Source of the DNA: Ephemerocybe angulata
Taxonomy: Eukaryota; Basidiomycota; Agaricomycetes; Agaricales; Psathyrellaceae
NCBI GenBank assembly: GCA_013368325.1
Contig: JAACJK010000002.1
Location: forward strand, 62,001-126,000
Direction: 5' to 3'
DNA length: 64,000 bases
Shown here: positions 1-64,000 of the stretch, piece by piece
How positions within the stretch are numbered: position 1 is the stretch's first letter
How the letters are laid out: each line of letters opens with the position of its first letter
Program-made: the position numbers and the translations under genes
The notes under the pieces: generated by a model
Database searches by the model: none
Told to the model about the DNA's origin: nothing
Seen by the model: only the letters and a program-made list of their open reading frames with translations

Positions 1-1575
1 TCTTTGAAAAGTTTTGCCCAGACTTTGCGCACACCGCACGCAAGGACGAAGGACTGCATTGCATGTTCCATGTTAGCGTCGCCGTCGTGTGACGAGGAAC
101 GAGTAGTTGAATCTCTGACCTTGAGCCTCTTGATGGTTTCTTCGTCTTTGCTTAGAGCGGGCTTTGAAGAAGACGTTCTGCGTTTAGTTTCCGTCTTTGA
201 TGTAGTCTGTCGGATCGAGTCAGGAGGGGTTCAAATCGGAGTCAAAAGTGTACGATACGTACGTTTTCCTTAGATGCGGACCCCTTCTTCCGCCGTGGAG
301 GCTCGTCAATGAGGTCCGACAGTCCAGTTTCGCTGTCGCTTCCCTGCAGCGACCCAAGTTCAGCCTGGTGCACGAAGTGGGCGTTCAAGGGAACAAGTAC
401 ACGCACATTGTCCTTGGGCTTCTGTTTCCGAGGTGGAGTTGCAAGGACTTTCTTCTTTGATGGTGGTTTCAACTCTTTCTCGGTCTCATCGCCACTGCCG
501 CCGTCGTCATCGCTGACCGCGATGCTCTTTCGCTTCCGCTTAACGGCGGGCGAGACAGATTCGAGCTTAGCCTTCTTAGGGGAGTTTGCTTTGGGTTGGA
601 CCTTGGGCTTCGCTGGTGAACGCCGTGGAGCCTCATTGGGTTCGTCTTGCTCCATGTCGGAGGTCGCGACATGTTCCTATAGGCTTTCGGATTAGATGAG
701 TCAAGGCTACGATACAGCATAGCGTATACCGGAGTCTTGTACTGGAGGCCATTCTTTGCCTTCGTGGTCGACCTTTTAGGTTCATTGTCTGTAGCACACC
801 GTCAGGTCCCCCGCTGAGTGCTTCATGATCTGAGACGTACCTTTCCCTTTCTTTGCTTTAGCCTTCAACGTCTGCCCCGCCCGTTTCTTCCGGCCCTTGC
901 TTGACGGCTCCTCATCCCCAGACCCCTGCCTCTCATCGTCCGAGTTTTCAGCCGCGCGAGCCTTGTGGGGTTTGGTTGTTGAGCCACGCCTGCCTCGCTT
1001 CAATTTCGTTCTAGACTCTTCGTCCTCGCTCTCAGCTTGATATTCGTCTTCTGAGGCGTTGTCCTCGTCCTCGTCCTCTGAAATGACAAGGGGTTTGGCC
1101 TTCTTGACGCGAGCGGAGACGCGTGTCGGAGAACTGGCTGGTTCGCATACCGGAGATTTGCTGCGTTTTCTCTTGGGGGAAGGTGCGGGGGAGGAGAATA
1201 AGTCATCAACAGCCGTGCTGGATCCACCACCATCTTCTTCAGGTTCTGTCGGCTCCTCATTCTATGGCACGCGGTGGGTGTTGGACTAACAGTCAGACAG
1301 ACGGGTGTATTTGCGTACCATGGCATTCTCGGTAGCTTCTTTTATTATTTTCTTATACTCTGGAGTAGACGTAGCTCCCTCTTCCAGCCCTAAAGCCTTC
1401 TCGACCTCGGTCCTGACGAGTCTGTGGGACAAGGTGCTGCAAACGCGTGTCGAGTCATCACTAGCTCACTGCGGTGAGGGGTTAATACGACTTACTGGAG
1501 TTGACCTTTCCTCGCAATTGGTCTTACTATCGCATTGACCGCGTCGACGAGCGCCTGTTCTCCTATTGCAGGCAT
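1..1575 (-). CDS. DEK_C-domain nuclear protein (partial, 3' end off window)
   Basis: I read seven exons on the minus strand: 1496-1575, 1319-1436, 841-1261, 730-788, 263-676, 120-206 and 53 to below 1. All junctions are GT-AG and the frame is kept throughout; introns are 52-66 bases. The start is the ATG at 1575 (MPAIGEQALVDAV). Residues about 10-65 form a helical DEK C-terminal-like domain (LVRTEVEKALGLEEG, then a Lys/Glu helix). A long low-complexity region follows with alternating acidic and Lys/Arg-rich patches, typical of chromatin-associated proteins. The last visible exons contain a conserved-looking segment (DEETIKRLK, then SFVLACGVRKVWAKLFK). Family knowledge suggests a chromatin or histone-chaperone-like factor acting in the nucleus; the exact role is inference. 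The gene diverges from the membrane-protein gene at 2227 across 651 bases. Confidence 0.7.
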
Positions 1576-2226
1576 GATGATCAGGGTTGGGAGCAAGAAT
1601 AGGCGCGCGCGTGTTGGAGGTCGCGTTCGTCCTTTGTCACGCCATGGCGTGCATGTCACACCCCGTGCGTTCACCGTGGGGCCCGTCACAGTCACACAGG
1701 ATTTCACGCCGCGCCAGCCATTCCTCGTTGTACCTTTCCAGCACCTTCATTGCGAAATGAAAGTCGTTTAGAATATGGTACGGGTGTGCTATAAGCTCTC
1801 TAGACCTGTGTTCTGGCGCCTAATCTAATCTTTCTAGAAATCGCATTTTCTGGGCTCTGTGGAATGATTTCGTGATACAAGGGCTCGACCGGCGCCGCAA
1901 CGACCGGAACGTCCTGAAATGTGAATTGTATTGAGGAGGAAATAGGCGTTCTCGAAGGTCTCATCACCACAAGCGCCTCCATCACCTGATAACGTTCCCG
2001 AGTCCCACGAAATATCTGCCCAACTACGTACAGATATTCATTTGGAGGCCTATTGCGGAGCTTGGTGCCAATGAAGTATAAGTAATGTGTCCAAACATGA
2101 CAGAGGAAATCTGTCGCCTTTTCTTCTCTCCCACTTGCCCTTATCGACGACCCCGAGCGCGTTCAGGACGGCGACTACGACTGCGGTGACTGCAAGAAGC
2201 CCTTTGAGGGGGAACGACCGCCTACC
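1576..2226. other. Divergent intergenic region
   Basis: This 651-base stretch lies between two divergent starts (1575 minus, 2227 plus) and should hold both promoters. I see no convincing coding exon in it and could not place a TATA box or other core element with confidence. Confidence 0.4.
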
Positions 2227-3898
2227 ATGGCCATTATCGAGGTCTTGCCACGGGAGATCCTGATTGAAACGATTCCGTGGTTCCTACGGAGTTTTCGAGA
2301 TGCGCGATATGGCCTTCTCGCTGCAGAGACGCTCATATTGTGCGAGTGGCTTAACTGGTGCGCATTCCAGCCGCTCGGAACCTCCGAACCTCACCTCGCG
2401 TTTCGTTGGCAGTCTACACGATGAAATCAGCCTCGTACGCCGTTTCTCAGCTCTTTTCTGTTCAGAAAGTTGAAGGGCGCCTCAAAGGTTCTCCGAAGCC
2501 CTTGGTCGTCTGTCAAGATGGCGTACCTCACCTGCCGCTACTATCCCTTGGTGTATTGGCCGATAATCTCATGGGCGTATGTCAAGAATCACCAGCCTAA
2601 GCTATGCGAAAAACTTGCTCGACCTGCCCACGGCTTCGCGCTACCACTGGTGCGTCGTCTCCATCATAACCGCCAGTTGTTATCTACTAATTTAATTTTA
2701 ACCTGGGCCCAGATCTTGGCTGCGCAAGGCAAGTAGAACCCTTCAACTGAGATACACTGGTATCCAATCTCACAACCTGTACTGCTATCAAACAGCCGTT
2801 CTACTCATGCGGGCATACGCCTTTGCTGGCCGTCACTGGGCTGTAGGCGCCCTCCTCTCCACATGTTATGCCTTTGTTGTTGGGACGCACATATGGTTCT
2901 TCCTGATCAACATCCCAACCGTGACGGTGTCTCCTGAAGCATACCCCGCAATCGACATGTTTGGCGGTATAGGGTGTTTCGTCGATTATCGCGCACGAAC
3001 TCTTGGAGGACGGCTCTTCGTGAGTTCCTTCCAGTCGACTCTGTTTCTGAACGCTATTGACACCCAACATGGCTGGCTGTCTAGCTCGCCATGGTAACCC
3101 TATTTCTAACTGTGGCTCCATGTCCTAGACCGACAGCTGATATGGTGCACCTTCCAAGCTGGCTGTTGTGTTCACGGACATCGTCTCGTTGACGATTGTG
3201 ATCATCGTAAGTGGCACTTGATCCATTGGTGATTTCGACCACCCTTTGTTATGACTGTCTCACAGCACCCACACAGTGTTGTATTCGACGGCCAAGTCGA
3301 CAGACTCCACTTGGCAGATACTTCTTGCGTCAAGGTCTACATTCGCGTGCCTGCTTATTATCCCCCTGAAAGGCTAGGCTGACAATGGCTATGGCGTTCT
3401 TTCTTAGGCTTAGGCGCTTTCACAGTTACGTCCCTAATAAGTGGTGTGGCGCTTGGGCTGTATTTCAGGTACGTACACGCGCTAAAAATGTCCGCCACCG
3501 GGAGACTTACCAAAACCGCCCGATTTTCTCAGTGCCCACAGTTCATACGGCGGGAGCAGCCTACCACTCGTTTTTCTTATACCTGACCTTGTCGTGAGTG
3601 CACACAGATGCTTTATAAAATTCTCTTCATTCTGATCACCGCATCCAGGCTTGCCGGTTGTGAGCCCACACATTATGTCGCGCGTCCAAGTTTTGACACT
3701 GACGGGAAGGACCAGAATACTACAACTAAGACGACGTGTGATCCCGTCGGAGACTCAGATCTCGAGACAGAATTCTCGCATAATTCGGGATGCTTTGAGC
3801 TCACGGACTACGAATCGTCAGTTAGCGACCGATGTATGGGTCATGGAACCCGATTACTGAGTGCGACAATTCTCCAACGTACATATACTGTCAGATAG
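2227..3898 (+). CDS. DUF6533-type fungal membrane protein, 3' half possibly degenerate
   Basis: The N-terminal half resolves into exons 2227-2357, 2413-2434, 2488-2649, 2713-2728 and from 2796. The reading frame passes RYGLLAAETLILCEWL, HDEISLVLRSPWSSVK, YLTCRYYPLVYWPIISWAYV and VLLMRAYAFAGR. This matches the usual order of the fungal DUF6533 multi-span membrane family: helix, loop, CRYYPL helix, RAYAF-xGR loop, then the next helix (VGALLSTCYAFVVGTHIWFF). Exons 2 (22 nt) and 4 (16 nt) are micro-exons. The intron after exon 4 needs a GC donor (G|GCAAGT). Beyond about 3015 family-like pieces (SKLAVVFTDIVSL, LGRYFLRQGL, SLISGVALGLYF) fall in different frames. Either introns remain unresolved or the gene is decaying. 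Function of the family is unknown. Confidence 0.6.
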
Positions 3899-4011
3899 TA
3901 CAACACAGTCTCTACGGATTCCTACTTAGTAGGCTAGCAGCTTACAAACCGTTTGGTTAAGCGCCCGAAGAAAGGAGGGACGTTGCCACCGGAGCGCGGC
4001 CCAGCGAAATT
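3848..4011 (+). repeat. Diverged duplicate of the 8238-8560 segment
   Basis: Two blocks here recur near 8.2-8.6 kb. One begins with acccgattactgagtgc (compare 8239 on). The other begins with tggttaagcgcccgaagaaa at 3954 (compare 8511). They are closer together here than in the second copy, so the duplicates differ by indels or insertion. Confidence 0.6.
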
Positions 4012-5223
4012 TGAAAACAACTTGATATCCTTGCATTTGAGCTCCTGTCTCAACCACCGAAAGGTGGTGCACAGAACTTCGACAAATGGCATTGCATCGG
4101 CCACGGCTTAAACCCCCTCAAAACCCTTATCCACTTTTGCCAGTATCCACGCGTTTCCGCTGCAGTGAAGTCCGCGATGGATCGCCTTCCAAAAGAAACT
4201 TTGGAATCTCTCGGGAAAGACCCAATCGCGAGCCGATATTGGAAGCCCTTTGCCAGTGATTTCTTATATTACCAGTTTGCGGTGGAGCTACTACCAGAGC
4301 GTGCTGGCCGCTTGTGCGATTCCCTACAAGTACGAGCCCGCCTTTGCCACTTTCACGACTTCACTGACAAGCAGTCCAGCATCATACGAAGAAACCCGAG
4401 GAGCAAACAAAGATTGCCACCCAGTGCTCGTGGTGCCATACCACTATGTATTAGTGCCAAACAGAGGACTGGGAGACTTTCCATAGACGAGAGTGCTCAA
4501 GGGATCGAATCCGCCGCATAGGTGTGTTTCTCTATGATCTATCTTGCGATTTTTCTAGCGTTACTGAGCTTTGTTTTCGACCACTAGATCAGCAATTATC
4601 CGGGACCCGGGTTTCTCATCGTTCACGACTTTTCAAACTCATTCACCTTCAAATAACCCTCGCCAAGTGCAAATTCCCAGCCTTACCTCCAGGCCCTGAG
4701 ATCCCTAGCCCCATCGTCGTTGTGGACGCCACGGTATTCCCAAGGCAGTCCTCCTACATTGACACTACCGACCCAGGTCTTGGAATCCTCAAAGGCATGA
4801 TGGACACAGACACTCGCGTCGCTGCTATAATACGCAGTACCGTAGAAGATCCGACGAAATTGGTCGCTGTCATAACAGCGGGCTTTGGGAGACGAAGAGT
4901 GGCCACTCTGGCATTACTCTCGCTCCCCAATATACGTCTGTTGAATGGGTTTGTAAAAGAGTTTGCTGACCAGTCTGCGGAAACCCCGGTACACTACGCT
5001 GTCCACCGTGTTTCACTCGCTGATGAATGGTGCCCAAACTCTTCTTACTTTTTTTTTTTTTTTTTTTTTTGGTATCCCAGTTTATTGTCCGCGAGAGCGT
5101 GCTCTATGTAGGACAGTTCTATATGATAATTAAATGTCCTTTGGAGACCCCTAGTGTCCCGTGAGTCCGGGTATGGCTCTTGCACCTGCGACGACTCCTC
5201 GTCCCCGCAGGCCCAGCATGGGA

Positions 5224-5434
5224 TGTTGGATTTTGGTGTGCCAGCTGGTGTGGCTTGGCATGCTTGGTATGTACGTAGGGTTAGGGTTAGGCTAGATCTG
5301 TGCTGTTCCCCCATCAATACACCTTGCCGTTGTACCACGTACTTCTGTTGTGGCCTCCTCTGTGTTTGTGTGTGTGCCCCTCTATCCTCCCACTTTTGTG
5401 CTTCCCTACTTCCCTTCTTTCACCTTCTTTGACA
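5224..5434 (+). repeat. 5' LTR of the gag-only element
   Basis: A 211-bp TG...CA repeat. It contains a telomere-like stretch (agggttagggttagg, near 5277-5292) about 55 bases in. Confidence 0.95.
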
Positions 5435-5454
5435 AGTTATGAGCCCCGTGGCTT
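5435..5454 (+). promoter_or_regulatory. Putative primer-binding site (half initiator-tRNA type)
   Basis: The sequence directly after the 5' LTR is agttatgagccccgtggctt. Its reverse complement contains GGGGCTCATAAC, which resembles the anticodon stem-loop of initiator tRNA-Met (anticodon CAT in the loop CTCATAA). Drosophila copia is known to prime from a cleaved half of tRNA-iMet ending in this loop. The match was made from memory of tRNA structure, not by alignment to this genome's own tRNA. Confidence 0.45.
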
Positions 5455-5514
5455 AGAACTTGGACCCAACATCTCTACTCTCTTATCTGATCGTTATCTG
5501 ATCGCCCTCTCACT

Positions 5515-6600
5515 ATGTCTGCGCTCTCTGGCATCTCTGCCATGGTCCAGGATATCAACAAGCTCGATGAAGGAAACTGGCTGATGTGGAAGAAGGACTT
5601 TGGGATGGTGTTTTTGGCTGTGGATTTGGATGGTATTGCTTCTGGGGTGAAACCCACTGAAACGAAGGATCTTCTTGTTTGGGAGAAGACTGACAGGAAG
5701 ATGGTTGCCTGGGTCTATCAGGCCGTCTCCCCTCCCCTCCGCTACCTCATTGAAGATGAGGTCAGCGCTGCTTCTGCGTGGAAGAAGCTGCAGGCCCATT
5801 TCGAGCATGTGTCCCTTGCTACTCGGATGAGCGCTCGCCTGGCTCTCTACGACGTCGTTCATGATCCTTCCTCCCCCGTTTCCGTCTACTTCCATGCCCT
5901 CGAGTCCGCCAAATCATCCCTCGCTGCTCTCAACGTCGTGATCGATGACACCGAGTTCAAGGACATCCTCCTCATGCGCCTCGACCCCTCCTATCACCCC
6001 ATTCGTCTCTCCATCCTCTCCCAGAAGCCCGAGCCTTCCCTTTCCGACATCAAGTCCCTGCTCGTTACAGCTTCCTCTGTCATCGGTGTCAAGAACGAGG
6101 ACTCCTCCTCTGCTTTGGCTGCTCGCGCCCCCACATCCTACGGTCGATCTCGTTCAGATCCCGACCCTATCGACGATAAGGGTAACCGTTGGTGCGATCC
6201 CACTGCCGTTGGTGTCTGTCATCGCTGTGGCCGGCCCGGTCATACGGCCGCTCGCTGCATGTTCAACATGCCCCAGAAGGTCAAGGATTGGCTCATGTCT
6301 CGCTCCTCCCGCCGTCGCTCCCCCTCCCCCTCCGATCATGCTAACGTCGCCGCCGCCTATCATTCGTCTTCGGCCTCTTTCGCCAACTGTCCCAACTGTG
6401 GCACCGATCTCGATCGAGAACGCCCCCGATTCGATATGCCGACTGCGCGCCCTCAAGATGCCCTTTCCGCTCAAGCGTTCTTTGGTGGTGTGGAGTATGA
6501 TCCGGATGATGGATTAGGAGGTGGACGTCAGGAGGTGGATGGTGATGATGTTTGGCAAGCTCAGGTTTCTAGGATTACAGCTGAGTTGCCGCATATTTAG
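5515..6600 (+). CDS. gag: Copia-type Gag polyprotein with CCHC zinc knuckle
   Basis: A 361-aa intact ORF. Residues about 15-190 match the gag/UBN2-like region of Copia elements: LDEGNWLMWKKDF near the N-terminus, then VYQAVSPPLRYLI and AWKKLQAHFEHVS. A CCHC knuckle CHRCGRPGHTAARC lies at about residues 235-248 (C-x2-C-x4-H-x4-C) and would bind RNA in virus-like particles. A second Cys pair (CPNCG) follows at about residue 298. The C-terminus is acidic. Normal Copia elements continue into protease, integrase and reverse transcriptase; here the ORF stops 53 bases before the 3' LTR, so the gag-only structure is the element's real form and not a recent break. Confidence 0.92.
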   Translation: MSALSGISAMVQDINKLDEGNWLMWKKDFGMVFLAVDLDGIASGVKPTETKDLLVWEKTDRKMVAWVYQAVSPPLRYLIEDEVSAASAWKKLQAHFEHVSLATRMSARLALYDVVHDPSSPVSVYFHALESAKSSLAALNVVIDDTEFKDILLMRLDPSYHPIRLSILSQKPEPSLSDIKSLLVTASSVIGVKNEDSSSALAARAPTSYGRSRSDPDPIDDKGNRWCDPTAVGVCHRCGRPGHTAARCMFNMPQKVKDWLMSRSSRRRSPSPSDHANVAAAYHSSSASFANCPNCGTDLDRERPRFDMPTARPQDALSAQAFFGGVEYDPDDGLGGGRQEVDGDDVWQAQVSRITAELPHI

Positions 6601-6653
6601 TGTTTGGTGCGTCTTTGGTGTTCAGATCTCCCGGCATGCCAGCCAGGAGGTGG

Positions 6654-6864
6654 TGTTGGATTTTGGTGTGCCAGCTGGTGTGGCTTGGCATGCTTGGTAT
6701 GTATGTAGGGTTAGGGTTAGGCTAGATCTGTGCTGTTCCCCCATCAATACACCTTGCCGTTGTACCACGTACTTCTGTTGTGGCCTCCTCTGTGTTTGTG
6801 TGTGTGCCCCTCTATCCTCCCACTTTTGTGCTTCCCTACTTCCCTTCTTTCACCTTCTTTGACA
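6654..6864 (+). repeat. 3' LTR of the gag-only element
   Basis: A 211-bp repeat identical to the 5' LTR except for one transition. It is followed directly by the TGGGA target duplication. Confidence 0.95.
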
Positions 6865-7098
6865 TGGGAACGCTGTTTAGAGCCACTACCACTGCCTTCC
6901 CCGTTTGCTTGGGCTCCTCCTGTTGCTATCCTCCGGGCCTCCATACGGGCGGCTTTTTGCTGGCTGACTCCCGCCTTTCGGCTCGACCCCCGTTCTATCT
7001 CGCTGGTGCGACGAAAGCGGCAGGCCTAGGATATGATTCAGTTTTCGGGTGGGTTTTACCACCCGCGGCGGCGCTTGCGCCGCCGCTTTCTGTCTGTT

Positions 7099-7501
7099 CT
7101 ACCCTCTCCCCTCGTTGTCCTTCTCTTCCTCCTCTCGTCGCTCTTTCTCTTCTCTCTGCCTGGCTCGTTCCGCTCCTCTCCTATCCGTTTCCGCCCCGTT
7201 CCTCGATATGGTGAATCTGCCCGTTCTGTTAGTGTATCGAATCAGAGCTCGTACGTGTTCGTAGTTCCCCATGATCTTGACCATGTTCTTCCTGTCCCTC
7301 CCGTGTGCCTTGTTCATTTCTGCTCGGAGCGCCCTGTACGCTGGGCATACGTGCAGGAAGTGCTCGAGCGTCTCGCGCTTCCCCGACTGGCATTTTTGGC
7401 ACGTACTCGTTTCGGCCTTCTTGCGAACGTGGAGGTATCCGTTCAGCGGTATGTGACCTGTGCGTATCTGTACTAGCAGGGAGTTCTGCGCTCTCGTTAG
7501 C
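7099..7501 (-). pseudogene. C-terminal fragment of LINE ORF2 (after the RNase H domain)
   Basis: This is open from the truncation point to a stop at 7099, about 134 codons. It contains the C-terminal zinc-like motif common in fungal LINE ORF2 proteins: CQKC at the start, then HFLHVCPAYRALR. The segment QIRTGHIPLNGYLH precedes it, as in Tad-like elements. A Glu/Arg-rich tail follows. Reverse transcriptase, endonuclease and RNase H are absent, so the fragment cannot act alone. Confidence 0.8.
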
Positions 7502-7515
7502 ACTCTTCTTACTAG

Positions 7516-8802
7516 TTCTCAGTATGTACTATTCTTGAAATTTACGCCAGTCTGAGCTTCATCTTCAGTTGTATGAATTGTGAATACCCCTTGGCGCTAA
7601 CTCCTCTGTAAACTATGGGCGGGTTTCTTGGACAAAAAGCAATCCAATGATTTCGCATTAATGATTCGTCGTTGTCACTGTTTTCGGAGTTCGGAAGCTT
7701 TTCACTGTGCGAAATACTCAATCTCACAGCCACATATCAAACGGCAGACAAAGCCGAGACGGCATGGCTGATGGCCATTTTGCATACAACGGCGCTCAAA
7801 TGAATGAAAGTCCCCGTTCGGGAGGGTCTTTTATACTCAAAATTGTTCTACCCAATTTTTGCTCGGCCCTAGGAGGAACCAGGGGGATAACTGGTATAGC
7901 TGCACAAGGGGGCCTAGGGCGCGAGATCCCGCGATTAGATAAGCGGCAGTATCAAGCCGTCCGTGGCTATGCACGCGGTCCATCCATTTTGAGTTCGGAA
8001 GCATTTTCATTAGCCTCGTTTCATCGCACCGCGGCGGACACTTGGAGGAACTCATTAATGATCATTAATGAAAACACAAAAACAGTGCCCAGTCAGAGAG
8101 AAACTCAGTACTCAGTAAGAGATCATTGAATTTCATCAGTACTTACTCTAAAACAGTGGATTTGAATTTTGTCCAAGAAAGCCTTCCATAGTAAACTGTA
8201 CTGATGGATCCCTTCGCGGGAACGACTGACTTGCCTGAACCCGATTACTGAGTGCAACGACTCTCCAAAGTACATCTACTAGCAAATAATACCACATCGT
8301 TCTACGGATTGCAGGGGATGAGTAAGTACTCCGTGGATCTGACTGGCCTTCAGCTGCGAGTCTGCGACGACGGTCCGTGAATCGGGTTTGCATCTGCGAC
8401 TTAATGAGGGGGGATGTCTCTTTCACCAACAAGCGGCATCTAGTACGACTGGCTCGAGGTTTCTTTCATGGAATTATAACGTTCTTAGTACTCTCATGGG
8501 CTGCCTGGTTAAGCGCCCGAAGAAACGATGTTGCCACCAAAGTCCGGTCCCAGCGAAACAACGGCAAATAAAGATGCTCTTTCAGGCCCAGTGAGAAGTC
8601 CGTTTGCGCGGAACACCTGAGAAAGGCTGACAGTGGAATCCGGCGTGTGAATCTGCCATCAGCGCTGCGTATCGCCGTCGAAGATTGAGTAAAGATTGAA
8701 CTTTCTTCTTTTCCACTTCTTCCATCTTGTTTTCCTCTTTTCCCTCTTATTTCTTCAATATATTTCGTTTTAATATCTTTCTGCAACCTGTTTTGTACGA
8801 CA
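7516..8802 (+). other. 3' flank of the MYND pseudogene and repeat-rich spacer
   Basis: The first 100 bases align by eye with the 3' flank of the MYND gene ending at 53568 (shared acgcca-tctga, then cccttgg-gc-aactc and ctctgtaaact). An apparent insertion of about 125 bases follows. The rest contains the second copy of the 3848-4011 duplicate (8238-8560) and a pyrimidine-rich leader before 8803. No coding region is recognisable. Confidence 0.5.
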
Positions 8803-11800
8803 ATGGCCCCCCGGACCTCGCTGAAGTATGCACCCGACAGGCCGTTGAGCCTACCCGATAAGCCTGGCCGCTTCATCGATAGTAGCAACGGTGCCGTCAA
8901 GTTCTGTTGCGACTGCAGAGCACAGTGCCAAGGGAATATGACTCTCGTATCTGAGTCTACCTACTACAGGCACAAGCGGGACACTGTAAGCGCCCAAGCT
9001 GGACTCACGGTTGGGGCACCTGCTGCGGGAGCGTTGGAGCAGCAGTCTCCTGCAACAAGTTCCCGCAGTTTTGACGATGAAGATACCGACGACGATGGTG
9101 ATTGGAATATGGGAGGGGGTGGAGAGGAGGGGAGCCGGACACCCCAGCCACTGTCACCACCACATGTAGGTTGACCTCGATGCAGGGATGCAACAGCTTT
9201 GCTAATGTTGCCTATAGGAACATCCGGGCCAGCCTGATCCTGAGCAGGAGCAGGAAGTACAGAACCAGCCCAACGCTTCTTCTGGCAACCAAGTTGAAGC
9301 AGGTCCTATGCCTGAGGCCGAGGGCGAAGCTGTCGAGGATCCAGACGACCCAACCCCAATCACAAACCTCACAGAGCTCCAGCACGCCCTCGACTTCATC
9401 AACGCGCTCAAGGCAGCCAGCCTTGACAAATCTGGGCTCGACCCGAGTGTTATTGAGCAACTTCGCCAACCTATTGAGTCTATTCTCGACATTGATAATC
9501 CTGACGACCCGGATCTGCGCATCTCTCTGGAGGTGTACCTTGCAACGGGCAACGCGTCAGAAGCGACGTACAACAAGATCAAGGCTTCCATCGAAAAACG
9601 TACCCCAGAGGTTCAGCTCTACACACTCGATCGCCTCAAGCGGAAGATTGGGAAGCTAACAGGTCTTATCCCGTTGGTGAACGACATGTGCGTCAATTCG
9701 TGCATGGCATACACAGGACCTTTCGCGAAGAAGGACAAATGCCAGTACTGCTCCGAGAAGCGCTACGATGTATCAGGGAATGGACGGCAACACTTCTACA
9801 CCATCCCCATTGCCCCCAAATCCAAGCATACTACGCAAACCCTGAGATGGCCGAGAACATGTCGTATCGGCAGAAGAAGACGGAAGAAATCATTGAGGAG
9901 TACACTGGTGACGACGGCTCAATTGAGCTTCCCGAGTACTTTGACTACATCTGTGGGTCGGAGTATCTCAAGGCTGTGAAGGATGGGAAGATCAAGAAGG
10001 AGGACTGTGTTCTCCTGCTCTCCATTGATGGCGCCCAGCTTTACGAGCACAAAGCCTCCGATTGCTGGATCTATATCTGGGTCATCATGGACCTCCCTCC
10101 TGACATGCGCTACAAGAAGAAGCACGTCCTTCCAGGTGGATTTATTCCAGGTCCGAAGAAGCCCAAGAATGTAGACTCATTTCTATTCCCTGGTCTCGAG
10201 CACCTTGCATCTCTCCAGGTCGAAGGCCTTCGCGTCTGGAATGCGAAGATTGACAAGACGTTCACTTCTCGGCCCTTCTGGATTTTCGGAACAGCTGATG
10301 GACCAGGCATGGTTTACCTCAATGGCCTTGTCGGTCATAATGGATACATGGGCTGCCGGCTGTACTGTCCGATTAAAGGGAGGCGGGGTGGCAAGTATGC
10401 AAAGAAGTACTATCCTGCTCTTCTCAAACTCGACAACTTGGTCCTTGAAGGATCGGACCATCCTGACGTAGACCCTCGTACCATCGCAGACCCCTCTGGA
10501 AGTCACCATTGGTACGAGCTTTGCCCCCCTTTTGTTCTATGCTAACCAAGACCACAATAGGTACGACGCACAGCTTCGCCGTGTTTTGGCTGCAAGAAAC
10601 ATGAAGGACTATGTTGATCTTCGCCGCGATACCGGAATATCGAAGCCAAGCATCTTCTCTGGCATTAGCGAACAGCACCGATTTACCCTTCCAGGCTCTT
10701 TCCCTTCCGACCTCATGCATCTAATCTCTCTCAACATCACTGACGTCCTCCTCAACCTCCTTCGAGGGAACCTTGACCGGGGCGAGCATGATAACGCTGA
10801 AGATTGGGACTGGGCAGCACTCACAGGGGCATTTTGGGATTCATCAGGAGAAGTGGTAGAGAAAATGCGGCGCTACCTTCCTGGCTCATTTGACCGGCCA
10901 CCGCGGAACCCAGCGAAGAAGATTTCGAGCGGGTACAAGGCAAGGGAGTACCTCAGTTATGTGTATGGGATGCTCCCCGGTCTCTTGGTTGGCGTGCTTC
11001 CCGACAAGTACCACAAGAATTTCTGCCTTCTACTTCGCGGTATCCACCTTATCCTCCAGCGCAAAATCACCAAGGAGGAACTCATCCTAGCTCACGAGTC
11101 CCTTGTTACATTCTGCCTTGAATATGAAGAGCTGTACGTCCAGCGAAACCCCGAGCGTGTTCACTTTGTGCGCTACTGCATCCACAACCTCCTCCATCTC
11201 GCATCTGAAACCGTCCGCATTGGCCCTCTCTGCCTTCTGGCGCAGTGGACAATGGAGCGTGCAATCGGCTACTTGACCCAGGAGCTCCGCCAGCCCTCAA
11301 ATCCCTATCACAACCTATCGGAGCGCGGTCTTCGGCGTGCTCAAGTGAACGCACTCAATGCCATGGTCGGTGATTTGGAACCAGAGCCCTCTCCACCTGC
11401 CAATTCCATTGACTTTGGTGACGGGTATCTTCTAATGGCACCCAAGGGAGCTGTTCACACCATGGAGGATAGCGAGCGCCAGGCATTCACCAAGTTTCTT
11501 CAAAGCACTGGACATGATATCCCGGACGGAGCTGAAGTCACCACAGCTCCGTGGGCCCGTTTACTCCTCCCCACAGGGCAGATTGCGCGCACGGCATGGA
11601 AGGAGTTAGCCAAGTCTGATGATGCACCACTCAGGATTTCCCGCATGGTGAAGGTGCGCACATTGTCCTCAGCCCACACCAGACTGGCACTAATCATGTC
11701 TTTAGATGAAGCTTGGAGACGAGATAAGGTTCGGAGAGATTGCGTACTTCTTCCAAGCCCCAGTTCGTGGCACCAACACGGCGCTTGCTATGGTGTCAAT

Positions 11801-12062
11801 GTGCGAGAAGCCTATTCAAGGATTCCTCGATGAGAGCTACGGAATGCTCTGTATCACAAAGTGGGAAACAGGAAGCAACCTGGTCGTCGTCGAGGCCAAG
11901 TCCATTGACTCGGTCGTAGCTTTTCTTCCATTCGATCAAATGCCGGGATACTCATTCTTGTTTGAGGACTTTGGGCTGGACGTTGCAATGCTATCGAATG
12001 ATTCTTATACAGTAGACGAGAATACAGGGGAAATAGCTACCGATGTACCTACCGACGCATGA
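8803..12062 (+). CDS. CACTA/Tnp2-like (Plavaka-like) transposase, one frameshift
   Basis: Exons 8803-9165, 9218-10511, 10561-11653 and 11706-12062 join in frame with GT-AG introns. The N-terminus is a Cys-containing region (CCDCRAQCQG, with Tyr/His) resembling transposon-associated zinc motifs, then an acidic linker. The core begins near MCVNSCMAYTGPF and DKCQYCSEKRYD and continues through LLLSIDGAQLYEHKASDCW, PGFIPGP-like text (GGFIPGPKKPKN) and YCPIKGR. These are hallmarks of fungal Tnp2/CACTA-like transposases. The frame must shift by one base in the run attgcccccaaatcc near 9826-9840 to continue into QIQAYYANPEM. The gene is therefore probably inactive unless this is an assembly error. 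No CACTA terminal repeats were found nearby. Confidence 0.8.
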
Positions 12063-12289
12063 TATACACAAGATTGCCGACTACCACTGCACCCCTCACT
12101 CCTCCTGCCCCATTGCTCCCCCTTGCCCTCGTTGCCAAATCGCGCCCGTGACTGCAGCGGCAATTATGCAAACCCCTCTCGTCCTCGGTTTCGTCTTCCG
12201 TCGTTGCGACGGAGGTGTTGCAGGAGAGTTTGTCGAGGTGTTGGCGACTGTTGATGACGGCGGCCGATACAGCGATGGAGGAGGAGGCT

Positions 12290-12676
12290 GCCGCGGAACG
12301 TGGCCACCTTCTCGACGAACGTTTGGAGAGTGTTCGCATGAGCAGAGAAGTACGACCCCTCTCCACCTTCGGGGAACTGCTTCTCCTCTTCACCCAGCTC
12401 ATCCGCCCAGATGTTCACCAAGCGCTAGAGACGCGCAGACGCGAGATACGTGAGTGCCGCGTTCTTCCTGAAGGGCTTCACCTGCTCAGCAGCCTCCTCG
12501 TCGCCCTCCTCCTTCGCCGCAGCATACTGGAACTCGAGTCGCGCACCCAACTGCTCAGCCAATCCTGCGAATTCCTCCTCAGTCGCAAACATCTTCACTT
12601 TCGTCTCTGTGCTCTCGTTTGCCGTTTGCCGTTCGTCGATGCGGCCTTCTGGGCCAATCGAAGACGTATCGTACAC
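12290..12676 (-). pseudogene. Sec31-like COPII coat fragment (degenerate)
   Basis: On the minus strand the text EEEFAGLAEQLGARLEFQ, EQVKPFRKNAALTYLASARL, a TAG stop, RLVNIWADELGEEEK and SYFSAHANTLQTFVEKV reads as one continuous alpha-solenoid segment interrupted by a stop. From memory it resembles the C-terminal solenoid of fungal Sec31 (outer COPII coat). No WD40 part is visible. The assignment is tentative; the in-frame stop and absence of flanking exons argue for a gene relic. Confidence 0.4.
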
Positions 12677-14169
12677 GCAGATGAAGGGTGCTGTCGCGGT
12701 GCAGGCAGGTTCCGCTGGTGCATTCTCTGCAGACGTCGGAGGAAACTTGAAGTTGGTGCTGGTGATGCGTTCTCAACATCTATGAAGGATATGTCGTCGT
12801 CGAAGAAGGCTTCAGAGATGTGGATGCCCCCCGAGATTCCGTTGGGGTTGTTGGAGTAGGTCCCGGATTCGTCGGAGCGGGAGGAGGTTGAGGGTGCTTT
12901 CATCCAGTGCGCGACACGGGCGTCGGCGAATGAGGGGGATTTGGCAATGTGACTGAGTTCAACGTGAGTGAGCGAGCGCGAGTATGCATGGCTGTTGCGG
13001 CGGATGCGGTGGATGATGACCAGCGGGCGGTTGGGGCAGCGTGGCCGGGCGAGGTGATGAGGGAGACGGGCTGAGAAGGGACCTGGGGGTTGCTGCGGGG
13101 TGGTTAGTGGAGTTCGGTGGAGAGAAGATGTGGGGACGTACAACAGTGATGGTTTGGGTTGAAGGAGCACTGCCGCGTTTGAGTGCAGGCGGCAACAGAG
13201 TTGGGTGCTCGTCGAAGGTCCAGGGTTGCGTGTCTGACGATGTTTTCGCGTAGGCTCTGTCGTGACAAGGACACGGTCTGTTCGTCACTCCGGCCGTCCG
13301 TCGAGGACATGCGCGTCTCGTCGAAGTTCATCGTCAAAGATCATGGGCTTGTGGGGGCCGAGCACGATGAATTCGTGAGCTGGGGCGTTGGCCGGCGTTG
13401 TTGTGAGGTGAGCTGTCATAGTCGTGCGCGTTGCTCTTTGAATGTGTTGGGGGGCACGTCGTTCGACGCGAGGGAAGTTGGTGGTAGCGGACGGGGTCCC
13501 GTTGATGCCATATGCTTTGAGGAGGTCGGCGTTGACGCTGACATTGGGTTGCTGTGGGGTGGTTAGTGAAGCCCGTTGGGGAGCGGACATAGGGACGCAC
13601 CAGGAGGGAGAGAATGGCAGTTTGTCGGGATGATGGTGATGGTTTGAGTTTGAGGAGTACCGCTGTGCTGGCAGCAGTGGAGTTGGGACCTGGCATTTTA
13701 GAGTCAGTGCGCTGCGCATTTTCAACATGGGGGCAGGTCAAGGCAGCTGCACGAGGGCGTCAGCAGTGCAAGTGGCTCCGCACCGCGCCACCCTCGGTTG
13801 AGCTCGCTGCCCTGCCAAAGAAAGACTTACCGGAGGCGACGCGACGGTCGCGACGTGGTCGTGGCAGGTGGTAGTGCTGGGATGAGTCGTTACCATGCCC
13901 AATCCACCTGATTCAGCTGCAGTACGCGGTTGGCTAGCGAAGCCCAGCAAAGCGCGCAAGTACCGTTACAGGTTTCATGGACAGGGACGGACAGAGGCAC
14001 GACGAGCAAGAGAAGAGCCGCGGCGGAAATGGACAAAGTCCGTTCAAGCTCCGCCAATTGGCTTTAGACAATACAACCAAACAACCCGATTTCGGTCGCG
14101 CGTCGTCGATTCTGGCTTCCCACTTCTTGTCTCCTCCCTCTCCCGTTTCGCGTCCTAGGCTTTCCCGCC
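12677..14169 (-). other. Unresolved Pro/Thr-rich, gene-like sequence with an internal duplication
   Basis: Several minus-strand frames are open but low-complexity (Pro, Thr, Ser). Two segments, about 13085-13200 and 13545-13690, are diverged copies. On the minus strand each contains an intron-like stretch beginning GT(A/G)CGTCCC and ending CACTAACCACCCC-CAG. This suggests a duplicated exon-intron unit of a decayed gene, possibly related to the Sec31-like fragment next to it. I cannot assign a product. The last 250 bases before 14170 are pyrimidine-rich and probably promoter and 5' UTR of the next gene. Confidence 0.35.
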
Positions 14170-14511
14170 ATGTCTCGAAACACCATGGCACAAGACTGGT
14201 CCGACATACCTTCTCAGCACTACCCATCCGACGATCAACCCATGAAAATGCTCGATTTTAGCTCACCTGTGAACCGCCGCGCTGCGACTACTACACGCCG
14301 CCAGGACGAGAATAGGTACAATCGGTATGACCCCCCTCATCCATCCCGATACGTTCAATCCGGCAGCCGTGGTGAGTTGCATGTTTCTTTAGTGGGTGCG
14401 GATTCTCACTCCTACCCAGGCCAGAAGCGCGCACTCGACTCCGACGAGACTATTAGCTCTGCGACGATCACAGGGGAGAACAAGCAGATGTCACCCCATT
14501 CAGCAACATGA
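14170..14511 (+). CDS. Small lineage-specific protein, perhaps the 5' part of a split gene
   Basis: Exons 14170-14371 and 14420-14511 join in frame (intron 48 bases, GTGAGT...CCCAG). The product is about 97 aa, polar and probably disordered (MSRNTMAQDWSDIPSQH; RGQKRALDSDET). A second possible start is MAQDW. It has a pyrimidine-rich leader. The stop at 14509-14511 lies only 17 bases before the foldback element, and the next gene (18369) begins 52 bases after it with a coiled-coil N-terminus. The two could be halves of one ancestral gene split by the element; I cannot prove this. Confidence 0.5.
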   Translation: MSRNTMAQDWSDIPSQHYPSDDQPMKMLDFSSPVNRRAATTTRRQDENRYNRYDPPHPSRYVQSGSRGELHVSLVGADSHSYPGQKRALDSDETISSATITGENKQMSPHSAT

Positions 14512-15194
14512 CAGATTGATGATGCGCGATCCGGGTTCACAAAAGCCCCATCAAGATGGGTGATCTGGGCCCAGTTGGGCCCTGGGCTGCCCTGGGAGTC
14601 TTCCAAAATCCATTACTGATGGCCCAGCTGGGGCTACCGGATGCCGTGGCCTGTTTGGCCTGAACACGGATTAGACGGACAAAGCGGGAATTAGGATTCA
14701 TCTGAATCCGACGGATTAGGCGGGTTCCGGTGAATTAGGTGGTTTCCGGCAGATTAGACAGCTTCCAGCAGTGCAGGTTTAGAAGGACAGTGCTATCCTT
14801 TCGCTGGTAAAATGTGACCACCATATGTGCACTGGTTTCTGTCCTGATGTAGTCATTCCGGACATTGGACAGTGTCCGATGTTTACCGCGGAAATGGTCC
14901 GCGGACTATACCGGGCAATTTTCGCTGCAAATTCGCCTTCCAAACGAGCCTGTTTTCATAGAAAACGGATAGGATTTGGGGTAGTTGTGCATTGGTTTCT
15001 GCCTGGATGTAGTCATTCCGGACATCGGACAGTGTCCGCTTTTTACCGCGGTAATGGTCCGCGGACTAACTCGGACAATTTCCGCTGCAAATCCGCCTTT
15101 TAAATGAGTCCGGTTTTATAGAAAACGGATAGGATTTGGGTAAGTTACGAGTCCTTTCACTCCCTGGACTCATCAGACTATCCATGGATTCCGT

Positions 15195-15600
15195 CGACCC
15201 GTCGGGACTCGGACTGTATCCGTCGGACCCGTCAGGACTCGGACTGTATCCGTCGGACTGTACCTGTCGGACCCATCGGACTGTATCCGTCGGACCCATC
15301 AGACTGTGACCCATCGGACTGTATCCGTCGGACCCATCAGACTGTGACCCATCGGACTGTATCCATCGGACTGTGACCCGTCGGACTGTATCTGTCGGAC
15401 TGTACCCAAACTGTACCTATCGGACCCGTCGGACGTATCCGTCGGACTGTACCCGTCGGACCTGTCGGACAGTATCCGTCGGACCCATCGGACTGTGACC
15501 CATTGGACTGTATCCGTCGGACTGTGACCCGTCAGACTGTATCTGTCAGACTGTACCCAAACTGTACCTGTCGGACCTGTCGGACTGTATCTGTTGGACC
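15195..15600. repeat. CGGACTGTATCCGT minisatellite, left arm
   Basis: Tandem variants of cggactgtatccgt and cggacccatcgga, about 14-28 bases per unit. The array reads in the opposite orientation from that at 16785-17350, forming the inner part of the inverted repeat. Confidence 0.85.
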
Positions 15601-16784
15601 TGTCAGACTCCATCCATGGGATGTGTTTGACCCCATTCATTGGATCCATGGAATGCATTGGACTCTTGGAATGCATTGAACACTATCCATGATTCGTGGA
15701 ATCTATTGAACTTGGACCATGGGATCTGCCTGATACTGTGCAAATATTGTTTCAGTTTTTGCCCTCGCTACACACACCGTATACTGTTCAAACAGTGTTG
15801 ACCAGAATATTTATTACCATGTACTATAACATCTAAATTTTGATATCAAACCACAATAGGCAAAAAAGAAGAGAAACTTGATTAGAAGGAGAGAAATACT
15901 AAGTCGCAAGTAATGTTATATGCAAATTGTAGTCAACATATAAATGCTTGGCCTATAAGTGTGCCTTGGGCATTCATTTTCTACAGAGGTTGCAGAACAT
16001 CACTTAGATATACTCCATAGCCAGACTGCTACCATATAGATGCAGGTAATGTATGTTCATATGTTTCTTACTTCTTCATATATTTGTACAATACAGGAAC
16101 CGAAATTTGGAAACACTATATTCTGACGTGGCTGTTGAATGCCCCTTTAATCTATTCAGAGGGAGCAAAAAACAGCATCCAAATCCAAGCATTTGAAGTG
16201 TGTAAATAGGAAGAGCACAAGGAAAGTGAGTTTGATGTCTAGTGCCAACAGAAAGAGAATGCATACAACAACATCCAGGTCTCATTAACAGAAAATTACA
16301 AGTATCGTCATGTTCCATGGTCCGTTTTCTTTCCGGTCTTTTTCAGTATTTTACATCCATTGCTCTTGATGTATTAGGGCACTTTTTTAAGTGTAAAATG
16401 CATTTGAGAGAAGGTTATAGACCAAAATGCTCAAAAAGGGTTAGGGTTAAGCAACACTAGCTTTAATCTCCTAATATTATCACAATGAATGCTTCATTTT
16501 ACTTACAGTTTTTTCCTTAGCCTTGCTTGTTAATTGCTTGCATTAATTCAGCTGAGTCTATCCCTACAAGCAGTTGTAGTACACGTTCTTGAGAGCTTTA
16601 CAGAGCCAAGAGATAAACCCTAGAGTAAGAGTTAGGCCTACCGATATACCAGTTATCCAAATTACATTAATGCTACTAAGTCTCTGTGGCATATTATTTA
16701 AGTTTTAATGAGACAATAATGAGACTCAGTCTGAGTCTGAGTTTCTAATGCATCCAATACATGGAGTCTCCTGGACTCCGATGA

Positions 16785-17350
16785 GTCTGACAGTATCCGA
16801 CGAGTCCGACGGATAGAGTCCAGAGTCCGACGGATACAGTCTGACGGGTCACAGTCCGACGGATACAGTCCAATGGGTCACATTCCGATGGGTCCGATGG
16901 ATACGTCTGACGGGTCCGACAGGTACAGTTTGGGTACAGTCCGACTTGAGTCCGACAGATACAGTCCAACGGGTCACAGTCCGACAGATACAGTCCAATG
17001 GGTCACAGTCCAATGGGTCCGACGGATACAGTCCGATGGGTCTGACGGGTACAGTCCGACGGGTCAGATAGGTACAGTTTGGGTACAGTCCGACAGATAC
17101 AGTCCGACGGGTCACACACAGTCCGACGGATACAGTCCGATGGGTCACAGTCTGATGGGTCCGACGGATACAGTCTGACGGGTCCGACGGGTACAGTCCG
17201 ATGGATACAGTCCGACGGGTACAGTCCGATGGATACAGTCCGACGGGTCCGACGGGTACAGTCCGACGGATACAGTCCGAGTCCTGACGGGTCCGACGGA
17301 TACAGTCCGAGTTCCGACGGGTCCGACGGATACAGTCCGAGTTCCGACGG
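16785..17350. repeat. CGGATACAGTCCGA minisatellite, right arm
   Basis: The inverted counterpart of the left array (cggatacagtccgacgggt units). Open frames in it (SDGSDGYSPTG-like) exist on both strands because the unit lacks stops; they are not genes. Confidence 0.85.
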
Positions 17351-18368
17351 GTCGACGGAATCCATGGATAGTCTGATGAGTCCAGGGAGTGAAAGGACTC
17401 GTAACTTACCCAAATCCTATCCGTTTTCTATAAACCGGACTCATTTAAAAGGCAAATTTGCAGCGGAAATTGTCCGAGTTAGTCCACGGACCATTTCCGC
17501 GGTAAACATCGGATCTGGAATGACTACAGCCAGACAGAAACCAATGCATAACTACCCCAAATCCTATCCGTTTTCTATGAAACCGGGCTCGTTTAGAAGG
17601 CAGATTTGCAGCGGAAATAGTCCGAGTTAGTCCGCGGACCATTCCGGCGGTAAAAAGCGGACACTGTCCGATGTCCAGAATGACTACATCCGGACAGAAA
17701 TCAATGCACAACTACCCCAAATCCTATCCGTTTTCTATGAAACCGGGCTCGTTTAGAAGGCAGATTTGCAGCGGAAATAGTCCGAGTTAGTCCGCGGACC
17801 ATTCCGGCGGTAAAAAGCGGACACTGTCCGATGTCCGGAATGACTACATCCGGACAGAAACCAATGCATAACTACCCCAAACGGTATCATATTTACATGA
17901 TTCAGGGCTCATTAGAAAGACATATTTATTCAGGATAATCTATATTTCAAGATCTCCCCTGATTTCCAGAATCCATTGGCCCATGCATAATATATTCAAA
18001 TCCTATCTATCTACAATATGTCAGTCTAGTTAGAATAGTTGCACATATAGTGGCTACATTCTGTGGGCTGCCTTTTGAGAAGATGGCATATGCCTGTCCA
18101 AACCCTCCTAATCTGTTGGATCTGTCCAAATCCGATGCCCACTTTGTCCCTTTCCGACCACCGTCGGATTTGAGTCCGACGGATTTTGACACAGGACCGG
18201 GGCCTACGGCGGATGACAGCATCTGGTAGCCCAACTGGGCCATCAAGGTTTGACACAGGACTGGGCCCAGTTAGGCCCAGATCACCCATCTTGATGGGGC
18301 TTTAGTCAACCCGGATGAGCCTTAGGTGATGTGATGGCCTGTGTCAGTAGGTGCAGATGTCTGCTATC

Positions 18369-20307
18369 ATGGCAGACCTCGGAAAGCTCAAGAAGGAAGT
18401 GAGGGGCACCGCTGCGACAGTGAAGGAAATGAAGTGAGTATATGCGCATATATGCGCATATATTCCAACTTTTGACTAATTCTATTCCTAGAACGTCCCT
18501 CGACTCCCTTCAAAAGGGTGTTGAGAACCTCATCGGGCTTGTGGGCTCTGTCAAGGATGCTCAGTCCACCCCTTCAGCCCAACCTCGCTTTGAACGCAAC
18601 TACAAGAAACCCCAGGATGCCGCCCAGGCCAAGCGCATCTTTTGGGCTCAAGCCGACTACAACACAAAGAAGGCGAACACCAAGGGAACGACGACGACAA
18701 TCTCCACCAGCGATGGAAGTGGCGACAAGTCTGGAAAATCCAACATACCCGCTGTGCCCTATATCCTTGAGCTTGACGGTACGCCTGTCGATGCAGCACT
18801 GGTGTCCCATGCCCGTTCGATCATCCGTGCCAAACTCAATGGGAAGTGGAAGAAGGAGAATGCGAATTCTGCTCCTGCGACTGCGGGAAAGATTGACTAT
18901 GACACACAGGTTGACATTGCGAACGCTGTTGAGGCCGTGTTGAAACCAGTGGCGTACGCGGAAGGTCATTGGAAGGCGATCAAGCTTATCGGGGAAGTAT
19001 ACACCAAGTGGCATGATACTAACATCCTCCCCCATCTCTCGAAGCCCACCCCAAGCGTCAAGGCCGAGCCCACTGATATCAAGATCAAGGCTGAACCTGG
19101 GACCGAAACACGCCCTGCGAAGAAGGCTCGCCTCGGAGCTGCCACCGGTGTTTCTGGCCTATTCAAGTCCTCTTCGATGCCAATGCCAACTCCTGCTTCC
19201 TTCATGACTTCTTCTGCTCCAACTCCCATGCCCTCTGCTGCTGCGTCGGCTGCTCCCACTCCCATGCCCTCTGCTGCTGCGTCGGCTGCTCCGACTCCCA
19301 TGCCTTCTGCTGCTGCGTCAGTCGCTCCGACTCCCATGCCTTCTGCTGCTGCGTCGGTCGCTCCGACTCCCATGCCTTCTGCTGCTGCGTCGGTCGCTCC
19401 GACTCCCATGCCTTCTGCTGCTGCGTCGGTCGCTCCGACTCCCATGCCTTCTGCTGCTGAATCAGTCGCTCCGACTCGTGCTCCAACTCCTATGCCCTTT
19501 ACTGCTGCACTAGCTGCTCCGACTCCTGCTATTTTGCCCAACGCTTTTGCTGGCGAGTTGGATGTTTCGACTGCGATGACTTCTCCTCTCGAGGCCGCGG
19601 TCAATGGAGAAGCTGCTGCCCCCACCGCCATCCCAGTTGCCGTCAAAAACCCCCTGTACGTCTCTTCGATTCTCCTCAATTCATTACTAACATCCAAGTA
19701 CAGCGACAGCGCAAAACTGAGCGGCATTAGCCGCTTCCTTCAAGCTCCCCCCCCACCGATCCCGACTTCTGCCCCTGCTCCCGGTTCGTTTACTGGCGTC
19801 ATTGATCCTCTCCTCGATGGCCCATCTGCCCCGGCACTCGATCCACTCTCTGGTTGTCTGTCTACTCCGAGCACGTCGACTGCAGTCCTGCAGCCGTGGG
19901 AGGAAATTCACGTTACAGGGCAGAGGAACCGGGCGTACAAGCCCAAGGCATTTGGAACTCAAGGCTTTGCCTATCAGTACGTACCTCTTCCTAGCCCTAC
20001 CTTCATCATTCCGACACCTTTTTAGGGAGTACTTTGGTGCCGAGTGGGCGACAGGGAGGACTGGCGCTACTCGAGGGGGCTTTGTCGATGCTTGGAACGC
20101 ACTTCCCGCCGAGGCTAAAAAGGTATGCGACATCATTGCTCCTTGGCCTACACTGACGCGGTCTACTGTTTTAGGGATACTACGACACTTGGTTGATCGC
20201 TGATTCCCAGAAAAAGGCCAGGAAGACCAAGAAGGTAAGCCATTGTTCCTTGCTCGGTGCTTGTTACTCATATCCACGTCAACGCCACATTCTAGGGCGC
20301 CAACTAA
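18369..20307 (+). CDS. Lineage-specific protein with N-terminal coiled coil and Pro/Ala repeat
   Basis: Exons 18369-18433, 18492-19655, 19704-19976, 20026-20122, 20175-20234 and 20296-20307 join in frame (556 aa). The N-terminus is a heptad-like helix (MADLGKLKKEVRGTAATVKEM, then SLDSLQKGVENLIGLV). A conserved-looking basic domain follows (KRIFWAQADYNTKKAN, EGHWKAIKLIGEVYTKWH). Then comes a Lys-rich linker with nuclear-localisation-like text (RPAKKARLG), seven Ala/Pro repeats (residues about 265-350), and a short C-terminal motif TRGGFVDAWNALP ending in basic KKARKTKKGAN. I do not recognise the family. A remnant of a paralogue lies at 58741-58960. Nuclear location is inference. Confidence 0.7.
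19215..19478 (+). repeat. 36-bp coding minisatellite (APTPMPSAAASV)
   Basis: Seven near-identical in-frame copies of a 36-base unit encode a 12-residue Ala/Pro repeat inside the gene at 18369-20307. Neighbouring copies differ by single bases (gcgtcggtc versus gcgtcggct), which indicates recent expansion by slippage or unequal exchange. Confidence 0.9.
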
Positions 20308-20546
20308 ATCAACGCCCCATGCTACATCCATGGCACCGACTTCTGTTCAAAACCAGGCTTCGCATCTTCGGCTGCACCTCCTGCTACTGCTGGTCTCACT
20401 CGCCTCACTCTCTGCTGTGCTGCTTTCTCGTCTTGCTCGCTTTCTTTGTTATGTTTTCTGTTCTGGTGTTTGTTTTGGCTCCTTCTGTTCTGGTGTTTGT
20501 TTCGGCTCCTGTGTTGCGTCTTTCGAAAGCGGCTCCGCTCCCCCAT

Positions 20547-22366
20547 CAGGTGTGGTTGTCGTTCTTATACATAATTCCCTGTCATAACATGGCTATAGTT
20601 ATGTATAATGCCTCATTACTGCTGTGGTCACATTTCTGCATAGTCCATGCCTGTCTTATGTATAATGCTGCCATGTCCCGTGCTCTAGTCATTATGTATA
20701 ATCCTTCAACGCCAAATGCGCATGCAGCCCTGATTCCTGAATCCAGCGGGTGGTGCTAAATATGGGCGATGGTTTTCCACGCCATTCCGGGGTGTCGGGC
20801 AGGACCAAATGTAGGGCCTGGGTCAGTATGCACCTCATTTGCTTTGTTCCAGCCCATATACCAAGGATATCTCTGCACATCCCATTAGTAAAATACTGTA
20901 TGGCATTATATCAGTGAAATCCGGGCCTGGAATCATCATATATACAGCAATTCCCTTGCATTCCCTCCTTGTACCAAAATTCGAAAATTCGCATTTTTAA
21001 TGCAGATCAGGCATCTATACGGAGTGTAATGGGTATCCGGGGAGTGCTATAACTGGTATTAATACTTGGACAGTCATTCCCCTGAATTCAGCGCCCCAAA
21101 TTCCATATAATCGTCCAAAACTGCGAAAAGAAATAGCAGACTAGCATTGGTCCTTTGGAGCATCCATTTGTTGTAGTGGGGACTATTGGGTACCTTTATA
21201 TTATATACAGCAACATATCAAATGCTTGTGCGAGGCTCCCCTGTTTCCCAACTCGATCTGCAGACCAGTAGAAGAAAGCTCAGTATTTTAGGGATTATCC
21301 CACCTTTTCCCAGAATACTAGGGGCATGATGAACATTAGCAACTATCTGGGCCTGCCATCGGATTCCAGCTGCAAACGAACAGACACTGCAAAAAACCGC
21401 TTGCAATTCCGACCAGTGGAAGGGCTTGGGTAGAGTAAAAGTGATACAACAGACCAGTTGATGCAAGATGTGCACATTAAGTCTCAATGCCTAACTACAG
21501 AATTTCGCTCTACTCACCGTATTTTTGCAATATCATAACAAGATGTGACTCGTTTTTCTTGCGGTTTTTTTCTATATGTTACCTGTACCTCCCTAGTTCC
21601 ATACATACCATTTTGGAAGTGTAAGTCTCATTTGGGCGCTTTCTAGAGAGCGAATGGTACAAGGAGGAGATGCAGTGGTATATGGAGGCTCCACCCTTGC
21701 TATACCCCGTAAATCTACATTCTAAAACATCAGAAAAATATTAAGTTACTCTTACTATGCATTTGATACACTTATAACGTGTTATATACTGACAGGGCAT
21801 CTAAGAGTGACCCTAAACCACAATTCACAATATTCGCAAAAATCGGGCTCTACATCCTTTTGATCCAATTTTCTTGCGCTTGAGAGGGCGTGAATGCGGT
21901 CTATTAATCTTTCTCTATGTAGGGTACCTCTTTATTGGCCCATATCACACCCAAACCCCCCATAGATCCCATTTTGTATACCTGATTTGTTTAAAAGCAA
22001 AAATCATTCATTCTATAGTTAGTAGCACCCCTATCATGCTTTAAGAGGGTATACCATGTCTATATGCATCTATATATGCCATACCGCAAAAAGAATGAGA
22101 TAAATCGAAGCAGAACTGCATTAAAGTGGTGCTCGGTGTACGGTTTACGAGGCAGAGCACAATTGATAGGCGCCCGGTATCACATGCATGGTGGGAGCGC
22201 ACAGCCATATATGGTGTTTGGGCGGACTCCACTTGACGGCCGCCATTTATGTATAATGCCAGCCGTGGAACCTCCAGCCAAAGCACAGTGGCAGTAATAG
22301 TTGATTATACATAACTATAGAACTGTTACTGATGCAAATTATGTATAAGAACGACAGTATTTGGTG
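20547..22366. mobile_element. AT-rich non-autonomous element with inverted ends
   Basis: The ends are inverted relatives: CAGGTGTGGTTGTCGTTCTT at 20547 and the complement of CACCAAATACTGTCGTTCTT ending at 22366. Both then share tatacataatt and, further in, tctatagttatgtataat and actgc-gtg blocks. A 7-bp direct repeat CCCCCAT flanks it (20540-20546 and 22367-22373). The motif ttatgtataatg recurs at least four times in the left end and three times in the right end. The 1820-bp interior has no plausible coding region. Confidence 0.7.
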
Positions 22367-22965
22367 CCCCCATACCTTGTGAGTAGCTCCTCCTCGTTCT
22401 GGGTGCTGAGCTGACTTGTGTTTGCAGTACGACTGTGCGGCCAAATAATATGTATTTCTAGTTTCGGACTCTAGTGGATGGGAGCGGCAGGGATGGTGTG
22501 GCCGCGGTGTGGGCCGGTGGTAGGAGGAAAAAATTTGTAGTATTCGCAAAATTCTGTATTATATGTGAAATTCTCCCGAATTGTACAACACGTTTCAATT
22601 CCAATCTCGTCCGTTCTCAGCTGCCCGAAGACAAATATGACTGTCAAAACTTTTCCTCCTAAGCCGTCCTGTGCTGTATATTGGCAAATATCGAGCTGAC
22701 GCTCAGTTCTGCTCTGATCCGCCTCAAGCAGACCGACTTCTCACTCCCAGTGAGATCGCACCAGGACGACAGAAATCTACAGCAATCCACAGCCGCACAT
22801 TTCGATGAGCTGCCACAGATTGCCATAGAATGCCCCAGACCTCAATTTGGCTCACTTTTCACGCCTGGAATCGCCTGGAACCGCTCGTAAAAACTGCATA
22901 GAAAATATGTATAATTTGTATTATACTAGCTCATACAATATACACAATACAGGATACAAATGCTA

Positions 22966-23240
22966 CGAAATGTGCACAAGTCATCAGAAACATAAGTACG
23001 ACGAGGGAGGGGGCACTTACCGTGAACGAGCGAGGGTATAGCGTGGTGTGAGGACAGAGATGCTACGAAGTGTGCACGAGTCATCAGAAACAGAAGTACG
23101 ATGAGGAATGGGACACGTACCATGAGCGAGCGAAGTTATGGCTTGCTGCGAGGACAGAAATGCTACAAAAGCCGCGGAAGTTGTCAGACCGAAGTGCGAC
23201 GAGGGAGAGGGCACGTACCATGAGCGAGAGAAGGTAGAGA
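22966..23240 (+). repeat. Tandem repeat, about 95-110 bases per unit, three copies
   Basis: Each unit contains gatgctac(g/a)aa, a cagaa or cgaagt box, acgaggga, gggcac-tacc and gagcgag. The copies begin near 22962, 23059 and 23158. They are diverged (point changes and small indels) and without coding features. Confidence 0.7.
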
Positions 23241-23349
23241 GCGGCGATGGTGGTTCCAAGGGGAGACGATGGTGATACAACTAAATCGAAGATATTAGAG
23301 TTCATCAGAGCGATGGAAGAACGCTACGCACCTGAGAGAGAGCAAGAAT

Positions 23350-23560
23350 CTTGATAGCATGCGAGCGATGAGAGTGACGAAAGTGCACGAGTGCGACGAG
23401 AGCGACGAGAGCGATGAGAGTTACGAAAGCAAGTCGGCGATGAGAGTGATGAGAGCGACGAAAGCGAGTCGGCGATGAGAGCAACGAGAACGATGAGAGC
23501 GATGACTCGGATTCTGATGATTCCGACAAGAGCGAGGAAAGCGACGAGCGGCGAGTATTA
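23350..23560 (+). repeat. Degenerate (gagcga)n-type microsatellite
   Basis: A purine-rich stretch dominated by gagcgatga and gagcgacga. The end can be read as an acidic Asp/Ser peptide, but no flanking coding exon is evident. Confidence 0.6.
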
Positions 23561-25284
23561 GTTATTGAAGGAGGCGCCGCTGCGCAAGTGATCTAGTTTG
23601 ATGTTCACTGGCCACTGCCGGAAGCAGCCATGGACGCCGCGAGCTACCCAGAGTCAGCATGCTTGCGGTAGTGGTGACGGAATGGTGCGTACGTTCTGCG
23701 CATCGGCTTCAGGGTATCGCACTTTTCGGAGCTATAGCTGGGCGAAGGCAAGGTGAGCGGCGAGCGCCTCACTTTGTTCTCGTCATGGGGGTCATTCGAT
23801 ATCGTTGGGCGAGCTTCAGCGGCGAGGAATTGACATGGTCGATAGGATCGTTATCGTTGTCGTACGCGTCGCCGTCAGTTGAGTTGGAGAAAGGAGGCGG
23901 GGGAGACGATGGCTTTGGGATGCAGGAGCCTGCCCTTGGAGGTATTGTCGTAATGAGGGAGCTAAGGCGAAAGTGAGGTGGTCTCGTCCAAATTTGCGTT
24001 TGGCGGGTTCGAGATGAGGAAGAAGAGGCTGGAAGGTAGGGCGAAGGCAAGGGAACAAGTAACTGACGCGCCGCTCGCGATGTATTCGTACCAATTTGGA
24101 GCTCCGCCTGAACGGACTTGGCGATTCAGAATTTCAGAGGCTCTAGGGATCCCTCCAGTGACAACCCAGTTAAACAGGGACGCCCAATGACAACCCCAGT
24201 ATGTCTTTTCCTGCTTTCGGTACCCAGAATGGTGTGGGATCCCAAGTTCTATCGCTCTATAGTTGAGTTTCGAGGCATCTTTCCGATGTCGGTGGGATGG
24301 TAGCGGCACAAGGGACTTCGAGAAAGAAAACAGTTTAGAAGTAAAAGAATGTATTTGCGGACTGTAATCAGTTATAAGTCGTACAGTTGTTGTGGAAGAG
24401 TGTGGGCTGCTGGAGGTATGTAGTTGAAAGAGAAATGATCGACATCAACGGTTCTGCAGCTCTGGGCTGCTGTGGAATGTGGCCCACCGATTTGGGCTGC
24501 TCCGGTTTGCCAGGGATTTCTGGCGTCCTGGTGCGATCTCACTGGGTCTCACTGGGTTTCAGGGGTCAAATCATAAATGTTCTTGACTTTATTCACTCAT
24601 CATATCCGAGTGCCCCATTCCCCAGACTTCACAATTGTGCGCGTGTCTGCCGTGCGTCACCTCAAGGCTGCACATTTGTCCCCTAAACCACCACGAAGGA
24701 ACGTTTCGCTCATTTTGATTTGGATGCCCGAGCTTCAGAATAAAGGCCAAGCCTCAAGTACAAGGTCGACGTCAAGATGGCGCACAGAAGCGGTACAGCG
24801 ACTTACAACGAACCCTACCTGTGAAAGGCTCTGACCAATTTGCCCTATCTATAGCTACTTCGAGCAGCGGAGCGCGGTTCTGTCCATCATATCGCAAAGC
24901 TACGGGATGAATGGCCAGACGACCTCCCCAGCGCTAAACGAGCAATGTCGATTCTCCTGGAACAGATGAAAACTAACATCGCATCCATACCAGATCTGGA
25001 CAGAAAAATCGAACTCGAAATCACGGAACCCACCATAGCCCTCATACTCGGATGCATCAATTCGCTGAATGGTGTGTTCAAAACTTTTGGCAAGGCTACC
25101 AAAGAGGAGGCGGAAGAGCTCTTGGCGATAATAAGGCCCTACCTGGAGTATTACCTCCCTTGGCTAGCCTTCCTCGGGCGCAGAGCCCCATCTCTCCCAG
25201 GTTATCACTCAGGACACAATTTCGGGGCGCAGCGGATAATGATCCTTCTCGATCGAGGTATCCACTACGCAGACGACCCTGACA

Positions 25285-26209
25285 GGGCATTCAGCAGGCA
25301 TGAGTCAACCATAAGGGTCACCAGAGATTAGATCTGGTTCAATGGTGATGGGTTACTAGAGCTCAATTGACAGGCATCAGTGGTACCGAAGCTAAGGCTC
25401 AAGTGGGATGATGCCCATATAGAAAGGCTCAATTGATAGCCCAGGCTGACAGAAGTTTGTGAGTCAAGTGAGATGGTCTATGTTTCTACACCCTTGTATA
25501 CTCGCCCCTTCATCTGAATTATCGGGCGATCATTTTCTGTCATCTATCCTGGGGTTTAAATATGTGAGTGATGGGATCGCACTGGGCCATGATACAGGGG
25601 GGCACCTACATTAAGCGCCCGTCAACCGAGGCAAGCAAAAATTCGGGAATGAACATATAACCTAGGGGCTCGGGCCCCTTTAAAGGCATAACGAACCACA
25701 GCACTCTCGGAGTATCCTTCCAGCCCTATGACAGGTTCTCTCGTATTTCAGTTGTAGACATTAGCCAGAAGCACCTCAAGGCCTGTTTTTGGCTGGCCGA
25801 AAACGGGCAAGCCTTCTGAGCACGAGTAAATCCCCCGGAATAGAAATACATAACTTTACAAATGAATGATATTTATCCTGGTTATAAACCAACGGGAGGT
25901 TTACACGAGCTTGGACCTGAGCAAGGTCGATAAAGCACCCACTTTGGTTAAGCGCCCGCTCGCGCTTGATAAAACATGCGATCAGGCCGCCACCTCCGAA
26001 TTTGGTCTGGCCCGACAAATGCCACCGAAATTTGGATAGTTACGCGGGTGGCGGACGATGACTCAATGGGAAAGCCAAGGCAAGGAGTGGCCTCCATCAG
26101 TAGGGGCCGCTTATTTCTCTTTTTTGGGTGATGGGAAAGTCCCCAGTGCCCCATCCCCAACATTTGAACCCGAGAAGTAGGCATGAGGCAACAGCATGGT
26201 CTGGTATAT
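25285..26209. promoter_or_regulatory. Left terminal region of the KDZ-type element
   Basis: Non-coding. It holds subterminal ctcaagtggga and gtcaagtgaga motifs, two taagcgcccg boxes (25613, 25949) and the hairpin at 25785-25804. By analogy with other large DNA transposons such repeats could be transposase-binding sites; this is inference. Confidence 0.45.
25785..25804. repeat. Hairpin motif, copy 1 (one mismatch)
   Basis: GTTTTTGGCTGGCCGAAAAC. It is the inverted form of the motif at 37946-37965 with one changed base. Confidence 0.8.
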
Positions 26210-27593
26210 CTACTACAATTTTGAGTATTGTAACAGGTCAACCAAACCCCAATGGAAGGAGACTTACCCCCCGGACTGCGCCTATGCCAATCGCTTTCCA
26301 GGTATGCACGAGAAATCCTTCGGGAGAGAGCGGGTACACGGCCGCGAGCACCGTTGGATACCTCTATAGGTTATAACCTTCGGGTGGAGCTGGAGAAGAT
26401 GGTAGGCCGTGTGATGGATGCGTGGAAGAATCCAGGTGGGCCAGTATATCTACATTACATCCCTATGCTCACTAATTACAAAATCCTCACCCGATATATC
26501 AAAAACCCAAAGTTACTCTCGATTATAGCTTGGGCGACATAAATCAAGCTTTACAAAGGAGTAGCTCGTGCACAAAAGCCGAATTCCTGAGGCGAAAGTT
26601 CCGGGGGCCCTTCCCTTTGCAGGATGACGGGATGCCACCATTGGTCGATCATCCCATGGTCTTCGTCGACCGCCTTTCAGCAGTTGTCGCATGGTATCTC
26701 CCCGGAGTATTTACCGAGCAACGGCGTGTACGTACTTTTCTCCGTTTTGCTCAGTACTTCAAGTGACATCTTTTTTCGGGCAGATTAACGTTTTTGATGC
26801 CGTAAAGGCCCTGGGGGATCACGCTCACTCGGCTCTCCGTATCAAGCCCAACACCGGTAATTGGCGGGAGGACACGACCACCTTCGTAGATGCGCCAGGG
26901 TACAAACTAAGGCCCGGGCATCTCAATCTGAGCATTGCTTGGTATAACCAAGGCTATGGTGTGAGTTGCACTTTTAGTTAGGGCCCGAGCATCTAATTGA
27001 TTTGGAATAAACTATCTTAGGGTCATAACAGCTCTCCCGCTCCAACAGCGTGCTTCCAACAAGGAGCCAAGAATGGGACTCTGGAGTTTATCGAAGCGTT
27101 AACAGAAACAAACGCACTTCTGGGGGCCCTTCTATCTCTTGTGAACCCAAGACTCTTCGAGATGCAATTTTCGGTCTTAGTCGAACTTTATTCGGGTCGG
27201 GCTAAGACCGAAAATCGGGAGTTGATGCTCGAGATTTTCGAGCACTGGTCCACTCCACTGACCGCCTTTGCAGTCATATCAAATCGCGAAACACCTTTCC
27301 ACCGGGACACAAAAGGCGGGAAACTATTATTCGACCTACTGGCGGTCTTTGGGGATCATGACGATGGTCGTCTTGAGGTTCCACTCCTTACTTCCAGGTT
27401 TGTTTACAACCCAGGCACTGCATTCATCTTCCCTGGTTATCTGTTCGAGCATGGCGCCAGTCCAACAAATGGTGATAGGATCTGTTTGGCAGGATTTATA
27501 CGGCCAAACGTGGGGGATGGGGCACTCGGCTCATACGCTGAGACAGCACCTCCAACGGAGGAGGAGCTGGAGGCCATGATGGGAGCTCATTAG
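26210..27593 (+). pseudogene. TET/JBP-family 2OG-Fe(II) dioxygenase, probably frameshifted
   Basis: The double-stranded beta-helix core is clear in the last exon (about 27022-27593): FHRDTKGG supplies the HxD iron ligands, FEHGAS the distal His, and DRICLAGFIRPN the Arg that binds 2-oxoglutarate. Upstream exons read YLHYIPMLTNYKILTRY, HPMVFVDRLSAVVAWYLPGVF and LSIAWYNQGYG, as in fungal TET/JBP proteins. Introns run about 26730-26784 and 26961-27021. The family oxidises 5-methylcytosine in DNA. Two frame changes seem needed, near 26327 (between KSFGRER and APLDTSIG) and near 26537 (AWAT to INQAL). The start is not resolved. It lies beside a KDZ transposase, the known genomic partner of basidiomycete TET/JBP genes. 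Confidence 0.8.
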
Positions 27594-27819
27594 GTGCTGG
27601 CAAGTCGGCCGTTCATCGCTCCCGCATTTATTCGGTCGCCCGCATTTATTCGGTCGGGCACTTATTGCCCGGGCGCTCATTGCTCGGGCGGTTATCGGGC
27701 CGTAGGATTATCGGTCGGGTGTTTATCGGTCGGGTATTTCGCAGTCGGGTATTTCGCAGTCGGGCATTGCAGGCTATAGAAGGGAAGCTTGACACTCATT
27801 TAACTGGCTGATACATACA

Positions 27820-28505
27820 CTACAACATCGTGATCATATGATCGAAGCGGTTGGCAAGGTCAAAAAATGCAAGAGAGACTTCTTTCGTCCGTTCAATTGA
27901 ATGTTCCACCTTTTGGAGATGCTCATTCGACAAATGAACCGCCTTCGTCACTGCCATCCGAACCTCGGCCATTTGCCGGTCATCAGCACCATCTGGTCGA
28001 TGCAAGGGAAAGGAAGGATGGATGACTGCCTCTTCCCACTCTTGGAGGACAGAGAGAACTGTGTTTTCCCTCCCCGGTTCCCACCATCGTTGGATCGGAT
28101 ATCCAAAATCTTGTATCAACCGAGATTCCTTGGGATCGACAAAGCAACCAGATCGAAGTGCAGCCCAGAGGTCCTCTGGTGAGTCGGAATGCCGTTTGAA
28201 CGACCCGAGAATGTACTTGAGGTGATGGCAGGCTATGTTGTAGTCCACCATGTTGGTTTGTATGCCCTGGAATGTAAGTGCGATTTCCTAAAAATAGGAG
28301 TCAGTCCCAAAAGGGTAGTATCCGATGAATGTGATTTTACCAGCTCGCGAAGAAATAAATTGAGAAGTCGTTGATCCACCTGATGTGGCAGCCGCGTGTC
28401 CCGGAGATATCGAAGGTAGGCATCCCTACGAGATGCGAGGAAGTTCGTGATGGTGAACCACACCATTTCGGATGATATGGGAGGGAAGGGCATAATCGGG
28501 GGCAT
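27820..28505 (-). CDS. Unknown protein of the KDZ element
   Basis: Exons 28341-28505 and 27820-28287 join in frame (210 aa; intron 53 bases, GTAAAA...TTTAG). It begins MPPIMPFPPISSEMVWFTIT. The first third is helical and basic (SRRDAYLRYLRDTRLPHQVD), the middle holds Trp-rich text (YPIQRWWEPGREN), and the last 60 residues could form a coiled coil (VTKAVHLSNEHLQKVEHSIERT). I do not recognise the family. The 5' limit is uncertain: another open frame begins upstream at 28638, so an extra exon is possible. It lies on the same strand as, and downstream of, the gene at 28657. Confidence 0.55.
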
Positions 28506-28656
28506 GAAACACAGGGAACGCCTTCCTTGGTGGATTGCACATGCCCTGTATATATGCGGGTACGGAAATTGGGGGGACTGCGAGCTCGGCCGGAAATAAC
28601 GTGGCCCCGATCATCTGATTTTTCAAACCAAAGTCCAATCATTGTAATGTAAGTAA

Positions 28657-29456
28657 CTACTGGGGGAGGTTGTTCACCTCCTGATTCATCAGCTTCTCTT
28701 CCATCTCCTTCAGATCTCCAATAGTAGACTTCACATGGGTGATCGTGCTTGCCAGGGTGAGTAACTGGTCATAATTATCCTTTATCTGGCTATTAATAAA
28801 CTCCAACGCTTCCCTTGCGATGTCGAAGGCCTCGTGGACTTCAATCTCGGTCAACCCACCAAGATTGAGGTGCGCCTCTTTGCTGATCATAGCTGGGGTG
28901 GGAAGTACCTTCGCCTGTGCAACCCAGTAGGTGAGGACTTGACCAAAGTGGAATTTCGGCAGTGGTGCCGAGTTTTGCTGGAATTTCGCCCACCAATTCC
29001 CAATGTACCGCGGGAGGATTTGATCGGATTGGTTCCGATCGTCGCGAACAACCAAGAGCAGGGCCGACATATCCGTGAGCCGGTTCTGGAAGAGAAGACG
29101 GGACAGTCCACGAAGGCAGTAGGGAGGGTGAAGGTTGAGGTCGTGGGCAGTAATACCGAGACCGACAAAGAGGTTTGCCCCCATCTATTAATCGGATCAT
29201 GTCAGCCAGGCCTTTTGGTTGAAGCCCCGATAAATGCACATACGATTTCTTCCTCCACGCGGGCGATAAATCGTTTCTTCTCCTCAAGGGAGAGAACCTC
29301 CATGGTCAGGGCATACGTGTTACAGGCCGCCCGACACCGGCTTGAGGCATAGTTCATGAGGCTTTGTGATTCATCGGGCTTGAGACTCGAAAGAATCTGG
29401 AAGACTTGTTGCATAGTCCAGGTGATAGACGAAGGAGGGACGGTAAATGAAGACAT
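28657..29456 (-). CDS. Unknown helical protein of the KDZ element
   Basis: Exons 29244-29456 and 28657-29184 join in frame (246 aa; 59-base intron, GTATGT...AATAG). The start is MSSFTVPPSSITWTM. It is mainly alpha-helical. A hydrophobic patch lies in the middle (LTYWVAQAKVLPTPAM), and a coiled-coil-like C-terminus (LASTITHVKSTIGDLKEMEE) ends NNLPQ. No catalytic motif is visible. It sits only about 50 bases beyond the transposase stop codon on the same strand, so the two may share regulation. Confidence 0.6.
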
Positions 29457-29506
29457 GATTCTTTGAGACCATAATCCAGCAATTGCACAATATATATACG
29501 AAAAAT

Positions 29507-32500
29507 CTATAATGTAGATTCTTCCGGTAGATTCTCCTCTTCCATCTCGTCCTCTGATACCCCGGTATCCTCAGAGTCCCAATCGCTCTCTAACTCCCCT
29601 CCATCTAGTGATAGGCAGGGGTTGAGAAACCCGCGCGGGTTACGGGGTTGAACCCGGCTCGGGTGGGGTGCGGGTTGGCCTTTCCCAACCCGTGCCCTTC
29701 AAAACGAGCCCAAGAACGTCCAAAATGGACGAGATCTGGGCGAGATAGGATAGAAATGAATAGTAGTTATCTCGCCCATTTCTTATCCGATCTGGATGTT
29801 TTTGGGCTCGTTTTGACCGGGTTGACCCGCGGGTTCCGGGTAGGGTTAGGGCGCGGGTCGGGTGCGGGTCAGGGCATTTCCACCCGGGGTTAACCCGTGG
29901 TGATCACTACCTCCATCTGGCTCAATGCTTCCATCTCCCATGCTTTTTTTTGGAATGTCGGGCTTCTTGACAGCTTTGACCTTCGCGTTCTCGTGCACTA
30001 TCCCATCAACGGTCACATTTTCGGGGTGCTTGATGCCCTCAACCCGCCCATTCTCGGGCTTCTTGATGTCCTCCGCGGTCCCTTCCAAAGGCTTCTTGAT
30101 GCGGTTGGGATCCAGATCCACGGCACAGTGCTGGTAGAACATGCCAGTCGCATACCCCCTGAGCATACCCCACATGCTGGCCTGGCGTCTAGCGTAGGAT
30201 GTGTGGCCATCTCCCAGGTCCAAATCTGCCCATTCCTCCACGCGACCTTTCTGGTAGGCCATAAATCGGACATACCACTCCATCTCTGATCGCACCATCT
30301 CGGCTTCTTCGCCCCAACGGTCTTGTCTCGCCTTCGCCCGAATCCAGCTCACCCGATATACTAATTCGTCGGGCGAGTATTTCGCTATCAGCAACGAGCG
30401 AGAGAGAAACAAAGTGTAGTTGGTTGGACTCACCCTCATTCACATATTCGCTCCTATCTCCCATAACACCCGGCCGAACATTCCATATCCAACTGACCGG
30501 CTCTTTTGTCGGGTTCTCAAGGTTTGGATTATAAATACCTGTCATAGCCTTGGTGTGAGACCGAGTGAGAGCCTGGAGGTGGGGATACTGCTGAAGGGAG
30601 CCGAGTTGGTCGAGTGCAGCCCGGGCAGCATGGTATCGCTTCATGTGGTAACGGAGGCTAACGTCAATTTCTCGGATCGCGTCATATCCCCTCGTTCTCT
30701 CCCTCTTCCCCACTGCCAAGTTTCTGTTGGCACGGTAGCGCCAGGACTTCTGGGTGATCTCACCTCTAATGCACTCCAACGCTTCCTCTGCCTGTGCCTC
30801 CCGAAGAACTCCCTCCATCTCAGACGCATATGCCCACCCTTCCGGCAACTTTCGGATTGTCGATGGGAGAGGTATGCTCGATAGTTCTTCCTCCGCATCG
30901 GCCAAGGTTTCGCTATCAGGCTGGAGTTCCTCACAGTAGCACTGGTCCTCTTCATCCCCCTCACATACACACTCCTCCTTTTGATCCTCCCATCCTTTCC
31001 CGTTCACTTCACGAAGCTTTACCTTTGGAAAAAGGCGGGCGGCTTCAACATACCAGTCGTTCAGCCGCTTCAACAGTTTCTGACGGCGCCTGGCCACGTC
31101 CAACTCCTCGTTCGTTGATCTTTTGGACTTCTTTTTTCGGGATATCAGAGGTGGGGGCTTTCTTCGGAGCCGAGATCGAAGTTCAATTCTGAAGTATTTT
31201 CGATCTTTAGTGGAAAATACTAGTCCCTTGAATAAAAAATAACTCACTGTTCTTCTTCAAGTTCAATTCCCAAGGCAACCCAGTCTGCGACACCAAGTTG
31301 CTCAGTGTGGTCCTCACGTTCCTCGTCCATCAGCTGTGCATGAACATCGCTTTTCCGCACCACTGAGAAAGGTAAAAATATTACTGGAAAAGGGGATAGA
31401 AATTAACACACATACCTTTTGGCAGTCCACGGACCGCGAGCTCATCCATGGACTCATTGTTCGTCAACGGCCGATTCTTGTTTGCCAGGGCCACTTCGGC
31501 TTCCCAGGTAGCACGTTGGTCCTCTGTAACAGTACTGTCCAAAGCTTGGAAGGCTTCATTTGCGGCTACAACTGAAGTTCTGGCCTTTTTGAGTTGTTTG
31601 ATGAGATAACGAACTATTTATCGGGCGAAGATCATCCAGTTAGCTACAGCTTGATATATACCAGGAAGAATTGAATCTGACCCATCCCCTGCATTTTCCG
31701 CCAGTTACTGTCTCCCATACATGCATCGAGCATCTCCGCTCGGTGCGCCAGAGTCATTTGTCGGGTCATGTTGCCGGCCCCATTTAGGGTTGACCACAGG
31801 GACTCGATAATCTCACCACTGGTCACCCCGGCGCCTGGTAGGTACGTAGGGGCAAATCGTGTCAGACACTCTTCCTTATGTCCGTGGACATGAAAGAGCC
31901 CAATTACAAAGGACTTCTTTAAGTCGGTGGGAAAGAGTTCCTTGAGAAGAACGCTCCGGCCGATCCTCTTGTCCAGGTTGACACAGTACTGGCAGTTGAT
32001 GTCGTAGGCGAACACAAGTCCGGGGGTCGCTCCCGCATTGGTATTCTTAATGGCCTGACCTAGAGCATAATCGACGTTGGCCTGTCTTCTGGAAATCAGT
32101 CTCAAAATTACAAGTAAAGCCAGACTGGACAGACCTTTCACCCTTCTGCATGTCCACCACACACCCCGGTGCGAAGCAACCATGTCGAGCACAAGCTATG
32201 GCCACTAGACCAGTAGAGTCATACCCTTTCTTTGCCTTGTTCTTGTCCTCGACTGCTCTGTGCTTGTAACAAGTATGCGGCTATAGCAAAAATGTCAGTA
32301 ATAGTAGAAGGAAGAGCAAGAGGACAAGAAGTGCGCCCGAGGAATACTGGGCATCCGAACGCGAGCAAGGGATAAGCGCGCGAGCAAGGATAAGCGCGCG
32401 AGCAAGGGATAAGCGCGCGAGCAAGGATAAGCGCGCGAGCAAGGATAAGCGCGCGAGCAAGGATAAGCGCGCGAGCAAGGATAAGCGCGCGATCATGCGA

Positions 32501-34261
32501 TAAGCGCGCGAGCAAAGATAAGCGCGCGATCATGCGATAAGCGCGCGATCATGCGATAAGCGCGCGAGCAAAGATAACCGCGCGAGCATGTGATACGCGT
32601 GCGATCATGGAATAAGCGCGCGAGCAAAATTGCAATTGGTAGACGCGCGAGTAATGAAAACATACAGGCGAAGAAATATAGAGATGAATATTTGGGGCTC
32701 GATGAAGCAGACTTGAGATACTGCGTTGTACGGAACAAGATTAATAGTGAAGAAGTTCACACCTCATGATGTTCCCTAGTATTCTTGAGATGGGTGGAAT
32801 ACGGTGTCCTCTCAGCCATAAATGCTGAGCCGTCGGTAAGCCAAACAGCCTTGCCACTCTTCTTCTTCTCAGAATGATTGAGAACGAAGTTCCCATCTGC
32901 TACAAGATACCGTCGGTACTTCCACCTGAGATGGGTGTCAGAAGACGAAAAAATAGGGGGAGAGAAAGAAAATGCATACGTATTCGGATCCTCGGTCCAA
33001 TCAGGGGGTAGGTTGATATCGGGCATGGGACAAGCAGGGCATCGTAAAGCAATCTCGCCATTCGCAGGTTTAGCGCCGGGGTTGACATGACCAAACCCAT
33101 TTCGTTTCAAGTTGGTGAGATGGTTGTACTGCTGCCACACACGGGCGAGCTCTCGCTTTCGGTTCTTTAATTATCGGTCGTAGATTAGCACCCGAGGATT
33201 TCAACAAAAAGAGTCGGATCACGTACTGGAGTCCGCATAGGGAAGATATAGTTAGTCATCCTCCGGAGAACTTCGGTAAAGGTGTCGGTCGACAGGTGGC
33301 CATGCACCTTGAGAAGGTGTGCCAGATTGAGAACATCAAAGGTGAAGACGGTGGCGATGGCTTTCCAAGTACTTGGGTAGAATCCTTTGTCGATGAACTG
33401 GATCTCTTCAGGGGAGCCTTGGGCTTGGGTACAGAAGCAGGCGAAGACAGGGAGATGGTGATAGCCATTGGTGTGAGTGATCATGACAATGGATCCCGAT
33501 CCAATCGTTGTTCGGACAGGCTTCGCACCATATGTCGGGTCCTCGGAGAAGTCTTCAATATTGTTAATCCCAATGCATCGGCTCTCAAGCTGCTCCAGGG
33601 TGCTGTGATAGGCAGGGCACGGTTGAACCCCATGGCCAAGACAGATTACGGTGCCGACATGCCACAGCCAGGCAGGCATCCAATGTGTCCCAGTCCAACG
33701 TTCGATCCGATGAAGTGGGTTCGCCCGATGAATGACCTTGCAACATTCGGTGCAGTATCGAGGGGTATCAAAGCAGTCAAGGCATCTCCAGCCAGTGGGA
33801 TTGACACAGCAATTCTCGCATACAAGGTTACGAAGGGCCTCGCGATGAATAATTCGGTCGAGGTAGGGTGTGCACTTGGTTCGGCCCCATTCATCCATAT
33901 ATTCGTGGCTGGTCTTGGCTGTGTCAGAGAAACGAAGGCTGTCACGGAATTTCGCACATACCGTTCCCTGACTGGTTTTGCCAGAGTGCCGGGTAAATAT
34001 CGCCTTGTTGATACCGCCTGTGTTGGGAGGGGGGTTGGGCTCGGAATGATCGGGCGAGGGAGCTTCAAAGTTGTTGATGGGCATGGGGTCGTAGTCATCG
34101 GTTCGGGGCTTCTTTCCGGAAGGCTTCTTGGGCTTGAGCTGTCTAGAGGAAAGACGTGACTTGGAAGGGACAAGTATGACTTTTTCGCCTCGTTTGGTGG
34201 AACGAAACACCACGTTTTGGACAAGGAAGCCCTCTCGGGAAAGGACAATGGGTTTCGGCAT
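29507..34261 (-). CDS. KDZ (Kyakuja-Dileera-Zisupton) transposase with CxC2-like cluster
   Basis: Nine exons: 33227-34261, 32980-33164, 32763-32925, 32135-32280, 31682-32085, 31416-31613, 31248-31362, 30434-31188 and 29507-30360. The N-terminal Cys cluster (residues about 165-215: CENCCVNPTGWRCLDC, then YCTECCKVIH) is the CxC2 type associated with KDZ. FYPSTWKAIATVFTFDVL follows. Candidate catalytic residues are the Asp in VADGNF, the Asp in FAYDINCQY and the Glu in SGEIIESLW, with HVHGHKEEC between. The C-terminal half has SWIW and RVSWIRAKARQDRW, also family-typical. A MITE sits in the last exon (29606-29909). Reading through it replaces the normal acidic tail with a short alternative end, so the core may still be functional. 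Confidence 0.9.
29606..29909. mobile_element. hAT-type MITE in the KDZ transposase C-terminus
   Basis: A 304-bp element with a perfect 8-bp target duplication CCTCCATC (29598-29605 and 29910-29917). Inverted ends start TAGTGAT, followed by acgggtt-like blocks. The interior is rich in cgggt repeats and can fold on itself. Removing it and one duplication restores an in-frame acidic tail ending at 29507. No coding capacity. Confidence 0.88.
32281..32762 (-). other. Oversized transposase intron
   Basis: At 482 bases this is about eight times longer than the other introns of the KDZ gene. Its donor is GTGTGA and acceptor GCTATAG. The extra length is mostly the minisatellite at 32359-32650. Confidence 0.75.
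32359..32650. repeat. GATAAGCGCGCGAGCAAG minisatellite
   Basis: About 14-15 tandem units of roughly 18-19 bases, gataagcgcgcgagcaag with variants (gatcatgc replacing gagcaag). It lies inside an intron of the KDZ transposase. Confidence 0.9.
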
Positions 34262-34460
34262 GGCTGTGGTATTGCAACAAGGAGAAGTTGTGAAACAGAT
34301 GATATGGGGCTCAATGCTCAATACACTGCCATTTTGCTTGGGTATTTAACTGGCCCTCAAAACCCCTGAGCTTTAGGCTAACATTTGTTACACATCCCTC
34401 ACTGTCATCTAAATCCTCTCTCAATCCACATATTCCCATAATCGAACCGATATATCGCCT

Positions 34461-37109
34461 ATGTCCGATCTATCACCGTCCGACTCGGCAGCCGAATCAG
34501 AGGAGAACAAGGGGAAGCATGAGGAGAAGGCCAAACCCACTCCAATTCCCTTGGACGGCCGGTTCACAGAAGATCAACTCCGCTACCTTCAGGAGAACAA
34601 AGAAACTTACCGATACTCTACGGCCGCACTTCGAAAGGAGCTTGCACATGCGACATACCAGAAGTTCATTGACGACATGGCCGCTCTGGAAGGGACGACC
34701 TTCACACCTGATGAAAAATCGGCCGTGAATGAGGTAACTCCATCAACTCTGATGCACGAGCCCATATCAAGACAACTCATTACCCATTATAGAATGTTCG
34801 GCTTTGGTACTCCCAGAGAGCAAGGACCAGACGTAATGAAATCGATTGGGGGATCCAGTGGTCTGGAAAGCAGGTATTCTACAAGGAAAACACCACTACT
34901 GTTCTCGCCACAGTCAGGCAGCTTTTCGCAGATGCGGTTGGAGCGGCCGAGGCAGCAGCAGCTGATATCCAACCCCCCGAAGTCGATGCCATGTTCGATG
35001 ATGAGGATGGTTCTGTGTCCACCCAGTCGGATCCATCTGTTATCAAGAAGGCCCTCAAGCCCTTCAATTTCTTTCAAAGGGCCCTCACACTCGAATGGGG
35101 AAAACTATCCGATAAACAGCGGGAGAAATATCAGAAGTTGGCAGTCATATGGAGGGAACGGGGCCCGAATGAGGAAGAAAAGAGGAGGTATATCCTCGGC
35201 TGATTTAATCTTGATTCCAAACTCACATTCTATTGCTGATCAAGGTTGGCAGAGGAAGAGCTCGGAAAGACGTTACAGCAAATCAGCCGAGCCATGTATG
35301 CCCAGATGGGCGTCAGGATGGTGATTCTTGCAAGCTACAATAACAAGGCAGGAGCACCATGTGTTTGTGAGTGCACCTGAATATGGAGATTCCCTGGAGA
35401 CTGACACTGTTACCACATAGCCACTTTTGACTTCAATCACAAGATCGATGGGGGCCGAACATTCAAGTCTGGTGCCAGGCAGTGGTGGGATAAGGCTGAC
35501 CCCGAAGGACAGTACGGCCGATTTATCATGTCACAAGGTCGAGAAGACCCGAAGGATGCTGCCATGAGGACTGGGGAGTTTGAGCTGCCTCTGAACGACT
35601 ATGGGGAGCCAATTATTCCCGATCCAGAGGTGATACCACATGGAACACAGGCGCACAAATATTATGTCAAACTCATCCGACTTATCGTCCGAGGATTCTA
35701 CGGTATGTGTCCCGAAATTTGGGAAGAAGTGTACTCACCTTCACTCTCTAATAGCAGTGGCCCGAGATGTCGAGCCAACATCTAAAACAGCTTCACCGCC
35801 TTGGGGGGCTTTAACGTCAGATCTCCGAAGGTTCATTTCCGAAGAATACTTTCCCGACCGATATGCCCCACTGACAGACCCTGGTATAATTCGGGTGGAT
35901 CGGATGAAGAGAATCCTCATGCGGTGGTATAAGCGGCAACAGGATGGTCAAATCCCGCTCGAGTTTCACAGTTATCAGGTCTCCTCTACCGTTTTCGAGC
36001 CCAGAGTTCCTAGACAGATCAAACCGCCACCCTCACCCAAGTCTGGTTCTGACTCCGAGCCAGTACCGACGGCCGAAGGTGTAAAGATACGGGGGAGGAC
36101 AGTGCGGAAGGCAGTATTCGTGGACAGTGAAGGGAGTGATGGATCCAAGGACGTTCTCCCAAAGAACGACAAAGCCAAGCCGAAGCCGAAAGCGAAGGTA
36201 AAGGCAAAGGCTGAGGGTAAGAAACAGAAAAGGAAGGGAAAGTCCAAGTCACGAAAGCAAGTTTCAGACTCTGATAGTGACCAGACTGGGGGTGAGGGGG
36301 GAGACGTTGCCATGGAGGAACTTACCACAGGCGCCACAACCCGATCAAAGGGGAAAGAGAAGGAGGCCCCCAAACCTGTCGAAATCGTGAACTCAAGTGC
36401 GGAACCAGGTAGGTATTTCTTTATATGAACTATGGAGAAGACATCTAACCTGAAATTGAAAAGACATCAAGATGGGATCACGTATGTCGCTTCCTACCTT
36501 ATGGACATTCTACTCACCTAGTACTGTATAGCAACTCCATCAACTCCTGGACCCACCGCAACCGAGAAGCTCAAGATCGAGACACCCAGGACACCACTTT
36601 CTCCAGCCACCCATGCATTGATACAGGCGGCCGACGATCTCAAGATCGAGACACCCAGGACACCACTTTCTCCAGCAACTCCTGGATTGATCCAGGCAGC
36701 CGAAGTTCTCAAGATCGAGTCACCGGGGACGCGACTTTCTCCATCACCAGGTTCCACTGTTCAGACCGGTGTTTCCAACATTGACCCAGAGGTTCTCCAG
36801 AACTTAGTCGCCCAGGAGGTTCAGCGGATTCTCCGAGAAAAGGCAGAAGCCGCACATGCAAATCCTGCAAATCCTACCCCAGGCAAGAGTCAAACTGCAA
36901 ATGACGCCAGTGTTCCTGGAAAGAGTGGGCAGAAGGAGAAGGGCACGGGGGAGAAGGCCTCAAACCAGATCGGAGAAGGGTCCGGAAGAAAGGGTGGGCC
37001 CAAGAGGCGAAACGCAGAGGATCGAGATCTTCTGAAAGTCGCCGAAGTGCATGGCTTAGCAGGGAAGAGAGAGAAGAAGGCAACCTGGAAGAAAAAGATG
37101 GAGGAATGA
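34461..37109 (+). CDS. HMG-like, Lys-rich accessory protein of the KDZ element
   Basis: Exons 34461-34733, 34793-35187, 35245-35366, 35421-35702, 35755-36408, 36464-36481 and 36532-37109 join in frame. Residues about 155-210 (NFFQRALTLEWGKLSDKQR, KYQKLAVIWRERGPNEEE) resemble an HMG-box-like helix bundle seen in many agaricomycete transposon-linked proteins. It is followed by RAMYAQMGVRMVILASYN and FDFNHKIDGG. The second half is basic and disordered (Lys-rich 36160-36260, GATTRSKGKEKE), then a 23-residue tandem repeat, then a coiled-coil-like QNLVAQEVQRILREKAEA. It starts 199 bases from the divergent transposase start, so the two probably share a promoter region. The acceptor before exon 5 is a NAGNAG (tagcag), which allows one-residue variation. 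DNA binding is inference. Confidence 0.75.
36560..36770 (+). repeat. 69-bp coding tandem repeat (LKIETPRTPLSP units)
   Basis: Three in-frame copies, the last partial, of a 23-residue unit beginning LKIETPRTPLSPAT within the HMG-like protein. Confidence 0.85.
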
Positions 37110-37245
37110 AGACTAGTTAGCTGAATTCAATATCGTCTCATTCAAAACCTTGCACAACATGACCTTCCCTGTGAAAATCCCCCCAAAAGTAACTTTCATC
37201 CGAGATTTGGCCAGGCGAGAAATGACGACAAGCGAAGATTTGACA

Positions 37246-37263
37246 TTTTCGGCCAGCCGAAAA
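37246..37263. repeat. Hairpin motif, copy 2
   Basis: TTTTCGGCCAGCCGAAAA: perfect 8-base arms around a CA centre. Confidence 0.85.
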
Positions 37264-37945
37264 TCCCCAAAACGGCTCTTAACTTCAATATTTATTCCCC
37301 CACTTCAAAAAAAGTTCTCTATGTGGCTATTCTTTTCAATGACATTATTTTCTCCTGTTTTTGAAAGTTCGGCGAAAGCCAGCAATCGACCCTTGTAATT
37401 TGCTCGGCTCGGGCGCTTACAAAAGCAGCGGCAAGCGGACTCGCTGACCAAGCTCTTGTGATGGAATGGGTTAGGGTTAGCCTCAAAAATTCCATGGAGT
37501 TCGGCTGCACGACACGCGCTGATACGACCCATGTTGTATTTGTGCGATTTCGCGCGAATATGGACGGATCTGAAGTACCTTACCTCGAGATTGGATATCC
37601 CAGCGAGCCCTATCAGCCTCACCATTAAGTAGGATGACGGCAGAACGTCGCCAGTCGCACACCCTAGGTACGAAGTCCCGCTTCATATGAGAGCCCAGGT
37701 AAGCGCCGGGATAAGCGCCTACCTCGACCTCAGAACGAGTGAAACAGTAGTCACGGGGCTTTGTCAGCCCCGCGCGCGCCTGTTGCCTGTGTAAGCGCCC
37801 GTTCCCCGAATCGATTTCTGAGCTCTTTACGTGCATCAGGAAATTCCGAGAAAATCACTATAATTCTTAGAAATATTGATAAGCCCAGGATCAATTCTGC
37901 GAAGTTTGTAAGTTAGACAGGATAAGCACCGACGCGATTATTACC

Positions 37946-37965
37946 GTTTTCGGCCAGCCGAAAAC
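37946..37965. repeat. Hairpin motif, copy 3
   Basis: GTTTTCGGCCAGCCGAAAAC: perfect 9-base arms around a CA centre. Confidence 0.85.
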
Positions 37966-38342
37966 CCATAGATTCCCTGTAAAGCGATTCTGCGTACATC
38001 GAGTCGTATAGAAAAATCTAAGAAAAATCTGATAATTCGCAGATTTATTTAGAACCTTAGGACCCGGCTTACTTTCCCCTTACCCTCTGCCCGAAATCGT
38101 CTTAACGGACGATAGTCGGTGTGTGTGTTGTTTGTGTGAGCATTTTGCGTGCTCACGCACACTTCTCATCACCGCCCCGATTCCAATGGCCTTCTTAATT
38201 CTCGGCCGCCGAATAAATGAAAATTGCACTGGGACTCATCTTGCACACATGAAAAGGCTTCTATATGTCTACAGCAGTACATATGTTGCAAACGAGAAAG
38301 TATGTTAAGGTAATGAATGGAATAGGTGAAAGAACGAAGTCT

Positions 38343-41300
38343 CTACTGCGGGTTGGAGTTGTGTGCAGTGACATCCGAGATATTGGGTGTAAGAGGGGAA
38401 CGGTCTCTTGGCCAAGCCTGCCGGTGAGCCAGAGGCACCCCTCCATCCGTGTGCGGTATATAGGATACCTGATCTCCGTGGGAAGAAACAGCTCCTGCAC
38501 CAGCTGAATTCTCGCGAAGTGCCATTGAGATCGAAGAACTCGCACTGCCGCTTGGATGATATCCAGATGTCCGCTGGCTATCGACTCGGTTGATCCGGTC
38601 ATCGTAAGTGAATTGGCTTGGTTCTCCTGGAACGGTATACGGCCGACCTTCTTCCCCCCTGACCCCACTCGTGGATTCTGCACCATGGCCTCGAGATCCA
38701 CCAAGACGTGAACCACTAACACCACTCCCATCTCTCCCTGACACCGGCAAGCTGTGCATTCCCCCTCCCTGTCTTCCTTGAATCTCCCCCCCAAATACTC
38801 CGGGTTGACCGCCGCCCGAACTATAAGTCCCCACCCCACCCGAACTATACGGCCCCTCCGCGCCCGAAGAACTATACACCCCCGCACCGACCATACCATA
38901 TGCCCCTACTCCACCCGAACTATACGGTCTGACCTCGTTCCTTAGCCCAAAGTCCGTGGTAGCCGTTGATGGATCAACATCCATCCGGTGGGTGGGATTC
39001 GGTTGCTGCTCCCGGCTGTGGAATATCCCATGCCGGAGTGACCGCAATTCTTGTAGAATCCCAGTGACCTCCTGCCTCCGCTCCTCGTCGTGATCTCGAA
39101 CAACACGTCTCAGTATGTCTTCGAGGTCTCGGCGACTCGCAACCATCATCCCATCACCGACCACGCGCCCTTCCACGGCACCGAGTTGCCTCTCCAAGGT
39201 CGCGAGCTTCTGCAGAATCTCACTTCCCTGACTCCCTGCCGTATTCAGCTCCAGCCTCCTCTCGACATCCAGCAGCCGCTCAGTGTGCCCCGTCGACTGC
39301 TCCTCCAACCTCGATGATCGAGTGATGAGGTTTTTGATCACTTCCTCGTCGATCCGTTGACCCGCCATCCAGGTCTCGATCCCCGTAAGTCGTTTCGAAA
39401 TTGGCCCATTTTCATCGACCATTGACTGTAACCCACCGAATTGACTGTCGACGGATTTTTCGTAGGCTGTCTGTGATGCTGCTAGGCCAGCGACTTGCTG
39501 CTGGAGATCTCCAATCGTGGAAAACTCACGGCGGAGTACGCGGAGTTCTGCCTGTACATCCCTCATGGAATCATCCTGATTTCGTTCTTCCGATAAACGG
39601 ACTTGGGAAACCTGCAAAGATATTCAGCTACAAGGTATGTTTGGACCGTACTCGGAATGTGAATATCACTGACCACCTTCTTACGGCCAAGTTCTTCGAC
39701 TGCAGGGGAGACGCGAAGTATCGATTTTGGCCTGACTTTCTTTGGATGGTCGACGTCCATGGCATCCGAAGCCGACTGAGCCTGTGAACGGTATTGAATC
39801 TAGGGAACGTCGAACGTGAATAAGTGGCTCACCTTCGCAGAGTCTCGAGATGTCGTGGGTTTGTCTCCTTTCTTCGGGTTCACGATGGAACCACTTTGTT
39901 GACCAGACGCCTTTGGTTTCCCCTTCGCCTTCGGCCTTGTCACCTGCAGAGACACACTTCCACCCTCTCCATCTGAATAAATATCGTTCGCACCCTTCTT
40001 TCCCCTCCCTGACATGGTACTCAGGCTTCTTTCCCTCGGTTCCTCCTTAACAGCTTTTCCATCCGCGTTCGTGCAAGCTTGGCGATCCCGATTACAGTTG
40101 TAACAGCTTCGCTCCTCCTTCGGCTTTTTCTGCTCCTCCTCTGCAGTAAGAACCTGGTAGAAGCAGTCGTATTGCTTCTGCGCGCACCGAGCACAGGTCA
40201 CAGTGGAAGGCTTTGCATCGGCAGCAGACGGCCTTGCTTGCGCTTTGGGTTTCCTGCCACTCGGCTTTCGAACGTTCTCCCCTGCCACAACAGCCCCAGC
40301 TTTCCCTCTCCCGCCCTTCCGCTCTCCTTCCTTCTCAAGCTTCGCCTTTTTCGACCGTGCCCTCAACTCTGCCTCTTCCTGATCGTCTTCGTCCGACATC
40401 TGTGGGGTCTTTCGCTTCTTCCCTTTCCCGCCTTTCTTTGGCTTCGGTGAAGGTATCTCATCTTCCTCGCTAGACGACTCCTCCGAGCTGCTGTTACTGG
40501 ACTCGGAATCAGTTCTCTCCTCAGATCCCCCCTCACTATTGTCATCATCTCCCTTGCGCCCGTCCACCATCTCCACATCCTCGCTCTCACCCCCATCTTC
40601 TCCACCTTCACTTGGATCGGCCGGGGGCGTTGCGTCCTTCCCACCACCCAAAACTGTGGGTGTCCCACTGTTCTTCGCACTGCCCTGCTCACTCGACTTT
40701 CCATTCTTCGCACCGCCCCGCTCACCCGACTTTCCATTCTTCGCACCGCCCCGCTCACCCGATTTTCCACCACCCGCCCCAACCATATTCTCTGTGCCAC
40801 CCCCTGCACCGATATCCTCTGCTCCGCCAGTACCCACATTCTTCGCATCGTCCCCCTCCGCACCACCCACCTCCAAGGTCTTCCCTTTATCGCCCGTGCC
40901 CGCATTCATCGTTTCGTTGCCCACCTCCAAACTCTTTCCTTTCTCGCCCATGCCCACATTCTTCGCGCCGCTCGAAGCACCGACATTCTTCGCGCCGCTC
41001 GAAGCACCGACATTCCTCGCGCCGCTCGAGGCACCGACATTCCTCGCGCCGCTCGAGGCACCAACATTCTTCGCGCCGGTCGTGGTACCCACATTCTTCG
41101 CATCGGCCATGGAACCGGCATTCTTCGCGCCGGTCGCTGTACCGGCATTCTTCGCATCGGCCGCGGACCCCACATTCTTCGCGCCGCCCTTGGAATCTAA
41201 CTCCCCAACACCCACTGTGCCAGGATTGCCTCCCTTCAACATACCCTCCTTCCCAGGTACGGCCTTTCCCTTGTCCTTGACCCCCTCTCGTCCCATCTCA

Positions 41301-41846
41301 ACGATCTCCAAATCCTCCCCCTCAGGTTCACCCTCTCCATCCATAAGATCATCCTCCGCACCCTCAGCCTTCTGCGGAACTGCTGCTTGCTGCTCGGCCT
41401 GCTGCATAATCTCCTGCACAACCTTCCGATGCTCCTTCGACCTTCTGTCCTCTTCGGCGAGGACCACAGCCGTCGCGAAGGGAGGCTTAGAGAAGAGCTC
41501 CAAGTCCAGGACGACGTTGGGACTGGGGTCAAAGTAGTCCTGTCTCCTGGAGAGTTCGTCCATCCACGCATCAAGCCGGTCGGTATACGTGAAACTGACT
41601 TTGCCGTAGTGCGCCCAACCATGGAAGATCCTGATCTTTTACAAGATATCAGTCATAGCTAGGCATGTAGGTAGAATAACTTACTGAGTACTTCACAAGT
41701 TGTGCTCGTATATCCCCAAGATTGTCTCGCTCTCCGTTCCAAGTTGCTGCCGGTAAGAGAAGGACCTCAAGCGTATCAATTTGATCCTGTATAGACTTCG
41801 GGCTGGGTATCTTCTTGGGTTCTGGGTTCTGTTGAGCTTCAGACAT
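38343..41846 (-). CDS. Large cargo protein with six-cysteine cluster and coiled coil
   Basis: Exons 41685-41846, 39833-41635, 39674-39781 and 38343-39611 join in frame (1113 aa). The N-terminal 150 residues look folded (VKYS, IFHGWAHYGKVSF, LDAWMDELSRRQDYFDPSPN). A Gly/Asn/Ala repeat follows (AKNVGASSG units), then an acidic Ser/Glu stretch and basic tracts. Two CxxC-x6-C half-clusters follow at about residues 530-565: CARCAQKQYDC and CYNCNRDRQAC, as in Zn(II)2Cys6 fingers but with a linker of about 20 residues. Exon 4 opens with a long coiled coil (DVQAELRVLRREFSTIGDLQ) and ends in Gly/Ser/Tyr-rich sequence. I do not recognise the family. DNA binding through the Cys cluster is inference. An upstream in-frame start at 41912 is possible. 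Confidence 0.7.
40970..41180 (-). repeat. 27-bp coding minisatellite (AKNVGASSG)
   Basis: At least four near-perfect 27-base units, with more diverged copies either side, encode a nine-residue Gly/Ala/Ser repeat in the cargo protein. Confidence 0.8.
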
Positions 41847-42351
41847 TGCAAGTAAAGTTCGGTGGGTGAGCGAGTAGGATAGTGAGGGGTTTGAAACTGC
41901 TTGTGGTGACAATTCCTCTGAAGAAGGTCGTCTTTCGACTGTGAACTTTACAACAGGCCTATCAGACTATCGCCCGCAAATCGCCCGCTGTTTCCATGGA
42001 CTATCTCACAAGGCTTCATTACCCCAGAGATCCCAGATTAGACCGATTAGATTGTTCCATATGCGAATAATCAATCTATCGGGCATCTCGACAAGTTCTT
42101 CAAGGCGCACATTGTTGTTTCATTGCCCCCGATGTTCAATTTATTTTTCGCATGGCATCTTTGGTTCCGCCACCACTCAATCACCACATGAGGCTGTTCT
42201 TCGCGTGTTCCGAGGTTCTCATGTCCGATCTCGGTCGTCGCATGTGAAGATTTAACCATTTATTGTTCATCGCGTGTAAGTTGCGCCCACCGAGTATACT
42301 CCGTCTATATCTTATCTCAACGGCGACATCACGCCTGCATTGTGCGCGAAT

Positions 42352-43672
42352 ATGTCTCCCCCCGGGCCCACTCCCAAGAGCACAGGTAAGAGAATTCTCT
42401 CCACTGTAAGTCACGTCCTTAACTATGTTCTAATGGTCTTAGATGTCCAGATGGGCGATGTTGGTACTCGCGCCGATGATTCTGAACCCCCTCCAGGGTC
42501 ACAGGAGTCTGCCTTTGGTGCGCACAAGAAAATCCTTAATATATTAACGCGACACTGACACACCAACGGCTAGATTCTTGGGACTCAGCGCCACCGGGGA
42601 ATGTAATCGCCCAGGCAATGCAGAACCAGCGATCGCCTATGCCCGCTGCTCCCAGAGGCGGTCATCCGATGTTCGCCTCATCTTCTGGAGGGTCGGGTGG
42701 TTCTGGTGCTGCAGCCGGTGCTGCTTCTTCGTCGCTTCGGCCCCCCTTTGCCATGGCAGTCACCAATACAAGCCCCGCACATTCGCTAAGAAATGCCAAC
42801 GAGCTCAAGCAACAGGTCCAGTCGACCAACAATCAACTTCAGGCAGCCTTGGATTCTGTCAATAAGACTGGCAGCACGGGCCACACCCCCTCCTCCGGCG
42901 CCCAACCTCCCATGTACACAGCATCGCGGATTCCAGAGCAGCAAGCAAACCCACGCGCTCAAGGTCTCCGACAGGAGATGCTTGATGCCCTTCAGGAACG
43001 GTTTTGGGATTTACGATCCCAGGACGCCATCCGCGTATCCATTGGCTTCCTCGAATCGCACCTCACTGACCTGGAGGCTTTCCAGAGCCAGCAAATCAGC
43101 CATCACCACAACCTCCTCCGCAGCCGTCGAACAAGGGTGGGCTGGTCTTTAAATTACCGGCCCATACCTGGGTGGTTGGTTCAGCCTTTTGGCTGCTAAA
43201 ATTTTGTTGGAACCCCCTCTCTAAACCCTAAAATGGGGCCCCGGGGGTCAATTTTGGGTCAGTTTCAGCATTTGGGGTTTAAGAAATTGATATAGAGTAC
43301 ACTAGTGATGACTTACACTGGCTATGGTGCTTAAATATATACTAAGAACAATAATAAATACTTTGCACTGAGTGAGAGTTGAACTCGCGCCCTCCGGTTA
43401 ACCATTGGGTGGACTCCGGATGTCGGCAAATTGAGCGGAGCCCGAAAAAGCTTATGTAAATTGCCTTTTTGGGAAGGCTTGGCGCTTATGTAGGTGGTTG
43501 GTTCAATTTTTGAGGGCTTAATTTTTTTTCCAACCCTAGTGCTGTTTTCTGAAGACCAGCCCACCCTTGCCGTCGAATGACTGACAAGATTGTTGAAGCA
43601 CTGAGTCGGGCTTCATACATCGAGAGCGTCCGGGCAGATTTGAAGGAAAAACTTGGAAGTATTGACGTCTGA
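42352..43672 (+). pseudogene. Cargo coiled-coil gene interrupted by a hAT MITE
   Basis: Exons 42352-42385, 42443-42517 and 42574 onward join in frame. The product starts MSPPGPTPKST and is Pro/Gly/Ser-rich. It then has helical segments (LRNANELKQQVQSTNNQLQ, MLDALQERFWDLRSQ, FLESHLTDLEAFQ). At 43131 the frame meets the MITE. After it, from 43578 on, the same frame resumes (MTDKIVEALSRAS, YIESVRADLKEKL) and ends at 43670-43672. The original protein was therefore about 60 residues longer with a helical C-terminus. With the MITE present a truncated product is expected. Function unknown. Confidence 0.75.
43132..43569. mobile_element. hAT-type MITE in a cargo gene
   Basis: A 438-bp element with perfect 18-bp terminal inverted repeats (CAAGGGTGGGCTGGTCTT) and an 8-bp target duplication CCGTCGAA (43124-43131 and 43570-43577). 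Further matches (ggtggttggttca) lie inside each end. There is no coding capacity; the 8-bp duplication and CA-starting ends fit the hAT superfamily. Confidence 0.95.
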
Positions 43673-44097
43673 AAGGCCTGTATTTGTTTCTTCTGTTCAC
43701 CAATAGTTTTACCTGTGTACCTTTACCAATTTCCTGGATTGATTGTACCACCCAAATTTGCCAGCACGATAAATACAAATTGACTGTCCCGAAGAATCGA
43801 CCACCCGACTAACCAGACACAGGTGAACCGAGGACCCGAGGAAGCGCCCACCCAACCAGCCACCCGCTGTGGCGCGGTGATTTCGGATATTCGGACAAAT
43901 GTAAGCCGGTGTTCCAAATGTAATCACACTATTTTAAATTAGGTGCCGGTGTTCCAACAGCATGACTCAAGTGACATGATGTCAAGTGGGTCATGGCTGC
44001 CGACATCACTCAAGTGGGACCTGTCGGCCTATGCCAATTGGGCCACATGCAAACTCTGTCAACCCATTAGGCAGGTGACATTCCCATGTTATAGGGT
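43673..44097. promoter_or_regulatory. Right terminal region of the KDZ-type element
   Basis: Non-coding. It contains a nested palindrome at 43961-43995 (catgactcaagtgacatgat, then gtcaagtgggtcatg), and actcaagtgggac at 44008-44020. It ends ccatgttatagggt at 44097. Confidence 0.5.
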
Positions 44098-45551
44098 GAC
44101 CCTGACACCCATGAGCGGGTAGCAGATTTTTGTTTGTCCCTATGGATGGTCGAGGCTGCTTCTCCGAGGATAGAGGGGGCCACATTTACCACTGATGGGT
44201 ACTGGGAATGCGTCTTTGCGAAGTTCGACGCTCTGTGGAGGTGTACCGCCCACGAGCCGACTCGGGACCACATCGTGCGGAGAGTGGGCGCATTCGACCA
44301 CGCAAATCTCAAACTGTTGGTTAGCTCGCTATACCGGGAGCTTATTGATTGGCCAGCGACGCACATGGCGACGTACCGGAGCAACCCATCCACATTCGAT
44401 TGCCAGAATGTTGTTCGCTATGTCCAAACGGCCACAATGCTCTGCGACCACAACCCCGAGTTCTTTCGGGTCATGCTGGAGATGCGCTTTGCCACTCGCG
44501 CCTACAAGGTTGCCTGGGACCTACGACATGGCCAATCGGTGCAGCATTGGGGGGGATCCATAGCCGGGGAGATCGCCAACCTCCTGTTTGGTCCGATGAC
44601 ATTGCTGTCAAAGGAATCTCCTAGATTGGTCGTGGAGCTCCTCGAGGCAGGCCTCCTTGATATCCTTGCTTTTGAGCTCCTCTCTCAACCGCCAGAAGGG
44701 GGTGCACGGAATTTCGACGAATGGCAGAGTTTCGGCGCCGGCTTGAACCCTTTCAAAACCCTTCTCCACTTTTGCCAATACCCACGCATATCTGCTGCAG
44801 TGAAAGCTGCGATCGATCGTCTCCCGAAAGAAACCCAGGAAGCGCTCTCGAGCAACTCGATCGCAAGTCGATACTGGGGGCCTTTTTTCAATGAATTTAT
44901 ATATTATCAGATTGCGGTGGAGATACTAGAGCACCGCGCTGGTCGTTTGTGCGACTCCCTAGAGGTGCGAGCCTTCCGTCCACCAATTCAGCTACTTCAC
45001 TGACTCGCTTATCCAGCATTATACAAAGAAAACAGAAGAGCAAACGGAGATTGCGACCCAGTGCTCGTGGTGCCATACCACCATGTATTGTTCGCGAGAA
45101 TGCCAAACAGAGGATTGGAAAGCTTTCCACAGACGAGAGTGCTCCAGAAATCGAATCCGACGCATAGGTGTGTCCTTACAAACTCTAGATTTGCTGTAGG
45201 TTCATTGAACTTCATACTCGATCACTAGACCAGCAGCTATCTGGGACCTGGGTCTCTCATCGTGCACGACTTTTCAAATTTATTCACCTCCAAATGATCA
45301 TCTCCAAGTGCGAATTCCCAGAATTACCTCCAGGAGCTCAAATGTTCAGCCCCATCGTCATTGTTGACGCCACGGTGTTCCCGAGCCAGAGCTATTACAT
45401 GGACATTGCCGACCCGCGTTTTGATATCCTCGACGATATGAAAGCAGACAATCGCTATGCAGCAATGATGCGGAGTAGTGTAGGCGATCGGACAAAACTA
45501 CTCGCTATCATAATGGTGGGCTTTGGAAGGCGGAGAGTGAGCGCGTTGGCA

Positions 45552-45584
<33 letters not shown>

Positions 45585-45801
45585 GGTGGACTCTCGGTAT
45601 CGGTGGCGGCTACCTAGTGCGCCCGTCAACGTCTCAGAGTATTGTCGGTTTTACCCGAATGTGAATGTGTCGTGTACCAAGGAGGAAATGCGTTTACGCA
45701 CGCGCGACGGAGCTTCGCTCCGGCGCACAGTGTGGGACTTAGCTTTCCGTTGCCGTGCCGGGATAGTTCCAGATGGGGAGGGGCGCCTAGGCGCTCCTCC
45801 T

Positions 45802-48800
45802 TCATCTGTTCCTCCCCGGGGGACGGAGTTGGTTGGCTATGCCTCCAGTACCCACTAAAACCCCCTCATCCTCTGGAAAGGTCCTGAGGACGCTTTGGTT
45901 TTTGGTTGAAGCTATGCCCTTCCAAGTACGCTTTACCTCTGCGGGTCTGAGCGCCTTTTTGCCGAAGGCCAGCTTGTTCGTAAGTGCCCAGTCTAGGCGG
46001 AGTCTTCTCTCAATGGCTATTTTCCACCTAGCGGATATTTCTTTACGAGTGTGCATATTTAGGACGTTTTGTTCTCTCCCGATCCGCCATTCACACCTGA
46101 GCAACCATATCAGGTACGCGGATTCTGAGATTATAATTCTAAGTAGTCGCGTGCGTCCGTCCAGTACTTTTCCGTTGCTGTCTTTTACCTCCATTACGCT
46201 GATGCCTAGGATTAGACCTAGTGTGATCTCCGGCCATGGCAGGCCTGTCCGTTGCCACGCTCGCTTTGCGAGCGCCCATACCGTTTCTTGTCCCGAGACT
46301 CGGCATTCCGTGAATATGTGCTCGAGGTTCTCCACAGGTGCGTTACACTGCGGGCAGACATGTCTGTCTGGATTGATGTACTTCCAGAATTCCCCTACCT
46401 TGTGGCCCCTGTGTAGCGCTTTCCATGCGAATACGCTGAATTTCTGTGTCAGTACTCCTTTTTTTCGCTGCCGTAGGGACTTCCAGATGTGTTCGGGTGT
46501 GTGATTCGTGCCTGTGAGTGATTCTATGGTCGCCCTTGTGTTGGACATTGTCCTTTCTGTTCGCGCTCTCTCCCCCGTGTTTGCTCTTTCCTTGATCAGT
46601 TTGTATGCGTTCCTCTGGGTAAGTTCGTTCGCCTTAGCGCCTAAGGCTCTCAGTTTTTCTCCTGCAGATAGGTCGATGTTATCGGGTGTGTCTTTACGCG
46701 CGCCTCTGTTTGCCCACTCGTCCGCACCATCGTTCCCGGGGTCACCACTGTGGCCTTTTACTTTCTTCAGTAGGATTGTGGTCTTTGACGTCGCGACCTC
46801 GCCCAGGAGTGCTCGCACTATGTCGGGGTTCTTTACCCCCACGAATCCTTTCGCCATCCATTCGCGGGCTAGCTTGGTGATAGTGTCAATCGTGTATTGT
46901 GAGTCGCTTACTATTTTAAGCTTGTCTGCTCCTTTGTTTTGTTGTATGCTAACTAGTGCGGCTATCAACTCGCCCGTATTGTTGGTTTGCGGGTGAGGGT
47001 CTCCTATTCTCAGTGCAGTATTTCTCTCGTCCTCATCGCCGTACCAGATCCCACTGCCGCACTTGGCGTTCGCTGTGCCGTTCTCGTGGCACGAGCCATC
47101 CGTATATACTTCGACCTCCCCGTGCTCATCTTCAGTTTCAACTGCTGTGGGCGTACCTAGCATTATTGTTCCATGTACGATCTCCTCGGGGTCGGTGAAC
47201 ACTCGTATGTGGTCGGCTGGGTGCGGGTATCGGGGTAGGGGGTGGGGTGCCGCTGTGTACGGTCCTTCTTGGGTCTCGGCGTCTATTTCGGCGCTAGCGC
47301 CCTCGGGCGTCTCTATTCTCGGGTCCCATATTCCGGTTAAGTTGTTCAGCTTGCGCACAGCATTTTGCCTGCATTTTGTGGGGTTTTCGCAGCCCTTTTC
47401 CCTATCTCGTTTGCAGTTTGCGCATTTGCAGTTCTTTCGTTTCGAGCAGCCCGTCGTATTTAGGCGCTCGGCGTGTTCGAGCATGTTCCCCACTGTTACG
47501 ATGTCGTGAGTCTCTCGTTGGCAGAGTCCCCAATTGTCGCCGTAGATCGACTCGAGTTTTGGTTTGGCCCCTATGTGGTACCATATAGGCATCTGTAGTT
47601 TAAGGTCATTTGTTACCTCGGTCGCTGCGAATTTGGTGTTGTATTTGTATGCGGCTGCCATCATGCGTCTGAGGTTACTCGGGAGGTCCTTAGAGGACAA
47701 GTTGACTCTCCAGGTTTGTAGGAACGGGTTCACCAGTCCTCGTTCACCCACATTTCTAAATTTTAGCACCGCGGCTCGCGCTAGCACGATATCTGCAATT
47801 ATGCACCAGACCGGCCGTTGTTCTGGTGGGAGGAGGTAAGTTCTTAGTCTCACAAGATCTATAGCCTCGTTCCGTGCTTCTATGTCGAGTAGTCCTAGCC
47901 CTCCTTCGTCCTTGCCCTTTTGGAGGGTAGACATGGCGATTGTGTTGGCCTTTCGCTCGCCGTTCTTTGCCCAGACGAAGTCATCTGTTTTCTTTTTGAT
48001 TTGCTCCTCGGTGGACTTGGGCATGCCCTGGACTCGAGTTAGATATTGGGTGAGGCCTCCAACCATCGTGTTGTGGCCCATCGTGAGGCCTCTAATGGTC
48101 GGGTGATTTTTTGACCATCGGTCGAGGATCTTATCCAGTTTCGTTATGACCGGTTCCCACACGTCGTCCTCGTCTATCTCGTAGCCGAAGTATGCACCTA
48201 GTATTCGTACTGGTTCGCCTTCTTGCGCTATGTGGACATTGGCTGGAATTCTCGCTGATCCTTTCCTGATTTTTCGGCGCCGTCTCATTCTGTGTCTATA
48301 TATCTCGTTGCCCAACGGGATGACCGTGGTTTTGTCGATGTTGAATTTGGCGCCCGACGCCATGCACCATTGGTCTAGGATTTTAACCAGGTCTCCGAAG
48401 CTATCTTCACTGCTTAGAAAGACAGTTGTGTCATCAGCAAAGAGATTTGCTATGAGACGATCTTTCATCCCCTCAAAGGTTAGTCCCTTCAGTCTTGATT
48501 TTCGTAGGGCTGAGGCCAGCGACTCGATTGCCAAGTCAAACAGTAGGCATGAGAGTGGGTCGCCTTGGCGGACCCCCCTTGTTATGCTGAATTTTCGTCC
48601 GGCCACTCCGTTCATGATGATTGAGGTCTTAGCATCGGCGTAGAGGTGTTTTATAGTTTTAATGAAGGAGTCTGGGCATCCAATCTTTTTTAGAGTGGCC
48701 CAGAGGAATGCATGGTCAATTTTGTCGTATGCCTTTTCTTGATCTAGGCATACGATAGCTCCTTTCTTTCCGCTTGTCGGGTGCATGACAAGTCTGATGA

Positions 48801-51153
48801 GTTCAGTCTGGTCGAATATTGACCGTCCCTTGATAAACCCTGCTTGGTCCGGGTGGATCAGTTTGGTAGCCACTTTAGACAGCCGGTTTGTTAGTATTTT
48901 TGTGAGGATCTTGTAGTCAGTGTTAAGTACTGTAATGGGTCTGTAATTTGATATCTCGGCGCGGTCCTTCTTCTTGTAGAGGGGGCACATCCACCCTTCA
49001 GCGAAGTCGGTTCCCGCTGCCACCCCGTGTCTCATTATGTCATTCAAGACGGATGTTAGGATTGCGACTAGGTTTGCCGTCACCTCAGTCTTTCCGCCGT
49101 CTCTTTCCGCTTCTTTCTTGGTTCGCTGGTGATTTTTGATCATAGATTTCCAGACCTCTATGGGTATGCCGTCTAGGCCAGACGCTTTGCCGTTCGAGAT
49201 TTCGAGAGCTGCCCTCTCGACGTCGCGTCCCCTTATCCGGCGGCCCAGCCTTGTTCTGTCGCGTGAGCCTAATTTCTTCTTCAGACCTTTCAGCACATTA
49301 GCTCGGGCTGACTTAGCTCCCTGGCTCTCTGGGTTGTGATCGTATTGTCCCTGGAGCGATTCGTGGTGCTCTGTTGCAATTTCTAGCATTTCATTTGTGA
49401 CTGTGGTGTACTGTGCTGGGCCTGTTCCCGGTTTCTTCAGTCGGGGTATCGTGTCTCGTGGTTTCTTTTCACGGTGTAGGATATAATCGTACTTCGTGTT
49501 CGTCTCTGCGACGAAGTGGTGTCTCGCTTCGATTTTGGTTTTTTGGCGCAGTTTCTTCGCGGCTAGTAGGTCGGTGATGTTGTCCTCGATCTCGTCGAGG
49601 AGTACTAGTTCGTCCTCATTTTCTTCGAGGTTCGCCAGGTCGTGCAGTCGTTCCTTTCTTCTCTGCCACATTTCTATTTCCTTGTCTAGCATAGTTGATC
49701 GTTTCCGAGAGAAGTCTCGTGCGATGGTGAGGAGGTCCTTCTTAAATTCTTTCCAAAGGGTCTGTGGGTTCTCGGATTCTGATCTGGACTCTCTGCATCT
49801 CTCGAGGTCCAGTTCGAGTTTTCGGGCCCTTTTGAGGAAGCTATCCTGTAGCTCGGGGAAGTCCAGTAGGAAGTCCGCTATGGTACTTCGTCCCTTCCCG
49901 ACGTATGGCGTGGAGTCAGTCGCTAGGTAGGCGGTCACCATGTAGTGGTCCAGCGTTTGCATCCCGGTATCTATTATGTTCCATTCGTAGCTGTTGTTGA
50001 AGACTTCTTCGGTGACGTGAATGCGGTCGATTCGCGATCGAGAGTTCACCTGTCCCCTTCTCAGAGTCTTGTAGGTATACTTCGGTTTTTCCCCAAGGTG
50101 TGTGATTTGGTATCCGTCTATTAGTTTCGCTTCTGAGCATACTTCAGCAAATGGTTCTGTTACTCGTGCGTTGTCCGACTTCGCTGGGAGTCTGTCGATT
50201 GAGTTTTCCACCATGTTCAGGTCGCCCAGGAGTACGTCCGGCCTTTTTGTGGGGTCGGCCCTCCAGATGTCACGTAGGGAGGTCCAGAATTCAGCTTTCT
50301 CCGTCACTGTGCCTGCCGGCGCATAAATTGCTGCTATTTTTATTTTAGAGGTGTGTCCCCATTGTACCGTAACGGTCAGCACTCTTCCAGGTATCGTGTA
50401 CTCCGCTTCTACGCTGTTCCAGTTTGTATTGTATTTATTGAGTAGGATTGCCACTCCCCCCTTGCCGCTCGCGTTGTCCGGGTCCGGGCTACTAATAATC
50501 TCAACTCGGTTGTATCGGGCCTGCAGGTCTGTCTTGTGTTCTTCAGTTAGGTGTGTCTCTTGGACGGCAAGGATGCTAAGGCTTTCATCTCTCATTAGGT
50601 CGCTCAGGGTCTTCCATTTGTTTCTACTCGCCCCTGATCCCCCTCCCTTCATATTCAGTGAGGCCACTCTCAATGCGGCTCTAGACCGTTTGCAGCCAGT
50701 TCGGTCTTTTGGGGGTCGTCGTGCGTTGGTCTCGTGAGTTGTTTCTTCTTCCATTGTCTCGTCTCTCCAATCTCGCTGATCTCCGTCTTCAGTTTCGACA
50801 GGCGCGAGCCCGTCTCCCTGTTCGGGAGTCACGTTCAATATATTGGATGACGCCGGTGGTGCTGTGTTGGAGGTAGGGGCCGGTTCTGTCATACCTGCCA
50901 CCCCATTCCGTATTGTATTAGTTTCGAGACTTGTAGTGTCCTCCTCGGCGCCTCGAGACGGGTGGGGCCCGTCGTGCGCTTGTGTGCGCATCGGCGAGTC
51001 TTCACCCTGCGCTTGCCGTCCGCTTCCCCCTGGAGCGTCGTCGGAAACCTGGCTGGCGTAGGAGGCCAGGCCTCCTCCTCCCCCGGGGTGTCTGTTAACC
51101 GTTGCCTGTAGATCGTGGTACCGTTGTGTTATTTCAGTATTTGTGTAATTCAT
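45802..51153 (-). CDS. LINE ORF2: endonuclease, reverse transcriptase, RNase H
   Basis: 1783 aa, uninterrupted. After a polar N-terminus of about 160 residues comes an apurinic-type endonuclease: SLNMKGG, QETHL, LLGDLNM, SRIDRIHV and LDHYMV carry the usual Asn, Glu, Asp and His residues. The reverse transcriptase has NYRPITVLNTDYKILTKIL, DQEKAYDKI, GVRQGDPLSCLLF and the catalytic FADD box. An RNase H domain follows with YTDGSCHENG, NNTGELIAAL, VSDSQYTID and the KKVKGHSGDPGND region. The C-terminal Cys motif is CPQCNAPVENLEHIFTEC. All core catalytic residues I can check are present, so the protein may be active. Domain content places it near the Tad1 group of fungal LINEs. Confidence 0.95.
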   Translation of the reverse strand: MNYTNTEITQRYHDLQATVNRHPGGGGGLASYASQVSDDAPGGSGRQAQGEDSPMRTQAHDGPHPSRGAEEDTTSLETNTIRNGVAGMTEPAPTSNTAPPASSNILNVTPEQGDGLAPVETEDGDQRDWRDETMEEETTHETNARRPPKDRTGCKRSRAALRVASLNMKGGGSGASRNKWKTLSDLMRDESLSILAVQETHLTEEHKTDLQARYNRVEIISSPDPDNASGKGGVAILLNKYNTNWNSVEAEYTIPGRVLTVTVQWGHTSKIKIAAIYAPAGTVTEKAEFWTSLRDIWRADPTKRPDVLLGDLNMVENSIDRLPAKSDNARVTEPFAEVCSEAKLIDGYQITHLGEKPKYTYKTLRRGQVNSRSRIDRIHVTEEVFNNSYEWNIIDTGMQTLDHYMVTAYLATDSTPYVGKGRSTIADFLLDFPELQDSFLKRARKLELDLERCRESRSESENPQTLWKEFKKDLLTIARDFSRKRSTMLDKEIEMWQRRKERLHDLANLEENEDELVLLDEIEDNITDLLAAKKLRQKTKIEARHHFVAETNTKYDYILHREKKPRDTIPRLKKPGTGPAQYTTVTNEMLEIATEHHESLQGQYDHNPESQGAKSARANVLKGLKKKLGSRDRTRLGRRIRGRDVERAALEISNGKASGLDGIPIEVWKSMIKNHQRTKKEAERDGGKTEVTANLVAILTSVLNDIMRHGVAAGTDFAEGWMCPLYKKKDRAEISNYRPITVLNTDYKILTKILTNRLSKVATKLIHPDQAGFIKGRSIFDQTELIRLVMHPTSGKKGAIVCLDQEKAYDKIDHAFLWATLKKIGCPDSFIKTIKHLYADAKTSIIMNGVAGRKFSITRGVRQGDPLSCLLFDLAIESLASALRKSRLKGLTFEGMKDRLIANLFADDTTVFLSSEDSFGDLVKILDQWCMASGAKFNIDKTTVIPLGNEIYRHRMRRRRKIRKGSARIPANVHIAQEGEPVRILGAYFGYEIDEDDVWEPVITKLDKILDRWSKNHPTIRGLTMGHNTMVGGLTQYLTRVQGMPKSTEEQIKKKTDDFVWAKNGERKANTIAMSTLQKGKDEGGLGLLDIEARNEAIDLVRLRTYLLPPEQRPVWCIIADIVLARAAVLKFRNVGERGLVNPFLQTWRVNLSSKDLPSNLRRMMAAAYKYNTKFAATEVTNDLKLQMPIWYHIGAKPKLESIYGDNWGLCQRETHDIVTVGNMLEHAERLNTTGCSKRKNCKCANCKRDREKGCENPTKCRQNAVRKLNNLTGIWDPRIETPEGASAEIDAETQEGPYTAAPHPLPRYPHPADHIRVFTDPEEIVHGTIMLGTPTAVETEDEHGEVEVYTDGSCHENGTANAKCGSGIWYGDEDERNTALRIGDPHPQTNNTGELIAALVSIQQNKGADKLKIVSDSQYTIDTITKLAREWMAKGFVGVKNPDIVRALLGEVATSKTTILLKKVKGHSGDPGNDGADEWANRGARKDTPDNIDLSAGEKLRALGAKANELTQRNAYKLIKERANTGERARTERTMSNTRATIESLTGTNHTPEHIWKSLRQRKKGVLTQKFSVFAWKALHRGHKVGEFWKYINPDRHVCPQCNAPVENLEHIFTECRVSGQETVWALAKRAWQRTGLPWPEITLGLILGISVMEVKDSNGKVLDGRTRLLRIIISESAYLIWLLRCEWRIGREQNVLNMHTRKEISARWKIAIERRLRLDWALTNKLAFGKKALRPAEVKRTWKGIASTKNQSVLRTFPEDEGVLVGTGGIANQLRPPGRNR

Positions 51154-51477
51154 TGTGGTTGGGGGGTTACTGGAGCAGTGTGTTTAGCGTCCCATCTCGA
51201 GGCTGCTATCCGAGTCGTGCCCTCGGGTTAGGACGTCTCGACTAGACTTTATTTGTTCTTCGGTGTACGTTACCGTGTGTCGCTTCTAATCGAGTTTCAT
51301 CGTACTTGTGTTTATGTTTGAACTTGTCACTCATTTTGTTGTTGGAGGCTCACACAGGGTTGGAATGGTCAAAGGGTGTTTAATTTGCGCGGGTAATGAT
51401 ACTACGAGAGGAGAAAGTTACATGAAGTGGCGTGGACGCCTTTTTTGAGCACGCGGGAGGGTGGTGGTGGAGGGGGC

Positions 51478-52929
51478 TTAGTAGCCGCGGCCGCGGCCGC
51501 GACCGCCTCTACCTCCACGGTTCCCTCGTCCGCCGTAGCCTCCGTTTCCGCCTCGACCTCCACGGTATCCTCCCCTACCTCCTCTATATCCTCCCCTCCC
51601 TCCGTTGTTCGATCCGCTTGCTGGCAGGGGTGGTGGGATGTAGTAGGGGGGCGTTTGCCAGCCCGCCGTGGTGCTGAAGGTGCAGAAGTGGGCGTGGTGG
51701 TCGTTCGAGTAGCATAGGTCGCACGCGACGAGGCGGGCGTAGCGGGCGTTGGCCGTTCCGAGGGGGGTGCGGATCTGGATGGCCCTCAGGATGGTGGTGA
51801 GTTGGAACTCACCGACGTAGCTCGCCGTGTGGAGGCCAGCCTCGAGCCCCCACTCCGTTCGTCCGTCGTTCGGGTTGGTGCCGGTGCGGGCTCTGACTCG
51901 AACCGTGGTGAGCCACACGGCCATGGCGGCTCCGGGTTGGTACGGCCAGTTTTGGTTAGGGGGGATGTTGAGCAGGTCGTGGAACTGGTCGAGGTGCTGG
52001 CTGATGAGGGCGTTGGCGCCGATGGAGGCTTGGGAGTGCTCGGTCAGGATGTCGCCGTTGAACGCGGAGTACTCGACGTCGCTGATGTCGTTCAGACGGA
52101 TGATGGGGGCGATGCGAGGTAGGGGGAGGCCGGCGACGCCGACCGTGCCTTCTTGATGGTTGATGAGGGAGCGTGTTTCGAGGGCTTGTAGCTGACCGGG
52201 GTAGAGGTTTGTGGCGACGTAGAGTGTCCCCGGCATTTCCCCGTCTATCATTCCTACTGTTGCACGGGCGAGGTTGTGGTTGATGGTGAGGCGAAGGAAT
52301 ACGATGTTGTTGAAGCCGTGTTGCTGGCCGATGATCCTCGTTAGCATGCTCCTGTGCTCGACTGGGTTGAGTCGGTTCCCGCCTGCGACCCAAACCAGAG
52401 CGCGCTCCTCACCCGGCGGGACGTCGAGGAGGGCTTGGTCGGTGGCGTCGAGGTACGCGCGGAGCATCCCCTCGGAGATGTAACGATTGGGGAGGGGGGT
52501 CGCGGGTTGAAGAGAGGGCGAGATGGTGAGCTGGACCTGGGGGCCGGCATGAGGTGCCGGTTGGGCGTTCAACTGGGGCGCTGGGGGTAGGCCGGCGGGA
52601 GGATGGTTGGCGACAGGTGCTTGGGGCGCCGGCGGGGGCGGTTGGTGTTGGGGTGCTGCCGGGATGGCCATAGCGACGGGGTTGGCGGCTGCGGCCTGTG
52701 GTGCGGGTTGTGGGGCAGGGGTGTAGGCTGGGGCGGGGGACGCGTGGTGTTCCTCGTCGACCGTCATGGCATCGTTTCCGTCCTCCTCAACCTCCTCGGC
52801 CTCCTGCATGGCGTTGTCTTGGACGTCTTCGTCCTCTGACAGGGCTGCGAAGTCCCCGAGCTCTCCGGCGACCTTCCCGGTTTCCTGGTCGTCGTTGGCT
52901 CGGGGTCCGTCTGTGAACACGGATCCCAT
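51478..52929 (-). CDS. LINE ORF1: RNA-binding protein with CCHC knuckle and RGG tail
   Basis: 483 aa from the first in-frame Met. The N-terminal 150 residues are acidic then Pro/Ala-rich. A folded centre follows (YISEGMLRAYLDATDQALLD, ALVWVAGGNRLNP). The CCHC knuckle CDLCYSNDHHAHFC (C-x2-C-x4-H-x4-C) lies near residue 405. The end is a run of GGRGGYRGGRGG repeats, typical of RNA binding. ORF1 and ORF2 are separated by 324 bases. Upstream of 52929 protein-like text continues (LAVPRPNALPQQ; before that SLKEWAEQRKTQNSFRVLEE in another frame). The true start may therefore lie further 5', with a frameshift near 53055-53065. Confidence 0.85.
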   Translation of the reverse strand: MGSVFTDGPRANDDQETGKVAGELGDFAALSEDEDVQDNAMQEAEEVEEDGNDAMTVDEEHHASPAPAYTPAPQPAPQAAAANPVAMAIPAAPQHQPPPPAPQAPVANHPPAGLPPAPQLNAQPAPHAGPQVQLTISPSLQPATPLPNRYISEGMLRAYLDATDQALLDVPPGEERALVWVAGGNRLNPVEHRSMLTRIIGQQHGFNNIVFLRLTINHNLARATVGMIDGEMPGTLYVATNLYPGQLQALETRSLINHQEGTVGVAGLPLPRIAPIIRLNDISDVEYSAFNGDILTEHSQASIGANALISQHLDQFHDLLNIPPNQNWPYQPGAAMAVWLTTVRVRARTGTNPNDGRTEWGLEAGLHTASYVGEFQLTTILRAIQIRTPLGTANARYARLVACDLCYSNDHHAHFCTFSTTAGWQTPPYYIPPPLPASGSNNGGRGGYRGGRGGYRGGRGGNGGYGGRGNRGGRGGRGRGRGY

Positions 52930-53731
52930 GTCGTCGTCCGAGTCTACCTCCTCCGCAGCGTTGGGCGAGGTGGGGAGGTTGAAGGGAATCGGGTCCGTGT
53001 TTTGCTGGGGCAGAGCGTTAGGGCGTGGAACTGCTAGTTGGGCGCGGCGGGGCTCACCTCATCCTCGTCGTCGTCCTCGTCTCCGTTGTCGCCCTCTTCC
53101 TCCAGCACACGGAAGGAGTTCTGGGTCTTCCTCTGCTCAGCCCATTCCTTGAGCGAGATAGCCGTCTTGGACCCGGTTGGTTGGGCGGGTGAGCCAGACG
53201 CGTCGACAGGAGTCCCGACCGGGTCCCTGGGGTTGGGGGCCCTTCGGGACTTCTCTCCGTGTGGGTTTTTGGGGGTCTTGCCTGTTGTGGTCTATTGTCA
53301 GATGCGTCTTATTGTGGAATGTTCACGAGTAGTTCCTACCGGGAGTGTGGTTTACGGCATCTGGCCCACGCTTGTCGGCCTTTTTCTTGACAAGGCTGGC
53401 CGGGTGGAGTGGAGCAGCCGGTTTGGCTGAGCGTTGGCATTACTCTCGCTACCGAACCTACGTCTGTTGAACGGATTTGTGAGGGAGTTTGCTGACGAGT
53501 CGATGGAAACCCCGGTTTACTACACTGTCCATCGTCTTCCCATGGCTGATCAATGGTGCTCATATTAGTCTCTAGTGCTTCATCCCTTTACGATGTACGC
53601 CAATCTGAAATACTGGCCTCAACTGTTTGAATCATCCCTTGGTGCCAACTCTGTAAACTGACGCTTGAAAACGGCAAACGAAAGAGAAATTTCTATGGTG
53701 GTGAAATGTAAGAACTGGAATAACCTTTCTA

Positions 53732-55912
53732 CTACTCTACCGTCCCGATGCAGATGTCTCCCCTTTCCCGGGTTTCCACCAGTCTGGCATGAACATTGAG
53801 CAGGACAACCTTCATAGCTGCAGCCCCATCGTCTGGGTGCTCCGCACTGATGCGAAACCGAGCGATCGTGAAGATGGCATGCCGACTGAACTGCGCGACG
53901 GACAAAGCCACCTTGATGTCGTCCGAATCATCTTCCATCATGACCTGACTCCGGTCGTCGTCAAATACACGCCGACCATTGTTGCTGATACCCAATGGGA
54001 CATGCCCTTCATTGAAACGCTCGACGGTGACGGGAAATTGGCGAAGGTCGACGAGGGTAAATCGTGCATGGTCGTTAAGCTCCCTGACCGAATCTCCTGC
54101 GGTGCGGCCGTCTTCGTTCATGAGAGAGGATATCGAAGACTCCAGGAAGTGCTGGAGGAGTCGGGCAAAGTTTAATCGCAGGCGATGGGTGATGGAAACC
54201 TCGTATCGCGTTTGACATACTGTGAAAGTACGAGGGGAGGGACGTTATCAACAACGCAATACCATATGTGGAGAGTGGACACTCACTGTTGCGGGTAACG
54301 CGAAGGCGAGAGCATTCGTCTCTATGGAAGCGGTGCCAATCCATAGTTTGACACTCCTTTGAGCAGTATACCGCTGACTGGCACCATGAGCATTCACCTG
54401 GATGTTCGTCCTTGAGCGGTAATTGAGTTGCTTTACCATGCTATACAAAATCCAGGCAGGTAAGTAAAAGGCACACTGACATATTGCGGGGACTTACGTC
54501 GATATTATCGCACATAGAGGCTGTCGACGGCTTCTCGCACATCAAAGCGGATAACTTGCTCCACTTGAGAAATCCGGAACAGTGCGAGGAACCTGGACTC
54601 AGAGGCGAGCGCGAGAAGGCCTTGGTGCTCGACGGTGGAATTGCGGAGACGGCGGATTGGATGGCACTGGCTATGTGGGGTTGGAAGCTCATCCGGAATA
54701 GCATCTGCAAAGGATCTCTCCCGCCCCATCGCTCTTGATAGGAAGCGAGGCTCGCCTTCCTGCTAGATAGAATGTCCTTGAAGACAACGCTAAGCAACCC
54801 GGCGCCGAGAAGATCCGGGAGAGTGCGAGCCAGCTTGTAGACTTCGAGATCCTGGTCCATAGGTAAGAGCAATTGCGACGAAACTTGGACGTCTAGGGGT
54901 GCGATGCCTTGGGGTCTTATGGCGAAGGTCTTGGAGGTATCGACGTGTGCGAGCGTTTTTGCGAGAGACAGAGACCAGAAGTTGGAGTCTGCGAAGGCCT
55001 TGGAAATATGTTCGAAGTCCACGAAACGTTGTGACGTTGCAAGTAGTCGAGCTGGTGTATCGAAACAGACAGTTGAAGGATTGATGTGATCATGCGACGA
55101 CATCCATTGCTTGAAGTGGTACGAAAAGGCTCGAGTAAAAGTCTTGGGGTCCTCCGGGAGGTGGAATTTGATGATTCGCTCCTTCAACAGCATCAGTAGA
55201 TGTTCGTCGTCCACGCAAGTCAAAAAGGCTCGTAGAACCGGACCCAGCCAAAGTTCATATTGAGTGATGCAGTTGAAGAGCATGTCATCGAGTAGAGGCT
55301 GGGCTGTCATCCACGCCTGAAGGACGAGCTCTACAAGGGACTCCAGGGAGGCCAGGTCCTTCTCCCGGAGCATAGGGAGGTCAACGTCAAAAATCCGCTG
55401 GACGATGGTGCAGGCGCCTGCCGAAGCTGTAAAATCCGGATGGAAAGTCTCGCCCATGTTTCCGAGGGCGACTATTGGGTTCCGTATGATGAACTTCAGC
55501 CACTTGGTGAGCTGGAGAATACTTGGTCGTAGCGTTGAAACGAGTTGGTCCCTATCCACGTCCTTATGGCGGGGAAACTCGAGGACTGCCTCTGCAAGTA
55601 GGCTAATGGAGGCCCGGATCTTCAAAATGGTCTGGGTTGATTCCTCGCTCCAATACCCTCCCTCGAGTGGCACAGGAATCTGGGCGTCCAGGTGCGAGAG
55701 CACGATGGAAAGTACACGTTTGGTCCAGGCTCCAACCAGATATTCAGGCCATTCTTCATGAAGCCTTTCGAGGTGGGCTAGGGATCCTTTCTCTGCAAGC
55801 CTAAATAGCTGTGGGAGAGGTCAATACGGCCGTTGCTGCGAACGACGACGGTCGGACTCACCAGTTCTGGTTTCAAATACGGCTTGGAGCCGTCGTTAGC
55901 GTCTCCGAGCAT
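53732..55912 (-). CDS. MYND-finger protein, diverged paralogue A
   Basis: Exons 55862-55912, 54498-55808, 54287-54440 and 53732-54219 join in frame (667 aa). It starts MLGDANDGSKPYLKPEL. Exon 2 encodes a long helical region (LFRLAEKGSLAHLERLHEEW at its start). Exon 3 holds the MYND finger: CSWCQSAVYCSKECQTMDWH, then HRDEC. The C-terminal domain in exon 4 reads VKVALSVAQFSRHAIFTIAR. The exon plan equals that of its neighbours, with 154 bases in exon 3 as in paralogue B, but the sequence is much more diverged. It ends 164 bases from the convergent, LINE-broken MYND gene. Family role unknown; the finger suggests protein-protein contact. Confidence 0.85.
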
Positions 55913-56351
55913 AGTTCAAGAGTGAGGAGAGAGAGTAAACGGTAGACCAGAGTTGAATGCGAGCCACTCGAGGTCCAGTGAGGTGGTGGTTGGTCAAAGG
56001 AAGTGTCTCTCAGGGTCCAGCTTTCAAATTCGGGATGGAGACCCGAACAAAGCCATCATGTCGATTTGATGGCTAGATTTGGCCAAGGTTCCTGGGCGCT
56101 TAAATATACCCAGCGGTGAGAGGCCGATTCCCCAACGGCGATGCCGGGATTGGAGAACAGCGTCCGCAAGGTAGTTCTCTATGCTTTATCAGTTACCGGT
56201 CCCATCTAGGGCACAATGCATACACGTACGGACAAGTGGAGAGGGGGACGCATTGATGCCTGAGAATGGCCTTGTTCGTTGGTCGAAACAAGACTGGAGG
56301 CAAAGGGCACAAAGGTCGAACTCGATCGAGATGTTAGGCGACATCTACAAA
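55913..56351. other. Spacer between MYND genes A and B
   Basis: It contains the promoter side of gene A and the 3' flank of gene B. The last 190 bases (cgcattgatgcctgagaatgg, then gactggaggcaaaggg) recur 3' of gene C (60030-60100) and in part 3' of gene D (62570-62630). Confidence 0.6.
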
Positions 56352-58533
56352 TTACAGGTTGAAATAACCTGCTTCGCCTTCGGCAGCATCAAACACCCGC
56401 ATAAAACCAGTAGTCAAATAAACTCTTTTCAGAGGCCGTTGATCAGAGTCAGTGTCCACAAAATCCTCCAGAAACATCCCGTAAGTGAGAACCCCATACC
56501 GACCCAAAGACGAGATAGAGGCCGCGAAAAAAGCATCCTCGTCCCGTTCGCATTGTTCAATCATAGCACGGACCCGATCGTCGTTAAATAGGGGGAACCC
56601 CATGTGCGTGTATGTCTGGGCACGCTCCGCCGATATATGATATGTATCCACGGGCAGCGACGTGGCTTTGAAAAGGATGATATCCTTTTTATGGTTGCCG
56701 TCCTGATAGCCATCCCAGTCTTGGTTCGAAAGAGGCTTGGTGAGACCCAACTCGTTGAGCATTACTTGAAGGTGCAGCAGCTTGAACACTCGCGAACGAT
56801 AGGAGATGTGGAATTGATGTACTTCTTGGTCTGTATAGTATATGAAGAGTGACCGTCAGAAACCCGTTACCCCATGGTAAGCTGTTATATCAAAACGCAC
56901 CGACTCGACGGACACGACTGTTGGCACACTCGTTCCGGTGGAAAGCCTCCCAATCTGCGCGTTGGCATTGATGAGAACAGTAGACGGCTGTTTGACACCA
57001 GGAGCACTCGTGTACGGAGGGGCCATCCTGAGACTGTTCCGCATCCAAGTCATGCTGTTTTGTTGAATGTTATCCGCAGTTTCAGTGACTATAACCTGAG
57101 CGACCTACCTCTAAGCAGTCGCAGATAGCGAGGGGACCAGCCTCAAGTATATCCAAAGCATCTTGATAGCACTTCATTTCGCGGGCGAAATCGTTCCATA
57201 GCTTTCCCGTAGCACCCGTATCTGCGGATAGGGTGTCCTTGACCGATGCGGGGAGTGACAAGATAGCGTCAATTAGTGCCTTCGATACGCGTGGATGATG
57301 GGCTAAGTAGTAAAGCCTTTTGAGAGGATTCGATGCGGTCGATTTCGGTTTCCAGTCCTCAAACGGTTCGGAGCCCGTTCTCAGCGCCGATAGCAAACTG
57401 TCAGTGATTATGTCGAGAAGGCCACGGGAAAGAAACTCTGGTATCCGCCAGTGCGCCCTGTCTGCTAGAAAAAGCCTTGGCTGAAGAAGTCGAGAAGCGA
57501 CCTCGACAGGAAGCGATGTATTTCGATCGTCCGCTGTGCATATCCCGCCGCTGAATTCCTGCGCTAGGCTCAACATGAGGTTCGGGACCTGGGATTTGGA
57601 GATGGTCTTGAAGAAAGCATCGCTCTCCTTGCAGAGCAACATCATCCCCGTGACATAATGACTGAGGGCGCCGCAATACACGTTGGCCGGGTTTTGCTGA
57701 TACTGTTCCCGGTACACTGTCGGCCAGAGATGGCATTGGCGGCGGAAGAATTCGACAAGCGACTCGAGAGACTTGTGATCGAGGGCGTCAATCTTCTGAA
57801 CGAGGATAGTTCGGCTGGGATCGTGGCAGATGCATTGGCTGATGGGCTGGTACGCTATAAGGTATCGGTCCTCATAAATTTCGGGGGACATGGCGACACC
57901 TTCCTCTCCGAGTGACGCGGCGATATTAAGCCAGATGGCCAAGGCAAAGTCCACAATCTGTTCGAGAGAATCAGGATCCTCAGTCGACTGTGCTCCATAC
58001 TTGAGCATTTCAGTGAGTCTAATCGCTGCCTGGCTGCGACCAAGGTACGGCGGGACATATAAGAAGGGGGAATAGCGCATCAGGAATTTGAGACAACGAA
58101 ATAAGACCGTCAGTCGAGGTCGGAGAAGCGTGAAGAACTCTTCTTTGTGTTCATCGCTGAGATCTGGAAAGCCCTTGATGGCTCCATCCAGCCCGTCCAG
58201 ACATGTGTGGATCATTGCAATCGGGGGAGACCTCTGAGCCCCGCTTCCATGGAAATCTTGTGGGAATCGCAGGGAAGGAAGGAGCTCTGATTGTGCCTCG
58301 AGGTGGTCGAAGATGATGACGAGTGCCCTTTTCGAGTCGGACATATCTTCTGGCCATTCGGTACCCAGCCGTTTAAGGTGCTCCCGGGAGCCCCGCTGTG
58401 CTGCATTCAGCAACTGTTTAAGGAAAAGTCAGATGGAGGAGGTCGCATTGGGGCTGCACCACGAACATACAGCCTCAGTTCGGAAATGAGTTTGTGCAGT
58501 TCGGCGACGTTGGCGAGTGCCGTTGTCCAACAT
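56352..58533 (-). CDS. MYND-finger protein, paralogue B
   Basis: Exons 58471-58533, 57109-58413, 56901-57054 and 56352-56830 join in frame (666 aa), introns 46-70 bases. It starts MLDNGTRQRRRTAQTHFRTEA; exon 2 begins LLNAAQRGSREHLKRLGTEW. The central region is helical with no recognised catalytic motif. The finger is CSWCQTAVYCSHQCQRADW, then HRNEC. The exon 4 domain (VHQFHISYRSRVFKLLHLQV, DDRVRAMIEQCERDEDAFF, ISSLGRYGVLTYGMFLEDF) is shared by all copies. No frame defects are seen, so the gene is probably functional. A GATA repeat lies about 97 bases upstream. Confidence 0.9.
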
Positions 58534-58629
58534 TCTGAGTGCGCTTTGGGAGAGAGGAAGCCTATGTGCTGGCAGCTTGAGCGGCGGTGCTGGCGCTTAA
58601 AGTTTGCGATTGAATTTCTGATAGAGCAA

Positions 58630-58642
58630 GATAAGATAAGAT
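58630..58642. promoter_or_regulatory. GATA repeat upstream of MYND gene B
   Basis: gataagataagat, about 97 bases before the start of gene B. The same 13 bases occur about 87 bases before gene C (62386-62398). GATAAG is the core site of fungal GATA factors; function here is inference. Confidence 0.4.
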
Positions 58643-58740
58643 CTGTCGCCAATTGAGCGCGATCGCGACGCAAAACGCGTCGTCTAGACAAAGACCAGTG
58701 ACTGGTCTTTGCTCTCAGGGATTACTTGAGCCCAGAATGG

Positions 58741-58960
58741 GTTCTGACGCAGCCCAAGCCTACTCGAGGGGCCTTCGCCGAGGCGTGGAACGTGTCACTG
58801 GCCCGGGTAAGCCCGAATGTCTGATGTCTGGACGCTCAATCTATCATTCCGTTCTCATTCTAACGTTATGTACTTGGCCTACCATCGCCGTTTCAAGCCT
58901 TGAGGTCGCTGCAAAGGAAGCCAAGACCAATGGGAGGAAGAAAAAGGTGCCCACTGCCTG
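58741..58960 (+). pseudogene. Fragment of a paralogue of the 18369-20307 gene
   Basis: Two short stretches match that gene's C-terminus: TRGAFAEAWN (compare TRGGFVDAWN), then after an intron-like stretch (gtaagcccg...tttcaag) EVAAKEAKTNGRKKK (compare the final basic exon). Upstream exons are absent, so this is a relic. Confidence 0.45.
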
Positions 58961-59109
58961 TCGATTATTACCACTGCTATAGACCCTCAAGCTTGGGAGA
59001 ATCATTTAAAACACAAATTTCGTTCGGTTCAGATACTGCTAGATTTCATCTCACACCCAAGCCCTACTTCCCGCACAATGTAGTGCGAATCAGAGACTCA
59101 CTCCATAAC

Positions 59110-59463
59110 CTAGCCGAAAATAGAAGATAGAACGTCCTGAGTCGCAGTTCCCGTGTCCGGGTAATGAATATACGGCCTGATAACGCAAGTGGCATTGCTG
59201 CATGAGCAACTCACCTCCTCAATTCTCTCTACATCAGGAGAAGCACGAAGAAAATCAAGTGTCTCCTCGTCAAACGTCCCTGAGTACATGTCCCGAAGTT
59301 TGTAGTCGTCCTTTATATCCGAGGTCCCATGGAGGTGGAGACGAAGTGCCCTGAAATGAGCTTCCTTGTCGACACCTGTTTGAAGGTGTACTATGTAGCT
59401 CTTCTCTTTTTCCTCCACGGGCGTCAGACCCGCAAGATTGATCACGGGTACCGAGTCCGCCAT
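59110..59463 (-). CDS. I9-type protease inhibitor (proteinase inhibitor/propeptide fold)
   Basis: 117 aa from MADSVPVINLAGLTP, the likelier start; an upstream in-frame Met lies at 59556. Text SYIVHLQTGVDKEAHF, KLRDMYSGTFDEETLDFLRAS and DVERIEE matches the small fungal I9 family, exemplified by Pleurotus proteinase A inhibitor. These act as intramolecular-chaperone-like inhibitors of subtilisin-type proteases. There is no signal peptide at this start, so it is probably cytosolic or vacuolar. The C-terminus is ambiguous: GTGAGT directly after the IEE codons and CTCAG 78 bases on could form an in-frame intron. Removing it gives the short IEEDVL ending usual in the family; retention adds 26 residues (VSCSCSNATC...). 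Confidence 0.75.
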   Translation of the reverse strand: MADSVPVINLAGLTPVEEKEKSYIVHLQTGVDKEAHFRALRLHLHGTSDIKDDYKLRDMYSGTFDEETLDFLRASPDVERIEEVSCSCSNATCVIRPYIHYPDTGTATQDVLSSIFG

Positions 59464-60133
59464 ATTAGAAGATGAGTGAGGCTGTAGAAGTGCAGGTAGT
59501 AGATGTGGGATGTGCTTTGCAAAGATACGGCGATGGCCGAAGTGTCGTGAATGCACAGGCTTCTTTTTATACCTTCATTCAAGACCTCCTGACGAGCCCC
59601 AAGTCTTACCTACTCCACCCCTTCCAAGTTCACGGCGGTTTCCACGCTTCCGAAGACTCAGACATCCCGAATGCTGTTAAGATAGATTAGATTAGATTCG
59701 CTCACCAATTTGAGCGCGACGCGACGTGACACAATTTCGTCTTCCAGGGGCTTCAACCATGTCAGGAGCACTCAACGCTGGGTCAAGTCGCCCGATACGT
59801 ATTCCGAGAGGCGGATAGACGACGGTCGACTCAAGGTAAGCCGGCATTTAGACTGCCCAGAGCTTACAACAATTACACAGAACAATTTCGAGCCGATTAC
59901 TTGTAAGGGATGATCGATGATTTCCCGTCCCCGATTCTAGACTCGGGCCCAAAGCAGGCCTCTACGCTTTCATCAGTTACATCTCCCACCTTTTAGGGGT
60001 CGATACATGCACGTACTGGTGCAAGTACGCAGGGAGACGCATTGATGCCTGAGAATGGCGTCGTTTGTTGATCGAACAGGACTGGAGGCAAAGGCACAAA
60101 CGTCTCGAACTCGATCAAAGTGTCAACCGCAAA
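59464..60133. other. Spacer between the I9 gene and MYND gene C
   Basis: It includes a gattagattagatt stretch near 59687 resembling the upstream regions of genes B and C, and from about 59950 the duplicated 3' flank of gene C. No coding region. Confidence 0.5.
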
Positions 60134-62299
60134 TTACATGTTGAAATACTTAGCTCCCACCTCTACAGCATCAACCACCCGCATACAACTAGTAATTAAA
60201 CGAACCCTTTTCAAAGGCCGCTCACTGGAGTCAATGCCCACAACCTCCTCCAGGAATATCCCGCAAGTGACGACCCCATACCGGCCCAGCGACGAAATAG
60301 ATGCCGCAAAAAACTTATCCTCCTCCCGTTCACACTGTTTAATCATAGCCCGGCACCGATCCTCGTCAAATGGGTTGATCCCCTTGTGCGTGTATGCCGC
60401 GGCTCGCAAACGCTCCACCGGTAGATGGTGAATTTCCACGGGCAGCGAGGTGGCCTTGATAAGGAATATATCCTTTCTATGGTTGCCGCCTTCTTCGTCA
60501 TCCCAGGTACAAAGTGGTGCGATTTGGCCCACAACGTTGAGGATGTGTTCAAGGTGCAGCAGCTTGAACATCCGCGAACGATGGGAGATGTGGAATTGAT
60601 GTATTTCTTGGTCTGTACAGTAGAGAGTGATTGTCAGAAAGACCCATGCTACACTGCCATATTAGAACGCACCAACCCGGCGGACACGATTGTTTGCACA
60701 CTCGTTCCGGTGGAAAGCCTCCCAATCTGCGCGTTGGCACCTACGAGAGCAGTAGACAGCGGTCTGACACCAAGGACACCCATGTACGGAGGAGCCTCGG
60801 GCATCCTGAGTCTGTTCTGAATCGAACTGATGCTAATTTTGTTCAATGTAACCGGAGTTCGAGAGAATATAACTCGAGAAAGCTCACCTCTAGACAGTCG
60901 CAAATCGGAGGAGCACCAGCCTCGAGTGTATCCAAAGCAGCCTCATAGTACTTCATTTCACGGGTAAAATCATTCCATATTTTCCCCGTGGCACCTGTAT
61001 CTGCGGAGAGGGTCTCCTTGTCAGGTATGGGGAGTGAAGAGATACCGTCGATTACCGCCTTCGCTACGCGCGGATGATGAGCCATGCAGAAAAGACGTTT
61101 GAGAGGATTCGATGTAGTCCATTTAGGTACCCACTCGCCGAACGGTTCGGACTCCTTGCTCAGCGCCGATAGCAGACTGTCAGCGAGTATATCGAGAAGG
61201 CCCTGGGCAAGAAGCTCTGGCATTCGCCAGTGTGTCCTGTCTGCCAGAAGAAAGTTTGATTGAGTAAGTCGATAAGCGACCTCGATGGGAAGTGGCCTAA
61301 TAGGTTTGCTCTCCCAGTTGCATGTCCCGTTGCGAAATTCCCGCGTTGTGCTCAAGACGAGCGTCAGGGCCTGGGACTTCGTTATAGCCTTGAAGAAAGG
61401 ATCGCTCTCCCCGCAGAACAAGGTCATCGCCGCCACATATTGAGAGAAGAGGCTGCAATTCAGGTTGGCCGGGTCGGTTTGATACTGTTCCCGGTGCACT
61501 GTCGGCCAGAGGTCGCATTGGTGGCGGTAGAAATCGGCAAGACACTTGAGGGACTTATGGTCGAGGGCAGTGACCTTCTGAACGAGCATATTTCGGCTCG
61601 ATTCGTGGCCGATGCATTGGATGATCGATCGGTATGGCATAGTGTATCGGTCTTCGTAAGTTTCCGAGGACATGGTGACACCTTGTTCACAGGGTGAGGC
61701 GGCGACATCAAGCCAGACGTCCAAGGCAAAGTCCACTATTTGCTCGAGAGATTCAGCGTCCTCGGTCCACTGCACGCCCGACTGAAGGATCAAAGCGAGC
61801 TGCATTGCTGCCAGGCTGCGACCTTTGTACGGTGGGACCCATAAGAGGGGGGAAAAACACAGCAGGAATCTGAGGCAATCAAATAAGAGCCCTAGCCGAG
61901 GCCGGAGGACCATGAAGAATTCTTCTTTGTGGCTATTGCTGAGGTTCGGGAGGGCCAAGAAACCGCCATTCAGCCCATCTAGACATGTGCGGATGACCTC
62001 AATCGGCGAGGAACAATCTTGAATGGATCGCAGGGAAGGCATGATCTTTGATTGCGCTTCGAGGTGGTCGAAGACGATGACGAGCGCCTTTTTGGAATAG
62101 GAGATGTCTTCCGGCCATTCTTTGGACAGCCGTTCAATGTGCTCCCGAGAACCTCGCTGAGCCGCATTCAGCAACTGCGCAACAAGAAGTCAGATGAACC
62201 TCTGGAAAGGATGGTAAGGAAGATGCAGGACATACGTACAGCTTCGGTTCTGAAACGGGTTTGCGGTATCTGGCGTGGGCGATTGTGGTGTTCCGACAT
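60134..62299 (-). CDS. MYND-finger protein, paralogue C
   Basis: Exons 62240-62299, 60888-62174, 60673-60832 and 60134-60612 join in frame (661 aa). It starts MSEHHNRPRQIPQTRFRTEA; exon 2 begins LLNAAQRGSREHIERLSKEW. The finger is CPWCQTAVYCSRRCQRADW, then HRNEC. Exon 4 carries the shared C-terminal domain (LISSLGRYGV-type motif; here ISSLGRYGVVTCGIFLEEV). It is the closest match to B in plan. It lacks the five-residue HGSGA-like insertion of B in exon 2. The frame is intact. Confidence 0.9.
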
Positions 62300-62642
62300 T
62301 CTGAGTGCGCTTTGGGAGAGAGTGAGGATGCCAGCCTCCGAGCTCCAGGGCGTGCCAGGAGCGCGCCAGCTGTGTTTGAACCTCCGATAAGATAAGATTA
62401 GACTAGCTCGCCACGATAGGCCACGATCGCGACGCGAAGCGTTCGATCCATTGACAAGTCGCCCGATACGCATCCCGAGAGCCCCATAGACCTCATCTCA
62501 CAGTCAAACTGCTCAAGGTAAGCCGTCATCCGATTGAGATTGGCCAGGGCCCGACAACTTGAACTTTGTTCGTTGGTCGAAATAAAACTGGAGGCAAAGG
62601 GCCGGCACAAAGGTCAAACTTGATCGAGACGACATCTACAAA
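62300..62642. other. Promoter of MYND gene C and 3' flank of gene D
   Basis: It holds the GATA repeat (62386-62398) and, from about 62566, the duplicated 3' flank (ttcgttggtcgaaa, gactggaggcaaaggg-like). No coding region. Confidence 0.5.
62386..62398. promoter_or_regulatory. GATA repeat upstream of MYND gene C
   Basis: gataagataagat, identical to 58630-58642 and at nearly the same distance from the start codon. Confidence 0.4.
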
Positions 62643-64000
62643 TTACAGGTTAAAATACATCCATCCGCCCTCAACAGCATCAAACACCCGCATAGAACTA
62701 GTAGTCAGAGTAACTTTTTTCAAAGGTCGTTCATCGGAGTCAGTTCCCATAAAATGCTCCAAAAACATCCCATAAGTGACAACCCCATACCGACCCAGAG
62801 ACGAGATAGAGGCCGCGAAAAAGGCATTCTCGACCCGCTCGCATCGTTCAATCATAGCCCGGACCCGATCATCGTCGAATACGCGGATCCCCGTGTGCGT
62901 ATATGTCTGCGCACGCTCCACCGATGAGTGATAACTTTCAACGGGCAGCGACGTGGCTCTGAAAATGATGATATCTTTCTTATGGTTGCCATCCTCGTCG
63001 TCACTCCAGTCCTGGTCTGAAAGGGGCGAGGTGAGACCCAACTCGTTGAGCATTTCTTGAAGGTGTAGCAGCTTGAATACCCGCGAACGATAGGAGATGT
63101 GGAATTGGTGTACTGCTTGGTCTGGACAGTAGAGTGTGATTTTCAGAAACCCCACTGGAAGTCGTTATATCAGAACGCACCAACTCGACGGACACGACTG
63201 TTGGCACACTCATTCCGGTGGAAAGCCTCCCAATCTGCGCGTTGGCACTCACGAGAACAATAGACGGCTGTTCGACACCAGGCACACTCGCTTACGGAGG
63301 AGCCGAGGGCATCCTGAGATTGTCCCGCATAAAAGTCATGCTGTTTTGTAGAATGTTATCCAGTTTCAGTGACTAGTATGAACCTAGCTAACTTACCTCT
63401 AGACAGTCGCAGATAACAGGGGCACCAGCCTCGAGTGTATCCAAAGCATTCTGATAGCATTTCATCTCACGGGTAAAACCGTTCCATATCTTTCCCGTAG
63501 CGCCCGTATCCGCGGAGAGGGTGTCCTTGACCGATGTGGGGAGCGCCAAGATGGCATCAATTAGCGCCTTAGATACGTGTGGATGATGGGCTAAGTAGTA
63601 AAGCCTTTTGAGAGGATTCGATGCGTTCGATTTCGGGTTCCAGTCGTCAAACGGTTCGGAGCCCGTTCTCAGCGCCGATAGCAAACTGTCAGTGATTATC
63701 TCGAGAAGGCCACGGGAAAGAAACTCTGGTATCCGCCAGTGTGCCCTGTCTGCCAGAAGAAGCCTTGGCTGAAGAAGTCGAGAAGCGACTTCGACAGGAA
63801 GCGCCGTATTTTGATCGCCCACTACGCATCTCCCGCTGCGAAATTCCCGCGCTATGCCCAGGATGAGGTTCGGGACCTGGGACTTGGACATGATCTTGAA
63901 GAAAGCGTCGCTCTCCTCGCAGAAGAACACTATCCCCGTCACATAATGAGCGAGGAGGCCACAATTCAGGTGGTCCCGGTCTTGCTGATACTGTTCCCGG
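62643..64000 (-). CDS. MYND-finger protein, paralogue D (partial, 5' end off window)
   Basis: Visible exons are 63397 to beyond 64000 (exon 2), 63181-63340 and 62643-63121, all in frame. The finger is CAWCRTAVYCSRECQRADW, then HRNEC. Exon 4 (VHQFHISYRSRVFKLLHLQE at its start) is nearly the same as in B. Exon 2 is also closer to B than to C (RTGSEPFDDWNPK). The start and exon 1 lie beyond the right edge. Confidence 0.88.

What the first reader, a model, noticed from the sequence alone, without database searches (positions are those of the whole stretch)
25275..44107. 18.8-kb cargo-bearing KDZ-type element sits exactly in frame inside a MYND gene
The 10-bp repeat GACCCTGACA lies at both ends. 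Left of it the exon-2 frame ends ...YADDPD; right of it the same frame continues THERVADFCLSLWM. This aligns gap-free with TEDPDSLEQIVDFALAIWL in the intact paralogue at 56352-58533. The whole 25285-44097 block thus entered as one unit, or grew from one insertion, and its limits are known to within a few bases. It carries a KDZ transposase, a TET/JBP-type gene, an HMG-like gene and four unknown genes.
Basis: partly seen in the sequence, partly recalled or inferred. Interest (0 to 1): 0.92.

Follow-up and report, generated by a model that had tools for sequence, protein, structure and literature searches.

The report
Nineteen-kilobase seven-gene mushroom jumping gene
An 18.8-kilobase piece of DNA with exact 7-base insertion scars interrupts a gene in the genome of an inky-cap mushroom, and diverged relatives elsewhere in that genome carry matching genes in the same order, likely the element's own machinery for jumping and for escaping DNA-methylation silencing.

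Summary
The block is one Kyakuja-type (KDZ) DNA transposon, 25283-44098 (18,816 bp). Termini are 5'-CA..TG-3' without inverted repeats, the published rule for Kyakuja. Joining the flanks restores the MYND frame; any clean insertion with a duplication would do that, so 'exactly in frame' adds no surprise. Four more complete relatives of 18.0-20.1 kb each have their own 7-bp duplication and homologous ends (5 of 5), so the block moved as one unit and did not accrete. The genes are not random cargo: around KDZ, four marker genes (TET, unknown B, HMG-like, small coiled-coil) keep order and orientation in 11 of 31 KDZ loci, at least three of them in 18 of 31. Between two relatives, parts of six genes show dN/dS 0.07-0.21. 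In the three elements read in full, both ends carry RSTCANBTG repeats at similar positions, possible transposase sites in place of inverted repeats. One 438-bp MITE is nested inside. The host is, by protein identity, Ephemerocybe angulata. Transposition and demethylation are inferred, not shown.

The parts
25283..44098 (+). Complete Kyakuja-type KDZ transposon, 18,816 bp, CAGGGCATTC...TTATAGGGTG
   Evidence: Termini and duplications read directly; homologous ends in four other elements
25276..25282 (.). Left 7-bp target-site duplication ACCCTGA
44099..44105 (.). Right 7-bp target-site duplication ACCCTGA
25283..25296 (+). Left terminus CAGGGYRTTCAGCA
   Evidence: 9 exact genome matches, 6 of them at the TET-side end of a KDZ element
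44079..44098 (+). Right terminus CATTSMCATGTTATNNNGTG
   Evidence: 4 exact genome matches, each at a KDZ element; 5 with one mismatch allowed, 0 for the reversed control
25361..25470 (+). Left subterminal repeats RSTCANBTG at +79, +115, +145, +180
   Evidence: +115 and +145 (within a base) shared by three elements
43965..44016 (+). Right subterminal repeats ACTCAAGTG at -134 and -91
26058..27593 (+). TET/JBP dioxygenase gene, 5 predicted exons, 405 aa; HxD, distal H and R, and the Gly/Asp of CcTET aligned and present
   Evidence: Tet_JBP E 1.9e-14; alignment to CcTET 7vpn; model
27820..28610 (-). Unknown gene A (last exon about 27820-28278; first exon boundary uncertain, end given is that of the open frame)
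   Evidence: 26% identical to the gene at the same place in C120
28657..29456 (-). Unknown gene B, 232-246 aa by two models
   Evidence: 30% identical to C120 copy; 22 places in the genome after merging exons of one gene
29846..34261 (-). KDZ transposase gene with CxC2 cysteine cluster; 32333-32625 is a minisatellite inside a predicted ~500-nt intron
   Evidence: KDZ E 7.1e-29, CxC2 E 1.3e-16; models
34461..37109 (+). HMG-box-like gene, 745 or 767 aa by two models
   Evidence: HMG_box_2 E 0.0015 here (below cut-off), 1.7e-4 in C120 copy (just above cut-off)
38343..41846 (-). Gene for a large Zn2Cys6-like plus predicted coiled-coil protein, about 1,097 aa
   Evidence: CX2CX6CX19CX2CX6C, same layout in C120 and C47:376034 copies; model; Zn_clus only below cut-off
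42352..43672 (+). Small gene, predicted coiled coil (by eye), interrupted by the MITE; first exon uncertain
   Evidence: 52% identical over 50 aa to C120 gene; C120 copy matches 22 places in the genome
43132..43569 (.). Nested hAT-like MITE, 438 bp, 18-bp perfect inverted repeats, duplication CCGTCGAA on both sides
24855..25282 (+). MYND-type host gene, part left of the element
44099..45172 (+). MYND-type host gene, part right of the element, with the MYND finger
   Evidence: zf-MYND E 5.8e-10

Best explanation
The block 25283-44098 is one 18,816-bp Kyakuja-type (KDZ) DNA transposon flanked by the 7-bp duplication ACCCTGA, and it likely entered the MYND gene as a single unit, cut and pasted by its predicted KDZ transposase. 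Shown: the ends, the duplication, four other complete elements in the same genome with independent duplications, the recurrent gene order, and purifying selection on parts of six genes in the relatives. Inferred: the transposase would recognise the asymmetric CA..TG termini together with the RSTCANBTG repeats some 45-180 bp inside the ends, helped by the element's HMG-like and Zn2Cys6-like DNA-binding proteins, which would bend DNA and pair the ends. Inferred: the TET enzyme would oxidise 5-methylcytosine (and perhaps 6-methyladenine) on the element and so keep its genes expressed. The two unknown proteins A and B and the small protein are predicted to be further parts of this machinery. The window copy now carries a MITE in its small gene, so it may no longer be self-sufficient.
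For: 7-bp duplication and CA..TG termini in 5 of 5 complete elements: window ACCCTGA, C120 TTTCCTT, C47:376034-394327 CTTTCAG, C215 CTATTCC, C125 GAATATC; the published Kyakuja rule is 7-bp TSD, CA..TG, no TIR (PMC12730594). KDZ, CxC2 and Tet_JBP Pfam matches. TET catalytic residues align with CcTET. Collinear genes in C120 at 27-56% protein identity over the aligned stretches. 11 of 31 KDZ loci have all four markers tested in the same order and orientation, 18 of 31 at least three. dN/dS between C47:376034 and C215, on parts of each gene: KDZ 0.07, TET 0.07, B 0.12, HMG-like 0.14, small 0.14, A 0.21; between C47:376034 and C231 0.11-0.31 for the five genes available. Subterminal repeats: 20 of 33 sites of three elements lie in the outer 2 x 400 bp; a held-out element end (C64) has 4 in 400 bp and 0 in the next 603 bp. 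The MYND frame and its similarity to the paralogue run through the joined junction.
Against: No movement, excision or empty allele was seen. No close copy of the window element was found (nearest KDZ matches 57% identical over the exon searched), so its own activity is undated. 13 of 31 KDZ loci show two or fewer of the four markers (some at contig ends, others not explained). An eighth gene (X1) is present in two relatives, at different places, and was not found here, so the set is not fixed. Gene models are from my own script, without transcripts. Between the window copy and its relatives 18 of 25 comparisons are saturated at synonymous sites; the other 7 give 0.15-0.39 at dS 1.8-2.4, so selection is shown in the relatives, hardly on this copy. 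The large gene was not tested for selection. With one mismatch allowed the left-end motif is barely above its control (119 against 103), and 3 of its 9 exact matches are not at a listed KDZ locus. The subterminal motif was chosen after looking at the ends; its strict form CTCARGTG is absent from both C120 ends.
Confidence: 0.88

Rival explanations
1. The block was built by several separate insertions around an original small KDZ element.
For: It does contain one nested insertion, a 438-bp MITE, and a minisatellite.
Against: The same order of genes and the same ends occur in C120 and C47:376034, which are about as long (18,945 and 18,294 bp) and sit at other sites with their own duplications; C215 and C125 are 20,091 and 18,032 bp between their ends.
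Confidence: 0.03
2. The extra genes are passengers (cargo) that serve the host or nothing, rather than the element's own machinery.
For: One gene (X1) is optional and sits at different places; functions of A, B and the small gene are unknown; A and B differ strongly between lineages (26% and 30% identity to C120).
Against: TET, B, HMG-like and small genes recur in order across lineages and, in the parts tested, are under purifying selection as members of the element.
Confidence: 0.12
3. It is a Zisupton- or Dileera-type KDZ element with 8-bp duplications.
For: In the window copy 8 bp (indeed 10 bp) match by chance; same Pfam KDZ family.
Against: C120 and C47:376034 match over 7 bp only; termini CA..TG without inverted repeats fit Kyakuja as published. 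No transposase tree was built here.
Confidence: 0.04

Closest known systems
TET-positive Kyakuja transposons of Agaricomycetes (Kyakuja-1_LB, Kyakuja-2_LB and relatives; PMC12730594: abstract, sections 3.2 and 3.4, first of two parts of section 4, and passages seen)
   Same: KDZ transposase, AG-type TET/JBP gene, 7-bp duplication, CA..TG termini, no inverted repeats, order Agaricales
   Different: The parts that I read name no further genes for Kyakuja and no subterminal repeats (terms HMG, coiled, zinc: 0 hits in its main text); its supplement, with the table of families, could not be read
CcTET of Coprinopsis cinerea (7vpn, 7w5p, 8jkk)
   Same: Aligned over the last exon (E 2.8e-26 for 7vpn) with HxD, distal His, Arg, and the Gly331/Asp337 positions kept
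   Different: Diverged sequence (identity not computed); this one is inside a delimited transposon
Fungal Starships (giant cargo elements of Pezizomycotina; seen only in a search listing)
   Same: Large, multigene, inserted as one unit
   Different: Starships are classed by a tyrosine recombinase and carry accessory genes; here a KDZ transposase and a recurrent gene set

Membership tests
Kyakuja (KDZ superfamily) | KDZ transposase domain | tested here: met
   PF18758 E 7.1e-29
Kyakuja (KDZ superfamily) | 7-bp target-site duplication | tested here: met
   5 of 5 complete elements
Kyakuja (KDZ superfamily) | CA..TG termini, no terminal inverted repeats | tested here: met
   Ends printed; beyond CA/TG the ends are not inverted copies (by eye)
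Kyakuja (KDZ superfamily) | Transposase clusters with Kyakuja in a tree | not tested
   Repbase sequences not held
AG-type TET/JBP dioxygenase | HxD plus distal His, and Asp at the CcTET Asp337 position | tested here: met
   Alignment, residue numbers from PMC12730594
Zisupton | 8-bp duplication | tested here: not met
   C120 and C47:376034 match over 7 bp only
Starship | Tyrosine-recombinase captain gene at one end | tested here: inconclusive
   Pfam scans of ten main frames and of further pieces show no such domain; not every frame was scanned. The KDZ transposase already explains mobility
HMG-box proteins (gene at 34461-37109) | HMG_box match above Pfam cut-off | tested here: inconclusive
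   19.6 of 22.4 bits here, 22.6 of 22.4 in the C120 copy
Zn2Cys6 proteins (gene at 38343-41846) | Zn_clus match above Pfam cut-off | tested here: not met
   13.1 of 21 bits here, at best 17 in a relative; the six-cysteine spacing is kept in 3 of 3 copies, so 'Zn2Cys6-like' only; that this spacing is typical of Zn2Cys6 is recalled

The most novel reading that the evidence does not exclude
Kyakuja elements are self-contained seven- to eight-gene machines. Without inverted repeats, they mark their ends with phased RSTCANBTG subterminal sites (about 30 bp apart on the left, about 44 bp on the right), read by the transposase together with element-encoded HMG-like and Zn2Cys6-like proteins. TET is one module of this machine, coupling demethylation of the element to assembly of the transposition complex.
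Probability: 0.3. Interest if true: 0.78.

Novelty: new member of a known kind. Interest (0 to 1): 0.52.

Why it matters
TET genes of mushrooms are known to sit near KDZ transposases, and complete TET-positive Kyakuja elements were reported in 2025 (PMC12730594). This case gives exact ends for five complete elements in one genome, shows that several unknown genes travel and are selected with TET and the transposase, and offers a concrete hypothesis for how an element without inverted repeats marks its ends. That makes the anti-silencing role of transposon TETs, and the role of the partner genes, directly testable.

Tried and rejected
Rejected: 10-bp duplication (7 bp fits all five elements); inverted terminal repeats (none beyond CA/TG); the palindrome TCGGCYRGCCGA as an end motif (two in the window element, two in C120, none in C47:376034, not at conserved places); accretion; a broken transposase (my first model split it at the minisatellite; the frames fit an intron of about 500 nt; the model in turn skips part of the cysteine cluster, which is open). 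Led nowhere: structure prediction of gene B (mean pLDDT 46.8, helices only); protein database search with the HMG-like exon (no hit); plasmid search; papers on E. angulata transposons (0 papers). The founding KDZ/TET paper (PubMed 24398522, content recalled) is not held, so I cannot say whether it already lists the extra genes.

The KDZ locus table used 31 loci made from the 50 rows: 10 rows were merged with neighbours and the 9 weakest (E 3e-5 or higher) were left out. From one, one and three extra rows of loci already listed were left out; all 22 rows were used. The search tool calls its counts lower bounds. Three of 9 exact left-end matches (C98, C126, C146) are not at a listed KDZ locus and were not read. 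The C120-derived query for the zinc-cluster gene found only 3 places, so its recurrence rests on the three elements read in full and on C64/C210. Of the 11 other MITE places, seven were read.
Full report
WHAT IS THERE. The repeat GACCCTGACA occurs only at 25275-25284 and 44098-44107 in the window. Kojima 2025 (PMC12730594; abstract, sections 3.2 and 3.4, first of two parts of section 4, and passages seen) gives the rule for Kyakuja elements: 7-bp duplication, CA..TG termini, no inverted repeats. Applied here, the duplication is ACCCTGA (25276-25282, 44099-44105) and the element is 25283-44098, 18,816 bp, CAGGGCATTC...TTATAGGGTG. The three extra matching bases of the 10-mer are element on one side and host on the other.

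RELATIVES FIX THE ENDS. The genome (58.67 Mb, 232 contigs) holds a collinear relative at C120:362224-381168 (18,945 bp, duplication TTTCCTT; the first 171 bp are 70% and the last 55 bp 76% identical to the window element), a third at C47:376034-394327 (18,294 bp, CTTTCAG), a fourth at C215:291485-311575 (20,091 bp, CTATTCC) and a fifth at C125:3341806-3359837 (18,032 bp, GAATATC). C120 and the third exclude a duplication longer than 7 bp. The left motif CAGGGYRTTCAGCA has 9 exact matches in the genome, 6 at the TET-side end of KDZ elements; with one mismatch allowed there are 119 against 103 for the reversed control, so only exact matches carry weight. The right motif CATTSMCATGTTATNNNGTG has 4 exact matches, each at a KDZ element, 5 with one mismatch, and none for the control.

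GENES. Order in the window: TET (+), A (-), B (-), KDZ (-), HMG-like (+), large zinc-cluster/coiled-coil gene (-), small gene (+). Pfam: Tet_JBP 1.9e-14, KDZ 7.1e-29, CxC2 1.3e-16; HMG_box_2 0.0015 here and 1.7e-4 in C120. TET residues HRD, the distal His and Arg, and the Gly and Asp that Kojima reports for AG-type enzymes align with CcTET. The large gene keeps six cysteines as CX2CX6C-X(19, 9 or 14)-CX2CX6C in 3 of 3 copies read, a Zn2Cys6-like layout that stays below the Pfam cut-off. An eighth gene, X1, with a sub-threshold RNase H1 N-terminal match, is in C120 and C47:376034 at different places; in the window element tblastn gave nothing better than E 0.93.

CARGO OR MACHINERY. From coordinates alone, 11 of 31 KDZ loci have TET, B, HMG-like and small genes all in the expected order and orientation; 7 more have three, 4 two, 3 one, 6 none. 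Of the 11, C179 and C47:209840 need much larger spacings than the rest. Some missing markers fall beyond contig ends (C64, C214, C231, C210). Between C47:376034 and C215 (dS 0.58-1.05) dN/dS is 0.07 for KDZ and TET, 0.12 for B, 0.14 for HMG-like and small genes, 0.21 for A; between C47:376034 and C231 (dS 0.18-0.24) it is 0.11-0.31 for five genes. Parts of genes were used (for example the last TET exon and one HMG-like exon); the hits to gene A ran across an intron, so its value is the least exact. Against the window copy 18 of 25 comparisons are saturated; the other 7 give 0.15-0.39. So the extra genes are kept as parts of moving elements, and 'cargo' is the wrong word.

ENDS WITHOUT INVERTED REPEATS. 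The loose motif RSTCANBTG occurs 33 times in the three fully read elements, 20 of them in the outer 2 x 400 bp (2.4 of 56 kb): +115 and +145 (within a base) in all three on the left, somewhere from -143 to -124 in all three on the right, -91 in two of three. The rest of the window has 12 in 45 kb. The strict form CTCARGTG occurs 16 times in eight 400-bp ends against 0.2 in shuffles, but never at the two C120 ends, and three of the five elements are closely related. The motif was picked after viewing these ends. On an end not used to pick it (C64) the loose form occurs 4 times in 400 bp, at about -132, -88, -46 and -43, and not in the next 603 bp; the first 87 bp read at the C66 left end have none, though other elements have one between +55 and +82. 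I take these as likely binding sites; nothing tests binding.

HOST. A C120 element protein is 100% identical to DFP72DRAFT_850110 of Ephemerocybe angulata, Agaricales, Psathyrellaceae. The best-scoring database TET for the window protein is from Coprinellus aureogranulatus, 44% identical; an unnamed one is 45% over 61% of the query; only the 8000 candidates sharing most words were scored. The window element lies in a MYND gene (zf-MYND 5.8e-10), and the joined flanks match the paralogue through the junction in an ungapped 166-residue segment, 27% identical. The right flank of the C120 element encodes a piece of dipeptidyl-peptidase III (Peptidase_M49 7.5e-33); two short pieces from the left flank and junction had no Pfam match, and their likeness to that enzyme is by eye and recall. 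Two cases do not establish a taste for exons; the third site showed no long frame.

AGE AND STATE. Perfect 7-bp duplications and open frames suggest an element that was able to move in the not too distant past, but a 438-bp hAT-like MITE with 8-bp duplication CCGTCGAA is nested in the small gene; of seven MITE copies read elsewhere six are full-length and 84-87% identical to it, one match is partial. The window copy has no close relative in the genome by KDZ exon search.

HOW IT WORKS. Most likely cut-and-paste by the KDZ transposase on CA/TG ends, with subterminal repeats and the element's own DNA-binding proteins shaping the complex, and TET keeping the element unsilenced. The last role is the published proposal for transposon TETs, which PMC12730594 itself calls not experimentally validated. 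Ends, unity, gene order and selection are shown; biochemistry is inferred.

NOVELTY. By every tested criterion of Kyakuja this is a member of the TET-positive kind. What I did not find described, in the parts of PMC12730594 read, in term look-ups over its main text, in passages of PMC7473861, PMC12062965 and PMC6431247, and in the listings of searches for Kyakuja, KDZ and giant transposons, is the conserved multigene set and the phased subterminal repeats. The founding paper and the supplement could not be read, so I make no claim of priority.

Noticed in passing
43132-43569: 438-bp hAT-like MITE, 18-bp perfect inverted repeats, duplication CCGTCGAA; of seven copies read elsewhere six are full-length and 84-87% identical; 8-bp duplications printed for three of them, two exact and one with a mismatch.
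   Followed up: yes
32333-32625: Minisatellite of about 18-19-bp units (GGATAAGCGCGCGAGCAA) lying in a predicted 500-nt intron of the KDZ gene.
   Followed up: partly
45556-51183: Minus-strand LINE-like open frame of 1,793 aa with a poly-T run at 45556-45584 abuts the 3' part of the same MYND gene, which may thus have been hit twice; the rest of the gene was not found beyond it. Its class was judged by eye.
   Followed up: partly
54291-54386: A further MYND-finger copy on the minus strand, so MYND genes are clustered here.
   Followed up: no
C120:362929-363612 and C47:376034-394327 element positions 11672-12284: Optional eighth gene X1 with a sub-threshold RNase H1 N-terminal match, at different places in two elements and not found in the window copy.
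   Followed up: partly
window 37749-38123 and C120:374861-375236: About 375 bp, 70% identical but inverted between the two elements, in the gap between HMG-like and large gene; perhaps another nested repeat.
   Followed up: no
C64 and C66: Contigs C66 (left end) and C64 (right end) show the same 7-bp flank GCTGCTG, so they may be two assemblies or haplotypes of one insertion.
   Followed up: no
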